Origin: Neelides folsomi
Lineage: Eukaryota > Arthropoda > Collembola > Neelipleona > Neelidae
NCBI GenBank assembly: GCA_034687125.1
Contig: JAQGBZ010000018.1
Location: forward strand, 186,001-250,000
Direction of reading: 5' to 3'
DNA: 64,000 nucleotides
Shown: positions 1 through 64,000 of the stretch, piece after piece
How positions within the stretch are numbered: position 1 is the first letter of the stretch
Layout: the number at the start of each line of letters is the position of its first letter
Notes under the pieces: model-generated
Database searches by the model: none
Told to the model about the DNA's origin: nothing
Seen by the model: only the letters and a program-made list of their open reading frames with translations
Translations under genes and position numbers: made by a program

Positions 1-134
1 CCGTCAAACCCTAAATAGAAAAGACTAATTTATTACTATTGAATTATTTTGATTAAAATGAACGTTGAAATTGAATTTCTCTCGAATGTCATTTTTATCA
101 TGTTCACTATAATTTAAATTTAAATCATTCGAAC

Positions 135-230
135 CTTTAATTGCTGTGCTTCATTAATACAGGTTTGAAAATTCCCCATGAAATAAGCATTCTTGACATC
201 GATCAAAGGATCAACTTCGGATTGGGCCAT
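135..230 (-). CDS. COPE: Coatomer subunit epsilon, first coding exon (partial gene)
   Basis: Epsilon-COP is a subunit of the COPI coat, which carries cargo from the Golgi back to the ER. The exon encodes 32 residues beginning [19 protein letters not shown] and continuing to ...INEAQQLK. This matches the start of animal epsilon-COP (human ...EVDELFDVKNAFYIG... then QCINEAQ). The ATG at 230 is chosen because the homology starts just after it; the frame is open upstream but without family resemblance. The exon ends in phase 0 at a donor (AAG|GTTCGA, minus strand), and the remaining exons lie beyond the left edge. The gene is divergent from STX18, about 620 bp away. The short match is distinctive, so identity is fairly secure, but only about a tenth of the protein is visible. 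Confidence 0.87.
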
Positions 231-850
231 TTTAGCGAAATTAAACACCAATTTGACAGACTTGTCGAAAAAATATATTGAAATTGGCTCACAACTTTGC
301 AAGACACGTCAGCTCTGCATACGAATTCTGAACTCTGAAAATCTCCTATGATTAGCATTGGAAGGTTTAGTTTGAGTAGCATACGGTATAACCCGCTATT
401 TTTCCACTAAAATTAAAATTGTCGATATAAAAATATTATTTTGTAACTTTGCAAATTATTTGTTCATTCGTTTTAATCAACTTTATGATTAAATGATCAA
501 ATTAATTATTAATCTTTAAATTCGTAAATTTAATAGAGTGCGATATTTAATTAATAATTCAATTAATTGCAAAGTTAATGGTTTAAAACTTTTCATTGTC
601 AGTTTATGCTCCTTCAAAACTCCACAATCCACAAAGTCACAAAGATCAGATGCTAAATTTTCAAATTCTTCAAATCTGGAACAATAACAGATAAAGGTTA
701 ATAACTGCATAATAATTATCATTGTTTATCGTAATTATTTTTTAGCATGCCGTAATTTCATTTTAAATGTAAAAAATCTTTAATATTAATATTATGTATT
801 AGTCTAAATACTATAATTTACAATTAACCATTTATTGTTTTATTTCTGTA
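231..850. promoter_or_regulatory. Divergent intergenic interval between COPE and STX18
   Basis: This stretch of about 620 bp separates the COPE start (minus) from the STX18 coding exon (plus) and must hold both promoters. It is AT-rich and has no clear TATA box. STX18 probably has a noncoding first exon here, because a 3' splice site (TTTCTGTAG) ends at about 851, two bases before its ATG. An exon-like minus-strand reading frame (516-675) also lies inside. Confidence 0.5.
516..675 (-). CDS. Orphan exon-like reading frame, possible terminal exon
   Basis: On the minus strand a good 3' splice site (TTATTGTTCCAG) is followed by an open frame from 675 that begins FEEFENLASDLCDFVDCGVL and runs to a stop at 516. 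The composition looks protein-like (acidic start, two cysteines, then a Leu/Lys-rich end), but I do not recognise it. Any upstream exon would have to lie across or beyond STX18 on the opposite strand, and I see none. It could be a chance frame in the promoter region or part of an overlapping transcript. Confidence 0.2.
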
Positions 851-852
851 GA

Positions 853-1869
853 ATGGATATCACAACAATATTCAAATCAAGTTTGGAATTCGTCGAAAAG
901 AAAAACAAGACTATTGGATCCATTGAATGTGATGACACGTCGAGTCCTTATCCGCTAAATAAACCTACCGGTAAAACAAAGCTATTCGGAAAGAAGAAGA
1001 CGGATTATCATGAAAAATCAAAAGAGCTCTTAAATACGATTTCCTCATTGAGGGACTTCCTTCAAGAAACTCGGACCCCGTACCTTAATTTGAAGCCGAG
1101 CGGAATGAGCATCGTCTTCTTCTCACCTTCGCATAAAAAGGACCAAGGAGAAATGTCAGATCTTGAAAGAGACCAAATTGATAAAGATGTTCAGAAGATC
1201 ATTCAGAATTGTCAAAAGGGTATATTTGAATTTGAAAAGGCAATAGAAATGAGCGAAAATGTTCGAAATAATCCTCAGCTCTCTCTCCATTTAGAGAATG
1301 TGATATCTTCGCTCATTGATTATTTAAAAATGGTTTGTTCGATCCATTCGGAAATGAGAGCTATTAGAGTTAAAAGAACTCTTGATTTCCAAGCCATGTC
1401 TCGTATAAATCACAAAAAACCTGACGTATCTAAATCCAAATATGAGAGAACGGAAGAATTGAAAAATAAGATAAGAAGTACAACGGATTTTGCTGCCATA
1501 GATGAAACTCCGGTTTTGAATCAATCAGTTGATGAGCAACTCTCACCTGAAGAGCTTCAAATCTTTGAAGAAGAGAATGCCATGCTCCTTCAAGAATTGA
1601 ATACCATAGCTGATGAAGTTGACCAAATCCAATCCTCTGTGGTTCAAATAGCTCAACTTCAAGAGATCTTTACGGAGAAAGTCCTGGAGCAAGAAAAGGA
1701 CATCGATAAAGTAGCAACAATGATTGTTGGAACGACGGAGAATATCAAAGGCGGAAATGAACAGATCCGACAGGCTATTCAGAAAAATGCTGATTTTCGG
1801 GTGTGGTTGCTATTTTTCATATTTGTCATGTCTCTTTCCTTACTATTCCTTGATTGGTACAACGACTAA
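853..1869 (+). CDS. STX18: Syntaxin-18, ER Qa-SNARE
   Basis: This 338-residue protein is the ER t-SNARE that receives COPI vesicles returning from the Golgi and works with the NRZ tether, SEC20 and USE1. The N-terminus (MDITTIFKSSLEFV) matches the Sx18 N-domain. A central YLKMVCSIHSEMRAIRVKR block and LSPEELQIFEEEN match human STX18 closely. The SNARE motif follows at about residues 245-310, with the zero-layer glutamine in VLEQEKDID and then VGTTENIKGGNEQIRQAI. A C-terminal anchor of about 18 residues ends in LLFLDWYND, almost as in human. Length is typical (human about 335). The whole coding sequence is one exon. The ATG at 853 is chosen over in-frame codons upstream because the family starts there and a splice acceptor ends two bases before it. 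Confidence 0.97.
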   Translation: MDITTIFKSSLEFVEKKNKTIGSIECDDTSSPYPLNKPTGKTKLFGKKKTDYHEKSKELLNTISSLRDFLQETRTPYLNLKPSGMSIVFFSPSHKKDQGEMSDLERDQIDKDVQKIIQNCQKGIFEFEKAIEMSENVRNNPQLSLHLENVISSLIDYLKMVCSIHSEMRAIRVKRTLDFQAMSRINHKKPDVSKSKYERTEELKNKIRSTTDFAAIDETPVLNQSVDEQLSPEELQIFEEENAMLLQELNTIADEVDQIQSSVVQIAQLQEIFTEKVLEQEKDIDKVATMIVGTTENIKGGNEQIRQAIQKNADFRVWLLFFIFVMSLSLLFLDWYND

Positions 1870-1896
1870 ATTTCTGAAGCGCATTAATACTTATGA

Positions 1897-1902
1897 AATA
1901 AA
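1897..1902 (+). terminator. Poly(A) signal of STX18
   Basis: AATAAA lies 28 bp after the STX18 stop codon and is followed by a T-rich stretch. This implies a very short 3' UTR. Confidence 0.75.
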
Positions 1903-2763
1903 AGTTATTCCAGATTTTTATTCCTATTGCTGATCTTTTTTATTTATATAACATACATGCGATTATTCAATCTTATCAATAAAACCATAAATTCTTAAAA
2001 ATAGAGAAATAACTTTTAATATGTATAAGTTACAATCAAGATTTCTCTGAATTGATAGCAATCATCCATATACGTAGTAAATGCTTACAATTAATTATAA
2101 TAACGTCATTAATAAAAAGCTAATATGGTTTTAAACGGAATAAATACCATTATTACTTTAATGCAATTGATGACGTATGAGACACTCAAAACCACCTACC
2201 TAGTACATAGTATTTGTACACACTAGAGTAAATGTAAGTACCATAAGATACATAGAATACATAACACATACATACATAGGTAATATGTACATATTATACA
2301 GCGAGAATTCTGTTTCCCCTTTATCTAATTTATTACTTCAATTTTCTTTTCATATTTAATGGATCGTTTTAATCAAAAAATGGTGCTTAATGAAATTTCA
2401 ATGAGCGTCAATCGACGTTTAAGGTCATCTTGGGTGGATCAGTAATCCGGAACTTACCATAATCAAGATAATTGTATATGGTATAGAACTTGATGCTTGT
2501 AAGTATTTGTATTCATTAAGACAGCACCAAAGTCTACGAACTTAAACCATAAAAGAACTTCTTGTGGTTTTAACTTTTTCCTTAACTCTCAATAAGAGCA
2601 AGCTTTATTTTCATTCATTGTTTTAATTTAGTTGAATCGGAAACTTAATGACGAATAGAATCCGGATCTGAATTATTAAATACGTAAATGGTTTTATGTT
2701 TAAGACGTATATGAGTTATTGATTAATTAAGGAAGATCCGCTTTTTCTCAATTCACAATTATG
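1903..2763. other. AT-rich intergenic, nothing recognised
   Basis: This is AT-rich spacer between STX18 and the next gene. It contains scattered TACATA-type short repeats near 2200-2300 and no coding signal that I can support. Confidence 0.6.
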
Positions 2764-2771
2764 TATATAAG
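2764..2771 (+). promoter_or_regulatory. TATA box of the first crystallin-like gene
   Basis: TATATAAG lies about 150 bp upstream of the ATG at 2916. A TCACACTT sequence about 25-30 bp downstream could serve as the initiator. The spacing fits a TATA promoter, and the second paralogue at 38 kb has an even better TATA box at a similar distance. Confidence 0.55.
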
Positions 2772-2915
2772 CCATAAAATAAGTATTAAAAGTCACACTT
2801 CATTTAATTCTCCAAAGACTAAAATACTTAACTTACTACAACACAGAACTTTAGGTATCTCTGAATATTTTGACATAATTTCTAAAAATCATTTCAATTA
2901 AAAGTTATCAACAAA

Positions 2916-3715
2916 ATGTCAGGCATCAATAAAGTCATTCTTATTTCAATCTTAATCTCCATTTTTGCAAAATATGAAAGAGTCGAAGCTGGAATTATTC
3001 CAAACCAGAACCCAGATATAGTATTTATTGTAGAGAATGATAAAATAAGTGAAGACAATTACTGGAGCGAGCTTAAGATCTTGTTCCATTTCCCTGTATT
3101 TGTATTACAAGCCATTCAAAGGAGCCTTAGCCACGAGTTTAACGAAACCAAATCCACTGGACTGATGAGCAAAGTTAGCACTCCTGTATCGAAAGACGGA
3201 AAAGATAAAAAATCGAAAGGTAATTTGCGAAATCTATATTACAAATGTTATTCCAATTTAATATAAAATACACTTGCTAATCTTTTTTTCAATTTTATAG
3301 CAGGAAAATTCAGTTTATATAATCAAGAGAATTTCGGAGGTAAAAATTTACATTAGCAAACAACAAGTCTTTTTATTCACTGTTTATCCTATATGCAACA
3401 TTTATCTTAAAATCATAACACTTATAATTTTTCTTAATTCTAGGACCAACAATTGAATCCACTCAACCTCATGGCGTTTGTGGAGAATTGGACTCAAACC
3501 TAGTTGGAAGAGTTAAGTCAATTAAAGTAGACTCGGGCTGCCTTGTGCTCTTTGACGCTACTGGATGCGGAGGAGTTTGCTACACGTTTAAAGCAAAAAC
3601 CGAATCTCAATCAGTTGCAACCATTAATCCTCTTATTTCGAATAGTTTGTCCTACCAAATCTATAATGGGGGATGTCCTCGCACTGACCGTATTTTAAGA
3701 TGCGCTTCTCATTAA
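2916..3715 (+). CDS. Secreted beta/gamma-crystallin-like protein, six cysteines (paralogue 1)
   Basis: The model joins exons 2916-3219, 3301-3339 and 3444-3715 (phases 1 and 1) into 204 residues. A signal peptide (hydrophobic VILISILISIFA, likely cut near VEA) is followed by a variable linker of about 75 residues and then one crystallin-like domain. The domain opens KFSLYNQENFGG, a Greek-key Y-x6-G type start, and carries six cysteines including GCGGVC. Its domain aligns with the gene at 38170-38699: 19 residues between the first two cysteines, the CGG-x-C-x-TF block, and the same phase-1 intron after the N-F-x-G motif. The two positions where the paralogue has calcium-type N-D-x-x-S-S motifs are degenerate here. 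Function is unknown; a secreted structural or defence protein is possible. The crystallin assignment rests on motif reading, not on a search. Confidence 0.8.
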
Positions 3716-3936
3716 AAAATTTTTAATTCTAAAAGTCTCTCAACTTGATGAACAAAAGTGATACTTTTTCATATTTAGAATCTGACAATTCTGAGTATGT
3801 TGAAGCTTTTATATTACATAGTAGTGATTCTTTTCCTGTGATACAATTTTATCTATTTTACTTATACACGGGAAAAATATATTGTTTTAAAATTACTTGG
3901 TATACTTATTATGCTATGTTATATGTAATGTAAATG

Positions 3937-3942
3937 AATAAA
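3937..3942 (+). terminator. Poly(A) signal of the first crystallin-like gene
   Basis: AATAAA lies about 220 bp after the stop codon, followed by ACTTTATTTC. The open frame between the stop and this signal is best read as 3' UTR. Confidence 0.6.
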
Positions 3943-4249
3943 ACTTTATTTCGAATTCATATTTTTATTTAAAAAATGCATTATTAGACCTAAGAAGGTT
4001 GCGATGCTATTACATAATACTTAAGTACATTTAGTTAATTATGTAGAGATATTATGCACTTTGTTATACAAATACTTATATTCGATGAAAATCAGTAGCC
4101 ATCTAGCCATAAATCATATAGGAATATTATTGGATCTGTTTCAAAACCATTTTGTTTGAAGAACGGAAAAGGAAACTTGTGATTCCTAATGTTAGTTTAA
4201 TGTCTTAAATAGTTATTGATTGTAATTTATTTGAAAGTGTTGGATTGGA

Positions 4250-7200
4250 GGAGTTCATTACTTTTAATTTACCCCTTGTAATAACAGAGTAATTCCCATC
4301 CTACACGAGATGAATGTGAATGGAGGGATTTTGTGTTTTGGGTCTTCGACTGATGATTCCTTTGATTGGGCTGAGGATCCTCCTGCTCGAAGCCGAAGAA
4401 GGCGTAATAAATAAATAGGAACCCCTCGTAAATCGCCTCTCTCAAATTACAAGGAAATTATAGAGACATGAGTGGATTTGATTTCCCCGTTGTCTGGCGG
4501 GGGTTAATGACGGGAAAGGCAGAAGGGCATTCGGACTCACTTCTAACCGTTCACCACTCGCCTCGCCCCTTTGAAATGCTTCAAATCTCTCAAAATTAGA
4601 GGGTAGGATTTCCTGCGAATTTACGATTCTCCCTCCCCCGGCCTTTCTCTCACTTTTCACGATGAGAGTTCACTCGGAGGCTCCACTCCTCCTTTTACAG
4701 CTTTTCCCAAGAACGAGCTAGAGATTAAAAAGAGGAGAGGGCCATTACCACACTGGTCGGTGGCCCTTAACTCATCTGCCGACCTCCGGACTAAAAAAGG
4801 AAAACCGCAGGAGGAAAGCTCTCCATTAGGAAATGAGGAACAGCAGCCCTTGAAAATGACGAGCTTGGTAATTCGGGGTTCCTTAACGCAATTTTAAAAT
4901 CATTAAGACTCCTTGTACTTTGTTCTTCTGACCTCTCCAGCCTAAGTAAAATACCCGTGACCCAAATTCTAAAAAATAATCTTTCTGAGGTCTGCGGTAG
5001 AATTCAATCTATTAAGTATGAAAACACAGCATATTGGGAACGTACGATGCTCTTAATTATTAATTGTACAAGAAATGCATTTGAGTAAACTTAGGTAATC
5101 ATGTCGAAATTTTCTCAACTATTAATATTTTAGATTGTAATTAAATTAAATAATTAAATAGGGCAAATACATTATTTAATGTAAACTTAAATTCGTTCTA
5201 CAGCTTAATTTTTTGATTAAATACATACCTACGTATTTTTATCCTTTAAATACGAATTACAATTTGACAAAAAAACATCACCGTCAATGTATAGATCTTA
5301 TTTAGCTACACAAATATATTCGTGTGTTAGTATAAAGAAGAATGAGTGCGACCCAAAATCTCTGTTGGCATTGCACTGCATAATACAATAGTTCACATCC
5401 TTACATTTATCTCCATTGTCACACATTTAAAAAGATAAGGAGTTTGAGTCTTTGGAGAATTTTGGTTTGTGGAAACTGTTGAGATTGAACGAGGGATTTG
5501 AGAGGATTTCCGGGATCCGGAAGGGGCGAGGCGAGTTGTTGAAGAAAGGAGGAGAGAGGTGAGTGAGTCAAATGGCTTTGTACTTGAGGAAACATGCGAA
5601 ACCCTGTAAATTGTCAGCAGAAAAGAGGTGTGGGGCGAGGGTCGATCAATCACGGCCACAATCGAAGTTCTTTCGCATTCTACATGTGGTCTTCCCTGGA
5701 ACCTGAGTGAGATGAATGGGGGAGGAAGAATAGGCTGGGAAGGGGCTCCAATTTTTCGTCGGCCGTAAAGTGGGAACTTGGGGTCATCCCACGGAAAAAC
5801 CTCATAAGAACCCCATTCTGTCCTCGGGGAGTGCCGAAGTCAAGGAGGCGACTTGTGGAGCGTGTGACTCCAAACGCCTCCTCCGAGTGGATGGTCGGAC
5901 AAAGGGCGTGGGCTCTCCGTGGGGAACAAGGGAATTGCAACAATACTCTGGCCGTCCCAGCCTCCTTCAGCCTCAAGGAGACGAGGCGGAATAATACGAG
6001 TGGCCCCATAAATAATACTCGTATTTCCACATTTACGGCTCCTTCGCCGGAGAGGAAGCTAATGGCCTACGTGGCCCCGGATAATAGACGGACCAACTTT
6101 GCCCCGAATCGCCGAACGACGGCATAAAGTCAAACCTAAAAGGCGTGCCAAAAGCACTACATTTCCCCCCCGAGACTCCTCAATGTGCGGAGGGCAGGAG
6201 AGGACAATGGGAAGGAGAAATGAGACCGAGGGCTTTTTCATTCTTTGGATCGCTAAGGAGATGTTGGCGCGCCTCCTCCGCAGCCCGCCCGAGTAGTGAC
6301 AACAAAGTCACCATTGTCTGCCTCGCGACCAGATTCCACTAACGAGCCGAGAAGGCGATGGAATACCGCGAAAATCACTCATTCCCTCGCAAGACCTTTC
6401 CTGGGAACTTCTGGGACTGAGAAATTGAGACGGAGTCATTAGTCCCAATTTTCAAGCCTTGGAAAACATCCGAGGGTCCTCGTTAACTTCTTGGCTCCAG
6501 ATATTTGAGGAGAAGCATGGAAACTTCCAACGGTCCGCCTCGTGAAATATGCGCCTCACTAAAGAGCTCCCAAGAATCCGTTCTTGTATAAATAAGGTCC
6601 CAAGGATGGGTGGGGAGGATGGAAGGAACACATTAAATTTGGCTCTTTTTCCAATTTCGCCCTCGAGAATGGCTCAGCCGTTTTTTAACTTTTCAAAACC
6701 CTCCTCTTTAATAAACCAAAGTTCATAAATAAGGACCTTTCAAGTTTACAATCAAGAAGGAAAAAGATTTGCAATTGAGGAGATTTGGAAAAGGAAGCCG
6801 GGAAATTAAAGACCTTTTATGATCTCATCTCCTGTTGAGGTAGCCGAGGAGTTGACAAGATAAATTTACTACCGGTTCTTCACACGTTTCTCCGCCTTCT
6901 GTCTCAACTCTCACCAGAGTGAAGAGGTGAGGAACGAGGTTCTTCCTTCTCATGTGTGGCGGTGACTACCCAGTAAGGATTTTTAATTGGGGAATCTCGC
7001 ACCCTTCGAAGGGAAACTACCTGTCTTATCTCTACCGCCAGGCCATTACACAGGCTTCGCTGGGCTTAAAAAGAGAAAAGGGCTTTTGGGTTCCCCTCAT
7101 CAGGTAAGATATGATTTTCCGAGGATGAGGCTCACAGGTGTAGATTCCTCATTGAGCTCCTCAGTTCTCATGGAATGGAGGGATTGTTTGGCAATTGTTG

Positions 7201-10200
7201 TAAGGGTGGTCTCTTTGAGGCTCAAAAAAGCGAGAGAGCCCTTTCGGGGATTCCATTCCTACGATTATTCTCCTCCGAGCCCTATTCTGCCAAGAGCCAT
7301 CCACTTCACTCGACTTTCCCATTATTTGAAAAAATATAAAAGGAGAGCTTCCCCTAATAAGCATCCTCGGATTGCTCCTCCGCGAGGTATCTCAAAGTGA
7401 GGCTTCGCGTGTGCGTGTGGTCCGACCGCTGCCCCAGCTCAGCTCTTCATCTACGGTCAACATTGGGTAATCCTCGGGCAGAAGAGTCAATGGATTCTTG
7501 GATCAGCACAATGAGGAGGCGGAATAAAGACACGGCGGGGATAAGGCGCGGTCCTCGTTCCTTCGCACGCTGTCCACCCGCAAAATTGAGAGTTGAGAGG
7601 ACAACATGAATTGATGGGAGACAAATGATGGTCACCTCCTGGCCTTTGGTCACTTTTCAATCCAGTCGTTTCTTATCTCGCCTCATTCTCTCTCCGCCTC
7701 ATTCTTCTTCTCATTCTTCGAGAGAATGTGAGCCGAAAGGTAAACAACAGATCTTCTCTGACTCGACCCTCAATGAAGGATGGGGTGAGTGGAGGATCTC
7801 GTTTTCCTGCCCTCAAGCCCAGGAGCTCTTCTCGCTCGGTAATAAAAGGATGAGGGGAAATTAGCGTTGGAGCTCTAGGAGCTGAAGTGCCGGTGATTGA
7901 GACGAGCTCCGGATATTGGTTAAGTCGATTCGACGGCGTCGATTATCTTTTATTCTTATGGTTATTGCCCCTCTCCGTGGAACAATGAAGATGATACCTG
8001 ACGGACACGAGAGCAGAGCGGTTTTCCTTTTGACCTATCCTATTCTAATTTCAACGAGAATGTATGGGTCTCCCTGCTGGGCTTCAACTCTCCTTTTTCA
8101 ATTATACCAACACGCATCCCTCAACATCCAAAGGCTGACAATAAACTTGTAACAACGGGCCCATTAAAATATACACCTCGGTACCTGGGCTAGCAGTTCA
8201 TCGCGTGGAGCTCCACTTTGCATATGGCTAATGTGCATCTCGGGTTCTTTTCTCCATCGTAGGCATAAATAGCATTGAAATGGATACTACCGGAGAATGT
8301 ACGATGACGTTTCTCGCATTCACCTATTTATATTACACTACTTCCCTGATGATGGCGAGGGAGTAATAATAATAAGAGTGGAAAATTGTACCTTTTCTCA
8401 GGAGATAATGGAGGGAGAGTGGAACTGGGTTATAGAGTTTCATCCATGGCACGAAGAGGTAAGCGGAGAAGTATAACAAGGAGAATAATGGCCCAAGTTT
8501 CGGAACCACGGTGGCTCGGACAAAGGGCAAGCTGATTGAACCAAACTTCACTCCTTGCCAGATTGATGTTATTGGAAGGAGGCGAAAGGAAGCGACGTAA
8601 CAATGAGAAGGCTCCTCTGACCAAACGCCTGGCCCACAACAATAATGGGTATGAGGAGAAAGGCCGTATCTCTACGGTACATTTTTCCACGGTCCTCCTG
8701 CGTCCCTATAAAGGAAGTCAAAAGGTATATTCCACACGTCAGGGGCACAATCAGGCTCAAATATGAAATTTATATGCGGAGGCGAAAAATGGGAGCGAGG
8801 GTGGGAGTTGCGGTGGGCGATTCCTTTCATCCTCATCTTCACTTGAGGAGGCAAAGGCGGAGAAGTTTCAATCGAAGATGGGGAGATCCCCCGAGGATCT
8901 CCTTCGTGTCTCCTCGAGTCGAATGGGGAAGGCGGGCCTGGTTTCTCTTGAGGGCCAAGAGGAGTGACGGGTTGACACGAGGTCATCGGGGTGGGGCGAC
9001 ACGGACGAAAATGGATTCGACAACTGGCCATTGTGTTGGGCACCTCAACAGATGTCTGCTTTCGAGATGAATAGAACAATAAGTTACTCTTTATGATTAT
9101 GCTGATGAGCCTGGAGAGAGTCAACTTCTCGGCCCCTATGTGTTGGAGACGACTCTTGTTTGACTCCGGGGGAAGAAGTGGAGAATCACGTACTCCCATA
9201 TTTCCATACGACGAAGTAATAATGGGGATGATGAGTGTGAGATAAGGCAGAGGCTGATGGGACTCTTGATTTCATCCCTAAGGAATTTTCTGCCTCAAAG
9301 ACCAGGAAGATAAGAAAACACACACTCCGGGTCTAATAACCACCTTCACTGGTTTCTCTCTATTTACATTTAACTCCGCAGTTACCGGGTTTAGAGGTGT
9401 GGAGAAGTCTCCTTCCTTCACCTCACTTCTTCATAAATATTAATGGGGACCGTCCCTTTATTATGATAATAAAATAGTGGGAGACGGCAGACAAGGGCGG
9501 AACTCCTAAAATATTGCACTCCACATTAAGTCTGCTCGTGGAGGAGACAAAAAAGAGAAGCTTTTGGCACTCTTTGCATCCAGCCACTAATATGATATTA
9601 GCAAAGAGCCGAGATTTTTTACTTTGAGTGGTGGTCGGATTTTTTTCAAGACGCACGAGTGGCCATTAAGAAATATGTCCCATAGTTTTAGTTCTCCTTA
9701 TGCCTGAGGTATGTGATAATTTCTTATGTATTTATTATTGAGTTTGCATGCAGGCTGCGGTGGGAGGTTTCATCTTCTCCCATCAACCATTATTGCCACG
9801 AGGAGACGAGAGGATGAGAAAAACGTGAGAAATGAGAATAAGCGTGGGGCACTGAAAAAAGCCGGTGGACTTGAATCATTTATATTATGTAAACGCGCAA
9901 AGGATCATCATGGGTAAGAGAGCAAGTGGGCTGTGTACGTGGGAGAAAGGCGACTCATCCACTTCAAAGTGTTCAAAGTGGGAAAGGGCCTCCAAAAGGG
10001 ATGTTATATCTGTTTACTCAAATGAGACTGGAGTCTTGGTAAGGTACGGAGTATCTCCTTGGAGATGTTCTCCCATCCAAGTTGTATGAATGAGGGAAAT
10101 CGGGTAAGCTCCCCACTTCACCGCCCCGAAGTGGACAGACTGAGTTGGGAGAGGAAGAACATAAATCTCCGCGGACCTGCTGAAGAGTTTAGAGCCTAAC

Positions 10201-13200
10201 CAAACATCCTAACATGTGTTCTCTTCGTATTATTATATCCATTCTCTTAAGGAGGGATTGAGGAAGAGCAGTTTACTCTTCATGGGAAAGGCGCGCCTTT
10301 TTAAGGAGCTCCAATGCACCTTACATGCACACTCAATGTATTTCTTTTGTGGGCTCGATATTTTTTGAAGGAATGAGGAGGGTTGGGAAAAGTCGTAGTT
10401 AAGGAATTGGGGGAAGAAGTGGGCCGTAAAGTGGCAGACCGCCAGTGGGTGTAAAAGGAGAGGGTCGAGGGACAAGAATGGACAATGGGCGGTGTTGTTA
10501 GGAAAAAGTCGGAGAACACGATGGGAATACTACATGGATTCATGTAGGAAAAACCCGTCCAATCTTGCACTCTTTTTAAAGGATGAGCATGCAAGCCCAT
10601 TTCGTGGATGGAATCGCCATAATTCTCCCAAGAGCCGAAACAACCACTGTGACAAAGGGAACCTTTTTTTCCTTCCACTTACCACCTCGCTCTGTCCGAA
10701 CCCATTTCTTCAAGCCGTATTATAAGATTATTATCCCTATCCCCACCAATCTTCCAATAATAACCTTTACCCATCGGCCCAAGTAACGAGCTTCTTCCTC
10801 CACACGCTTTGGGAAAAAATAAGGAATGCGTGCTCGTGTCGTCTTTACCTTACCTTAATTTCAATTCCCTTTCCTGACACCTTAATATTTTACTCCCAGC
10901 GAGTGACGACGGGGGACGAGGAGGATTTCGGAGAAGATGGAAAGCCTCCTTTTCATTTCCCATTGCCAACATCCAATTAGAAATATATCCCTCGGCCACC
11001 AGAACAGAGATCCACCCCATTGAGCAGGCGAAGATTTGGGGAGAATTGGAAATTGGACAAAAATGCCCAAGATGTTCGTTACGCGCGAGCCCCCAGGAAC
11101 AACTTCATATTTCATTGAAGATATGAGGAAAGTTGTTGAATGTGAGCTGAAATGACTTGGGTGGTTTGCATTTAGCCCAGGTGAGTCCACGAGACCACAG
11201 GAATAGACGGATGAAACCAATAATTTACAATAAAGTTTCAATTTCACTCGTCCTCTCCCCCTCCTCTTTGGATCTCAAGAAGAGAAATAATAAACAGTTT
11301 TTTCCCTCCCTCTCACACTCCCATGGGAGAGGAAAGGCACGTCGGACACGTATTGTGCATTTAAAAGTCTCATTTGAGTTAAGAATCCCTTAAGGATCCC
11401 TATTCACCCTTGCATTAGGGACTCTTGTGTAACTCGGCACTTCTCCGGATTATTTTCCCTCCCGCCGACGTACTTACTCGCCGTGTGGATTGAGAAGTGG
11501 ACTGAGGGTGGCCGGAATTGCTCTGCTTTTCGGCCAGTTCAACCACGAGACCCATTTATTATTTATTTGGCATAAACCACATTTCTCCTAATTCTCTCCT
11601 CTCAGGGGTGGGTGGTCCATATTACACTCCACACGTAGGAATTCTCCGGGCTCTCAAATGAACTTTTTACCCTGAGCGAACCCAGAAGGCTCCTTTTTTA
11701 ATACTCCAATTTCATACTTGATTTTAAAGCGAGGAGGAAAGGAGGCCCCAACAGATCCCCTGAATGACATTTTAATCATTTTCCTCATTTATTTCTTTGA
11801 ATTTCCAATGATTATCCACACTTTCCTCCCTCCATTCATCAAATGCATCTCAATTGGAGATCTAAATGAATCCATACTTACATTTGTACTTGTATACTAA
11901 CATTAAGAGATAGGATAGGCTGGACAGACTTGTAAGTGAGCTTTAATGTGGCTGCTGAACATTATGATAGCACAGATGCATCCTCCACTTTGAAGATTCA
12001 CTTTTAATTTCTCACACTTTAAAAGAGAAAAAGTAATTTATGGTTCCTCATACATAATGTCTCTTTCTTCTGCCCATCACGCGACTCGGTTTCCTCGAGC
12101 CAATTTGCTCTTTTCTCTTAACAAATGCGAGGGAAAAACAGACGAGGTGAAACGGAGTGATATACAAGCTATTTTTCATATGCTGGTTCTTATCAGAACT
12201 AAGAAATGGCCAAAAGGAAAATTTGGTCCCTACAATTTTCCTTTCATAATGAAAATAGGCGGGCAAAAAAGGGCAAGGCGGAGACACCCAAATTACTTCT
12301 CCTTCGGTTCCACTCGAGACGATTGGGGAAAATGTGTGAAAGGGGGGAAGAAAAGGACCTTTCAGTCGACTCCACCTAATATTTTGGGACAGAGATGAGA
12401 AGGAGTGATTAGGAGATTTGAGGCTCATAAGGGCCCTCAATATTCCTCCAAGAAATCGTGAGGGGCAGATGAACATTCGGCCACTGCTCACTCCATGAGG
12501 AGATTAGGGAAGTGGAGCGGAGGGAGAATAAGGTTCGTCAATACAGGTGCCTTCCACTTGTCTCTGTTTTCTTCCCCCGCTCGCCCTAACAAGCCAGAGG
12601 ATGAAGATAAGGATATTTACCCTCAATACATATAGAATTTAGAGTGCCACTGAGGAACTTGTATTCGATAAATATCTCAGTCAACAGAAGAAGAACAATT
12701 TTCCTCCCTTCTTCCTCCAATTACAACGAGATGTAAATGAACAACGGAGGGAATTCGAGGCCTTATTTGCCCTCCATAGTCATACAAATATTTCATATAC
12801 AAAACCGGCCTGAACCATCATTGTGGAATCTGTTATCGTCTCCTTTTAAATTTTATAGCTGGTGCTAAGACCCCGTTCGATCCGCGCTAACTACCAATAA
12901 TAAGCTCACATGGTTCCACAATAGAGGAGGAATTAGGCAAAGGGTGTTTTCAATTGAAAACTTCCGATTGAATGGGGGAAACTTCAGGAAGGTTTAGAAC
13001 TTTGGCCATCGTAAATGGGGAGTAATCCAATCTTTGGATGAAGAAGGGTAAAATGTCCTTTATCCATATTTTGGATCCGCATAGATGTGTGCCATTGAAT
13101 ATTGAAGGGAGGACGTCAAAGGAGTAACAACATCAACATTGGTGGGATAACCGGAGAATTCTCAACTTTGGTCCATTGAGGAGGAGGACAAAGGAGTTTT

Positions 13201-16200
13201 CCCCTTTTCATCTTCGAGACTCGAGAAGTTGGAAACGCAAATAATCGTTAAATGTCTCCTCACTGCCGTTGAGGAGAGAACAAGGATAATGAATGATGGG
13301 GACAAAGGGGAGCGAGAAGCATGAGTGATGGGATGACCCCACCAGGCGGATTGAAAAAATGTGAAGAATGGGCCGATTCGAAAGTTTTGGCTGGGGACAC
13401 TTTGTTTCCTTCCTCCTTGTTTGCTCCCTGGCATTGTGGGGAGGTTGTAAGTGTAGGAACATTACTCTCCTAAACGGCCCTCCTCTCGCCCTCGAGTTAA
13501 CGACGAGTGTGTGGAGGCTAATAAAAGAGTTAAAGGATCCAATTGAGGAGACAGACAGCTACAACCCTGCACCACTCGAGTGGGAAATAAATGGAGGTTC
13601 CGAAGGACTTCCCTCTCTCCTCTCTCGACATGTCGACTGCGAGTCAAAGGACCCACTTGCAAATCCCATCCTCTATTGTGTCCCCTCTTTAAAAGCTAAT
13701 AGGATATATTTGTCCCTAATAATAATAGAGAGAGGATACTTGAACGGATATGTTTATTTCCTCTTGCCTTATTCCACCCGTGGATCCGGTATAGCCGGTC
13801 GAGGGGCGTCGGGGACTGCCCTTGACTTCTGGACACACCATTTATGTACATTTATGTATGAATATCATAATAAGCGAGGGAGATGGAAGCGGATGACTTC
13901 CTATCTCTACACAAGTTGACGAGAATGTTGGATGCGTATCTCCATTTCCATAGCCGTTGGCCGATCCAGCCCATTGTGCCTTCCTTCCTGTGCCTCCACT
14001 TCCCTTTCGCTATTTCTAATTTATACGTTCTCGGTCGAGAGTTTCGGAATTGGCTGCCGCCGACACGAGTTCACTCCACGTTCGGCTGCCTCGTCATTCT
14101 CTCGTGGAGGACGAGAGGATCTGAGCAACACTTCCCATCCATGTATGAGATGAGGTGATTTCTATGTGTGTGTATTAGAGGCCTAAATTAACTTTGGACA
14201 TGGAGGGACGGCCGCTCTCAGGATGCCGATTCATTTCATTTAACTTGGATTGAGGATTTGAATAGAACTGGGAGCGGAGGCTTCCTCTCAGGGCGTGGAC
14301 CGGAAACTTTTATCAGGAGAGGCACTGGGACGAATTATTTTTCACACCCCACACTCCTTTTTGTCATCAAAATGAGTGGTCCAGCCCTGGGAGGATTGGA
14401 AGCCTCGCACGACAGAGGAGACGAACCTGAACAACATGCTTCAATCTTATTATTCAACGACCCTCTAAGGTTAACAGCTAATGACGAGGAGGAGCACGAA
14501 GTGCGAATTGAATTTCATCATGGGAACATCAATTCACCATCGTTGGGAGCAAATAATGGCCAGAGACGGGGGGAATGGGCAGCTCTGTGGCTGGGAAATT
14601 CTAGTTTTTGTCCCTTCAATCGACCAGTTGCCATTGAAGGAACCAATCCTACAGAGTGGGTTTAAATCAAAGGAAAGGTCACGCAGTGGCCTCCTCCAAT
14701 TCTTCAATTAACTTTATGAATGTGGGAGCGAAGGAGTGGAAGATGACAGGAGGAGCGAGTTTCTTATTTATGTAGGCCTACATTCGAGTGTGGGTCTCAA
14801 TGAATCTCATATCAATAATATAGGGAGGTGATTGAGAGTCTGCCGATGTAGAGCGAGCAAAGCATTGAAATTCAAGCCAGTGGCTCGAAGGGAACGGCAG
14901 GATTGCATTTCCTCCTTCAATTCTTCATCTTCACCACACCAAACCGTATTTTATGGTCCCTTCGTGTCCCAGGGAAGGAAGATAAATTTACAGAGGTCTC
15001 GAAGGGATCCACTTGCTCCTCAGGTCGCGGTCCTTATCACTCCTCGACTTTGAACTTGAGAGGAAGGTGGAAACACTTACATGAATGTACCTAGTGGGGC
15101 CACATGTGGAACGTGGGCTCCTTGCAGCGAGCCGTTCGATCCCCGGCACACGAGAAGACGAGGAAGCCGACGGACAGCTCCACTCCCTTCTCAGAATAAA
15201 ATATGTAAAAGAGGGCTCGTAAGATAATGGGGCTGAGGCCGTGAGAGCGGAATGAGAGAAGCGGGCCAGAGGACAACTTCCCTAATACCCTCACAGCCTT
15301 CTGCATCGGAGAAGGAGAGAGAGAAAAAAGTTAATAGGGCTCTCCCAGCTCCTTTTTCTCGCCCCTGGCCCTGCACCTGCACTCGCCCTGGACCACTACT
15401 ACTGTTATTTATTATCTCCTCCCGAGGAATCTCTGCTCATTCAGGTCCCTCCACCACAATCAGCCCAAATGATCCCACAATGCCAACACGAAGGCTCATT
15501 TGACTTCCCCTCCGACGTCTCCGTGGGCTCACAGTGGAGGGCGGATTGGCCGGACGGGTCCAGCGGCGGGGCCTCGAGCTCCACAGTAGCACTTATCTCC
15601 CATGAATTCTAATCGGACCCTCGGAGACTCTCGAGGAGAATAGGATCAATTTCCCCTCATACTTCCTCCTGTCACTCATATCAAACGGGAGGCTGGGACC
15701 TTATATTTATGTTCATGTATACATAGACACTCTTAAATAAGGCGACATTTTATGTGGCTAGTTCAGCTCCAACGAGCCTCTTCCATCTCCGACATGATGA
15801 CATCTTTAAGTTTGAAAAATTACCGAACCTCGGTCCCATCCCACATATTGTTGAGACTGGTGGATGGGAGATATTTCTAATTTTAAATACTTTCGGCTCC
15901 GCTATGATGAAAATAAGGAAGATGATTGACTGATTGGAAAATCGAATTGACACTTGACGGATGAGACTCTAATGATAGTTTTTCATCCTCGTCAATCCTT
16001 TTACATTTTTTATCCCCCTGGATTATATCCAAACGACGTGGAACTTGCCCCATTCCTCCCTTTGACTCCTCGTCTCAGCTCCCGAGGAAAATGAGACGAG
16101 CATGAGAATCGAAATATTTTCATGAATGGAATTGCATCTAAAGGGGAAATGTCAAAGAGTTGGGATTTTTCCCATCCATGGATGGATTTATCAACTATTT

Positions 16201-19200
16201 ATTAGGCTTTTTGAGGTTTTGAGCCACTCATGTGATCTGATAAGAGAGGAAAAGGACTTTTCCGTGTCAGAGGCTTCACGTTACCTTTTCTCCTTTATTT
16301 TGACGTTTGGTTGGGCGAGAGGAGGCTCTCTATTATTCATCTGATGTGTTTTCCATTTTGTCGGACGGGGGTTCGGGACGCTGAGTCACTTGTCTGTGCA
16401 TGATTCCATCATTTCGTGGCTCCTTATCATGGTGCTCCGAAGATCGTGTCGACCTCCGAGTGCCAAGAGGAGGTCAGAGAGAGGAGGGGAATTAGGGGAG
16501 AGCTCAGGTGAGCTCAGGTCGTAAGCCAGCCAGCAAAGTGTCTACGCTAATCCATAATCCTTCGACCTAGTCACGATTCCCCAATAACTTACATCCCCAT
16601 CATTCTCCATGGCCCAACTTTCCCTGAGCAACAAAGGTTCCTGCAAATAAGTCTCGAGACTTCTTCACTGCGGCCCCGAGAATCCCCAGATCGAATTTCA
16701 ATTCATCCCCCACCGCCGGAATCCTCAATGCCGAATCCTTAATTTAATCACAGGAGGAGCTAATGGAGATTCCCCACTGGGTCGTCGAGGTGAGATGCGA
16801 GCGAAAAGTTCGTGGTGAAAATGATGAGGCGAGCGGTCGGGCGAGAGATAAGCTTCCTTTTATTTCAATCCCATTTATCATGAGGAGGAGGGCGCGGAAG
16901 ATGGGGAGAATTAATTGAAACTTGCATCCTCATTTGAGGCCCAATCGAGCCGAGGCCAATTGAGGGAACGAGGCTGAGATTAAAACGTTCTCCAGGAGCT
17001 CCAAATCCATCTCGCCACCTCAATTAAAACGAGACCTCAAAGATTTTCCTCCGAGAGTATGTCTGGTCCTCGTAATGAGAGTAATAGGGAAGGACGGGCA
17101 TTTGGGGATCTGAATGCATAATTAGGGCCTATTTGTAAAATTACTTTTAGACTTTGTCGAGGCGGTGGGGCCGCGAGGCGTGCATGCACTCTGTGCCAGG
17201 ATGGAGGGCGGTTCTCCCGAACATTACGAGCTGGCGGATCCTCAGAGAGAGAACAAATGAGGATATTAGAGGATGAAGTGAGTTGAGATGAGAGACTCAT
17301 TAAAAATGTTTTACGAAGAGGACGCGAGAAGAAAACAACACACCCATATTAAGATCCTCTATAGCGGAACAGTATTTCCTCTCCGTGATTGGGAACCGAA
17401 ACGTAGTATTGAAATTTGAAAGAGGGCGAAACATTATTGTGTTCGTATGCCATGGGCCACGGGTCCGCGGAGAAGACAAGATGAGATTAGCATGATGGGG
17501 CAAGCGTGTGTGTGGGGAGAGAGAGAGAGATCTCCTATGTTCTATTATTACTCCTTCGCAGATCGAGACATTGGAGACCAGCACCCGAAACTAATTTTCA
17601 AAACTCATCATCGGAACTGGAGATGCCCTTGGAGGGGCTGCAGTGCAGAAACCGAGGAATGCGGAGCCTGGAATTAAGGAGCCTTCCTCGACCATGAAGG
17701 GGGATCCGCCGGCCAAAACCGCCGTGCGCTCAATGATGATCTAAAAATGATGATGGGGGTAGTGCGGATGAGTGAGACAGAAGACCGCCACTCCCCTCCC
17801 TCCTCAATAGGCCGAAGAATCACGGGCGTGGCGGTCCTGAAAGCCGAAGCTTACCTTGGAGATCTCATGGGAGGCTAGTAGAGCGTCAGAGCAGAGCAGC
17901 GGAGTTATGCTTGAAATGTGTGAGGGTAGGCCCTCGATGTTTCCTTCCAAGTAGATCTGGTGCTCAGGAGTTTCCTCATAAGGTTCCTCATTATGCACAT
18001 TTACTACATGGCTCCTCCACATTGTTTCGTGTTCAGATAAGGACGTATTCATGAGCCACGTGCTGGCTTTGCCTTCCCCATGGCTTAATCGGGCTCGCCT
18101 CCTGCTCATGATGATGGTGGTGGGCGGCTGGAGGAAAAATTAGTCGGCTGGAGAGCCTGATATTGATCAAGTGCACGGAGTAATCGAATACACAATTCTC
18201 CACCATGTCCATTTACCACGCTGAATATTTAAGCCGCTCTAATCTCTCATCTCTATTCGCCTCCTCGGGATGACGCTAAATAGCCATCGCCCTCGTGGGT
18301 CTAACGCCGCCGCCTCCCACCACTCATACGGAAATGGAAGAATTAGAGAGAGAACATGCAGGGAGAGATCCAAGAAAAATACCGTGAGCCAACTGATGTT
18401 TTATGTATTTTGCATTCCCTTCTGAAATTCAGATTGGGTCCTCGGCGGAATAGATGGAGGTTATTTGAGTGGAAGTGAAAATTGGAACTCCTTCGTTCAT
18501 TCATTCGAGGTGGGAGCGGCGAGTGGCTGAGTCAGCGGCTCAATTGGAGATCTTCACATCCGCTAAAATCCCCTCCGCACCCACTTCATACATCCACGGA
18601 AGGAAGAATGGTGAAAATGGGAATAACTCCGCACGTGGTCCTCATATTATCATTCTCTCGTCGGCAAATGAATAGAAATAGATTGATGGAGTTTATCGGG
18701 GACTGCTGGCTCCCAGCCTCGCCACACCAATCGCTTCCCGTTTTTTGCATCAATGAGATCTAATTTGGGAAGGCGTAGATTCGCAAGTGCCAGACAGGCT
18801 CACTCCTACTTTTCTGCTTTCTCTATTTATCTCACGCGGAGCTCAATATTAGAAAATGGACATGCAGCCTGCATACGACGCATTAAGAGATTGGAGATCT
18901 TTCCATCCCACATTCAAAATATTCCTTCCTAACCACTTCGAAAGCCTTTGAAATGGAGTCTCGGCAGGGACCCGAATTCCGCAGGTCCATTAACGTTCCA
19001 CGAGATTGTATAAAAGGGCTAATTCAATATTCAGCATTCTCCATATCCACATACAAGAGAATATGAATGAAAAAGAAATTAAATGATGAAGGGAATTAAA
19101 AGGGACGCGGACGGAGGGGAAGAGAGAAAAGAGGAGGTAGGGATGAAAGAAAGGACTCAGGCAAGTGTATGGAGTGTATTCAGGTCTTTGGATTCATTTC

Positions 19201-20560
19201 TCCTACCTACGAGATTTAATAAGAGGGAGAACAAAGAGGGGAAATTGATTTATGAAGGGAATCCACCTGTAGTGTAAGTAACCCCCTTTCAAATCTCCAT
19301 TCTCAAATGTAGGATAAATGCACGAGATGAGGGGATTTGTCTCCTTCAAGCCATTGAGCTGACTTCCTCGGCCGTTCGGGCGGACTCATCGGGTTACGAG
19401 GCCCAGGCGGCGAAGGTTCTCAAAGGATTCAACCTACTAATGTTTTCAGAGTGACTCTGCTACATTTCCTCGTTAGGCGTCCGAGGAAGATCAATCTCCT
19501 CATCTCTGTGTGTATGGGAAGGGGTGAAACTGGAGAAGCGAGTTTACCGAGTTTCTTGGGCTCTTATTTACCCTCAGCTCATCTTACTTGGAAGAGTAGC
19601 CCTGGGAATGAAACCTTCTCAGACACTTTGAGACAGAAACGTGGTATTTTGAGCATCCTCAAATTGGGCTAGGGAGCAGGCCGTGAGGATGACAATGGAA
19701 TCTCTCGCCAAGGAACGAAGTCAGGCGAAGAAATAAAGAGAGAGGAGGAGATGACGAAGCAGGCCGGCGGAAATTAAATGGGGAGCCATTTACCATTTAC
19801 GAACCGAAGGAGATCGTCTCTCTCGATGAATTAAGACATCACATCACCTGTTCAATCCGTCGAGCTCCAGCTCAAATCATCTGAGTGCAAAAAAGGAACG
19901 AGTGGGACGAATCCCCTCTCTTTCTCTCCCACAATGAAGGCTTAGCGTCCATGGCCAACCCGCTCAGCAGAGATCCTCAGCTTCTTTCCTCCTAATCATA
20001 ATGAGCCCTCACCTTCTGACGAGAAAATTTGTCAGCCAGATTGCAACCTGCAAATCACTCCCATACACATTCAACTCCATATACTCCTACTCTCTCCTAA
20101 TGGAATTGACGGGGAACTTGTGAATGAAACCTGTTCTTTGAACACTCTGCGGCTTCCCCTTATGCCCTTTAAATCCAACTCAAGTCAGAGATGGAACAAG
20201 GAGGAAGGAGGCCTTTTTTAGATAGGCGGGGCCAGGAACGAAATTGCATTGTCCTCTCAATGAGCCGTTTTTATATATTATGGAAATGGGAAAGGAATCC
20301 CTCTTATACAAATATTAGAAATAATATTCGCCTCTGACGATTCATGGTAATTCACATGACATCCGACAAGAGAAACTATTCACCAAATGTCGACAGAAAT
20401 TCCACCGAACTCACGAACTCTCTTCATTGTCCAACTCTTATGGAGTTATGAATGCATTCCTCATCTCATTACATTCCTCTGTCCTTTATGGGCATATGGT
20501 CTAATTAACTTTTGAATGCAGAGGAGTCTGGTTTATTTAATAATGTATTTTCCGCGTTTA
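4250..20560. other. GC-rich gene-poor domain, part downstream of hairy
   Basis: Composition changes sharply near 4250 from AT-rich flank to mixed, CpG-containing sequence dense in GAGG/CCTC and GGAG/CTCC words. Examples counted by hand: 39 G+C of 60 at 8881-8940 and 33 of 60 at 12541-12600, against 4 of 60 at 53041-53100. An AT-rich pocket sits at about 4960-5390. Open frames occur on all strands, up to about 180 codons, but overlap one another and show no domain, homology or consistent splice pattern. I recognise no transposon, RNA gene or satellite. The best reading is noncoding DNA, perhaps regulatory sequence for the hairy gene at 21.6-25.8 kb. Confidence 0.6.
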
Positions 20561-21460
20561 TGATGCTCAGTATTGTGGAAATGAAAAATTGTTTTTCATA
20601 AGGTTCTTCTTTTATTTAATCGTTTAGCATAGGTTCAAATACATGTATAGAAGATGGGGTAAATTTGTAAAGGCAGCGCCATAAATGGCAAAATAGCCAA
20701 AGACAATTATATTGATTACATTTGTATTAGAACTTACAATATATATATTTATAATTATATATGGTACCTTTTCCAATAAAAACATTAACAGATCCCTATT
20801 AATCTTTATTCGGGATTTTAATAAAGGAGGTACTTTTATCTGTGTTCTTTTACTACATAAATATTAAAGTTTTCATGTTATAGTGGCGGCTATCTATCAC
20901 AAAAGGGAAATATTTTTTCATACATGTAAAATGCCGTTTTTAATCATTTCTACATATTTTTCATAATATCTTTAATTATCGATCATATTTACCTATATTA
21001 TTTATAATAATTCTTATTTCATAATATTGATAAACAACTACTCATCGTACAGTAGTAAATAAGATAGTAATGCGCAGAAAATGTATAGAGTAGTAAACAG
21101 AGTCTCAATTTAACAAATATAATAGCCATGTAACAATAAAATTATTTGAATACTTATTACTACTTTAATAAATGATCCATTGTCGGCTTCCGTGTGATGA
21201 ACACTTACATGCATATCTTTATCATAGACATTACTACATACTATACATATAATATGTGTATGTAAGAGGAATCTGTTCGTAGAGAATCAACCTTATTAGA
21301 CACTGCTCTCATAACAGAAGTAAAATGTACGCAAGGAGTAAGATAATGATTGCACTAGATAGGTATTTACATTAAAGTTCTAACGTCGATATTTGCATAA
21401 CAATTCTGTTATAGCGTATATTGAATGGAAGCTACATTGGAGTCAATTGAAAGTGAGTCG
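20561..21460. other. AT-rich pocket just 3' of the hairy gene
   Basis: About 0.9 kb of AT-rich sequence interrupts the GC-rich domain immediately downstream of the hairy stop codon (21627, minus strand). It probably includes the hairy 3' UTR. A minus-strand AATAAA is at 20805-20810 and an ATTAAA at 21164-21169. I cannot tell which, if either, is used. Confidence 0.4.
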
Positions 21461-21626
21461 TGCCTCGGACAAGTGATGAAAAGATAAGGGCGAGTGATGT
21501 CGTGAGCTACACAGCCTTTGCTAAATGAGCCCGACCCAGGCGGAGTGTAGCAGCTTGCAACGTCAATTATTATTATAGATTAGTTCATATGGAGAATTGA
21601 AAAGGAAGAGTCTCTTTGTGGGAAGA

Positions 21627-24600
21627 CTACCAAGGTCGCCAAACAGAGTCCTCGTCGGGAACGATCTGATTGGCACTCTTACAAGAGAGGTTGACTGGGG
21701 AGTTGAGTTGTTGGAGTTGACGGGGCTTGGAGCAGTCCAGGGGCTCGTCCATCTCCATCTCTGACCCTGACGACCCGGAGGCATAATCGCGCTCGACCTT
21801 TACGCTCATCGCTAACCCTTGAGGATGGCCGTTCGGAAGGAGGAACACGACTTGGCCGTTTGCGAGCCTTGTGGGAATCACTTGAATTCCAGACAAACTC
21901 CCGTCGCTCGGAGCTGGAGAGGAAGAGCTGAGGGAAACTCGGGACTTGTTGTCTTCATGTGGATCTCCGCCCGACTTCATACTCGGACAGGGCGATGATG
22001 GCGAGTGGTGATGTCCACCGTTGGGGGAGAAGGACAAAGGCGAGGAGGAAGATAAGGAAGGCGACGTGAGCAGGGAGTGGGGCATTCCGCCGATGACTCC
22101 CAACGTCATACCGAGGTCTTCTCCTCCGGTTGAAATCCCAAGGAACTGCTGAGACTGGGCGGAGTTCACCGGGTGCGGCGGACTCATTCCCTTCTTGACC
22201 CCTGAGAAGCCATTGAGGTGGTGGAAGAGTTTTTCCGCCGTCGACTTGTCCACCTGTTGATTACTCAGGAACTTGGACACTTGTCGCGTGCATTCCTGTT
22301 AAAAAGGAGATATTTGCTTAGTACAGTCTCGCCTTTGTTTGCTTTCCGGAGCCATTAAGAGGCTCCAGCGAGGATTGAAGTAGTTGGAAAGTGCGGAGGA
22401 GGAAAAGCAAGCCTTCAACCTTTCATTCTTAATTTGGTGGAAGGATTAGAGAGGATGATTCCACTCTTTCTTCCACGATCCCTAAAAGCGTGCAATGAGG
22501 GAATCGGACAATAATAAATGAGCCACACGCTGCCTCGTGTCTCTCTCTCTCTTATTTTACTCATTTTTGAGGAAGATGTGGATGAGCTGGTTTGAGCCGT
22601 TAGGCAAAAGTGAACAACCGCCATTCGATCCTTTCTTTTTCAGATGAAGTATTAGGATATTATACATGAAGTGACAAGTAGGTGGAAAATCATAGAATTT
22701 TCCACATCTGTCAAAGCGGATCAGGATTTCATTTGTAATCATCATATGCTCATCATTACCCCTGGCCGCCCTCTCTCTTGCAAAAACGGGCCTTCCTTAA
22801 GGCCAAACTCTCAATGACAGGTGACATCAACTCATTAACATTGATGAGGGCCGCTACTTCTCTCAGCTCTCATCGACTGAAAGGATTCTACAGTGGTCGG
22901 GGCGAGGAGATGGTAGTCGATAAAACTAAACAGATCTGGTATATGCCTATGTCTACAAATGTAAACTTCTTTTGCCCCTTCCTCTCCAAAGTTACACTTC
23001 TGCGGTGAGAGGGAATGAAAGCGGAGTTGAATCACAGCAAGGTTTTCCTCGACAGTCAACACACTTATCCTTCGTCTCCTAATTCATTAATGGGCTGATG
23101 GTGAGGCCTTCGAATATTTCAATTACAATCGATCGCCTTCCTTCGAATCGATGAAAACTCGTCGCGAAGGCGGAGTGGTGGCAGAGGGTGGGGAAGCAAT
23201 TAAGAAGTGGGGCTTCCACGCTCAATGACTCCAAGTCCTCCAATCCTCTCCCAATCGTCGCACAAGACCGGAGAGTCAACTTTGGCAAGGCTTCCCACGA
23301 CAGGTCAATGCATACGTTCAACATGCATACTTGCACACATCATCATTCATACAAACTACACACTATACGTGAGCAAAGGTTGTGCGAAGGATGGAAAGGA
23401 AATACGAGTAAACTCGACTCACCTCGAATCCCTCTCGGAATTTGGAATCGTCATCGGGCTCTGCCTTAACTTTCCTTAACCCCTGCAAATGAGTCACGGT
23501 CATCTCGAGGATGTCGGCCTTCTCCAATTTGGAGTGTTTATGACCCTGCAATAGAGAAAAAGAAAAGAGGGTGAGAAGAGGGACGGATGAAACCCGAATC
23601 TGTTCAAGACAAGTGTGAGTTCCTCTCGAAACACTTCAACCTCAAATATTATTCCGTCCCGGCGACTTTACGACACTCCCTCCGGATTTAATACTTGGGA
23701 CGAGGAACTCTAATACGAAGTGTCACTAACTCCGCCGCGAGAACCCTTCGAAGGAAATTGCATTCCCGACGACCCTTTTTGTAGTACACACATACATGCT
23801 TACAAATCCTCATATTCTCCTAATGAACCAGCTTCCGCTCCTCTCAGGGGCTTATGGGTTCCTTTCAAAAGTCCTAGATTTTATTAACACTTAGGGATGA
23901 GTTATGCGTAAAAAAAGTTCTTAATTCCCGTCTAATAAGAGCAACAATGAGTGAACCATAAAAACCCTTTCACCCCGTGTGGAGGGCAAAGAAGTTTAAA
24001 AAGTATTAATAATCCGGGAAGAAGATTCTCCTCCGCGTCTTCCGCTGGAGCTAAATATAAAGAATCTAATGGGTCCTGAGTTTGGCAAGGAAGAATACAC
24101 AATGGGTTAATGGGAATAGCTTATTCCTCATCGAGCCTCGCGTTGTATCGTAAAAGGTCGGGGAGCTGGATGGGGCTCGCGAGTCTGGTGGAGCGTAAGG
24201 AGGACGTGGAGCTCAATCATCATTGTGGCTCAAGTACGTCCGTGAGTGCGTCCGTGTCCGACGAACTCATCCTCATTAGGAGGAGAGTGGGAGAGCTTTT
24301 ATGATCTCATCAGCATTGACAGAGATGACGGAGCTCCCACAACTCTCACGGACCAGACTCAGCCCCTACACATAAATCCAACATAATAAGGCTTTTGTTG
24401 TTCAATGATGAATCTGCCCTATTATTCCCCGCGCCACACCATTGTCCTCCAACGCGGTCCCCTCCATTTGCATTCCACTACACTCCACTAATTATGCTCT
24501 CCCTGTGAGTCCTCGTTCCAGCCATAGATCCCTCCGCGCCCTCCTCTTGCAGAACAGGTGGGGAGATCAAGTGGAGAGGGACAGAGGGGAATGTGTGCAC

Positions 24601-25808
24601 AAGTACACATGCAGCGATGAAGCCCAAGGATCCAATTTCCCATGAGAGCTGTGGCCCCGAGAACTTAATCCGCACTCTATTCTAATCACATTGTTGATAA
24701 ATTGATTCCACGGCAAGTACCGATGGCTTGTTTGAGGGAAAAGAACCTATGTAATTGAATCCTTGGACCCGCATATCTGTCTGCCTTAAGATCCCCTCTA
24801 TTATTATTCATAATCCGAGAGTATTAATAGAAGCGGGCAGAAGGTTCTCGTTGCATCATCATTACTTATACCTCATCCATTATTGTATCGAGAGGATCGA
24901 TCCGAGCCCCATTGAGCTCTCAAAACGTCAAAATAGGAAAGAATGAGTAATTCCTCATGATTTATCACGAGTTTCTTCCTTACCTCAAGTTTGTTGGAGT
25001 CGACAATGAGCGTCTTGAGGACCGAGAGGCTTTGATTGATCCGGGCCCTCCGCCTCTTCTCCATCAGGGGCTTGTTAGCCTGGAAAACATAAGAAGAGGA
25101 ACTTTGAGTCATTTGAGCTCTTGTGGGTGTAACGGTTAAAGTAAGATTAATTGAGAGCCCTTGTTCCATGCATGGATTAGCAGCAAGGGGGGAAATGGGA
25201 CACCCTCGAGTTTTGCACAACTTCCTCCTCTCTCAGTTTGATCGGCGGTGATCAAAAGACCATTAGAGGAGTTGGGTGGACTTGGAATGAAAAATGAGTC
25301 CCTGAGAACGGAGAAGGTGTTGATGAAAAAGATCATCTTTTCATTAATGGGCTCGACATTGATCGATTCTCAGGGTCTGAAGACATTTATTATCGGCGGA
25401 TAATCTGAGAGTTCCTCCGTGAATCGTCTCTGTTTTCAGCTCCATTACTCTCTCTCAGCCTCGTGTTGAGTAGGAGGTAAATTCCATTAATAATGAGGGT
25501 GTGCTCGTTAAGTATTTATCTGGTGAGGATTTGGAGGGATGAGAGAGTGGCTAAAAGCTTTTCCTCCTCTAGATCCATGTCTGGCGCGAGAAATTCTCAT
25601 TTGCGTAAAAAGAGTGCCAAGTGTTTTGCCAGGTAATTAGGGATTATGCAAGAAATAAGTATGTGGAGTATGGGACCAATTAATAGCTCCACTATCAATG
25701 AGAAAAAATTACCCTTCGGTTGTCGGAATTTTGACGGGTGTTGGGGGCTGGAGCCGTGGGTCCGTTCCCATTGGCGGCCGCAGCCTTCTCAGTAAGTCTC
25801 GCCGTCAT
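21627..25808 (-). CDS. hairy: Hairy/HES-family bHLH-Orange transcriptional repressor
   Basis: Four coding exons (25808-25713, 25079-24984, 23545-23423, 22295-21627) join in phase 0 to give 327 residues. The protein binds DNA as a dimer and recruits Groucho to repress targets in segmentation, neurogenesis and Notch signalling. The basic region (about residues 34-46, KPLMEKRRRARIN) has the proline typical of the family. The helix-loop-helix spans exons 2 and 3 (SLSVLKTLIV ... HSKLEKADILEMTV), and the Orange domain starts at EGFEECTRQVSKFL. A C-terminal block GIQVIPTRLANGQVVFLLP resembles Hairy/Deadpan/HES1, and the last four residues are WRPW. The splice between exons 2 and 3 falls in the loop. 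The ATG at 25808 has adenine at -3. The frame stays open about 60 codons further upstream without an ATG. Hairy versus Deadpan orthology is not settled by eye. Confidence 0.95.
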
Positions 25809-26006
25809 TTTCCTCTTTCCCTCAATGGCCTTGCGAAATCTCGGTCTGGTTTCCTGGAGGATTGATGACGGCTTTTTCTCCTCCCGCGGCTGGCGAAGAG
25901 CCGATGAGGAGAATTGGAATTTCAATTTGCTTCCACCCGTGGTAGACACAGTTTTAGGCTCCGTGTTGGAGTCTTGAAACCTCGTGAATCATCAAGAGCC
26001 CTCGCT

Positions 26007-26016
26007 CCTATTTATG
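26007..26016 (-). promoter_or_regulatory. Candidate TATA box of the hairy gene
   Basis: CATAAATAGG on the minus strand lies about 200 bp upstream of the hairy ATG. That would place transcription start near 25980 and give a 5' UTR of about 170 bases. It is the best TATA-like element in the 250 bp upstream, but such AT words are common here. Confidence 0.45.
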
Positions 26017-29000
26017 CGCGATGTTTTATGGATGGGTTGAATTCACAAAAGAAGGCGACAAGGTCTTTGCTCCACAAATCAATATAATATCAAGAGCAGC
26101 CCCACTTCCCTCACCGACCAACTACTTGACTTGCAGATTAACTCCCTGCCCAATCACCCTCAGTTGTATTTGGGAAGGAAGGATCACAAAGCGAGACCGA
26201 CAAAGAAAAAGAAATCCGTCAATGGAAAACTGAATGAATCCACAGCACTTTCGAACGAGTCTGACGACGACGGGGATTGTCTCCTCTGGTTCGAATTATA
26301 TTCGATAACGAGCAGGTTTCACTCTCTCCGAACTCTTCTTCCTCTAATTCTCTTACTGTATGAGAATATCTGTGCTGAAGGTCCCGTGCGGACGCGAGTG
26401 GGAGAAGTGAGACGAGCGACTGGCTCTGACCAAAGTCTGCTGACGACTGAGGTTCGAGGAAGGAATGAAGTGGGAGAAGGCTGGTGAGACCAACCTGTTT
26501 GAGGAGCCACGCGTAGGAAGAGACGAGTCTCGTGGCTCAAACCCACTGTGGCTCTCCACGGTCTCCGCCAGCTCGTGCAGGGAAGGTCCCTCCTCTCCTC
26601 AAAATCTCGCCTCGTCGCCTTTACCTGCTCCCACGATCTCTCTCATCCTCAGCATTCGCCCTGCGGCTTACGCGACCCAAGTCCTCACCTACTACTGCCG
26701 ATGACGAGGGAGAACCTCACACAATCAACCTGAGGACGAGGAGTAGCGGCTGACGGACACTTCCACCAGTCGCGCCTTCTCTCGTCGCCGCCACTTTTAC
26801 TGAGGGCCAACATCCATTAAATGACCTCTTTTCCGTCCTTTGTTCCCAGATTAGAGAATGGAGGCCAGAAATCATAAATTCCGTCGGTGGGGAATATTTG
26901 GGGATCTCCACTTGCCTGAGCCAATCTCCCGCACTTTCTTTTTTTTATCAATCTCGGCTTTTATCAGTCCGCACCCTTTTACCTAATCTACCACTTCCGA
27001 ATTAATTAAGGAGCTCCGTGACCCAACCGCCCTGCCCAGCGTAAATAAATATAAATTGGTCTGGAAATGAGAATCGTGATGATGGGGAATTTTGCAGCTT
27101 ATGAAATTCATAAGGTTGAAAACTTCCCCATTGTTCATTTTTGTTAAAAAAGGGTCGCCTGATTCGAATGAATAAAAAATGGTGGTCCGCATTAGTTAAA
27201 AACGCTCCTCGCTGTGACAATGCGAATTCCCCATTGTGAGGGTCTTTGAGCCTCCCACCTTTCCCTATCTCTTCCGATCTCGGCAGGTCATTGTGGAAGG
27301 GTGGAAGCCGGCTCAGGTTACAAAGGAGAATCTTCATTTTGAGAGTGTATAAATAAAAAGGGCTACGTTCTGCCCCATGTTCTCTCCCAAATGGGAAGCA
27401 TGAGGAAGAAGGCTGTTGGAATTAATACAATCTTCTCACCATCCATCCATCTCTTCAACGAGACTCCTTTTGTGTGTCCTCATTGTGGGATTTTCTGGCT
27501 CCCCAGACTCCGTAATGATAAGGATCATCTGATCCCCACAAATGAAACGGATCTCAAATCGAGCCCAGCCCTCGCCTGCGTGTGGAGAGATACTTGTGCA
27601 GCAATGGGCCGCCGTCTGTCTCCCTTTGTTCCCTCGAATAAATCCACCTGTAGTTTCCGACTCGCCCAACTTTTCCTTCATCACTCATTATGCTCCTGCA
27701 GAGGCAAGTGGGCTCTCAGGCAGGTGAGGAACGCCGATCTCGTTTCCCTACCTCATTGGGCTGACTCACTCACGGATTTCTTTTCCCATCCAACGTCGCC
27801 GTCACATCCATCACTCACCTCTCCACATAATGCGGATAATGGATTGGGGGAGGGAGAGTAATAGAGCTGAGCTCAAATTCGCGGATTCCGTGCTCCAGAA
27901 AAATTGAATGAGGAGCCTTCCTTGAAAGGTTTCATCCATTAAGGAACCACAAACTAATACCTATATAAATAAGTATAACTATGAACCAGCATACTATACT
28001 TGCATAAAAGAAACCTTCCCATAGGCAGGAGATGCTATTTACTACATACTTTAGATTATAACCACACTCCACACTCCATTATGTTCAATGAATTCATATA
28101 TCTTGCATGTCGTTTCATTATGGGCGAAGATAGGATTGACAGAAATGTCGGGGTGATTGAGTTGAATCCATCCACGTTCTTATCTTCCCCAAATGCGTAC
28201 ATTTCATACGTGGAAGGAGAGTGCGGAATTTGTCTAACTGTAGAGTTGAAAAGAACCTTGAGGCAAATGAATTGGGAAACTAAAGGAAAGTTTATTTGTG
28301 GGGATCCGGTTGTCTAATAGCCACGTTAGATCCCCGGGTCGCCAATTCCTGGTCCCTTTCTTCTCCTTGGGCGAGTGTTGGCGAGGATTGAAATGCACGG
28401 AGGAGAAGGCGGCCGCTGCCGCACGTGCGGTTCCTAACGATCGATCAGTCCTCGCGTTAGGAGCCATCGGGAATTCCCCCTAACTCACTTACCTTCCCGG
28501 GAGAGAAGGGGGAAATCTGGATTTGGCCGAGGCTAACCCCAGTCGCGTGCCGATTATAGATCAAGCTCTCGACAGCTTCCAGCAGAAAAAGAGGAGGAAG
28601 CATCCGGTATCGCAAAGTCCCCTACTTGCGAGATATAATATAACTTCACATTGTGTATTCATTCATGTCTCCGTCCCACCTAGGCCCACCAGCCTTGTGT
28701 GCTCGGAATAGGGTGAGCGTGGAGGAAAAGGAAGTGGGAGTACGTGAGCAGAGCCGCTATACCCATCCTCAAAGATTGTAAATGGGCCAAGAAGGAGATT
28801 GTGTGCCAAAATTCAGCACACGCTTCTCATCCCATTCTTTTTCTCATTTCGTCTCTCCCTGAGCCTGCCAAGGAGAGGACGAAGCTTCTGGTGAGTCCCA
28901 GCCGACAGGAACCTTCGGCTGAGCCTCATTGAGCGGACGGAGCCTTGTGATTGAGCCCAGCCAAAGGAGAAATCCTTTCTCTCCTTGCCACGTTCGAGGA

Positions 29001-32000
29001 TTGGGAGTCAGGAGTTCGCACACGCGATTACGGATTATCTCTCACGAACCCTCTAACTAACTTTGTATTTTCGCCTACCTCTTCCTCCAATCCAAGTCGT
29101 CGTTTAATAACAATGTTATTTTACGAGTCTCTCGGCTGCTACATTCCTCACTCCCTCGGCACAATGGAGCTCGTAAGGAGGAAAAAATAGGAGGCCGACC
29201 TCTCCTGGGAAAATCTCCGTCTCGAACATCTTATATAACTACTCACCCATGGCGGCATATGCCTACAAGGAAATACTCGTCAGGATCTTGAGATTCCCAA
29301 GGAAAAAATGAGACGTGTCTTGGGGAAAACCTTGGTTAATTCATCTTTATGAGGAACTAAGGAGAAAACTCTCTCTGAATCCTTATATCCTTATTATGCC
29401 AAGAGCTTCGAGCCTATTTTTACACCCTCTTCTTTTGCGCCTCTCCACCTCACCACTCTTAATCAATGTAATCAAGTGGCATATAATATTCAAATTGTGC
29501 CTCATCACGGTGCTAAGCCCTGGCGACAGCCGTTGCGCGAACCAAACTCAAGGGCTTTGATTTTGCACTTAATTCCCCCTCATTCCCATTCAAACCTACA
29601 CGCGTGAAGAGCCCATTTCCATTTCAACAAGTTGGAAGGCCCCAATGGGAAAAACCAGAGAGAGACTCGAAGTTTGACATTCCATCACGTGTGTGGGTCC
29701 CGATGATGACCCAAGTGTTCCCTTGTCAAATGTCAAGTCTTCCAATTTGCTTATATTTATTTACCGGTTCTTGGTTTGATTTGGAAGGCGGCAAGGCTGT
29801 TGAGCCATCTCAACGATTAAGGCGTTCCGGGTCGGTGGGAATAAAGAGGAGCTGAATGGGCGGAATGATGGATCCGCTATTCGCATAAATGTCCCCATCA
29901 TCGTCGTTATCTAGATAGGATCCTCCTATTAAGCTTCGACGTTAACTTTTGAGGAGGAAAGGCCGTCAGGTCAGACTGGCTTCATTTTTTCTCCCAAGAT
30001 ATTTATGAGCGTGTTCCGCAAGCTGTGTGTTTACTGTCACCTCTTCTTTTCCTTTCTTCCGCTCATTGAAGCCTGTCCAACACTCCCTCGTCTCTCTCGA
30101 ATCCAGATTGACGCCGTGTTCCTCGTGGAGATCCAACTTGTTCCAATATATGCATGTCGGAATGTGCTCCGCTGATTCGTGGGAAAACCATGGGATCGGT
30201 CGGGGAATCGACCGAGGTTGGCAATTCCCTCCGCACACATTCCATCCCAGCTCGAATGGAAAGAGTATGGGCCGAACAGAGGCAGAACAGGCTTACATTT
30301 TGATTCTTTGATAATTCTTAAAAGTTGATTACTCGCTTCCCTGCCCCCTCGATTCCATCGGGGTTCTCTTCTGGAACTTTGAAGCTACAAGGCCCGCCAC
30401 GCTCTAGCTCTGTAATTCACTTCGGAGGAAGTCTAGTGCGGTGTAGTGTTAAAATTCTTTATAACTCTCCCTCGGAATTATTATTGAAGCTCAGGAGAGG
30501 GGAAAGAGCGGAATGTTCGCCTTGCCCCGTTGTAGGAAGGAACTCCTCTGGCCCATGAGACTGATTTAAAAGACCACCACAGGTGGGCAAGTGAGAAAAG
30601 CCATAGTTACTTATGTACATGCATAATATGGAACATAGATTATGTTCCCGTCCGTGGTCGCAGAATCGGCCTCGGGTTGTCGCATAGCTGGCTGCCGAGG
30701 CTTCCTGGCGCTTTCTCACTTGCGAGTCGTCTCGTGAAGGTATCCGCATGGTCACGGCGGCGGAGAACCCATCACATGGCACGATCCAAGATGCGGCTCT
30801 GACAACGACACTAATTCAAATGAGAGTCCCACTCTTCCCCAACGAGATTACGGGGAAGAGAGAGATGGAATCCTTCGCCCGCGCCAGTGACTGCTTCCTT
30901 CACGATCATGAGTCTCCTTCAAAGTCTGTCAGTCAACCCCGAAGCCTTCAAAGGATCTGCAGAGAGAATCGAACGTCGGGCTTCGATGAGAATTAAATGA
31001 GCTTCTCCGTCTCTCGCCCTGCTAATTGTACTTCAGATCTTCATCCCGTTTTCCCCCATTATGTCGACTCCGCTTCTCCGCAGAGCCCAGAGATTTACAA
31101 TGGAATCCCCACACCGGTCATTTCCAGAAGGGCGAGTGAGTGGAGGCGGAATGAGCTATTTCTGGCTCCAAATTACTGCTGATAATAATAGGTAAGCTCA
31201 TTATACGGTGTAGGTTGGAGCCAAACTTGAGGGCTCTCAAGTGCATGAACTGTGAACCTGATTGATACGAGAGCTCTCTTATTGCGACTGAAGGCCTGCC
31301 CTTATACTATGCGGTCCAGATACCCTGAGCGATAAGTGAAGGAGGTGATAAGACAAGAGTTGATTGTCTCCGTCACAGGGGAAGAGGGCTGCACATGAGA
31401 AATGTCAGCCTCCGCTCTCACGACCTCTGAGTCACGCGTTGAGTCCCTCCGATGTGTGAAAGACAACCGATGATAAAAGTATTCGTAGGAAAACACCACA
31501 GTTCCTCAGGCGAAGAAAAATGTCTCCCGGCCTTTGGCATAACCTCGTGAGCCAAAGAGCTCATCCATCCCCAAACTATCGTAAAATCATAAACTTTGGA
31601 GCCATATGGACTACTACTAGATATAACTATGTATTTATGTTCTCGTTCTTTCATAGTTTGAAGTTTGAACGTCCATGGAGAAATTCGGAAACGTTAAGTT
31701 CTCAAGGCCCATTCTAAACGAGATAAATAATTCGATTCTTGGACTCTGTATAATCTGTATCTGTGGAGTTTGAGGAAACGTTGGAAAGAAATGAACCAGT
31801 GTAGAAGGATGTGAGAAAGAGGATAGTCGTCCTCAACATGATCTCGTGTGAGTGGATCTCTCCTCCTTGGCTCTCTATCTCCACGTGCCAGAGAGAGTCT
31901 TTGAGCTGGGAGCGTGAGTCAATGATGGGTCTCATTGAAGCTGCGGTTGACTCACTCGTCCTATCTAGTCGGCTGGCAGAGTCTCTCCTGAGTCTCCTGC

Positions 32001-35000
32001 GTGAGCAATGCTAATCTCCCTCCCCGGCGTAATAAAATGGAATGAAGATAATAGGGGTATTGCTGAGCTAAGGAGTGGGGCGGATGAGGGAACGGGCGTG
32101 GAATCTGAATCAGGAGTCAACACGGCTCCTCATCCACTCCCACCCCATGCCGAGCCCATGAGGTTTGGGAAGCTGATGAGGAGGAATAGAGCCACAGCGT
32201 ATGTAACCACTTTATCGGGGCGTGTCGCAGCTACATTACATTCCACCCTACATTCACAGATGCGAGAACGGATGATGTCTAAAAGCACTGTCAGGTGAAA
32301 TCAAGGCGTGGATATGAATTCATACACATTTGCATTTTGCCAGGAGAACTCACAGACCTGTGGGCAGAAACAATTCGCTGATCTCAATAATAACTTTTTG
32401 CTAGCATTTTTTATTTTTTCAATTTCCTTCAAAAGATAGGCGACATAAAAATGGCTAGTTAAAGAGTCGAAGTTTAAAATTGTATTTTTGGGAATAATTA
32501 TTTACCATACTATAGATTAGATGACGTTTTTAAAGAACAACTGTTTGACTGCAATAAATGGGAATGTAAAGAGGAATCATTATTAAACGTCGGTAAATGG
32601 TAGCTATTTATTATACACGCAGTTAAGTTCAATCGGCCAAAGTCCTCCTTTCAATCTGAAGTCGATTGTCAACGACCACCTGTGTGGGTTCGCGGCCTCC
32701 GCTCCCACCAGAACCATTAATACACATTATTATCTCTTATTATACGAGTGAGAGTCGATTATATGGAAATGATGTGGAATGAGCTCCGATCCTCTCGTGA
32801 GACTCTCTTTGTGTGTGTGTGTGGAGGAAGGGCGGAGGTTCCAGCAAACTCTCCACCGCCCTTTGGCAATTCAATTTATCTTCATGTAGCATTAAGACTA
32901 ATGTCCATATTTAATTAGTCTCTCGCCGCGGTGGGGTTTCCCCTTCGGCCTCCCTATTACGCCCAGATTACCTTTCTGCGCGGCGGCATCGCGTCTATAC
33001 TCAATTTATGATTCCTCTCATGAATTGGATTATTTGGAAGTGGGAGTGAAACAGGAATTTATTTCTTAATCATAATCATCGACGGCCCCAATCTCCATTT
33101 AAATACGGTTGGCGGCGAGGGCTCGCGTGAAAACCTTTAATACAAATCTTCTGCTTTTCTTCAGAGTTCATTGATTCACTGCACACTCATGTTGTGCCTC
33201 CTTGGCTCCCAATTAAACCCGCACTAAACCCCATTAATAGTAGTCGACAAAGTGTGAAATGAACAAGAAAGTTTTGACGTTTCTCCATTCCTAATTGCCT
33301 CCACACGGACCCCCGTTCTTCAACGAAAGATGAGAAATTAAAGAGAGCAGAGAGGCATTAAGTTTTAAATTAGAAATTCAACATGCCATTTGAATGAAAA
33401 ATTTCTCTGGTAAGGGCTTGAATATTCTAACAAGGCATATCCTCTTCTGCATTGATAGTTTTTATTACGCTTAAATGGGAGGATAGGATTTTTAAACCCA
33501 CTTCGTCTACCTGCCATTAATTTCCTGCGGTAATGGGAGGACGAGCGGAGGGCTAGAGCGGAAAATTTATTAAAGGGAAACCGTAAGCTCTCAAATGTCT
33601 CTCATCCTCTTTTTGTTTACCAAAAAAATATCTTGTTTCAGGCGGAGTTGTAAGCTTGTAGTATGAGATTTGCATAAAATTGAGAAAGTAATTCAAGTTG
33701 TGAAGGGGAAGGGTGAACCAGTGGGAGTAATGGGAAGAGCACGAAAGACATGTCAAGCAGAGAAGCTTCCTTAATTCCTCTTCCCAGATCCGCGTCTCCG
33801 TGGTCAAAGAGAGTCTCATCTCATTCACATGGGGAAAAAAGTGGCTCCCTTTGGTACTTCTGGTTCTCCCAGTGGAAGAGCCGCGTAATCAGTCAGAGGC
33901 TCAGAATGAGTGACAAGGACCCACATTCACTCGCATGCAAAGTGAGGCCTACTAGAGATATTCGGGGATCCCTCCAGGCCCTCTTCTGCCTCATTTCCAT
34001 CCATCCATCCAACAAGGAGTTGAGTCGAGACAGGGCGACCCGCCTCCTTTCCTTCCTTTACAAATTTAATCCGACCTACACCATATTCCCCCTTTGAAGG
34101 CGAATCTTACACGCTAAAGGTCCAATTCAATTCGGTTGCGATCAGAGCATCACAAGACTCACAACGAACCAGAAAATGGATCTTCTCCACTCCGCTCATT
34201 GTGGTTGGGGAAAGTCCAATTCATTGCACGAGTCGAGATTTTGCAGAGGTTTCCACGCACGAGGTGGAGGAAACATGGAAATGGTGAATGAATATTTAAC
34301 CATGTCTCCTACCTCGTCCTGTGTCGCGCCTCTTCAAAGTTCACGTCGGAGCCATTTGTATCTTTCACAGCCTTCTTATCTCCTTCTTTGTACCCAAATT
34401 GAATGGACGATTACTTGAAAATCGGAAAATTGTTCATTTACATAATGTCTGTCGAATGTGTCATTCCCCATTTGCTCGTCGGGAAGAGATAACTCGGCAA
34501 AGTGAGAAGGAGATTAAAGGGATCGGATTATACGCTCCATACCCATTTGCCTCTCATTTCGATACTTTACATTATTACGCTTCTCAAATATGCACCAGTC
34601 GCATCAGGACTTTGTCTTGTATCGAGAATGTAAATAACATGTGAACGTGCGAGTAGTCTTTGGAGGACACATTGGTATGTGAGGGAGGGGATCTCATAAA
34701 GAAAAAGTCGAACTGAATATGCTATTCATAACTCGGCTGCCATGCCTTGATAAGAGAGGAGATAGGCGGAAAGGTAAAAAATAAATGAAGGAATCCGCCC
34801 ATGAGATTCAGATCCGATCTGTCTATGTCTCTTTCCCATGTCAGCGGAATTAGATTTGAGGCTGAGCCGTGGGCTTTCCTCCCTCAATCCATTCACCAAT
34901 TTGTCGAATCCAATTCCACCTTTCCTCCGATCTCTTCAGCCCACCTCAAACCTTCAATTGCTCAGCCTTGCGTTTTTCATGTGTTTCTCCGCCGTGGTGA

Positions 35001-36900
35001 TATGAAGTTTCCTCGATGACGGCAACGGGCTCGTAATTCCTTGAGCCTTTCGTGCCTCGGGATGGAATGAGGAGAGATGAGGACGGATCATTTCAGTGAC
35101 AACAAATGGATTTTCATTCCATTAGCTCGTAGCCTCCCACTCGCCTCCTCATTCCGGACGGATAAAAGGAGAGCTTATGTGCAGGGAGCGGGCGAGGAGG
35201 TCAAGAATAGGTCACACGTGTTGGAATCCCCAAATGAACTCGGCTCATCCCTCACGTCCTCTCAGCCCTCTCGCAGGCAGACCTCAATTGAAGGAGGGCC
35301 GCTCTGAATTAGAATATAAAGGTCTACATTCCCCACGATCCATCAGTTCCAAGACCTTCTGCCCATGTGGATCGTGCCCCCTTCGGAAGATTCATCTCGC
35401 TGGGTCATTGGTGAGGGAAATTATAACCCAATGAACATAATCCCACTTTAACAGAGATGATATCACATAAATCCTCGGATTCCAAAGTAGGATTTCCCAA
35501 AGGGTCAAGGAATGCGAGGAGGGCTGTAGGAGATGTCTCGTGATGAAGGAAGGGATTTTTTCGTTGACGAGCGGAGCTCGCGTAGAATGTTGATAATGAG
35601 ACAGGGCAAGAGATTCACGTCCTGAGCCCCTCAGTAATTCCGCATTATGGGATCGCCGTCGTCTCGGCCCGCCCTTGCCCTCTCCACATCTCCAAAAAGT
35701 GGAAAGAGAGGCCGATGATTATGCATTAAAGCAGCTCGGCCGACCCGACCACGTCCATGCATAAATCTGCCTTAGCTCTAAACTACTCGTCTCTATTCAA
35801 GTCAGACGGCGAGGCTGAGAGTGTTCGGAGGAAGACACGAGGTGAGCTGAGTGGAGATCATCGCTTTCGGGGATCTGGGCATGGATTGAAATGAGAAAGG
35901 GTCTTTACCAACTCCCTCGAGCGTCCCCATCGAGTGAGGTAGGGAGATTAGTTAGGCAAAGAGGCGGACGAGGAATCCACATCTCCCGGCCATCATTACC
36001 GAACCATCTCCAGAGGCACACGAAAGAGACTGAGAGAGGCTCAGATGGATTTCATCCCTTCGTGCACCTGAGATTTCATTTCATTAGCCGGGCTCTGACA
36101 GAGAGTGGGAAACAAGGGGAGAAGGATTAGTACGTAACTTGGTGGGCTGGCAGTGGCAGTGTGCCTCTCCTCTAATTTCTTTCAGAGAGGGTCGAATTAT
36201 AGATCCACACCGCCTTAAGTTAAACATGAGCGGGAGCTGGTTGATGATAATGATGGGGCCTGGGAAGGAGATTCGCCCCTTAGATAATAAAGATAAACTC
36301 AACCTTCGACATTTATTGCGTCGGCCAAATTACATGTGTGGACGGAGCCTCGGACTCTCTCGGATGTGAGACAATGGCCCGCAGGCTCCTACTTCAGAGT
36401 TAACATCAAATCTTGGCCCATTGGGATTCAGGTAGTGTCCACAGAGCCACACTCCTACCTCCTTCAGCCGCATATTTGCCTAATGACGACGGCGATGTGG
36501 AGTCAGAAAACCCAGAGCCATGGGGCCATTAAGTATTAACTCCGATGGTCCGCCTCCGCCCTCGCTCAGCCAACGTCCCATAAAAGCCAACACGTGCGTA
36601 ATATATTGGGCTCTGTGGGCAAACACTGGCCAGGGGACAGCGAGTACGAGGTGATTATAATTAAAGGCCTTCTACCCCGTGAGCCTCACTGGACGGACGC
36701 TTATTACTCGCTGTAATTTCCCTATAACAAGCGTAAATAAATTATGGGAATATTTTACCCGAACTCTCAGCTCCCGCTTTAAAGCACATCGCAGCCGAGA
36801 AAAAACATGCGAGATTTGTAATCATAAACAACGTGAGATCTATTGAGGATCCACTCTGAGCAGAACATGTTGTGCTTTTTCGCACAAAATCTAAGCTTTT
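26017..36900. other. GC-rich gene-poor domain, part upstream of hairy
   Basis: The texture continues that of 4.25-20.5 kb: mixed composition, many CTCC/GAGG words, frequent ATAAAT and TTAAT-type homeodomain-like words, and CACGTG-core E-boxes at several places (for example near 28424, 29690, 31883, 35217 and 36593). An AT-rich pocket lies at about 32340-32620. I find no gene, RNA gene or recognisable transposon. Composition falls back to AT-rich at about 36900. A regulatory role for hairy is inference. Confidence 0.55.
28419..28430. promoter_or_regulatory. Perfect 12-bp palindrome with an E-box core
   Basis: CCGCACGTGCGG is a perfect palindrome centred on CACGTG, about 2.4 kb upstream of the hairy start. 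HES proteins bind class B (CACGTG) and class C (CACGCG) sites, so it could be an autoregulatory site. One such site could also arise by chance in 30 kb of GC-rich DNA. Confidence 0.3.
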
Positions 36901-38020
36901 TTCTCTGTACCTCGTTGTCCTTGTTTAACTTTAGAAATTGAGGTAGAAGCATGTGCCTTTATTTCAAGGTTTGTTTTTAATATTCTACGCCTCTGCTTTG
37001 CTTACTTGATAACTTTGAACTTCGGATGATTAAGTAAAAAATTATATGATTAGTCTATGTAATCATGCGAGTATAAGTAAATTCTTAACTTTTGATGACT
37101 TTTTCTTTTTAATAATATATATTAAATGATTATTCGCCAGTCTTTCTTCAGAAAAATATATAATGCGTTTCGGAATTGATCAGAATTTGACTATTCAACT
37201 GATTTGTAATGCTTACTATTGTGGTAATATTTTCATAAACAACATGTGTACATATTTGAATGTCAATGATTTTCATTATACGCGTATGTAGTAGATAATC
37301 TACTGGTTAGTTACTTATACAAGTAAATATGTATTACTAATAAAATTTAATAAATAAAATATACTTATTCAACTTTTACACATATTTAGTACTGATATAT
37401 ACACTATAAAATGCATGCCTAAACAGTGTAATATGTACTATGACATAATTACTCAAAATTATTATACGTGAAATATAAATATATAATGTTACATACTATG
37501 TAATAAGTAGGTAATTATGTAGTTGTATCTGTACTTTTACAACCGCTAGCAATTGATTTAAGTGTACAATGTTATGTATTGTAGCATGTTCTAATATTTT
37601 GTTCTATCTGTATATAATAATTGTAAATTAAAACATAACTTAACTATAATAATTGTGAATTATTATGTCTTGTATTGCAGATTAATAATATTTTTGTTAT
37701 GCATCAGTTCCAACTTATGTGTATCAAGTCATGTTTTAATTCCTTGAGGTGTCTGAGGTTAATAAGATAAAGAGCCGTATTGACGATGGGTTGAGAATCG
37801 GAAGTGTGGTTTGGTACAATCACATGCGTCATGAAGTCATAATCTTAATTATTAAATAAATTCATATTGTAAGCAATTAAAAGAAGGAAGTTTTATCCTT
37901 AACAAACTGCATTCACGTTGTCCAACTCCACAATACTACAATTTTTGATGTATGAACCCAAATCTGACCTCAAAAACGGAAAGTGTGGCTTCTTCAGGAG
38001 TTACAACCGATTTTCACCGA
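36901..38020. other. AT-rich intergenic, nothing recognised
   Basis: This AT-rich spacer lies between the GC-rich domain and the second crystallin-like gene. I see no coding, RNA or transposon signal in it. Confidence 0.6.
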
Positions 38021-38030
38021 TATATAAAAG
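38021..38030 (+). promoter_or_regulatory. TATA box of the second crystallin-like gene
   Basis: TATATAAAAG is a near-consensus TATA box 140 bp upstream of the ATG at 38170. Transcription start is expected near 38050-38055. Confidence 0.75.
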
Positions 38031-38169
38031 GAATGTAAAGTTCCGTATGATCCATTGAGAAAGTTTAAGACTTCAATCCTCTTCTCTTATTAATATTTCC
38101 ATTAAATACCGAAAACTCATTTTTAGGAGAACATTGTTTCTTTTTAACTCGAGGCTACTGAGAATCCAA

Positions 38170-38699
38170 ATGGATCCTCATATTATAAGTTTAATTTTCC
38201 TTCTTTCCTCAATTTTATCTTGCTTCATCAAGTCGGTTAATTCAGCTCCCACAGCTGGGAGCTCCAACGGAGTGGCTGTGGACGTCAGGACTATTCAGCT
38301 CTTCAAACACTCCAACTTTGAAGGTGGGTGTTCTACATAGAAAAAGCAATAAATGGAATGAGAACTCTCAGGGTCTCATGTTTGTAAAGTCCTCATTAAG
38401 AATTTAATTACCTTGCAGGACCGAAAGTCACAGTGATGCCTGGGGCCGAGTGCATGAATTTCGCTGGTCAGCTCAATGATTACTTTTCCTCTATTGAAAC
38501 GAGTGGACAATGTGTGGAGCTTTGCAGCGAAGTCAATTGTGGAGGGAGATGCGAGACATTTGGGGCCGAAACAAAAGAGAGACATAGAGACTTCGCCACT
38601 ATCGACTTCAACGACATTGCTTCCTCCTTGCGAATCTGCTCAAGAAATACATCGGGTGAAAGGACACCAAATGTGACAAATGCTCAAAGTCCATCTTGA
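38170..38699 (+). CDS. Secreted beta/gamma-crystallin-domain protein with two calcium motifs (paralogue 2)
   Basis: Exons 38170-38323 and 38419-38699 join in phase 1 to give 144 residues. A signal peptide (ISLIFLLSSILSCFI, cut near VNSA) precedes one crystallin-like domain. The domain begins IQLFKHSNFEGG, a Greek-key F-x6-G start, and contains two copies of the N-D-x-x-S-S calcium clamp known from beta/gamma-crystallins (LNDYFSSIE and FNDIASSLR). It has six cysteines after the signal peptide, with the NCGGRC block. Its intron falls at the same place and phase as the last intron of the gene at 2916-3715, and cysteine spacing agrees, so the two are paralogues. A short Ser/Thr/Asn-rich tail follows. 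The role is unknown; calcium-stabilised secretion is inferred from the motifs. Confidence 0.85.
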
Positions 38700-38841
38700 T
38701 CAATATGCTAGTCTGTATAAAATGTATAATTATAATATTACGTTGCTAAAAACCTGTACATCTCTTTGTATATAATCCTCGAGTACAAATGAACGTTTAA
38801 CTTTAAGTAAATCGACTGAAATTGGAAGTGAAAGTGAATAT

Positions 38842-38847
38842 AATAAA
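38842..38847 (+). terminator. Poly(A) signal of the second crystallin-like gene
   Basis: AATAAA lies about 145 bp after the stop codon, and a second AATAAA follows near 38859. Either could be used. Confidence 0.5.
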
Positions 38848-38863
38848 TATTAGTAAAAATAAA

Positions 38864-39498
38864 ATGAGAAGTTTTTCAAAAGCTGCACATTCATAATTTC
38901 CTCAATTCGTAGATTTTTCGCTCATTTTTAGATTGATTAGCGTTGAGTGGAAGATCGATGACATGATTCCTCTGTTTTCATTTTTAGGTTGTGAAGAGAG
39001 TGTCTATTAGGAATTGATATATGTTCATGTCTTCCACATAACTTTCAATATTCAAAAATTTTTCCTACGCAAATCTTCAATATATCAGATACATACTTAC
39101 CTAAAGCTAAATTATGCATATTGCAAAATTGCAATTGTATAGGTATGGTGCATACATAATATATCGTTAACTTGATACTTTTAGTATTTTTCATAAGTAT
39201 TGTTTCTAAAATATTTATATCCTTTGTACTCATAGTATGTCTTTCCTATCAGCTTAAAAACGTACAAGACGAAATAAAGCATTAAAAAGTTAATTAATTA
39301 AATTATAAAAAACTTGTTGTTCTTATTTATGTATGTAAGGAATAGTTTTCAATTGAACGTGTTTTCAGGCAATAAATTGAAAGAATAATGACATGTCCTC
39401 AAAAGCAATATTATAGAGAATTCCACCTTAAATAGCATTTCAGCGTTTATGTATTTAAACATGATAGATTTTGTAATGAACATATCAGGTGCGCAATA
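38864..39498. other. AT-rich intergenic, nothing recognised
   Basis: This AT-rich spacer lies between the crystallin-like gene and the inverted-repeat transposon. It contains no supported feature. Confidence 0.6.
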
Positions 39499-39500
39499 TA

Positions 39501-40087
39501 CAAGGTGGGTCAGACTTAACTGGTTGTTTATTTAAATAAATAATAACTTTTATATGACTAATGATTAAAATCTTTTGAAGTGGGGGATCGATTGATATTA
39601 TAAGATATTACTATTTAACAAACTATAAGCTGATTTACTTAAATCATTAATATACGACAGACACTTTCTTAAGAGTATTATTTCTATTCTCGTTTCTCGG
39701 GGAAGAGGCCGGAGGGAGGGATAAGGCGGGAGGCTGGCCACGATGCGGCGTGTTTTGCTTAAAACAAAAGCTACATACTTCATTGTGGCAGTGTTCTTTT
39801 CTCTGGATTACTCCTCAAATATCTATAAACTTTTAGTCTAGACGAGGCGGCGATGATTTGCCATATAAAATGTAAATAATGAAAACGAGAGGAAAAGAAA
39901 CGAAGGAAATATTTTTCTTGAGAAAGTGCTTGTCGTTTATTAATGGTATAAGCAATTCAGCTTATAGTTTGTTAAATAGTAATGTCTTATAATCTCAATC
40001 GATCCCCTACTTCAAAAGATTTTAATCATTAGTCATAAAATTTATTATTAATTTAAATAAATAACGAGTTAAGTATGACCCACCTTG
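39501..40087. mobile_element. 587-bp Tc1/mariner-type MITE with long inverted repeats
   Basis: The element starts CAAGGTGGGTCAGACTTAAC and ends with its near reverse complement (...GTTAAGTATGACCCACCTTG). It is flanked by TA on both sides (39499-39500 and 40088-40089), the target duplication of Tc1/mariner elements. Inverted repeats extend about 190-200 bp inward on each side (about 39501-39696 and 39897-40087) with moderate divergence. The centre of about 200 bp includes a GC-richer patch (about 39710-39755) and codes for nothing recognisable. It is therefore a non-autonomous element of moderate age. The family name is inferred from the TA duplication and structure only. Confidence 0.85.
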
Positions 40088-40089
40088 TA

Positions 40090-42939
40090 AATGAAGAGTC
40101 GGTCATCCAGTTGATAGAAATTTTCAAAATTGTCTAAAAGTAATTGTGTGTATCTACAACTTCTTAAAAGATTAGATTGATTGGTGTAGTCCGTGTAGAC
40201 TCGATCTCTTAAAAATTGAGATTTGCATAATATGTAAAATCCCTTTTCTTAATTTCTTAATTGACGTTTTTCCTTTAGTTAGACTTCTTAATTTTCGAGT
40301 TTGGTATGTGATTATTAACTAACTGTAAAATACCTTTCAACTACCATTTGCCGATCATGCCTTTGGGTACACTCGTATTATAGTAAAGATTTATAGAATA
40401 GTATCAGTAATACGCAATATAAGGTACATAATCCAAATCCAACTAATGTCATTATTTGCATAATTAATCCTCTTTAACAAAGAATACCCAGTAATGCATT
40501 AGAACAATAATGTATCTCATAATGTAATAATTACAAAGCAATTCACAAAAAACATTCCTAATCCAATACTAATCGAACCTGTATACATCATACCAAATAA
40601 ACATAATGTACCTAGGTATACATATTCTTGAAAATTATATTAGCTCATTTCAATTCCTTACAAAATTATTAGGTTGATGTAAGGCATTTTTAAAAACTAT
40701 CAATTTAATTTAATTTTGGAAACAATTAAATTAACCTATTCGATTTAAATGGGCCAATATTGGCCTAAGTGGTAGGCCCCGCACCTTGTAATGCGGCGGC
40801 CACTTCAGAAAAAAACATACAACCTATTAGATTTTCGATTATTATGTTAATTTGATAAATCTTTGATATATTGTACAGATACTTAATGTAGTATTTATTA
40901 ATATTATTTAAGATGTTTTGATGAATAAATCCAATATTTTTTTAAAAATCTTTAATTTTCAACATTACATATAGGATAAACTACTACTTTTCAACATTAA
41001 CTAAAACATCTTGTTTCTTGATATATATGAAAAAAGTACAAACGCAATGTAATAACTAGTGTATAGGGTTTATAATGGGTTTGATTTTTACCAAATTTTA
41101 AGTAAAATATATATATGTATATCATAAAAAATAATGCAAATCCAACGGACATCATTTGAATTTCATTCATTAACTTTTTGATTGTTTTTTATGATTTCAC
41201 GTTTTTTAACATTTTTGTGGTTTCACATTTGGTAGAACTTTTGTTATCAATTAAAGGAAATCCGTTTTTCATAATATTTTACAGATAATGCGGACCACAT
41301 GGTTGAATCTTTGAAATGGTAGGGAAAGGCGAGCTTGAGTAATTATTTAAGCCTTAATGAAAAACAATTAAATAAAAAGCCACATTCATTATCATACATT
41401 CTCATAAAGCAGACTTTTTCTGATATATCTGAAAACATGAAGTAAAACTTTTGTAAAATAAATACTTATAAAATTTATGTGTTATTATCTGATATAATAA
41501 GTGATATGAATTCAAGTAATATTCACTTTTTACGATATGTAATAATGTAGAGCATAATGTAGTCTATAGTTTAAATAAATAGTGAATATAAACAAATCCA
41601 AAGTCTTCATTTACTAATTTATCACATTGATACAATTAAGACCTCCTGTAACTTCTGTCATTGCTTCAAAGCTGAAGAAACCCCAGAAGAGATCCCAATT
41701 AGTCGGGAACGAAGGACTTTGACTTTCCAAGAAAAACCGGCTCTTTTCCATCAAAGCTCCCCTTCTGTGGTTTCTCTCTTGACGGAAGTAATGATAAAGA
41801 ATCTCATTATTTCGACTACTGCAGCAATTCACAATCCTTTTGCTCAATTACTCACACGTCTTAATTGTGACGACAATTCTATACGAAATAGTAATTAGCG
41901 AATCTAGAACTTATCTGTTATTGGTTTGCAAGCGCATCAGCAAAATTTTAATTACTGCTTGAATGTTATGTGTATACCTACCTGCATAGAAAACAATGTC
42001 TAGTTATTTCGTTGATAAGTAGAAATATAGCACAATTTTCCATAATAATCAAAGTTTCGGAAGAGAGGAATGTTGATGTTAAAAGAGTCATTATAATTGA
42101 GAATACCTCAACATTTTTAAACTTACATTTAATTGTAAAAAAGCGATCTTCATTCCATTCGATGATCATACCCGTATATTTCTTCGTCGGCATGCCAGAA
42201 AAGTGTAGAGAAAATTTATATTGCACACACCGAGATCATATTGCATACATATCCGCATGCAAGTTATTGTAAGGTGTAGTGTAAAGATCAAAGTTGCATG
42301 TACCGGCTTTCATAAAACCCGTTTGCACTACATATTATGTTAGGTTAGTTAAGTTGCAATGAGACTGAGAAGGCGTAAGCAGCAAGACATTTACATGTAC
42401 TGATCCATCACATCAAATTCAATTTACATTATAGTTAAATGTAAAGGCTTATTTCTTAATATAAATAAATAATGTTAAATATTACTCACATGGTATAGTA
42501 TAATAAAATATGGATTATCATTTTCGTATTATAGAGTACTATGTATTACCATACAAGAATATTACTTATTTAATTAAACAGCTTAATTCAGTTATAGATT
42601 TATTTCTTGATATGAGTTTAAATAATTTGTTACTAAAAATAACTTACAAGGGAAGTATTCATGCAAGCTAGGTCCGAATTGACTGAAAATTTGCCACGAT
42701 GCTTATAAGGGCATTTCAAAACTTAGTACATTTATTTACCATTATGTAAACACATATTTATAATTCTGTAGTACATATCGAAGGAAGAAATAATATTAGG
42801 TAATGCACAATATTTAGTATAACAAATTACTTAAAGTTTATTGTACAAATACATATAGCAATTAAAGCTTGAGTTTAAAATTCATAAATATTATAATATA
42901 GAGTAAATGGCACAATTAATCGATTTAATAATACCTATG
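40090..42939. other. AT-rich intergenic with a tRNA-like scrap
   Basis: This is long AT-rich spacer. Open frames at 41614-41847 (minus) and around 41970-42270 (both strands) have no recognisable domain, no ATG-led start of good quality and no splice partners, so I do not call genes. A tRNA-like fragment is at 40751-40806. Confidence 0.5.
40751..40806 (+). repeat. tRNA-like fragment, perhaps a degraded SINE head
   Basis: TGGCCTAAGTGGTAGG resembles a tRNA A box. It is followed by an anticodon-arm-like hairpin (CCGCA ... TGCGG) around CTTGTAA, the loop of a tRNA-Thr(TGT). The loop is one base too long and there is no B box downstream, so it is not a working tRNA. A tRNA-derived SINE head or decayed tRNA copy fits. 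Confidence 0.3.
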
Positions 42940-43065
42940 CTATGTGAGGTTTAGGAGCTTCCTCTTGGCCTTCCCCTTCCCTTTGAAACCCCTAGCGACA
43001 CCTTTCGGGCAAGGGGATGCAGGAGTGGGAGTCTCAAAAAGCAAGAAGACTCTTCTTGATTGCAT
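42940..43065 (-). pseudogene. Coding-like fragment with Lys-rich tail (minus copy)
   Basis: This 41-codon frame starts MQSRRVFLLFETPTPASPCP and ends GFKGKGKAKRKLLNLT before a stop. The frame is open further upstream to a possible 3' splice site near 43113. Its last third resembles, in inverted orientation, the segment 43801-43884 (AAGGCCAAGAGGAA followed by TCCTAAACCTC in both). I do not recognise the protein. It may be the terminal exon of a decayed or lineage-specific gene. Confidence 0.25.
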
Positions 43066-43478
43066 AGGATTCAAGGAAATGAGATTTCCTTCCACTTGAC
43101 TAGAATTTCAAACATTCCCACTTGATTTTTCACAACTCATTGATTTTGGTTATTCACCTACTTAATCATTTTAATGTATAAATTTTTCAGAATTTTGCCA
43201 ATACGTATATGAAACAGTAGAATAAGAAGCAATTTATTTTGTGTTTTCATTAAAATTCATCAGGGAAAAATTTAACATCATTAACGAATTTATAATTTAA
43301 GAATTTAAATTAAAAATTCGTCCTAACTATTATAGTATTAAAACAGTAGAATATAAAGTAATATTTTGTTTTCATAAAAATGTAGTTTTATCGAACAATT
43401 TATTTAAATTAAAATATAACATAATACAAAATCAAAATACAATCTATTTAGTAAAAATTATAATTGCAGATATTTATA

Positions 43479-43571
43479 ATGCCTGGTTATTCATACACTG
43501 CTGTTGACGATTTAAACATTCTTAAAGAAGTGGCAGCAAAAATTCTAAATACTTTTTACAATTCAAATTAA
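43479..43571 (+). CDS. Short unrecognised frame, 30 codons
   Basis: A possible splice acceptor (TAATTGCAG) is followed nine bases later by an ATG and a 30-residue frame starting MPGYSYTAVDDLNILKEVAA and then a stop. The composition is protein-like in an otherwise AT-rich region. It could be a small gene, a first exon, or chance; no partner exon could be joined with confidence. Confidence 0.2.
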   Translation: MPGYSYTAVDDLNILKEVAAKILNTFYNSN

Positions 43572-43800
43572 TAACAATATTTAATTACTTGACATAAAAT
43601 AAAACATTACAATTGTTTAAATTATTCGAAATAAGTTACTTTATATTCCTCTATAATTTCAGGTTTATCTTTATAATAAAAAAACCCTTAATATAAATTG
43701 TTTGGAAAATCCCCCAAAAGTGCGCATTATATAGTGTATACTAAACTCAAGAGCAAGACAATGCAGTTCCTAAAAGAACTTCATAAGATTTCTCTTCCCA

Positions 43801-43884
43801 GTTCCCTTGCCCTTCTACGTCATCAAGGGGAAGCTCAAGCCGAAGGCCAAGAGGAAAATCCTAAACCTCCCTATTATTATGTAG
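43801..43884 (+). pseudogene. Coding-like fragment with Lys-rich tail (plus copy)
   Basis: After a good splice acceptor (TTTCTCTTCCCAG) a frame reads VPLPFYVIKGKLKPKAKRK and then ILNLPIIM before a stop. The lysine-rich tail mirrors the minus-strand frame at 42940-43065. The pair could be inverted duplicate terminal exons. No protein family is recognised. Confidence 0.25.
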
Positions 43885-43981
43885 AATGCATTTTTCTTCA
43901 ATCGTGAATAATACCTACTATGTATAATAAGGTATCTTGTTATAGTTGTACACAAATGTTATAGGAACAGGGAATAATTAG

Positions 43982-44614
43982 CTAAAAAGTCTGATGTGTT
44001 GGATTCATTGATGTTGCCTTATGAGAACGAGAATGCTGATTAAGTGCACTTTTATCTCGGAATTTTTTTGGACACTTTAGACAAGAATAAGGCAATTCTC
44101 CAGTATGAGTTCCTATAAAAAAAGTTAAGCATTCCATTAAATGTATATTATTGTTTTAATTTTTCTTTAAAATAATTTGTAATGTACATATTTGTATGAT
44201 CATAACTTACTTAAATGTTTAATTAGGTAATCTCTGCAACCAAAGAGTCTTCCACATTCGTTGCATTCTTGTGATTTGGGTAGATGAATCCGTCTTCTAT
44301 GTCTGTTTAATGTTGCCCTTTGGGTGAACCCTTGTCCACACTCATCACATATAAATGGTCTATCACCTTCAAAAAAAATTAATCAAATAAATAGTTTTAT
44401 TTTAAAGATATGAGGTAAGTTTAATGTTTATCGCTTTACTTTTTACTTCCAGTATTCTATGTCCCAATTCGCTCACTTCAATTTGCAAGGGAATCGAAGT
44501 GTGCAAATCTAATGCTTCGTCGTCTTCATCTTTCATTAGCACATGCGGGTCTATTTCGATTGATATGGGTTCCGGCTGTTCAGCATCCGTCTCTGACTCC
44601 GAGTTATTTGGCAT
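43982..44614 (-). CDS. Small C2H2 zinc-finger protein, three fingers
   Basis: Exons 44614-44440, 44366-44211 and 44112-43982 join in phase 1 at both junctions to give 153 residues. The first 60 residues are acidic (SESETDAEQPEP, MKDEDDEALDLH). Finger 1 is C-x2-C-x12-H-x4-H (CDECGQGF...). Finger 2 (CNECGRLF...) is split by an intron just after its first histidine and is joined to finger 3 by the classical HTGE linker; finger 3 is CLKCPKKF...HSRSH. A 13-residue tail ends in HQTF. Such proteins normally bind DNA in the nucleus. I cannot assign an orthologue. It is divergent from SHPRH, about 1.2 kb away. Confidence 0.85.
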
Positions 44615-45835
44615 TATAATAAATGAAGTTATTTGCTATACTTAAACGAACTTTGATTTAAATAATTTACAATGATTTACAAGAACATTAGTCAGGAGTT
44701 TAATATCTTCTAACTTTGAATGAATATCTTCTAATTTTATCTCATTAAATTTAAACGTTAAAACGGTCCGCTCCATAAAAGTAAGTCAAATGCTATGAAA
44801 AATTGATATTGGACGATACACTTTTGATAAATTCGGCTATGGAGTTTATGATTAATGGTATTCCTTTCTTAAATTAAAAAAATATTTTTATATAGGTATG
44901 CTTATTAACATTAATAGAAAATTGAACTAGAGTCTAATTAATCGTGATTAGAATAATAATTAAATATAAAGTTTATTTTATGTATGAACATATGACTGAC
45001 ATTAACAGAGAAAAACTTGACAGCGTGAATAGGACATTACACTTAAAAATTAGAATAAAATATACAAACAAGTATATTATATAATACAATATATTTATTT
45101 ATAATGTTTAGTGATTAGTATGAATAATATAACAAGGCGATCTGCAATTCTATTCACTCTTGATTAAAATTATAACTTTATAACCAAATATGTGATAACC
45201 ACAATTACTAGTTGACTTCACACAGATTGCAAACTGTGATTATTTTAAAGAGCAATCAATTGATTTCTTCAGAAAGGAAAGCCAAACAGATATTCTTATT
45301 GAAGAAATCATATGAGAATGAGAGAAAATAAATTGATCACCTGCACTTGCACCTGAACTCTGCACCATTTCTGCATAGAGATCTATTGTGGACAATAATA
45401 TGTGTATACTTGTTATTTCAAAGTCTTATATTTCCCTTTTTAGATAGACGCTATATGCTTTCAATTTGGAAACAAATTGAATTGGCTCAAAGTTGAGGGG
45501 ATATTAAAATAATTATTCGGAATGCAAACGATTCATTCTTGACTTCATTTCTGATTAGAAGGAAGAGGTAAGTAAAAATGAAAATAGAATTAATTATTAA
45601 ATAATTTCTAATAAACATTGTGAAAGGTGAATAGTGAAGATTCGCTCACAGGGTCAAATTGCTTCGACGTACACTTATTTCAATTAAAATGTTAAAAATA
45701 ATTTATAGTAAAGCAACTCATTCAATTTCAATTGATGAGCATACTAATCTTATAATTTTTATTATAGATATTATATATTACCTAATGTAAAGCGAAAAGT
45801 TAATGTTAATTAACCATTTATTTCAGGTGTTAAAA
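44615..45835. promoter_or_regulatory. Divergent intergenic interval between the zinc-finger gene and SHPRH
   Basis: This AT-rich stretch of 1.2 kb must contain both promoters. A splice acceptor (TTTATTTCAG) ends at 45826, ten bases before the SHPRH ATG, which implies at least one noncoding 5' exon for SHPRH within this interval. I see no clear TATA box. Confidence 0.4.
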
Positions 45836-48800
45836 ATGACGCATCCACTTGATTCTGCATTCGAAATAGATTCTGATTTAGACGCCGATATATATGAAAC
45901 GTTACCACTTAGCAGTGATGAGGACATCTTGAGCGATATTGCGGTTCGTCAAACGCCTCAACAACCTGAACCGTCCTGTAGCAACGCCACTCGACAAAAC
46001 GATATTAGGGTTAGAAATGCCAATTCTAATGAAAATGATTCAATTGAATTAGAAAACAATTTGATGGAAGATGACGATTTGCTAAGCATAAGCGATCATG
46101 AAGAAAATCTAAACGATTCCCAAAATTCTGAGGTATCAGAATCTAATTCCAGTGAAGACGATTCTGATTCATCTGATCCAGACTTTACAATCAACGATAA
46201 TGTACAAAATGTTGATGGCCCTCATCGCATAAAGGGGAGAGATCGAAGGGCAAGAGAAAACTTTTACTCATATTTAAACTCTGATATCGAAAAAAATATA
46301 CAAAAGGAGTTCAAAAAGTTTAATGCGAAAAAAAGAAAGGGAAGGCGAAAGTAAGTTGAGATTTCAAATTTACATACGAGCAATACCGATATTTCGATAT
46401 ATTATATGTAATTGATTTCGTAATTATCTAAGCATATAATTATATATCATTGTTTTTATTTAAGGAAAAAAAGCGCTATTGCGAAGCCCAAACCGAAGAA
46501 ACGTCGTAAGCTTGCAATTCTCAAGCCCAAATTGTTCCAGAATCATATTTCTGATAATGGAAATTTCAATGATTTCAAACTCGCAATTAAAGATTGCTTG
46601 TCAATACCAATTTCTCTCGGGTCTGAGGCTGAAAAGATCGAAGAAGGGAATTTGAATTACTTACTTGGACAATTTTCTGTTGAAATTGACCAAGATTTAT
46701 TTAGCTTTGATTTCAATTCAATTGCGGATTATTTTCCGGGCATATCCACTTTTAAGTTGTTTATCAGCGATTGTCATCTGATTAATTCATGGGTGGATTT
46801 GGAGACGAAAAAAGATTTGAGTGAGGAAGAATCCGCTCTTCTGCCACTTCCACCAAAAACGAAGAAAGCAGATGTAAAAAGAAGAAAGATTTTCTTCACG
46901 GAAGTTAAACATTTTTTTTATATTTGTAAAATTTCTGCTGAAATTTTTAGAATCATAAGAGGTGATTATTTTAAACATAATTTACATATTTTTATATAAT
47001 TTAAATTGGGTATATGTATAATTTAATACGTATAAGTACAGATCTCAATAACTCAATACATATTTGTTTTTTTAACCCATACATTTATTTTTATCGTATC
47101 TTATTGTAGGTCTCAAAAACTCCCAAATTTTCATGACCAGATTTGTTTCATTTGATGAATCCACAAAGCTCATGTCTTTTAACGTTTTTCTTCGAGACAA
47201 AAGTGTGGCGCAATCAATGGAAGATATTTCCATTCCATCAAGATCCAATGAAGTAAAATCTACTTTCAACCACTTTCTACAAATTGAGCCAACAACTTAT
47301 ACTCAAGGTTAGTTTTAGACAAATTTAATTTAATTTGATTTCATTATTTTTACAATTTATATCTACATTCTTTATTAAATTACAAATTTTATATTATTTT
47401 AATTATAATATATTTTAGCATCCTGCATTGATTTGGATTCAGACCTTGTTGAAGAGAATAAGCGGAAAGGGAAAGAAGATATCGCTTGGTTTTATGGGCA
47501 GATTAAAAAATATCACGACCGTGAATTTTTGCCAAACGCTAAACAATTACAACCCAAAGGTCTTGTTCCAATACTACGGGATTACCAGAAAAGAGCTGTT
47601 CGTTGGATGCTATACAGAGAAAATTCTCTTGAAATTTTGCCATCTTCAGAGAAAATGAATTTGAACGAAGCATTCCTTCAGATCATGTACACTCCAATTC
47701 ATCTTCAAACTGAAAACGGAGAAATGTGCAATTTATTCTTCAATCCATTTTTCAACTATGTGAGTAAATGCCGACTTGATCTTCCTTCCTTACCAACTGG
47801 TGGAATTCTCGCTGATGAAATGGGATTGGGGAAAACCGTTGAAGTTTTGTCTTTGATTCTTCTGAATCAACGTCCTGGATTTTCTCATTGTGAGTTCATT
47901 GACGAAGATGACTTTTTTATGGAAATTGAAGAACAAGAAGATGTTACTTTAAAAATTAAAAAGGAAGAATATCTATCAAATGGCGACAGCGATGAGAGCG
48001 ATGAAGAATATGTACCTGAAAAAGAAATGAGAAAAAGGAAAAGTTCTGTCAGCTCTGGCGAAGAGGCTTATATTTCTCCGAGGAAAAGAAGCAAAAGATC
48101 CTCTTCTCCCTGCGAATTTTTTGTTGGACGTAAAGATTCAGAAGAGAAACCAACCATTCGAACAAGAGCGAAAAGCAATGGGAAAGGACGAGGGAAAAAA
48201 GTTTCATTCCATTTGGACGGAGGTGATGATAGCGATTCCAACGAAGATGCTCCAGTTTTGTTTGAAATGTTGGAACCAGTTGCAAAGAGACGAAGGAAAG
48301 CAGCAGCTCCTAAGAAAAAAGAAGGGAATCAAAGCACTAATGTTCTCTTTATTCCGAAAGAAATAATTCCAATTGAAACGAATGAAATCAAAGTCGAAGC
48401 TGTTCCCTCAACCTCAACCAATTCAGTTGAATTGTCTTCAGAGATGCTCATAAGATCTCTTAAAGGGAAAACATCCGCAAAAAAACCTCCACAAAAGAGA
48501 CAAACGAAGCCTAAGGGCGCTGCGAAAAAAACACCAGCCAAAAGAACTAATAAAAAGAAAGAAACAACCAAAGCCAAAGCAGAAGTCATTGCAAATGCAA
48601 ATAGAACAAATGGTAATGCTAAAGGGCCCAAAAAGCCTACAAGAAAGAAGGAAGAACCCGAATATGATCAAAATGGAAAGAGAATTACAATGTTTGACAG
48701 AGTTAAAGCAGGAATTTATGATGCAGCTTTGAGCGAATACTCAGCGGCAGGGCACGAGGGAATAAAATTTCACGGAGAATTTTTCAACACTGAATTGCAA

Positions 48801-51800
48801 CAAAGGTCATTTTTCGAATGTGTTTGCGGTAATGGATATAGCCGAAGAGAAAAAATAGTCACATGTCGGGTTTGCTCGAGTTCGCAACATGCAAGTTGTG
48901 TACGATTTGAGAAGTTTCACGGATTGACACTGAAAAAAGAAAATTATTTGTGTCCACATTGTTGGGTGAACGAAGTGCCAGTGGAGGCGAAAACAACTCT
49001 CATTATAACACCCAACACCATCAGCTACCAATGGATCAGGGAAATTCAAAGACATGTGCGAGCCAAAGAACTTAAAATTTTATTTTACAAAGGAGTGTCC
49101 AAACAAGGATTTTTTCCTCCAACTCATTTGGCCCAATATGACATTGTTATTACGACATATACGATTTTGGCTGAAGAAATTAATTACATTGATCTCCCCC
49201 ATATGAATAGCGAAAAAGGGAGGAGGTTTAGAAATCCAAAAAGATTTTTGAGCATTCCGTCTCCACTTCCAAGTGTCAACTGGTGGAGGATTTGTCTGGA
49301 CGAAGCTCAGATGGTCGAAGGGATTTCAACCAAGATGTCTTCAATGGCTCTGAGGCTCAAAGCTGTTCATCGATGGTGTGTAACTGGAACTCCTGTGAAC
49401 AAAAATCTTGAAGATCTATTTGGCCTTTTTGCATTCCTGGGAATTCAACCAATCTGCGAAGATATTTGGTGGAAAATTCTAGTTTCTGAGCCATTTTACC
49501 GTCGGGAGGTTTCTCTCCTTTATGAGCTATTTGGACAGTTGATTTGGCGAACTGGGAAACCCGATGTCTTGGACCAACTTGGAATTCCACCTCAGACTGA
49601 AATTACTCATTGGCTCAATTTCTCTCCTATTGAAACTCATTTTTACAAGAGACAGTACGATGTGTCGGCCGCGAAGATCCGGGAGAAAATCTCTTTGTTG
49701 GGTCTTGATCTTGATATGAAATTATCTGAAGTTGATCGAAAAGTTCTCAATTCACTTCTTCAACCATTTTTAGAACTTCGAATGGCGTGTTGCCATCCAC
49801 AAATGGTCAGGGGACATGTCGTTCGCATGGTCAACAAAAAGAATACAACGCTCACAATGGAGGAAATTCTAGAGCAACTTATCAAGAAAACTTCTCTCCA
49901 GTGCACAGATGACCATCGTCTAATCGTCTCAGCTCTCAACGGCTTAGCAGGGCTTTTACTTTTAAACGATGATTATGTAGCAGCAGCGAGCAATTACAGG
50001 GAAGCAATCCAATCAAGTGATAAATACCATGAGAGATTCAAAACTGACTCTCTACAAATTCTTCATTCAGTTCAAAATTTGTTGGAGATCTTTGAGAAGA
50101 ATAAGGACAACAATGAGATTCCTCGTACTTTGAGCGACGATGAACTTTTGCCCAGAGTTGGCAAAATCAAGGACGACTATTTGAAAAACTTTTCAAATGG
50201 TGTCAATTTTTCGAGATCTTCCCTTCAACCTCTCACTGAAGTAGTGGAAGATTTGAGACACAAATTTGGGAGGCCGAAAGTGTCGTGGTGGAGCACCGTG
50301 CTTTTAAAAACAGATTCAGACACCTCGAGAATTCTTCTTGCGAGAATTAAAGATAATTTGGCTTTGAATTACAACAAGGGAAAACATAAATTTATTGGAA
50401 CACTTGCGAATAGGTATTTAAAACAAATTAAATAATATTGTATAAGATTTAATTGAATAAACTCAATTATTATGTGTTATATTTAAATGTTCAACATGTT
50501 AAAATCTTTATTTTTGATTCCCAGATTTAACTGCATAGTTGGGCTTCAACAAGCATTGATTGAGAACTTGTTGAAAATCGACGATCTTCGAAGTGACGTG
50601 CTCGAATCCATTGAAGATCTTCAATCAAAGGACCCCTTTACCTTTGTGGATTCAGCCGTCCTTTGTCATCTTCGAAGAACTGATGTTGGGTACCAATCGA
50701 AATTTGATGCAGGATTTCAGCCACATGAATATCAATGTTTAATTTGTGCGTATCATGACAAGTTCTTGGAACTTGAAAGAGTTCTTTTCACTCATCAAAC
50801 CAACGAAAAGATCTCGAGGACTGGAAGGAATCGATATAAGAATAACCTATTTAAAGGAGATGTTGATGTGACCAAAGATGACGAATTGGCTGCTTTGACA
50901 AAAGAACAACATGAGCTTGTTGAAAATACCGAGCATGTAAATATTGGAATGGCCGCTGAGAAGGCAAGAGGAACTTGGGGACCATCTGACACTGAAAGGA
51001 CCATTTCTATTCTCAGTTTTTATTCCAAATCTCTCAAATGTTCCTCGAATGTCGTTGAAGATGGATCGAATCATTTGAAGCTTTTTGAAGCCATGAGAAA
51101 AGAATTTAAAGTATTATATTTTATTATTTAAATTACGATTTTCTATGCTTAAATAAATTACTTAAAGTTAATTATTTTATATTTTATTTTCTTATAGCAA
51201 ATGAGAATTCTTTGGAAAAACATTTTTGATCAAGTTTCCGCCTATGATGAATTGAGCCAAGCGACAACTAGGCTTCGTTTGCGGTATGAAAATGAAGATG
51301 CTCCAGAAGAAAACATTTCGATAAAGAAACATGTTAAAGTATTGTCATCTGGAATTATGGAGAAAACTCTCAAAATTCAAAATATCCATGTTCTGGAAAA
51401 ACACGAGATTGGTCAGAAAATGTCTCAAATGAAGTCTGATTGCATCACTGGGAGGGAAAGTTTGTCGCTTCACCTCGGCCAACTCATTTTCCTTGAGACT
51501 CTTAAAAAGAATAATTATGGGATGAAAGGATCATTTAACCAAGAGAATTGCCCTGTATGTGTAAGCCCACTTGGTCACAAATGGTGCGTTTTGTTGTGTG
51601 GTCACAGTTTTTGTACCTCTTGTGTGAAGACCATTGGAAAGAATTCGAATCGAACGTTTCCGTGCCCGCTTTGTAGGATTATCATTAGTTTTTCGGAAAT
51701 CTCCTATGTAGATTCAACAGAGTAAGTTCAATAATCTTTAAACTAATTAATTAACTATTAAATGACTTGAAAAACTATTGTAATTTTTATTTTATTTAGG

Positions 51801-52875
51801 AGAGTAGAGGAAAATACTGAAGTAAATGTAAAGAGTTCTATAAAAGATGTTAGCTTTGAAAATGAAATATTGAAAGAAGATAAGGTAATCGAGAATGATA
51901 TCAAAGAGGAACCCGAAAAAATAATGGAGACCCCTGAACCACAACCTGGTCCTTCATCAAATTGTACAAATGAAATAGTGGGTCCTTCGAAAGAAGTAAA
52001 TTCAAATGAAATCCTAGAAAGGGAAATTCTTGGAAGTCATTCAACAAAAGTCGAAGCGATAGTTCAAATGCTTTTTAGACTCAATAGAACTCATCCTGGA
52101 GAAAAAGTTATTGTTTTTTCAATGGTACTTATTAAATATTATAAAATATTCTTTTTATTTAAGTCTATTTTCCAAATATTATAATACATTTTATTATATA
52201 GTGGATTGAAGTTCTTGACATCATTTCAAGAGCTATGGATCAAAATGACATATCTTATTGTAAAGTTAAGGCTTCTGGAAAAGAATTTCAAGAGCAACTC
52301 GACATATTCAAAGTACGATATAATTACATATTGTGTAATATACTATGTACCTTCAGTATTTGTAATATTTGTAAAACAATATAAAAAATTGAATGATTTT
52401 TAACGTTACATTATAAATATAAATATTTTTTAATGAGCACAGAAAAGTAAAACTGTCTTCACTCTTCTGATGCCAATTGCCTCTGGATCAAAAGGGTTAA
52501 ATATCATCGAAGCAACTCATGTTCTTCTCGTCGAACCAATTCTCAACTCAGCTAGTGAATTACAAGCAATTGGCAGAGTTCATCGAATTGGACAAAATCG
52601 TCCTACATTTGTTCATCGATTTTATGTAAAAGAAATATGTTAATATAATACAGATTAATTCTTTGCGTACAATGCATAACCAATACATAACTATAATAGC
52701 TTAACATTTGTTCAACTTGATACCTAAATAAAGGTTTAATATGTTATTTTGCTCCATGCAGGTAAAGGACACCATTGAAGAGCAGCTATTTACGCTATTA
52801 AAAAATAGCGATATCTCTTCAAGTGATGAAGGATCGTTAACTGTAGGGGATTTGAAAACGATGATAACTCGTTGA
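45836..52875 (+). CDS. SHPRH: SHPRH: SNF2/RING/PHD E3 ubiquitin ligase
   Basis: Ten coding exons give 2015 residues in frame: 45836-46350, 46465-46961, 47110-47307, 47419-50413, 50525-51110, 51198-51721, 51800-52124, 52202-52312, 52443-52625 and 52762-52875. SHPRH is a nuclear translocase and ubiquitin ligase that polyubiquitinates PCNA at stalled forks. The SNF2 Walker A is at about residues 536-543 (DEMGLGKT), a PHD finger at about 868-920 (FECVCG...CPHCW), the DEAQ box near 1031 (CLDEAQMVE), a RING finger at about 1715-1755 (CPVC...CGHSFC...CPLC), and the helicase C lobe from about 1870 (IVFSMW ... GRVHRIGQ). The interrupted order SNF2 / PHD / SNF2 / RING / HELICc is diagnostic. Residues 545-830 are low-complexity acidic and basic sequence. 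The protein is longer than human SHPRH (about 1683). The ATG follows a 5' UTR splice acceptor. Confidence 0.97.
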
Positions 52876-52967
52876 ATGTTAATCGTATGTTTGTAATACA
52901 TAACTACATACTTAAGTGTTTAGCATACCTGCATGCCTATAAGTACATACTTATTACAATGTTATAT

Positions 52968-52973
52968 AATAAA
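52968..52973 (+). terminator. Candidate poly(A) signal of SHPRH
   Basis: AATAAA lies about 93 bp after the SHPRH stop codon. In such AT-rich DNA this hexamer is common, so the assignment rests on position. Confidence 0.45.
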
Positions 52974-54812
52974 TACTTAATCTTATAAATAACAATAAGT
53001 TAAAAAGTCTACATAAACTATTGAATCTACATTTAATATTTTTTTTAATATGTTAGAAAATAATAAAATATAAAAACATTTTTAATAAAAGTTTTTTTAT
53101 TTTGTGAAATGATTATTGGACGATCGTACGTCAATATTTTCCAGTCATCTACATCTACTTAAGATTAATTTTAGTGTTTTGGGGAATTATTGTTGTTATA
53201 AAATCATGTAAGTACTCTAAGTACTCTAATAGTTAGTCATAATTATATTATGTTAAGTATAATATGCATGTATATAAAAACTAAACATTTATTTTGATAT
53301 ATTTTCTCATCTTTCTACTTGCTAAATGCTATTATCGGCTTATTTTAATTATTTTTAATATATTTGTTAATTTCACTTGTTATGTATAATAATAAATTTA
53401 AATTTTATACTTTATATAACTAATAATAGAATATCTAGAGTAGCAAATATTTGCATATTATGTACTTGAAAACAAACGTATACACACAATAAAGATTAAG
53501 TACTTTAATATTTATTGAACTTATTGGCCAATAAATTAATCTTAAAGATGAACCTTGACTTGACATTATAATTTTGAAAATGAATAACATCAAGAGTAAT
53601 AAAGGTTTCAACTTTAATTTGGGGAATTTCATACGATATACCTACACTCCTACACATTTAATATATTAACTTACCTTTTGATGAAAATAATGTTTACCCA
53701 AATGTGGAATAATTAATAAATTGCTTTCAATCAATTCAACAAGTAATTTACCAATTTATTCAGGATATTTTAACACTACAGTTTCAGAACTAAAGTTTTT
53801 TTAATTAGTTTTTTTTATTTTTAATTTAACTCTGTAAATATTATTGGCCTTCCAGAACAAAAATAAAAAGAATGGTTTGTAAAAGTAGACTTATGATGAA
53901 TGAAGCCTAAAATACATTTCATGACACAACAAACATCATTCATTCTTTGGAATTATAAAGATCAATATTAATTACAATTATGTTTACAAAATCAAATTGT
54001 TTTATAATAATATAATCGAAAATGATAAAACCATTAGCTTAATGATTCCTAATATTTAAAAAAATAGCAATTTTAAATTATTAAATATTAATGTAAATGT
54101 ATGAAAGTACTAAAGAAAGTCTATTTCTTTATCTTAAATATATTCCATTAATCTTGATCATTAAAAGGTGATATTTTTTATTAATTATATATAGTTAATT
54201 ATCCCTAAAGATAAAAAGTTTATTGGTTTTCTAAATACAAAAAACTATTATATTGTATAGCCATATTTATATTATTTATTAAATCCAAAAAGTGAACCTT
54301 TTAGTAAGTATTTAGATACATATGTACAAATAGGTATATCAAATTCAATCACATTTAGTTCACCTCTGCTATTATTCGATACAATATTTCAAAATTCACT
54401 TTAAGCTTTGCATTCTTCCACGTGAGAGATTAAGTCTTTAACAGTTTAACATCTCCAGTCTAACAATAGTTTAATAAAAAATTATTATCAATTAATTGTA
54501 TGTAATATATGTAGTAAACAATATATATATAAGTAGGTATGTTATGTATGTATTCTGTGTATTTAATTGATCGCTAACTAATGGTTAATGTAAACACCAT
54601 AATTAAATATAACATTATATACAACATGATTTAACAGACATATTAATATAATTTATAAACTTAATTAGTACTAATATAACATCATTTGATAATTTGATAG
54701 GTTAAGATTGGGACAATTAAATAACAATCATTTCGAGACTCATAAAATTTACTAAATCGAGACAAGTATAATATGTATGTAGATATTATAAGTTTATATT
54801 TTTTTATTTTAG
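52974..54812. other. AT-rich intergenic between convergent genes
   Basis: This 1.8-kb, extremely AT-rich spacer lies between the 3' ends of SHPRH and TP53BP1. It contains no coding signal or recognised repeat. The TP53BP1 3' UTR lies somewhere in its right part. Confidence 0.6.
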
Positions 54813-57800
54813 CTAATTGCCGATCTCCTCATCAGCTTCTTCCTCTTCTTCATCGTCTTCTTCGTCATCATCTTCTTCTTCCGGATTCTCGTTGAGAGTA
54901 ACAAGGTACTTTTCATGCCCATTGTAAGGAACCTTCACTCCAGCAATGATCGTTTGTACTAACCATTCAGGTTTCACAACTGGAATTTCATATTTATTTG
55001 CCACTTCCAGTGATTCTTTTGCATACGTATCATCAGTCACAATGACATCCGCATCTCCGTGCATCCCACCTTCTATAAAGACCACAATGAAATTTTGAAT
55101 CATTAACAACATACGAGTACAAAACATTATGCTTTTGGGACTACAATTTAAGAGGATTTATTGTATAATTGTAAGGTAATACTAATAATTTACTTTTCTT
55201 TGATTTTGAGAGTATAGCTTGTGCCGCGGTGAGGACGGGTTTCCAGTAATCGTAAAGTTCTTCAGATTGTGCCAGAACCGAAATTTTCACACCTTTGAGT
55301 GGCTTCTTGAGATGAGAAGGAATGACCTGCTCTTCTTGCAAACTCCAACCAGAATTTAATTGGTATTCTTTCCACGCAACAATTTCATTCTGTTAAAAAT
55401 CATTTCAAAGTATGAACATAAATTGTCTAAAACTATTGATAGATAAATATAACAATAAAATTCTAATTAATCATACTTTTTGCAAACATTCTTGGATCCA
55501 AATAAATGATACACATGGTATTCCAGCAGCAAGTGAATAAATGTATTTCACGGTTCTGGCATGGCTGTCCGCAATGAGAAACACTCCGTCACGACTCTTT
55601 TCTTTTCCAACATGTAATATCACTTTCCCGCCATGCTTTTCAATGACATTCTTGAGCTCATCTTTATCATAGTTAGATAGCGGCGTGTCCACGTTCCCTA
55701 AATTGCAAATCGTTTAATAAGAAATAAATGAAATGTAAATACAATATATTTAAGAATTTATAAAATATATTAATTAGCTTTACAATATTTCTTACCGCTG
55801 CTCGAAGGGTCACCTCCACCAGAAGCAGTTAAGAAAAATTGCATTTTTTCAAACAGTAATTTTTCTTTTGGAGTTCGCCCTCGTTTAGGAGTATCTATGA
55901 TATGTAGATTATTAATATTATTTTACTAATTTGAGAAATAAGTCAATATTCAGTGAAATCAGTTGATTGTGTATTCTTGGTTGTTGATATTGTTTTATGT
56001 TCAAACTTCAAACTTAACGACTTAAGCTTTTACAGATCATATCAACTTGTATGTATCCATATTTAATATTGAATTGTAAATTACCTTTTGTATTTGAAGT
56101 CTTGGGAGTCGAAATAATTGCAGAATCATCTTTAGAAGAACCTTCATCGGAACTTCGCTTCCTTTTAACTACAGCTGAGCTTCCAGGAGTTTTGCTTAAA
56201 GTTGAACTTGCTGGAGTTTTAAGTGACGAGACACTACCAGGAGTCTTCATCATGGAGGAACTTCCAGGCGTATTCATTGTTTTATAGCCGCTCTCGTCAA
56301 TTGAACTAATAAACAATCAAACCATGTAGATATTTAAATTTAATCAGAATTATACTACAATAGTCAAGTACCTCGAGTCAAAAGCTCCACCAACGATCCT
56401 CTTTTTTCCCTTTTTCCCACCAGTAAGATCGGAGTTAACTCGTCGCCGAGTCCCTTCCCTGATAATGTTTTCTATTGAATAAAATAAAATTAGCCTATCT
56501 TTATCTTAATGTTGTAATATTGATAAAGGCGTAATTGGATCTTCACACTTACCACAACTCACGTCTGCCGCCTTGAATAGGATAGGAGTCTGATAAGCCT
56601 TTCGAAGTTCCTTTGCTTCATTTTCCATAATGCTCAAATGCTTTCGAAGGCAATAAATGGGTTTTTGCCAAGCATCGCATGATATCGCATATTTGATCTC
56701 AGACAACGGCTTGTCCTCAAGTAAGTCATTCTCCCTATTAATGTTATTTACTATACGTTAATTATGCACATATTATATTCAAAAGATATCCAAAAGAAAC
56801 GACTATGCCGTGTGAAATGAAATTTTAAATTTTATTAATAATGCAAGTTCAATATGATATCTCCTAATAAAGATAAATAATAAACAACTTACAGTTTCTG
56901 CCCAATAATACGAACGGTCGATGGAACGTAGATACTGTCGGGTGAGTGAACAGCTTTGACCCCAGTCCCAATTATTTTAACTGGAAGGATATGAGTTTCT
57001 GAAGCCACGTCATCCATATCGTCTTCAAAACTTATATGCCAAGTGTCATTTAATCCTTTTTTGCTAATGATCCCTGAATAATAGTTCTTGTCTCGCCATC
57101 GCGCAAACACTGGCTCACCTATAATAGAAATATATCATATTTATTTTCTGATAGAATCGATAAGAATGGTTTCAAAACAGTTGTAAATTTAAAATTTTCA
57201 TTTATAGAAGTTGAATAGATTTTACAATTGTCTTTTCTGTGTTTTGCTTACCAACACCAATTGTGCCCCATAATGTAACGGATCTAGTGAGAGTTTTTTC
57301 GTCGACGTCTTCAAATGAGTTGCTGACTGGTGTAATTCCCGATTGCGAAGAAGATGAGTTATCGGCTTTTTCTTCTTTGACAGATGTGTCAGAAAGTATT
57401 TTTTTATTATCCTCAACAGGCGAATCAATGCTAGTTTCCAATTCTGAAAATAGAAAATTAATATAAAAAGTTAATTTTTAATTAAAAAAAATCCTTTATT
57501 TAATAGCAATATCATAAATTATACATCATATCGATAATTTATATCAATTATATTACTAAAAGTTTTAAATATTGAAATACCAGAGGAGGTGATATCTGAC
57601 GATGTAGTGCCCTTTTCAATTTTGAGTTTTGGAGTGAAAACTTTTGCTTTCTTTGAAATGGGTGATCGAAAATCTGTATCCTCCGAAGATTTTGAAAGGG
57701 TTGATTTGGGTTTTGCAAAAAGCTTCTTCTTTGTGATCATTATTTCATTTTTCTTTGAAGTGCCATTCCCATTAGAAAGCTTGTCACATGATTTTTCACT

Positions 57801-59068
57801 GAGTTTTGTCGAGTTTAAGATCGGTTCGCCATCTTCTCTATTCTTACGAGATCGCTTTTGAGGGACCGATTTAGGTTTAATTTTTTCCGTGTTTTCATCT
57901 TAAAACATAAAACAATGTTATAAATAATGCCTTACATAAATATTTATGATTTTTCTGAGCTTCTTTCCATTATAAGAATAGGTAATTTAAGTAGATAGTA
58001 GTATAGAATTATAATTTTTAATTAATTATAAAAAATAAATTCATAAAATTACTTTTGCCTTGAGGAGAGTCATCAGAGTCATTTTGACTAACTTTACTGA
58101 TCGTCGTAGCGATACTGAATCTCCCTTCATTGGGAATCGTCGATCCCAAAGAAGTCCAATGCAATCGGCGCTGACGTTCGCTCTCTTCAAGGTCCGAAAT
58201 GTCCGCGGAGTATCCAGTATTACTATTATGTAAATTGATCAATTCGACTCCAAGACTGTTGCAGATGCTGGAGAGCACCATCTCATCACATTTCACATCT
58301 TTGACTTGGCCGATGACCTTCTTCGTGTTCCAATCATAAACTTCCAATTTAATCCCATATGTCTGTGCTTGAGACTGAAATTACATTTTCAATTAGTGTT
58401 TAATAATTTAGACAAATTAAATATTTTTTATGGTCGACTTCACTTACGCATGGTTGAGAAAGTTGAGATGGTGGATCAAAAGAAATGTTGTCAATACCGT
58501 TCCGCCCATTGATATCCACCGGTGGAGAAAAGCTATCGTTATCATTGTTATTATCGGACGAAATCGGTTCAGATTTTAACATGGGAAAGAGTGCCGGTTT
58601 ATTGAGAGCTGATGAGGATTCCCGCTTTTGAATTTCTGCAAACAATTTATCTGAGTCGGAGTCTGAAACCTTTTCTTCGTCTTCCTCTTGCAGAGACATA
58701 GCCGTCGTGTCCTCTTCATTTCGAATCTTTATTTCTGCATCTTCGGATATGGAAATTTCATTTTCTTTGGAACTCGATTTCGAGGCATCAAGGCGTGGTC
58801 GCTTTGTTTCATAAGAACTGTTATTTGACTCGTTTTTACGCTTATCCAATTGACCTTTTGTCTGTTCTGACTCCATTGCTGCTGTAGTTGGCTGCAAGGG
58901 TAATTGCCTCCGTGGCGAATTTCGTCTAAGTAAACAAAATAATGAAGATTAATCTATAATTCGAGTATAACTAATATGTATAACATAATACATAATTACA
59001 ATTTGGCTCATGAAATTAGAAAAATGAATTTGTTGAGTTGAAAAAAGAAATACTTACGGAGAACTCAT
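54813..59068 (-). CDS. TP53BP1: TP53BP1 (53BP1): tandem Tudor and BRCT DNA-damage adaptor
   Basis: Thirteen coding exons close in frame to 941 residues (minus strand): 59068-59058, 58925-58448, 58374-58053, 57898-57581, 57443-57252, 57118-56893, 56734-56553, 56471-56372, 56305-56085, 55894-55796, 55697-55477, 55389-55194 and 55072-54813. 53BP1 reads H4K20me2 and ubiquitinated H2A at double-strand breaks and favours end joining. Tudor homology starts near residue 442 (EPVFARW, NYYSG). After it, FKAADVSCENIIREGTRRR matches human TKAADISLDNLVEGKRKRR. BRCT1 includes TVKYIYSLAAGIPCVSFIW (human RKYFLCLASGIPCVSHVW) and BRCT2 includes DADVIVTDD and IPVVKPEWLVQ. The N-terminal 440 residues are Ser/Asp/Glu/Lys-rich. 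The protein is half the human length and has an added acidic C-terminus. Confidence 0.95.
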
Positions 59069-60664
59069 TGCCAAATAAAATCTTCAATTATTCCATAATT
59101 AAAAGTTTGAAATACTCAAACGTTTTCCTCTCCCAAGACAAAAAACCAATCACAATCACCAAATAGGATGGACTTGATTTAATTTAGAATATCACAATTT
59201 TTGCCTATTAAACTGATTTGACCTCGCTGGTTGCAGGTACAAAGGGAGATACAAATGCACAAGTGTTATCTCGAAATTCAAATTGCAATGTAAAGAATAA
59301 AAGAACTATAAGATAAGAAATCGGTTTTTTACAATATTGGTTTAACTAGAGTTCACGACGTGGGTGGCAATCTGAAATAATGATTATCATCCGGCCACCA
59401 CTACCATAAAATATATTTTATCAAATTGAAATCTCGAGAAATAACCTTTTATAAACACAATTTTAAATAGGAATTCTTCAATATCACGCTTGTAAATTGG
59501 AGATTCTAAATGAAATGTAATACTTTAACAAAATGTATACTAACTAGTAAAGTGACGAGGGTCGAAAATGACAAAATTCAAGACGTTTATTCCGAAAAAT
59601 GAAGGTGAAAATGGGACTTTTTCTCGTTTCGTTATGAAATGAGCTCAAAAGCAAAATGCAAACGAACCTAACGCCAGCCTTCCTTTCCCTCGTATTCTCC
59701 CTGTGAGGAACCTCGGAGAAGTTTTGGCAACAATGACCCGAGATCCTCGTTTTCGGCGTTTGACGAAAAACCTAATTAACCGACAATGTATGTTACAGGC
59801 ATGTGGTAATTGTTGTTTAACCTGATTTCTTACCTACCTTATATCGCTAATATAAACTATAGGATGCAAAAGTAGTCAAAAGTACGAGGTGGCTTCATGA
59901 TTAAAATGGCATTAATCTACAAGATTAATCTTAGTAATCTTACTAATTCGCAAAATGTAATAAATAAATTGATGAGAAATTCTGTAAATAAATTATTAAT
60001 GTTAGTGGCTGATATGCACAGTGATAATGCCCGTTTGGCCAATTTATAAACAATTTTCATAAGTGTTTGAGACAAAGAAGCATGATTTTATATTGTAAGA
60101 GCATTTTGAAGCTAAATAAAAAAATTATAATTTGGAATATTTTGTCCAAATAACGAATATAAACATGTTTCATCCTCGGATAATTCTTCAATGCTATTGT
60201 TTATTAATTAAATATCTGTAATTATTATTTTATAAATATATTCTACGGCAGAGTTGTCGTTTGTTTATAATACATCGTATAAAATGATAAGAGGCCATGG
60301 AGGACTTTCTGTTCACAAAAATGTTATTCCAATGACTCTAGATGGAAACCCAACTGCGCATTCCCATATACCCAAATGCATTAGATTTTGCTATCTCGAT
60401 CAAGACACTTTGCGCCAGACTGAATTTGGATCTGTTTTAATCGGCTTTTTTGTATTAAATATTAATGAGCATAAGCAAATAAGCATATAATTTGCGGTAG
60501 AGTTGGAACATTCCATATTTTGACAGTTTTATTATAAAAAAGTAAAGAAGACTTGTTCTTACTTTACAGTCTTTTAATTAATCTTAAAAGATTGTTGATC
60601 CCGAAAGACGAGCTGTCATCTGTTTAAAAGTCATCCAAAAGTTTAACTGATTTAAGAAGTCAAG
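59069..60664. promoter_or_regulatory. Divergent intergenic interval between TP53BP1 and KRTCAP2
   Basis: This 1.6-kb interval must hold the promoters of TP53BP1 (minus) and KRTCAP2 (plus). A less AT-rich part at about 59620-59770 is the most promoter-like stretch. A small open frame lies at 60284-60490. No TATA box could be assigned. Confidence 0.4.
60284..60490 (+). CDS. Unrecognised small frame, 68 codons
   Basis: An ATG-led frame encodes 68 residues starting MIRGHGGLSVHKNVIPMTLD and ending NEHKQISI. Composition is balanced and includes two cysteines. I see no signal peptide, membrane segment or known motif. It could be an exon, a decayed fragment of some gene, or a chance frame upstream of KRTCAP2. 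Confidence 0.2.
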   Translation: MIRGHGGLSVHKNVIPMTLDGNPTAHSHIPKCIRFCYLDQDTLRQTEFGSVLIGFFVLNINEHKQISI

Positions 60665-62248
60665 ATGGGTAACTATTAAAAAAAATTAATCAATTTTATA
60701 TTTATTTTACTTAAAAAATATTTAGTTTCATTCTGACAAATCAAAAGTGTAAAATTTTAATTTCTTTTAGCCTTATCAAATAAAATGTCGGGGATTGTTG
60801 CATTGATAATATCAACCGGCATCTTCTCTGGGATGCAATTATATAGAAGCGTTTTGGCATCATCTGGACCATTGTCAGTTTTTGGAGGATACTTAGGATC
60901 AATTCTCTTCTTATTTGTCTTAACTGTATGTTCACTATAATTGTCTATTTATTTAACATACCAAGGCACATTAATCCGTTTCATGAAATGTTTTCTTAAT
61001 TTTTGAAGGCTGTTGGGAATTTCGAACTTCTAGTCTTTGGGAAAGGATTCCAAACTTCTCTTTTTCCAGAAGGTAATAACATAAAAATATTAATATGTTA
61101 TCTTTATAATCACAATATTTTAATATCTGAACTTGCTCTCATTTTCTTTATCCAACTTACATACGACATTTCGTTTTTTCTAACAAATACTTAATATTAA
61201 GCCGTTAACTATGTGTTTTATTTTACAGTTGCTTCTTGTTTGATACTTGCTTTAATTTCATCGGGAATGGTTCACGGAGTTTGTGTTACAACGTGGTAAG
61301 TTTTTGTAAATCTACCTTTATAAAATATCAACCTTTGTTTCCACAATGGAACTTTTCTCTCTTACTACAACAGTGGCGGCTGAATTGTAAATGCCAATCG
61401 GACCTGAATTTTTCAGAGATCAACGTGACGGGAATTTTTTTAATTAAAGCAAAGTTCTCGAGAAATCTGAGACAATGTGTCTTTTGGCAAGGAAGGGTTT
61501 CACATTTGAAATATTTTGTAAAAGTTAGCGAGTTTGAGTCAGACAAACGTTCATATGGAAACGTTTCCTTTCCCTCCCTCCGTTTGTGTTCGGGTCCGAT
61601 ATGTGTCCGAGGGTCAAACATGAAATTTTAAAAGGTATCTGGCTCCCCAAAGGTGTCTGGGTCAACACTTTGTAGGACAGATTGGAGCAAATGCCCAGCT
61701 CTGGGTCATAATCATGATTTTAAAGTGTCGATCGGTTTAATTAAAAACCCTCAAGCCATTTAAATCACGGAAAGATTCCTGTCGGGTTGGTATTTTTAAT
61801 TCATTCCACACTATTGTAGTAAGGTTTAAAAGTCGATGGATTACGGAAATACACTGGAATTTTATAACTAAAGACCAGCAAGTATTCAACCCATTAAAAA
61901 TTATTAAATCTTACATCTATCTAGGATTTCCAACTTTAAAATAATAACAATATAATGCATTTTTAATAAGTTGGAAATGCTAGATAGATGTAAGATTTAA
62001 TAATTTTTAATGGATAAAGTGTCCAACCCGTCGGGAGACGGACCCATTGATGGTTATTATATAACTAAACTACTTTTATAAAATTATACATATTATGTAA
62101 TGTCAGAGGGTTTATAAAATTAATTTATATATTTAGTTTCATCTTTTCTGCTATCACTCTCTATTACATGAACAGAATTTCTCAGCAAACTTATTCAAAT
62201 GCGCCACCTGTAAAAGTTCATTTAAATGTATCCAAAAAGAAGATGTAA
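60665..62248 (+). CDS. KRTCAP2: KRTCAP2 (KCP2), oligosaccharyltransferase complex subunit
   Basis: Five coding exons (60665-60668, 60771-60925, 61009-61072, 61229-61295, 62137-62248) give 133 residues, against 136 in human. KCP2 is a small multi-span ER membrane protein of the STT3A-type oligosaccharyltransferase and supports co-translational N-glycosylation. Diagnostic blocks are GMQLY, LVFGKGFQTSLFPE (human LVFGKGFQAKIFPE), VHGVCVTTCFIFS (human IHRVCVTTCFIFS) and LYYMNRIS. Three or four hydrophobic segments are visible. The first coding exon carries only ATGG. Joining it gives MALSNKMSG..., which places GMQ at residue 22 exactly as in human, so I prefer it to the internal ATG in exon 2. A Lys-rich tail (SKKKM) resembles the human SKKRN end. 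Intron 4 holds inverted-repeat elements. Confidence 0.95.
61365..61819. mobile_element. Probable MITE in KRTCAP2 intron 4
   Basis: CTACAACAGTG on the left and CACTATTGTAG on the right form short inverted ends (one mismatch), each flanked by TA. The 455-bp span is GC-richer than the surrounding intron and codes for nothing recognised. The ends also carry an AGTGGCGGCT word seen in some hAT ends, so family assignment is open. Confidence 0.4.
61891..62013. repeat. Near-perfect 46-bp inverted repeat (hairpin) in KRTCAP2 intron 4
   Basis: Arms 61891-61936 and 61968-62013 are reverse complements with a single mismatch and are separated by 31 bp. In the KRTCAP2 pre-mRNA this would fold into a long hairpin. 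It may be a tiny MITE, since no autonomous sequence lies between the arms. I could not define a clear target duplication. Confidence 0.85.
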
Positions 62249-62536
62249 TCTCTTGGAGGTTTCATGCCATGATTTGGTTATTGTTATTTAACATAATATG
62301 TTACTTTGTTAAAATGTTAAAGTTGCTTTTCTTGTACACAAATTATTGTAATTATATATGATATTTATATTGGCCAAATGAATGTATTTTTTAAAGGATG
62401 AGTCTCAAGTCTAATCTCAACAAAACATTTTATTTAATATGGTTTAATTCTTACAACCCAAATCTCAATTAAAAGAATCTTCTAAATTCCCACTGCTTAG
62501 CTTGAAGTAAAATTTTTACATTATTTTTAAACTATA

Positions 62537-62542
62537 AATAAA
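62537..62542 (+). terminator. Candidate poly(A) signal of KRTCAP2
   Basis: AATAAA lies about 290 bp after the stop codon in AT-rich sequence. It is the first full consensus I noticed downstream. Confidence 0.35.
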
Positions 62543-64000
62543 ATACCTGTTTATAAATATTTTAAACTTTTTTATTTCACATTAAATCATAACAAGTCAA
62601 GTAATGTTGTATGAATGTATTGTAGACAATACTATTTCGCACTTCAAAAGAATTAATTAAATTGGGCAAGGTTTCGTAAATGGAAATTCAAGTTATTCAT
62701 TTTCATCTGGGCTAGGAAAATAAAGTAAATTGATTGTCGAGAGAAGAAACTATCAATTTCTTAACTCATCGGTGCGAAGGGAGATGAAGAGATGGACAGA
62801 ATATTAAAAATGAGTGAGAGAGAAAGCAAGCTCTCAATTTGTGTTTGAGTAGAGTTTAATCGTTAGAAGTTTAATTAAAGTGTCTGTGTGTGTTTAAGAA
62901 AGTTCATTATTTCGTATCGAGGCTGTGGTTCACTTTGCTCCCTCGCCGCCTCGAGACTAGATTAGATGGGAAATAAATAAAACTTCGAACATTCGGTGTG
63001 TCCATGCTTATATTGCGTTCCCATTACACATCTCGTACATTATTTCCATCTCTTCAAGTTCCACTATTTCCTTCCGCTTCCCACACACCGCGGCCGTCTT
63101 TCTCCATTATCTTCCCTGCTCAGTGATGAGGACACATAACACACTTACATAGTCGAAGCAATGAGCCTTCCAGCTCCGCCCTCCTTTTAATTCCCCTCAA
63201 ATTAATTGTGACCGCATGGCTGAACTTGAGCTTGAGACCGTTTTATTGTTTCCAAAACTTTCACACTTCCCACGTTTGATGGATAAGGATGCACAAAGGG
63301 AGTAATTAATGAACTTCTCGTTCGAAGATTACCATTCATACTCTTCCATTGGGACTTTCGCTTCCCTATTGATTCCCTGTAGGGAAACAGTCCTAAATTA
63401 AAATTTCCCATCATTCTGTATTGGATTATCTTAAATTGATCATAATCATTGATCATATGAGTGTATATATTGAATTTAAATACCATACACATTGCTCTAA
63501 TATGGATTAACCATTCATGATACTAAATATATGTAAAGTACACAAGTACTAATAGTATGGTATTAGAATACTTAAAACTCATTTACTATATTACATTGTT
63601 TACCTATTCTACCTACTCAACACACAGTGATTGTGAGCGAGAGCAGAATGCAGAAGCTGAAAAACTATGCATGGTATATCTGTCTGTACTATTGTATATT
63701 AACCATTGTTATGTTATATTTAGTATTGTAATACATACATACATATTATGTACATACCTATAAATGCCCTTATTTCCATCATTGCATTATGTTATTGTAT
63801 GATTTGCAAATGATTGACACTGGGAAATGGTCTTAAAGTTTTCGAAAAGTGTCTAATGTATTTCATTCGAAGAACAAAATGAATTACTTTGTATTTAAGT
63901 GAACATAATTTGTTCATCATTCGTAGTTCCTCAATTCACTTTTTATCTTTCGTCCTCAACTCGGTGAGTCAAGAAGGAGAGGTGGGTGACTTAATTTTTT
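62543..64000. other. Intergenic tail with a second GC-rich patch
   Basis: From about 62690 to 63360 the sequence again takes on the GAGG/CCTC-rich, CpG-containing texture of the 4-37 kb domain (for example the CACCGCGGCCGTC-type stretch near 63090). It then returns to AT-rich DNA with CATACATACATAC repeats near 63735. The last 50 bases turn GC-richer again. No gene is supported here. Confidence 0.5.

What the first reader, a model, noticed from the sequence alone, without database searches (positions are those of the whole stretch)
4250..36900. A roughly 33-kb GC-rich, transposon-poor domain centred on a single hairy/HES gene
The sequence switches at both edges between very AT-rich DNA and a distinct texture that is CpG-containing and dense in GAGG/CCTC words, with no long A/T runs. 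Hand counts were 39/60 and 33/60 G+C inside against 4/60 in a flank line. Only one gene is visible inside. The flanks carry transposon-like elements, but I recognise none inside. Developmental regulators often sit in large regulatory landscapes, but such a sharp compositional domain is unusual. It could reflect dense constrained regulatory DNA, a distinct chromatin or mutation regime, or long noncoding transcription.
Basis: partly seen in the sequence, partly recalled or inferred. Interest (0 to 1): 0.75.

Follow-up and report, generated by a model that had tools for sequence, protein, structure and literature searches.

The report
GC-rich regulatory domain around hairy gene
In an AT-rich arthropod genome, the hairy gene is the only gene found in a sharply bounded 31-kb GC-rich noncoding domain, and the same DNA texture was found around cut, engrailed-type and some other homeobox genes, so regulatory landscapes may be partly visible there in raw sequence.

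Summary
Segmentation of the window returns three pieces; the middle one, 5471-36920, has GC 0.464 against 0.322 and 0.315 outside. One gene was found inside: a four-exon hairy/HES gene ending in WRPW, with a 0.27-GC distal 3'UTR. The CpG ratio is not raised.

The domain is an outlier: 2 of 40 random probes reach GC 0.42. It is not unique. The same GC level and dinucleotide signature recur at cut (about 55 kb), around an engrailed-class pair, and in patches at six further homeobox loci. Near flanks of Hox and proteasome genes lack it, as do most probes near bHLH genes. The texture is noncoding, and a 3-kb piece tested is single-copy.

Best reading: hairy's cis-regulatory landscape, kept free of the AT-rich, transposon-bearing background. 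A regional mutation or gene-conversion regime remains open: the AT-rich 3'UTR speaks against it, hairy's GC-rich silent sites speak for it, and third codon positions of 30 homeodomain exons show no significant trend. Conservation, chromatin and transcription could not be tested. Closest known kinds: genomic regulatory blocks, transposon-free regions, GC-elevated Drosophila enhancers. Unusual here: sharpness, contiguity, GC-rich polarity.

The parts
5471..36920 (.). GC-rich, GAGG/CTCC-dense, mostly noncoding domain (GC 0.464)
   Evidence: Segmentation; 300-bp windows; dinucleotide signature and no period-3 signal
4301..5000 (.). GC-rich outlier just left of the domain, separated by an AT-rich gap at 5001-5470
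   Evidence: 100-bp GC profile
25713..25808 (-). hairy/HES coding exon 1 (start codon at 25808)
   Evidence: Translation, splice donor, sequence
24984..25079 (-). hairy/HES exon 2 (basic region and helix 1)
   Evidence: Translation, splice sites; genome-wide HLH search lists C18:210990-211079
23423..23545 (-). hairy/HES exon 3 (helix 2)
   Evidence: Translation, splice sites
21627..22295 (-). hairy/HES exon 4 (Orange domain, C-terminal WRPW, stop)
   Evidence: weak Hairy_orange match, E 0.0023, below the Pfam cut-off
20530..21440 (-). AT-rich distal 3'UTR of hairy (GC 0.274), with AATAAA/ATTAAA signals at 20537-20541 near its end; transcript end inferred
   Evidence: GC, poly(A) signals (nine such hexamers lie in 20300-21626); the only long AT-rich stretch inside the domain
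26010..26016 (-). TATA-like box about 200 bp upstream of the start codon
   Evidence: Read by eye; inference
26050..36920 (.). Upstream half of the proposed hairy cis-regulatory landscape (about 11 kb)
   Evidence: GC and texture; no coding match outside hairy's own domains bar one marginal hit in the domain
5471..20450 (.). Downstream half of the proposed hairy cis-regulatory landscape (about 15 kb)
   Evidence: GC and texture; as above
817..1869 (+). Left flanking gene, Syntaxin-18-like (AT-rich context)
   Evidence: Pfam Syntaxin-18_N, E 2.9e-11
47409..51725 (+). Right flanking gene, SHPRH-like (AT-rich context)
   Evidence: SNF2-rel_dom E 1.1e-63 and SHPRH helical domain E 2.9e-29 for 47409-50435; frames 50487-51725, joined to it by inference
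39495..40092 (.). Dispersed inverted-repeat element (MITE-like) in the right flank
   Evidence: Matches on many contigs; inverted repeats
42946..43879 (.). Second dispersed element in the right flank
   Evidence: Match on C81 at 83% plus shorter matches elsewhere

Best explanation
The domain is the noncoding cis-regulatory landscape of the hairy gene. About 26 kb of enhancer-like DNA on both sides of the gene, plus its introns, has been kept largely free of the AT-rich, transposon-bearing background. Shown: the sharp domain, a single gene found, noncoding texture, and recurrence of the same texture at cut, an engrailed-class pair and parts of other homeobox loci. Inferred: that the texture marks transcription-factor-bound regulatory DNA under purifying selection; that selection against insertions and against AT drift keeps it contiguous; and that its edges mark the reach of hairy regulation between two AT-rich neighbouring gene regions.
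For: Sharp three-part segmentation. No protein family beyond hairy's domains apart from one marginal match, in 117 frames scanned; 0 of 50 domain pieces show a period-3 signal above 4, against 3 of 9 coding and 2 of 31 flank pieces. Dinucleotide signature shared with cut-domain probes (delta 39) and other probes at GC 0.42 or more (46), as close as the two halves of the hairy domain are to each other (43), and far from probes under GC 0.32 (137), window flanks (162) and coding (112). 35 of 80 probes on eight homeobox-bearing contigs reach GC 0.42, against 2 of 40 random (Fisher p 6e-6); six of the eight were partly chosen for GC-rich near flanks. For the other two (engrailed-class pair and NK2, near flanks 0.34-0.40), 6 of 10. 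A 3-kb domain piece has no second copy found, while the right flank holds dispersed elements. The hairy 3'UTR is exempt (GC 0.274). Verified Drosophila enhancers have raised GC, 0.45 against 0.37 (PMC2394749, passages).
Against: The domain is nearly uniform: SD of 500-bp GC is 0.034-0.035, against 0.023 for a Markov model; patchy enhancers with neutral spacers should look more uneven. No 6- to 8-mer stands out above a Markov expectation (largest z 2.8). Of 27 motif entries, POU-like ATGCAAA is the clearest excess (9 against 2.6), Caudal- and TCF-like cores are mildly raised (z 2.8, 2.7), GAGAG is not enriched, and PHO and BEAF cores are depleted. Hairy's four-fold sites are GC-rich (0.65) against 0.32-0.38 in neighbouring genes, as a regional bias would give. 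Hox near flanks and most bHLH probes lack the texture; Pax6 surroundings at C9:339-352 kb are AT-rich (0.29-0.35). Conserved noncoding elements in studied animals are usually AT-rich against their surroundings (PMC3826495, section 8). No conservation data.
Confidence: 0.55

Rival explanations
1. Regional mutation or repair regime, or GC-biased gene conversion: a chromatin or recombination domain pushes all its sites towards GC, with no need for function.
For: Near-uniform GC; GC-rich introns (0.43-0.46) and four-fold sites (0.65) of hairy; the texture is a low-order dinucleotide signature rather than specific motifs. With strands corrected, mean GC3 of homeodomain exons rises from 0.52 (flank GC below 0.33, 10 exons) to 0.63 (0.40 or more, 7 exons), a trend that is not significant.
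Against: The 0.9-kb distal 3'UTR inside the domain is AT-rich, its far edge near poly(A) signals. Over 30 homeodomain exons GC3 against flank GC has rho 0.19, p 0.31 (0.29, p 0.14 without two exons of one long open frame), four-fold sites rho 0.06, p 0.73; Hox exons in 0.28-0.31 flanks have GC3 0.46-0.65. Sharp edges and association with particular regulators.
Confidence: 0.25
2. Ordinary compositional mosaic: GC-rich patches occur through the genome and hairy sits in a long one by chance.
For: 12 of 40 random probes have GAGG-type words at 20 per kb or more; probes of GC 0.36-0.42 have an intermediate signature (delta 70); patchiness at C3, C35 and C7.
Against: 2 of 40 random probes reach GC 0.42, 0 of 20 on the same contig outside the window, against 35 of 80 at homeobox loci, partly selected. 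Long runs at hairy, cut and the engrailed-class pair.
Confidence: 0.12
3. Hidden transcription unit: a long noncoding RNA or unrecognised coding genes fill the domain.
For: Many long open frames inside, up to 199 aa in the noncoding part.
Against: Open-frame numbers match second- and third-order Markov sequence on the 5.5-20.4k side and are about 2 SD high on the 26-36.9k side. No period-3 signal, one marginal Pfam match besides hairy's domains, no Rfam hit. A noncoding RNA cannot be excluded without RNA data.
Confidence: 0.05
4. Foreign or mis-assembled segment (horizontal transfer, contaminant, chimaeric join).
For: Abrupt edges and distinct composition.
Against: It carries an animal hairy gene with introns, and its signature is shared by other loci of the genome.
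Confidence: 0.03

Closest known systems
Genomic regulatory blocks (GRBs) and GRB-TADs
   Same: A developmental transcription factor in a large noncoding territory with sharp limits and few transposons seen.
   Different: GRBs are defined by conserved noncoding elements and synteny, not composition; neither could be tested here. CNEs studied so far are AT-rich relative to flanks (PMC3826495 section 8); this domain is GC-rich.
Transposon-free regions (TFRs) of vertebrates
   Same: Tens of kb around developmental regulators lacking transposons (PMC2241635, passages).
   Different: Vertebrate TFRs span a wide GC range (29-69% in human, 29-52% in zebrafish) with no correlation between orthologues; here GC marks the domain itself. 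Absence of dispersed copies was shown for only 3 kb.
GC-elevated cis-regulatory modules of Drosophila
   Same: Verified enhancers average GC 0.45 against 0.37 for other noncoding DNA (PMC2394749, passages), close to 0.46 against 0.32 here.
   Different: That is a property of single modules; here it runs for 31 kb almost without gaps.
GC isochores / gBGC domains
   Same: Regional GC shift, with GC-rich silent sites in hairy.
   Different: Tens of kb with sharp edges and an AT-rich 3'UTR inside; third codon positions show no significant link to flank GC in 30 exons.

Membership tests
Genomic regulatory block | Developmental regulator as the target gene | tested here: met
   hairy/HES gene with bHLH and WRPW
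Genomic regulatory block | Cluster of deeply conserved noncoding elements with conserved synteny | not testable with these tools
   No related arthropod genome held
Genomic regulatory block | Edges coincide with contact-domain boundaries | not testable with these tools
   No Hi-C
Transposon-free region | At least 10 kb without transposon insertions | tested here: inconclusive
   3 kb single-copy; no internal direct repeat families; the 14.5-kb query was not scored
GC-elevated enhancer DNA | Noncoding GC about 0.45, above other noncoding DNA | tested here: met
   0.464 against 0.315-0.322
GC-elevated enhancer DNA | Drives expression in vivo | not testable with these tools
   Needs reporter assays
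CpG island | CpG observed/expected raised over surroundings | tested here: not met
   0.78 inside, 0.90 outside
Isochore / GC-biased gene conversion domain | All site classes, silent sites and UTRs included, shift with regional GC | tested here: inconclusive
   Against: AT-rich 3'UTR inside. For: hairy four-fold GC 0.65. Homeodomain GC3 against flank GC rho 0.19, p 0.31 over 30 short exons, not significant
Protein-coding gene cluster | Coding periodicity and known domains | tested here: not met
   0 of 50 pieces with period-3 signal above 4; Pfam over 117 frames finds hairy's domains and one marginal match

The most novel reading that the evidence does not exclude
This genome has a second, chromatin-defined class of noncoding DNA with its own sharp-edged composition (GC about 0.46, GAGG-rich, TA-, GC- and AC-poor). 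It is laid over whole regulatory domains of selected developmental genes (hairy, cut, engrailed class), so contact or Polycomb-type domains could be read directly from raw sequence.
Probability: 0.25. Interest if true: 0.75.

Novelty: new variant of a known kind. Interest (0 to 1): 0.5.

Why it matters
If regulatory landscapes in an AT-rich genome carry a compositional signature with sharp edges, their extent can be mapped from one genome without alignments or chromatin data. The contrast between GC-rich domains (hairy, cut, engrailed-class pair) and the AT-rich near flanks of Hox genes offers a test of whether constraint, chromatin state or mutation bias shapes noncoding composition.

Tried and rejected
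CpG island: rejected, the CpG ratio is lower inside than outside. Hidden genes or long ORFs: open frames are mostly explained by low-order composition; Pfam finds hairy's domains and one marginal match. Specific motif: no 6- to 8-mer above Markov expectation; among 27 motif entries recalled from memory GAGAG is not enriched (165 against 180), PHO and BEAF cores are depleted, POU-like ATGCAAA is raised (9 against 2.6). Periodicity of 10-11 bp: none. General rule for developmental genes: not supported by Hox near flanks or bHLH probes. Forkhead loci: 1 of 10 probes at or above 0.42. Species: arthropod by my reading of Hox proteins; COX1 was translated but not compared with anything; no species named. 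Literature: searches listed no paper that I recognised as describing such GC-rich domains in an arthropod; the library is partial and I read passages of four papers and one full section of one of them. Searches (plasmid search with a hairy exon; solved structures) found nothing. Corrected on checking: one search took the wrong strand for at least three exons (L010, L014, L027); one search repeats it on the right strands. The correlation rose from rho 0.11 to 0.19 and stays non-significant. I therefore lowered the best explanation from 0.58 to 0.55 and raised the regional-regime rival from 0.22 to 0.25.
Full report
Observation. The window belongs to a 75.1-Mb, 840-contig assembly (contig C18, 186001-250000). 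GC was profiled in 1000- and 500-bp steps. Recursive segmentation with no preset edges gives three segments: 1-5470 at 0.322, 5471-36920 at 0.464, 36921-64000 at 0.315. In 300-bp windows, 505 of 623 inside and 20 of 613 outside reach 0.42. GAGG/CCTC and GGAG/CTCC are each 2.7 times the mononucleotide expectation; CTAG, GTAC and GCGC are strongly depleted; the CpG ratio is 0.78 inside and 0.90 outside, so CpG is not a mark of the domain.

The gene. Four exons on the minus strand with consensus splice sites encode a hairy/HES protein: basic region and helix 1, helix 2, an Orange-domain start (Pfam match below its cut-off) and C-terminal WRPW. The distal 3'UTR (20530-21440) has GC 0.274, with AATAAA/ATTAAA signals at 20537-20541 near its far edge among nine such hexamers in 20300-21626; the transcript end is inferred. 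A TATA-like box lies near 26010-26016 (read by eye). The neighbours are a Syntaxin-18-like and an SHPRH-like gene, both in AT-rich DNA.

Noncoding content. Of 298 open frames of 50 aa or more in 5000-37300, I listed the 140 longest and scanned 117 of them; those left out were shorter ones and some overlapping hairy. Pfam found HLH in two, Hairy_orange in one and a marginal CSLinker match in one. No tRNA, no Rfam family at gathering threshold, no internal direct repeat family of 24 bp or more and four short inverted pairs. None of 50 domain pieces has a period-3 signal above 4, against 3 of 9 coding and 2 of 31 flank pieces. A 3-kb piece (28001-31000) matched only itself in the genome; a 14.5-kb piece could not be scored. 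A right-flank piece of 14.5 kb has 57 matches from three dispersed stretches.

How rare. Forty random 700-bp probes average 0.342, with 2 of 40 at or above 0.42; twenty 800-bp probes on the same contig outside the window average 0.333, with 0 of 20. Further groups: proteasome-gene flanks 0.308 (0 of 24; one exon for each of 12 places, from 20 loci; with all 20 loci, 0 of 40); flanks of seven Hox loci 0.296 (0 of 14); probes at bHLH genes 0.316 (2 of 40, from 22 genes at about 6 kb, one at 12 kb); non-Hox homeobox flanks 0.382 (14 of 42, from 21 loci). The homeobox loci are the 30 best of 93 matches; two inside a 1984-aa open frame (L017, L023) were dropped. As a length control, random probes cut to 300 bp give 8 of 80 pieces at or above 0.42, against 33 of 80 at homeobox loci. 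Hox was sampled only within about 1.5 kb of homeodomain exons; one random probe inside that contig (C20:179336, L085) has GC 0.397 and 24 GAGG-type words per kb, so parts of the Hox cluster may carry the texture.

Other domains. At cut (C9), the nine probes from 232 to 287 kb have GC 0.40-0.57 and those at 225 and 290 kb are 0.38 and 0.33, so the domain spans about 55 kb. On the same contig a Pax6-like gene at 348 kb has probes of 0.29-0.35 around it. The pair of engrailed-class genes (C40) has 4 of 5 probes over 75-107 kb at or above 0.42. NK1, Tlx/NK cluster, scro-like NK2.1, POU, Gsx and NK2 loci are patchy. Overall 35 of 80 probes on eight homeobox-bearing contigs reach 0.42. Six of the eight were chosen partly because a near flank was GC-rich; the engrailed-class pair and NK2 loci (near flanks 0.34-0.40) were not (6 of 10 probes, Fisher p 3e-4). 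Among bHLH genes one other locus (C7) has 6 of 10 further probes at or above 0.42; it too was chosen for a GC-rich first probe. Forkhead loci give 1 of 10. Gene names other than hairy are my reading of homeodomain sequences.

One texture. Composition-corrected dinucleotide signatures put cut-domain probes (delta 39) and other GC-rich probes (46; 11 new probes, 49) as near the hairy domain as its own two halves are to each other (43). AT-rich probes (137), window flanks (162), coding (112) and hairy's own 3'UTR (263, only 0.9 kb) are far. So the domain is the long, clean case of a noncoding class seen elsewhere in the genome, not a foreign insert.

Mechanism. Shown: a sharp noncoding class frequent at some developmental regulators. 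Inferred: it is regulatory DNA. Against a regional mutation or gene-conversion regime: the distal 3'UTR inside the domain is AT-rich, which a blind regional process should not respect. Over 30 homeodomain exons GC3 (mean 0.57) is not significantly linked to flank GC (rho 0.19, p 0.31; 0.29, p 0.14 without L017 and L023; four-fold sites 0.06, p 0.73), and Hox exons in 0.28-0.31 flanks have GC3 0.46-0.65 (which corrects a strand error). For such a regime: mean GC3 does rise from 0.52 to 0.63 across flank classes, hairy's four-fold GC is 0.65 against 0.32-0.38 in neighbouring genes, and GC inside is nearly uniform (SD 0.034-0.035 against 0.023 simulated). The exons are short and constrained in protein sequence, so the test has little power; the UTR is one case and may be AT-rich for its own function.

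Comparison. Genomic regulatory blocks and their contact domains (PMC5585340, passages), vertebrate transposon-free regions (PMC2241635, passages) and GC-elevated Drosophila enhancers (0.45 against 0.37; PMC2394749, passages) are the closest. Conserved noncoding elements studied so far are AT-rich against surroundings (PMC3826495, section 8). What seems new is a contiguous, sharply bounded GC-rich landscape of 31-55 kb in an AT-rich arthropod genome at some regulators. I found no paper describing it in the searches listed, which is weak evidence of novelty.

Limits. Conservation, chromatin, transcription and polymorphism were not testable. 

Noticed in passing
G000:C20:95739-382110 (L005-L008, L012, L013): Arthropod Hox genes (Ubx, Antp, ftz, Scr, Dfd, Hox3 by eye, with further homeobox hits at 361 and 382 kb) in one orientation on one contig; near flanks are AT-rich (0.26-0.34), though a random probe at 179 kb (L085) is 0.397.
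   Followed up: partly
window 39495-40092: MITE-like element with terminal inverted repeats and relatives on many contigs.
   Followed up: no
window 42946-43879: Dispersed element with an 83% match on C81 and shorter end matches elsewhere.
   Followed up: no
window 5001-5470: AT-rich gap of about 0.5 kb between a GC-rich outlier (4301-5000) and the main domain; could be an insertion or a transcript end.
   Followed up: no
G000:C13:278472-282011 (L017, L023): 1984-aa open frame holding several homeodomain matches, probably a zinc-finger homeodomain (zfh-type) gene by recall.
   Followed up: no
window 26050-36920: Open frames of 80 aa or more are about 2 SD above a third-order Markov expectation on the upstream side (3.5 against 2.6 per kb), without coding periodicity.
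   Followed up: partly
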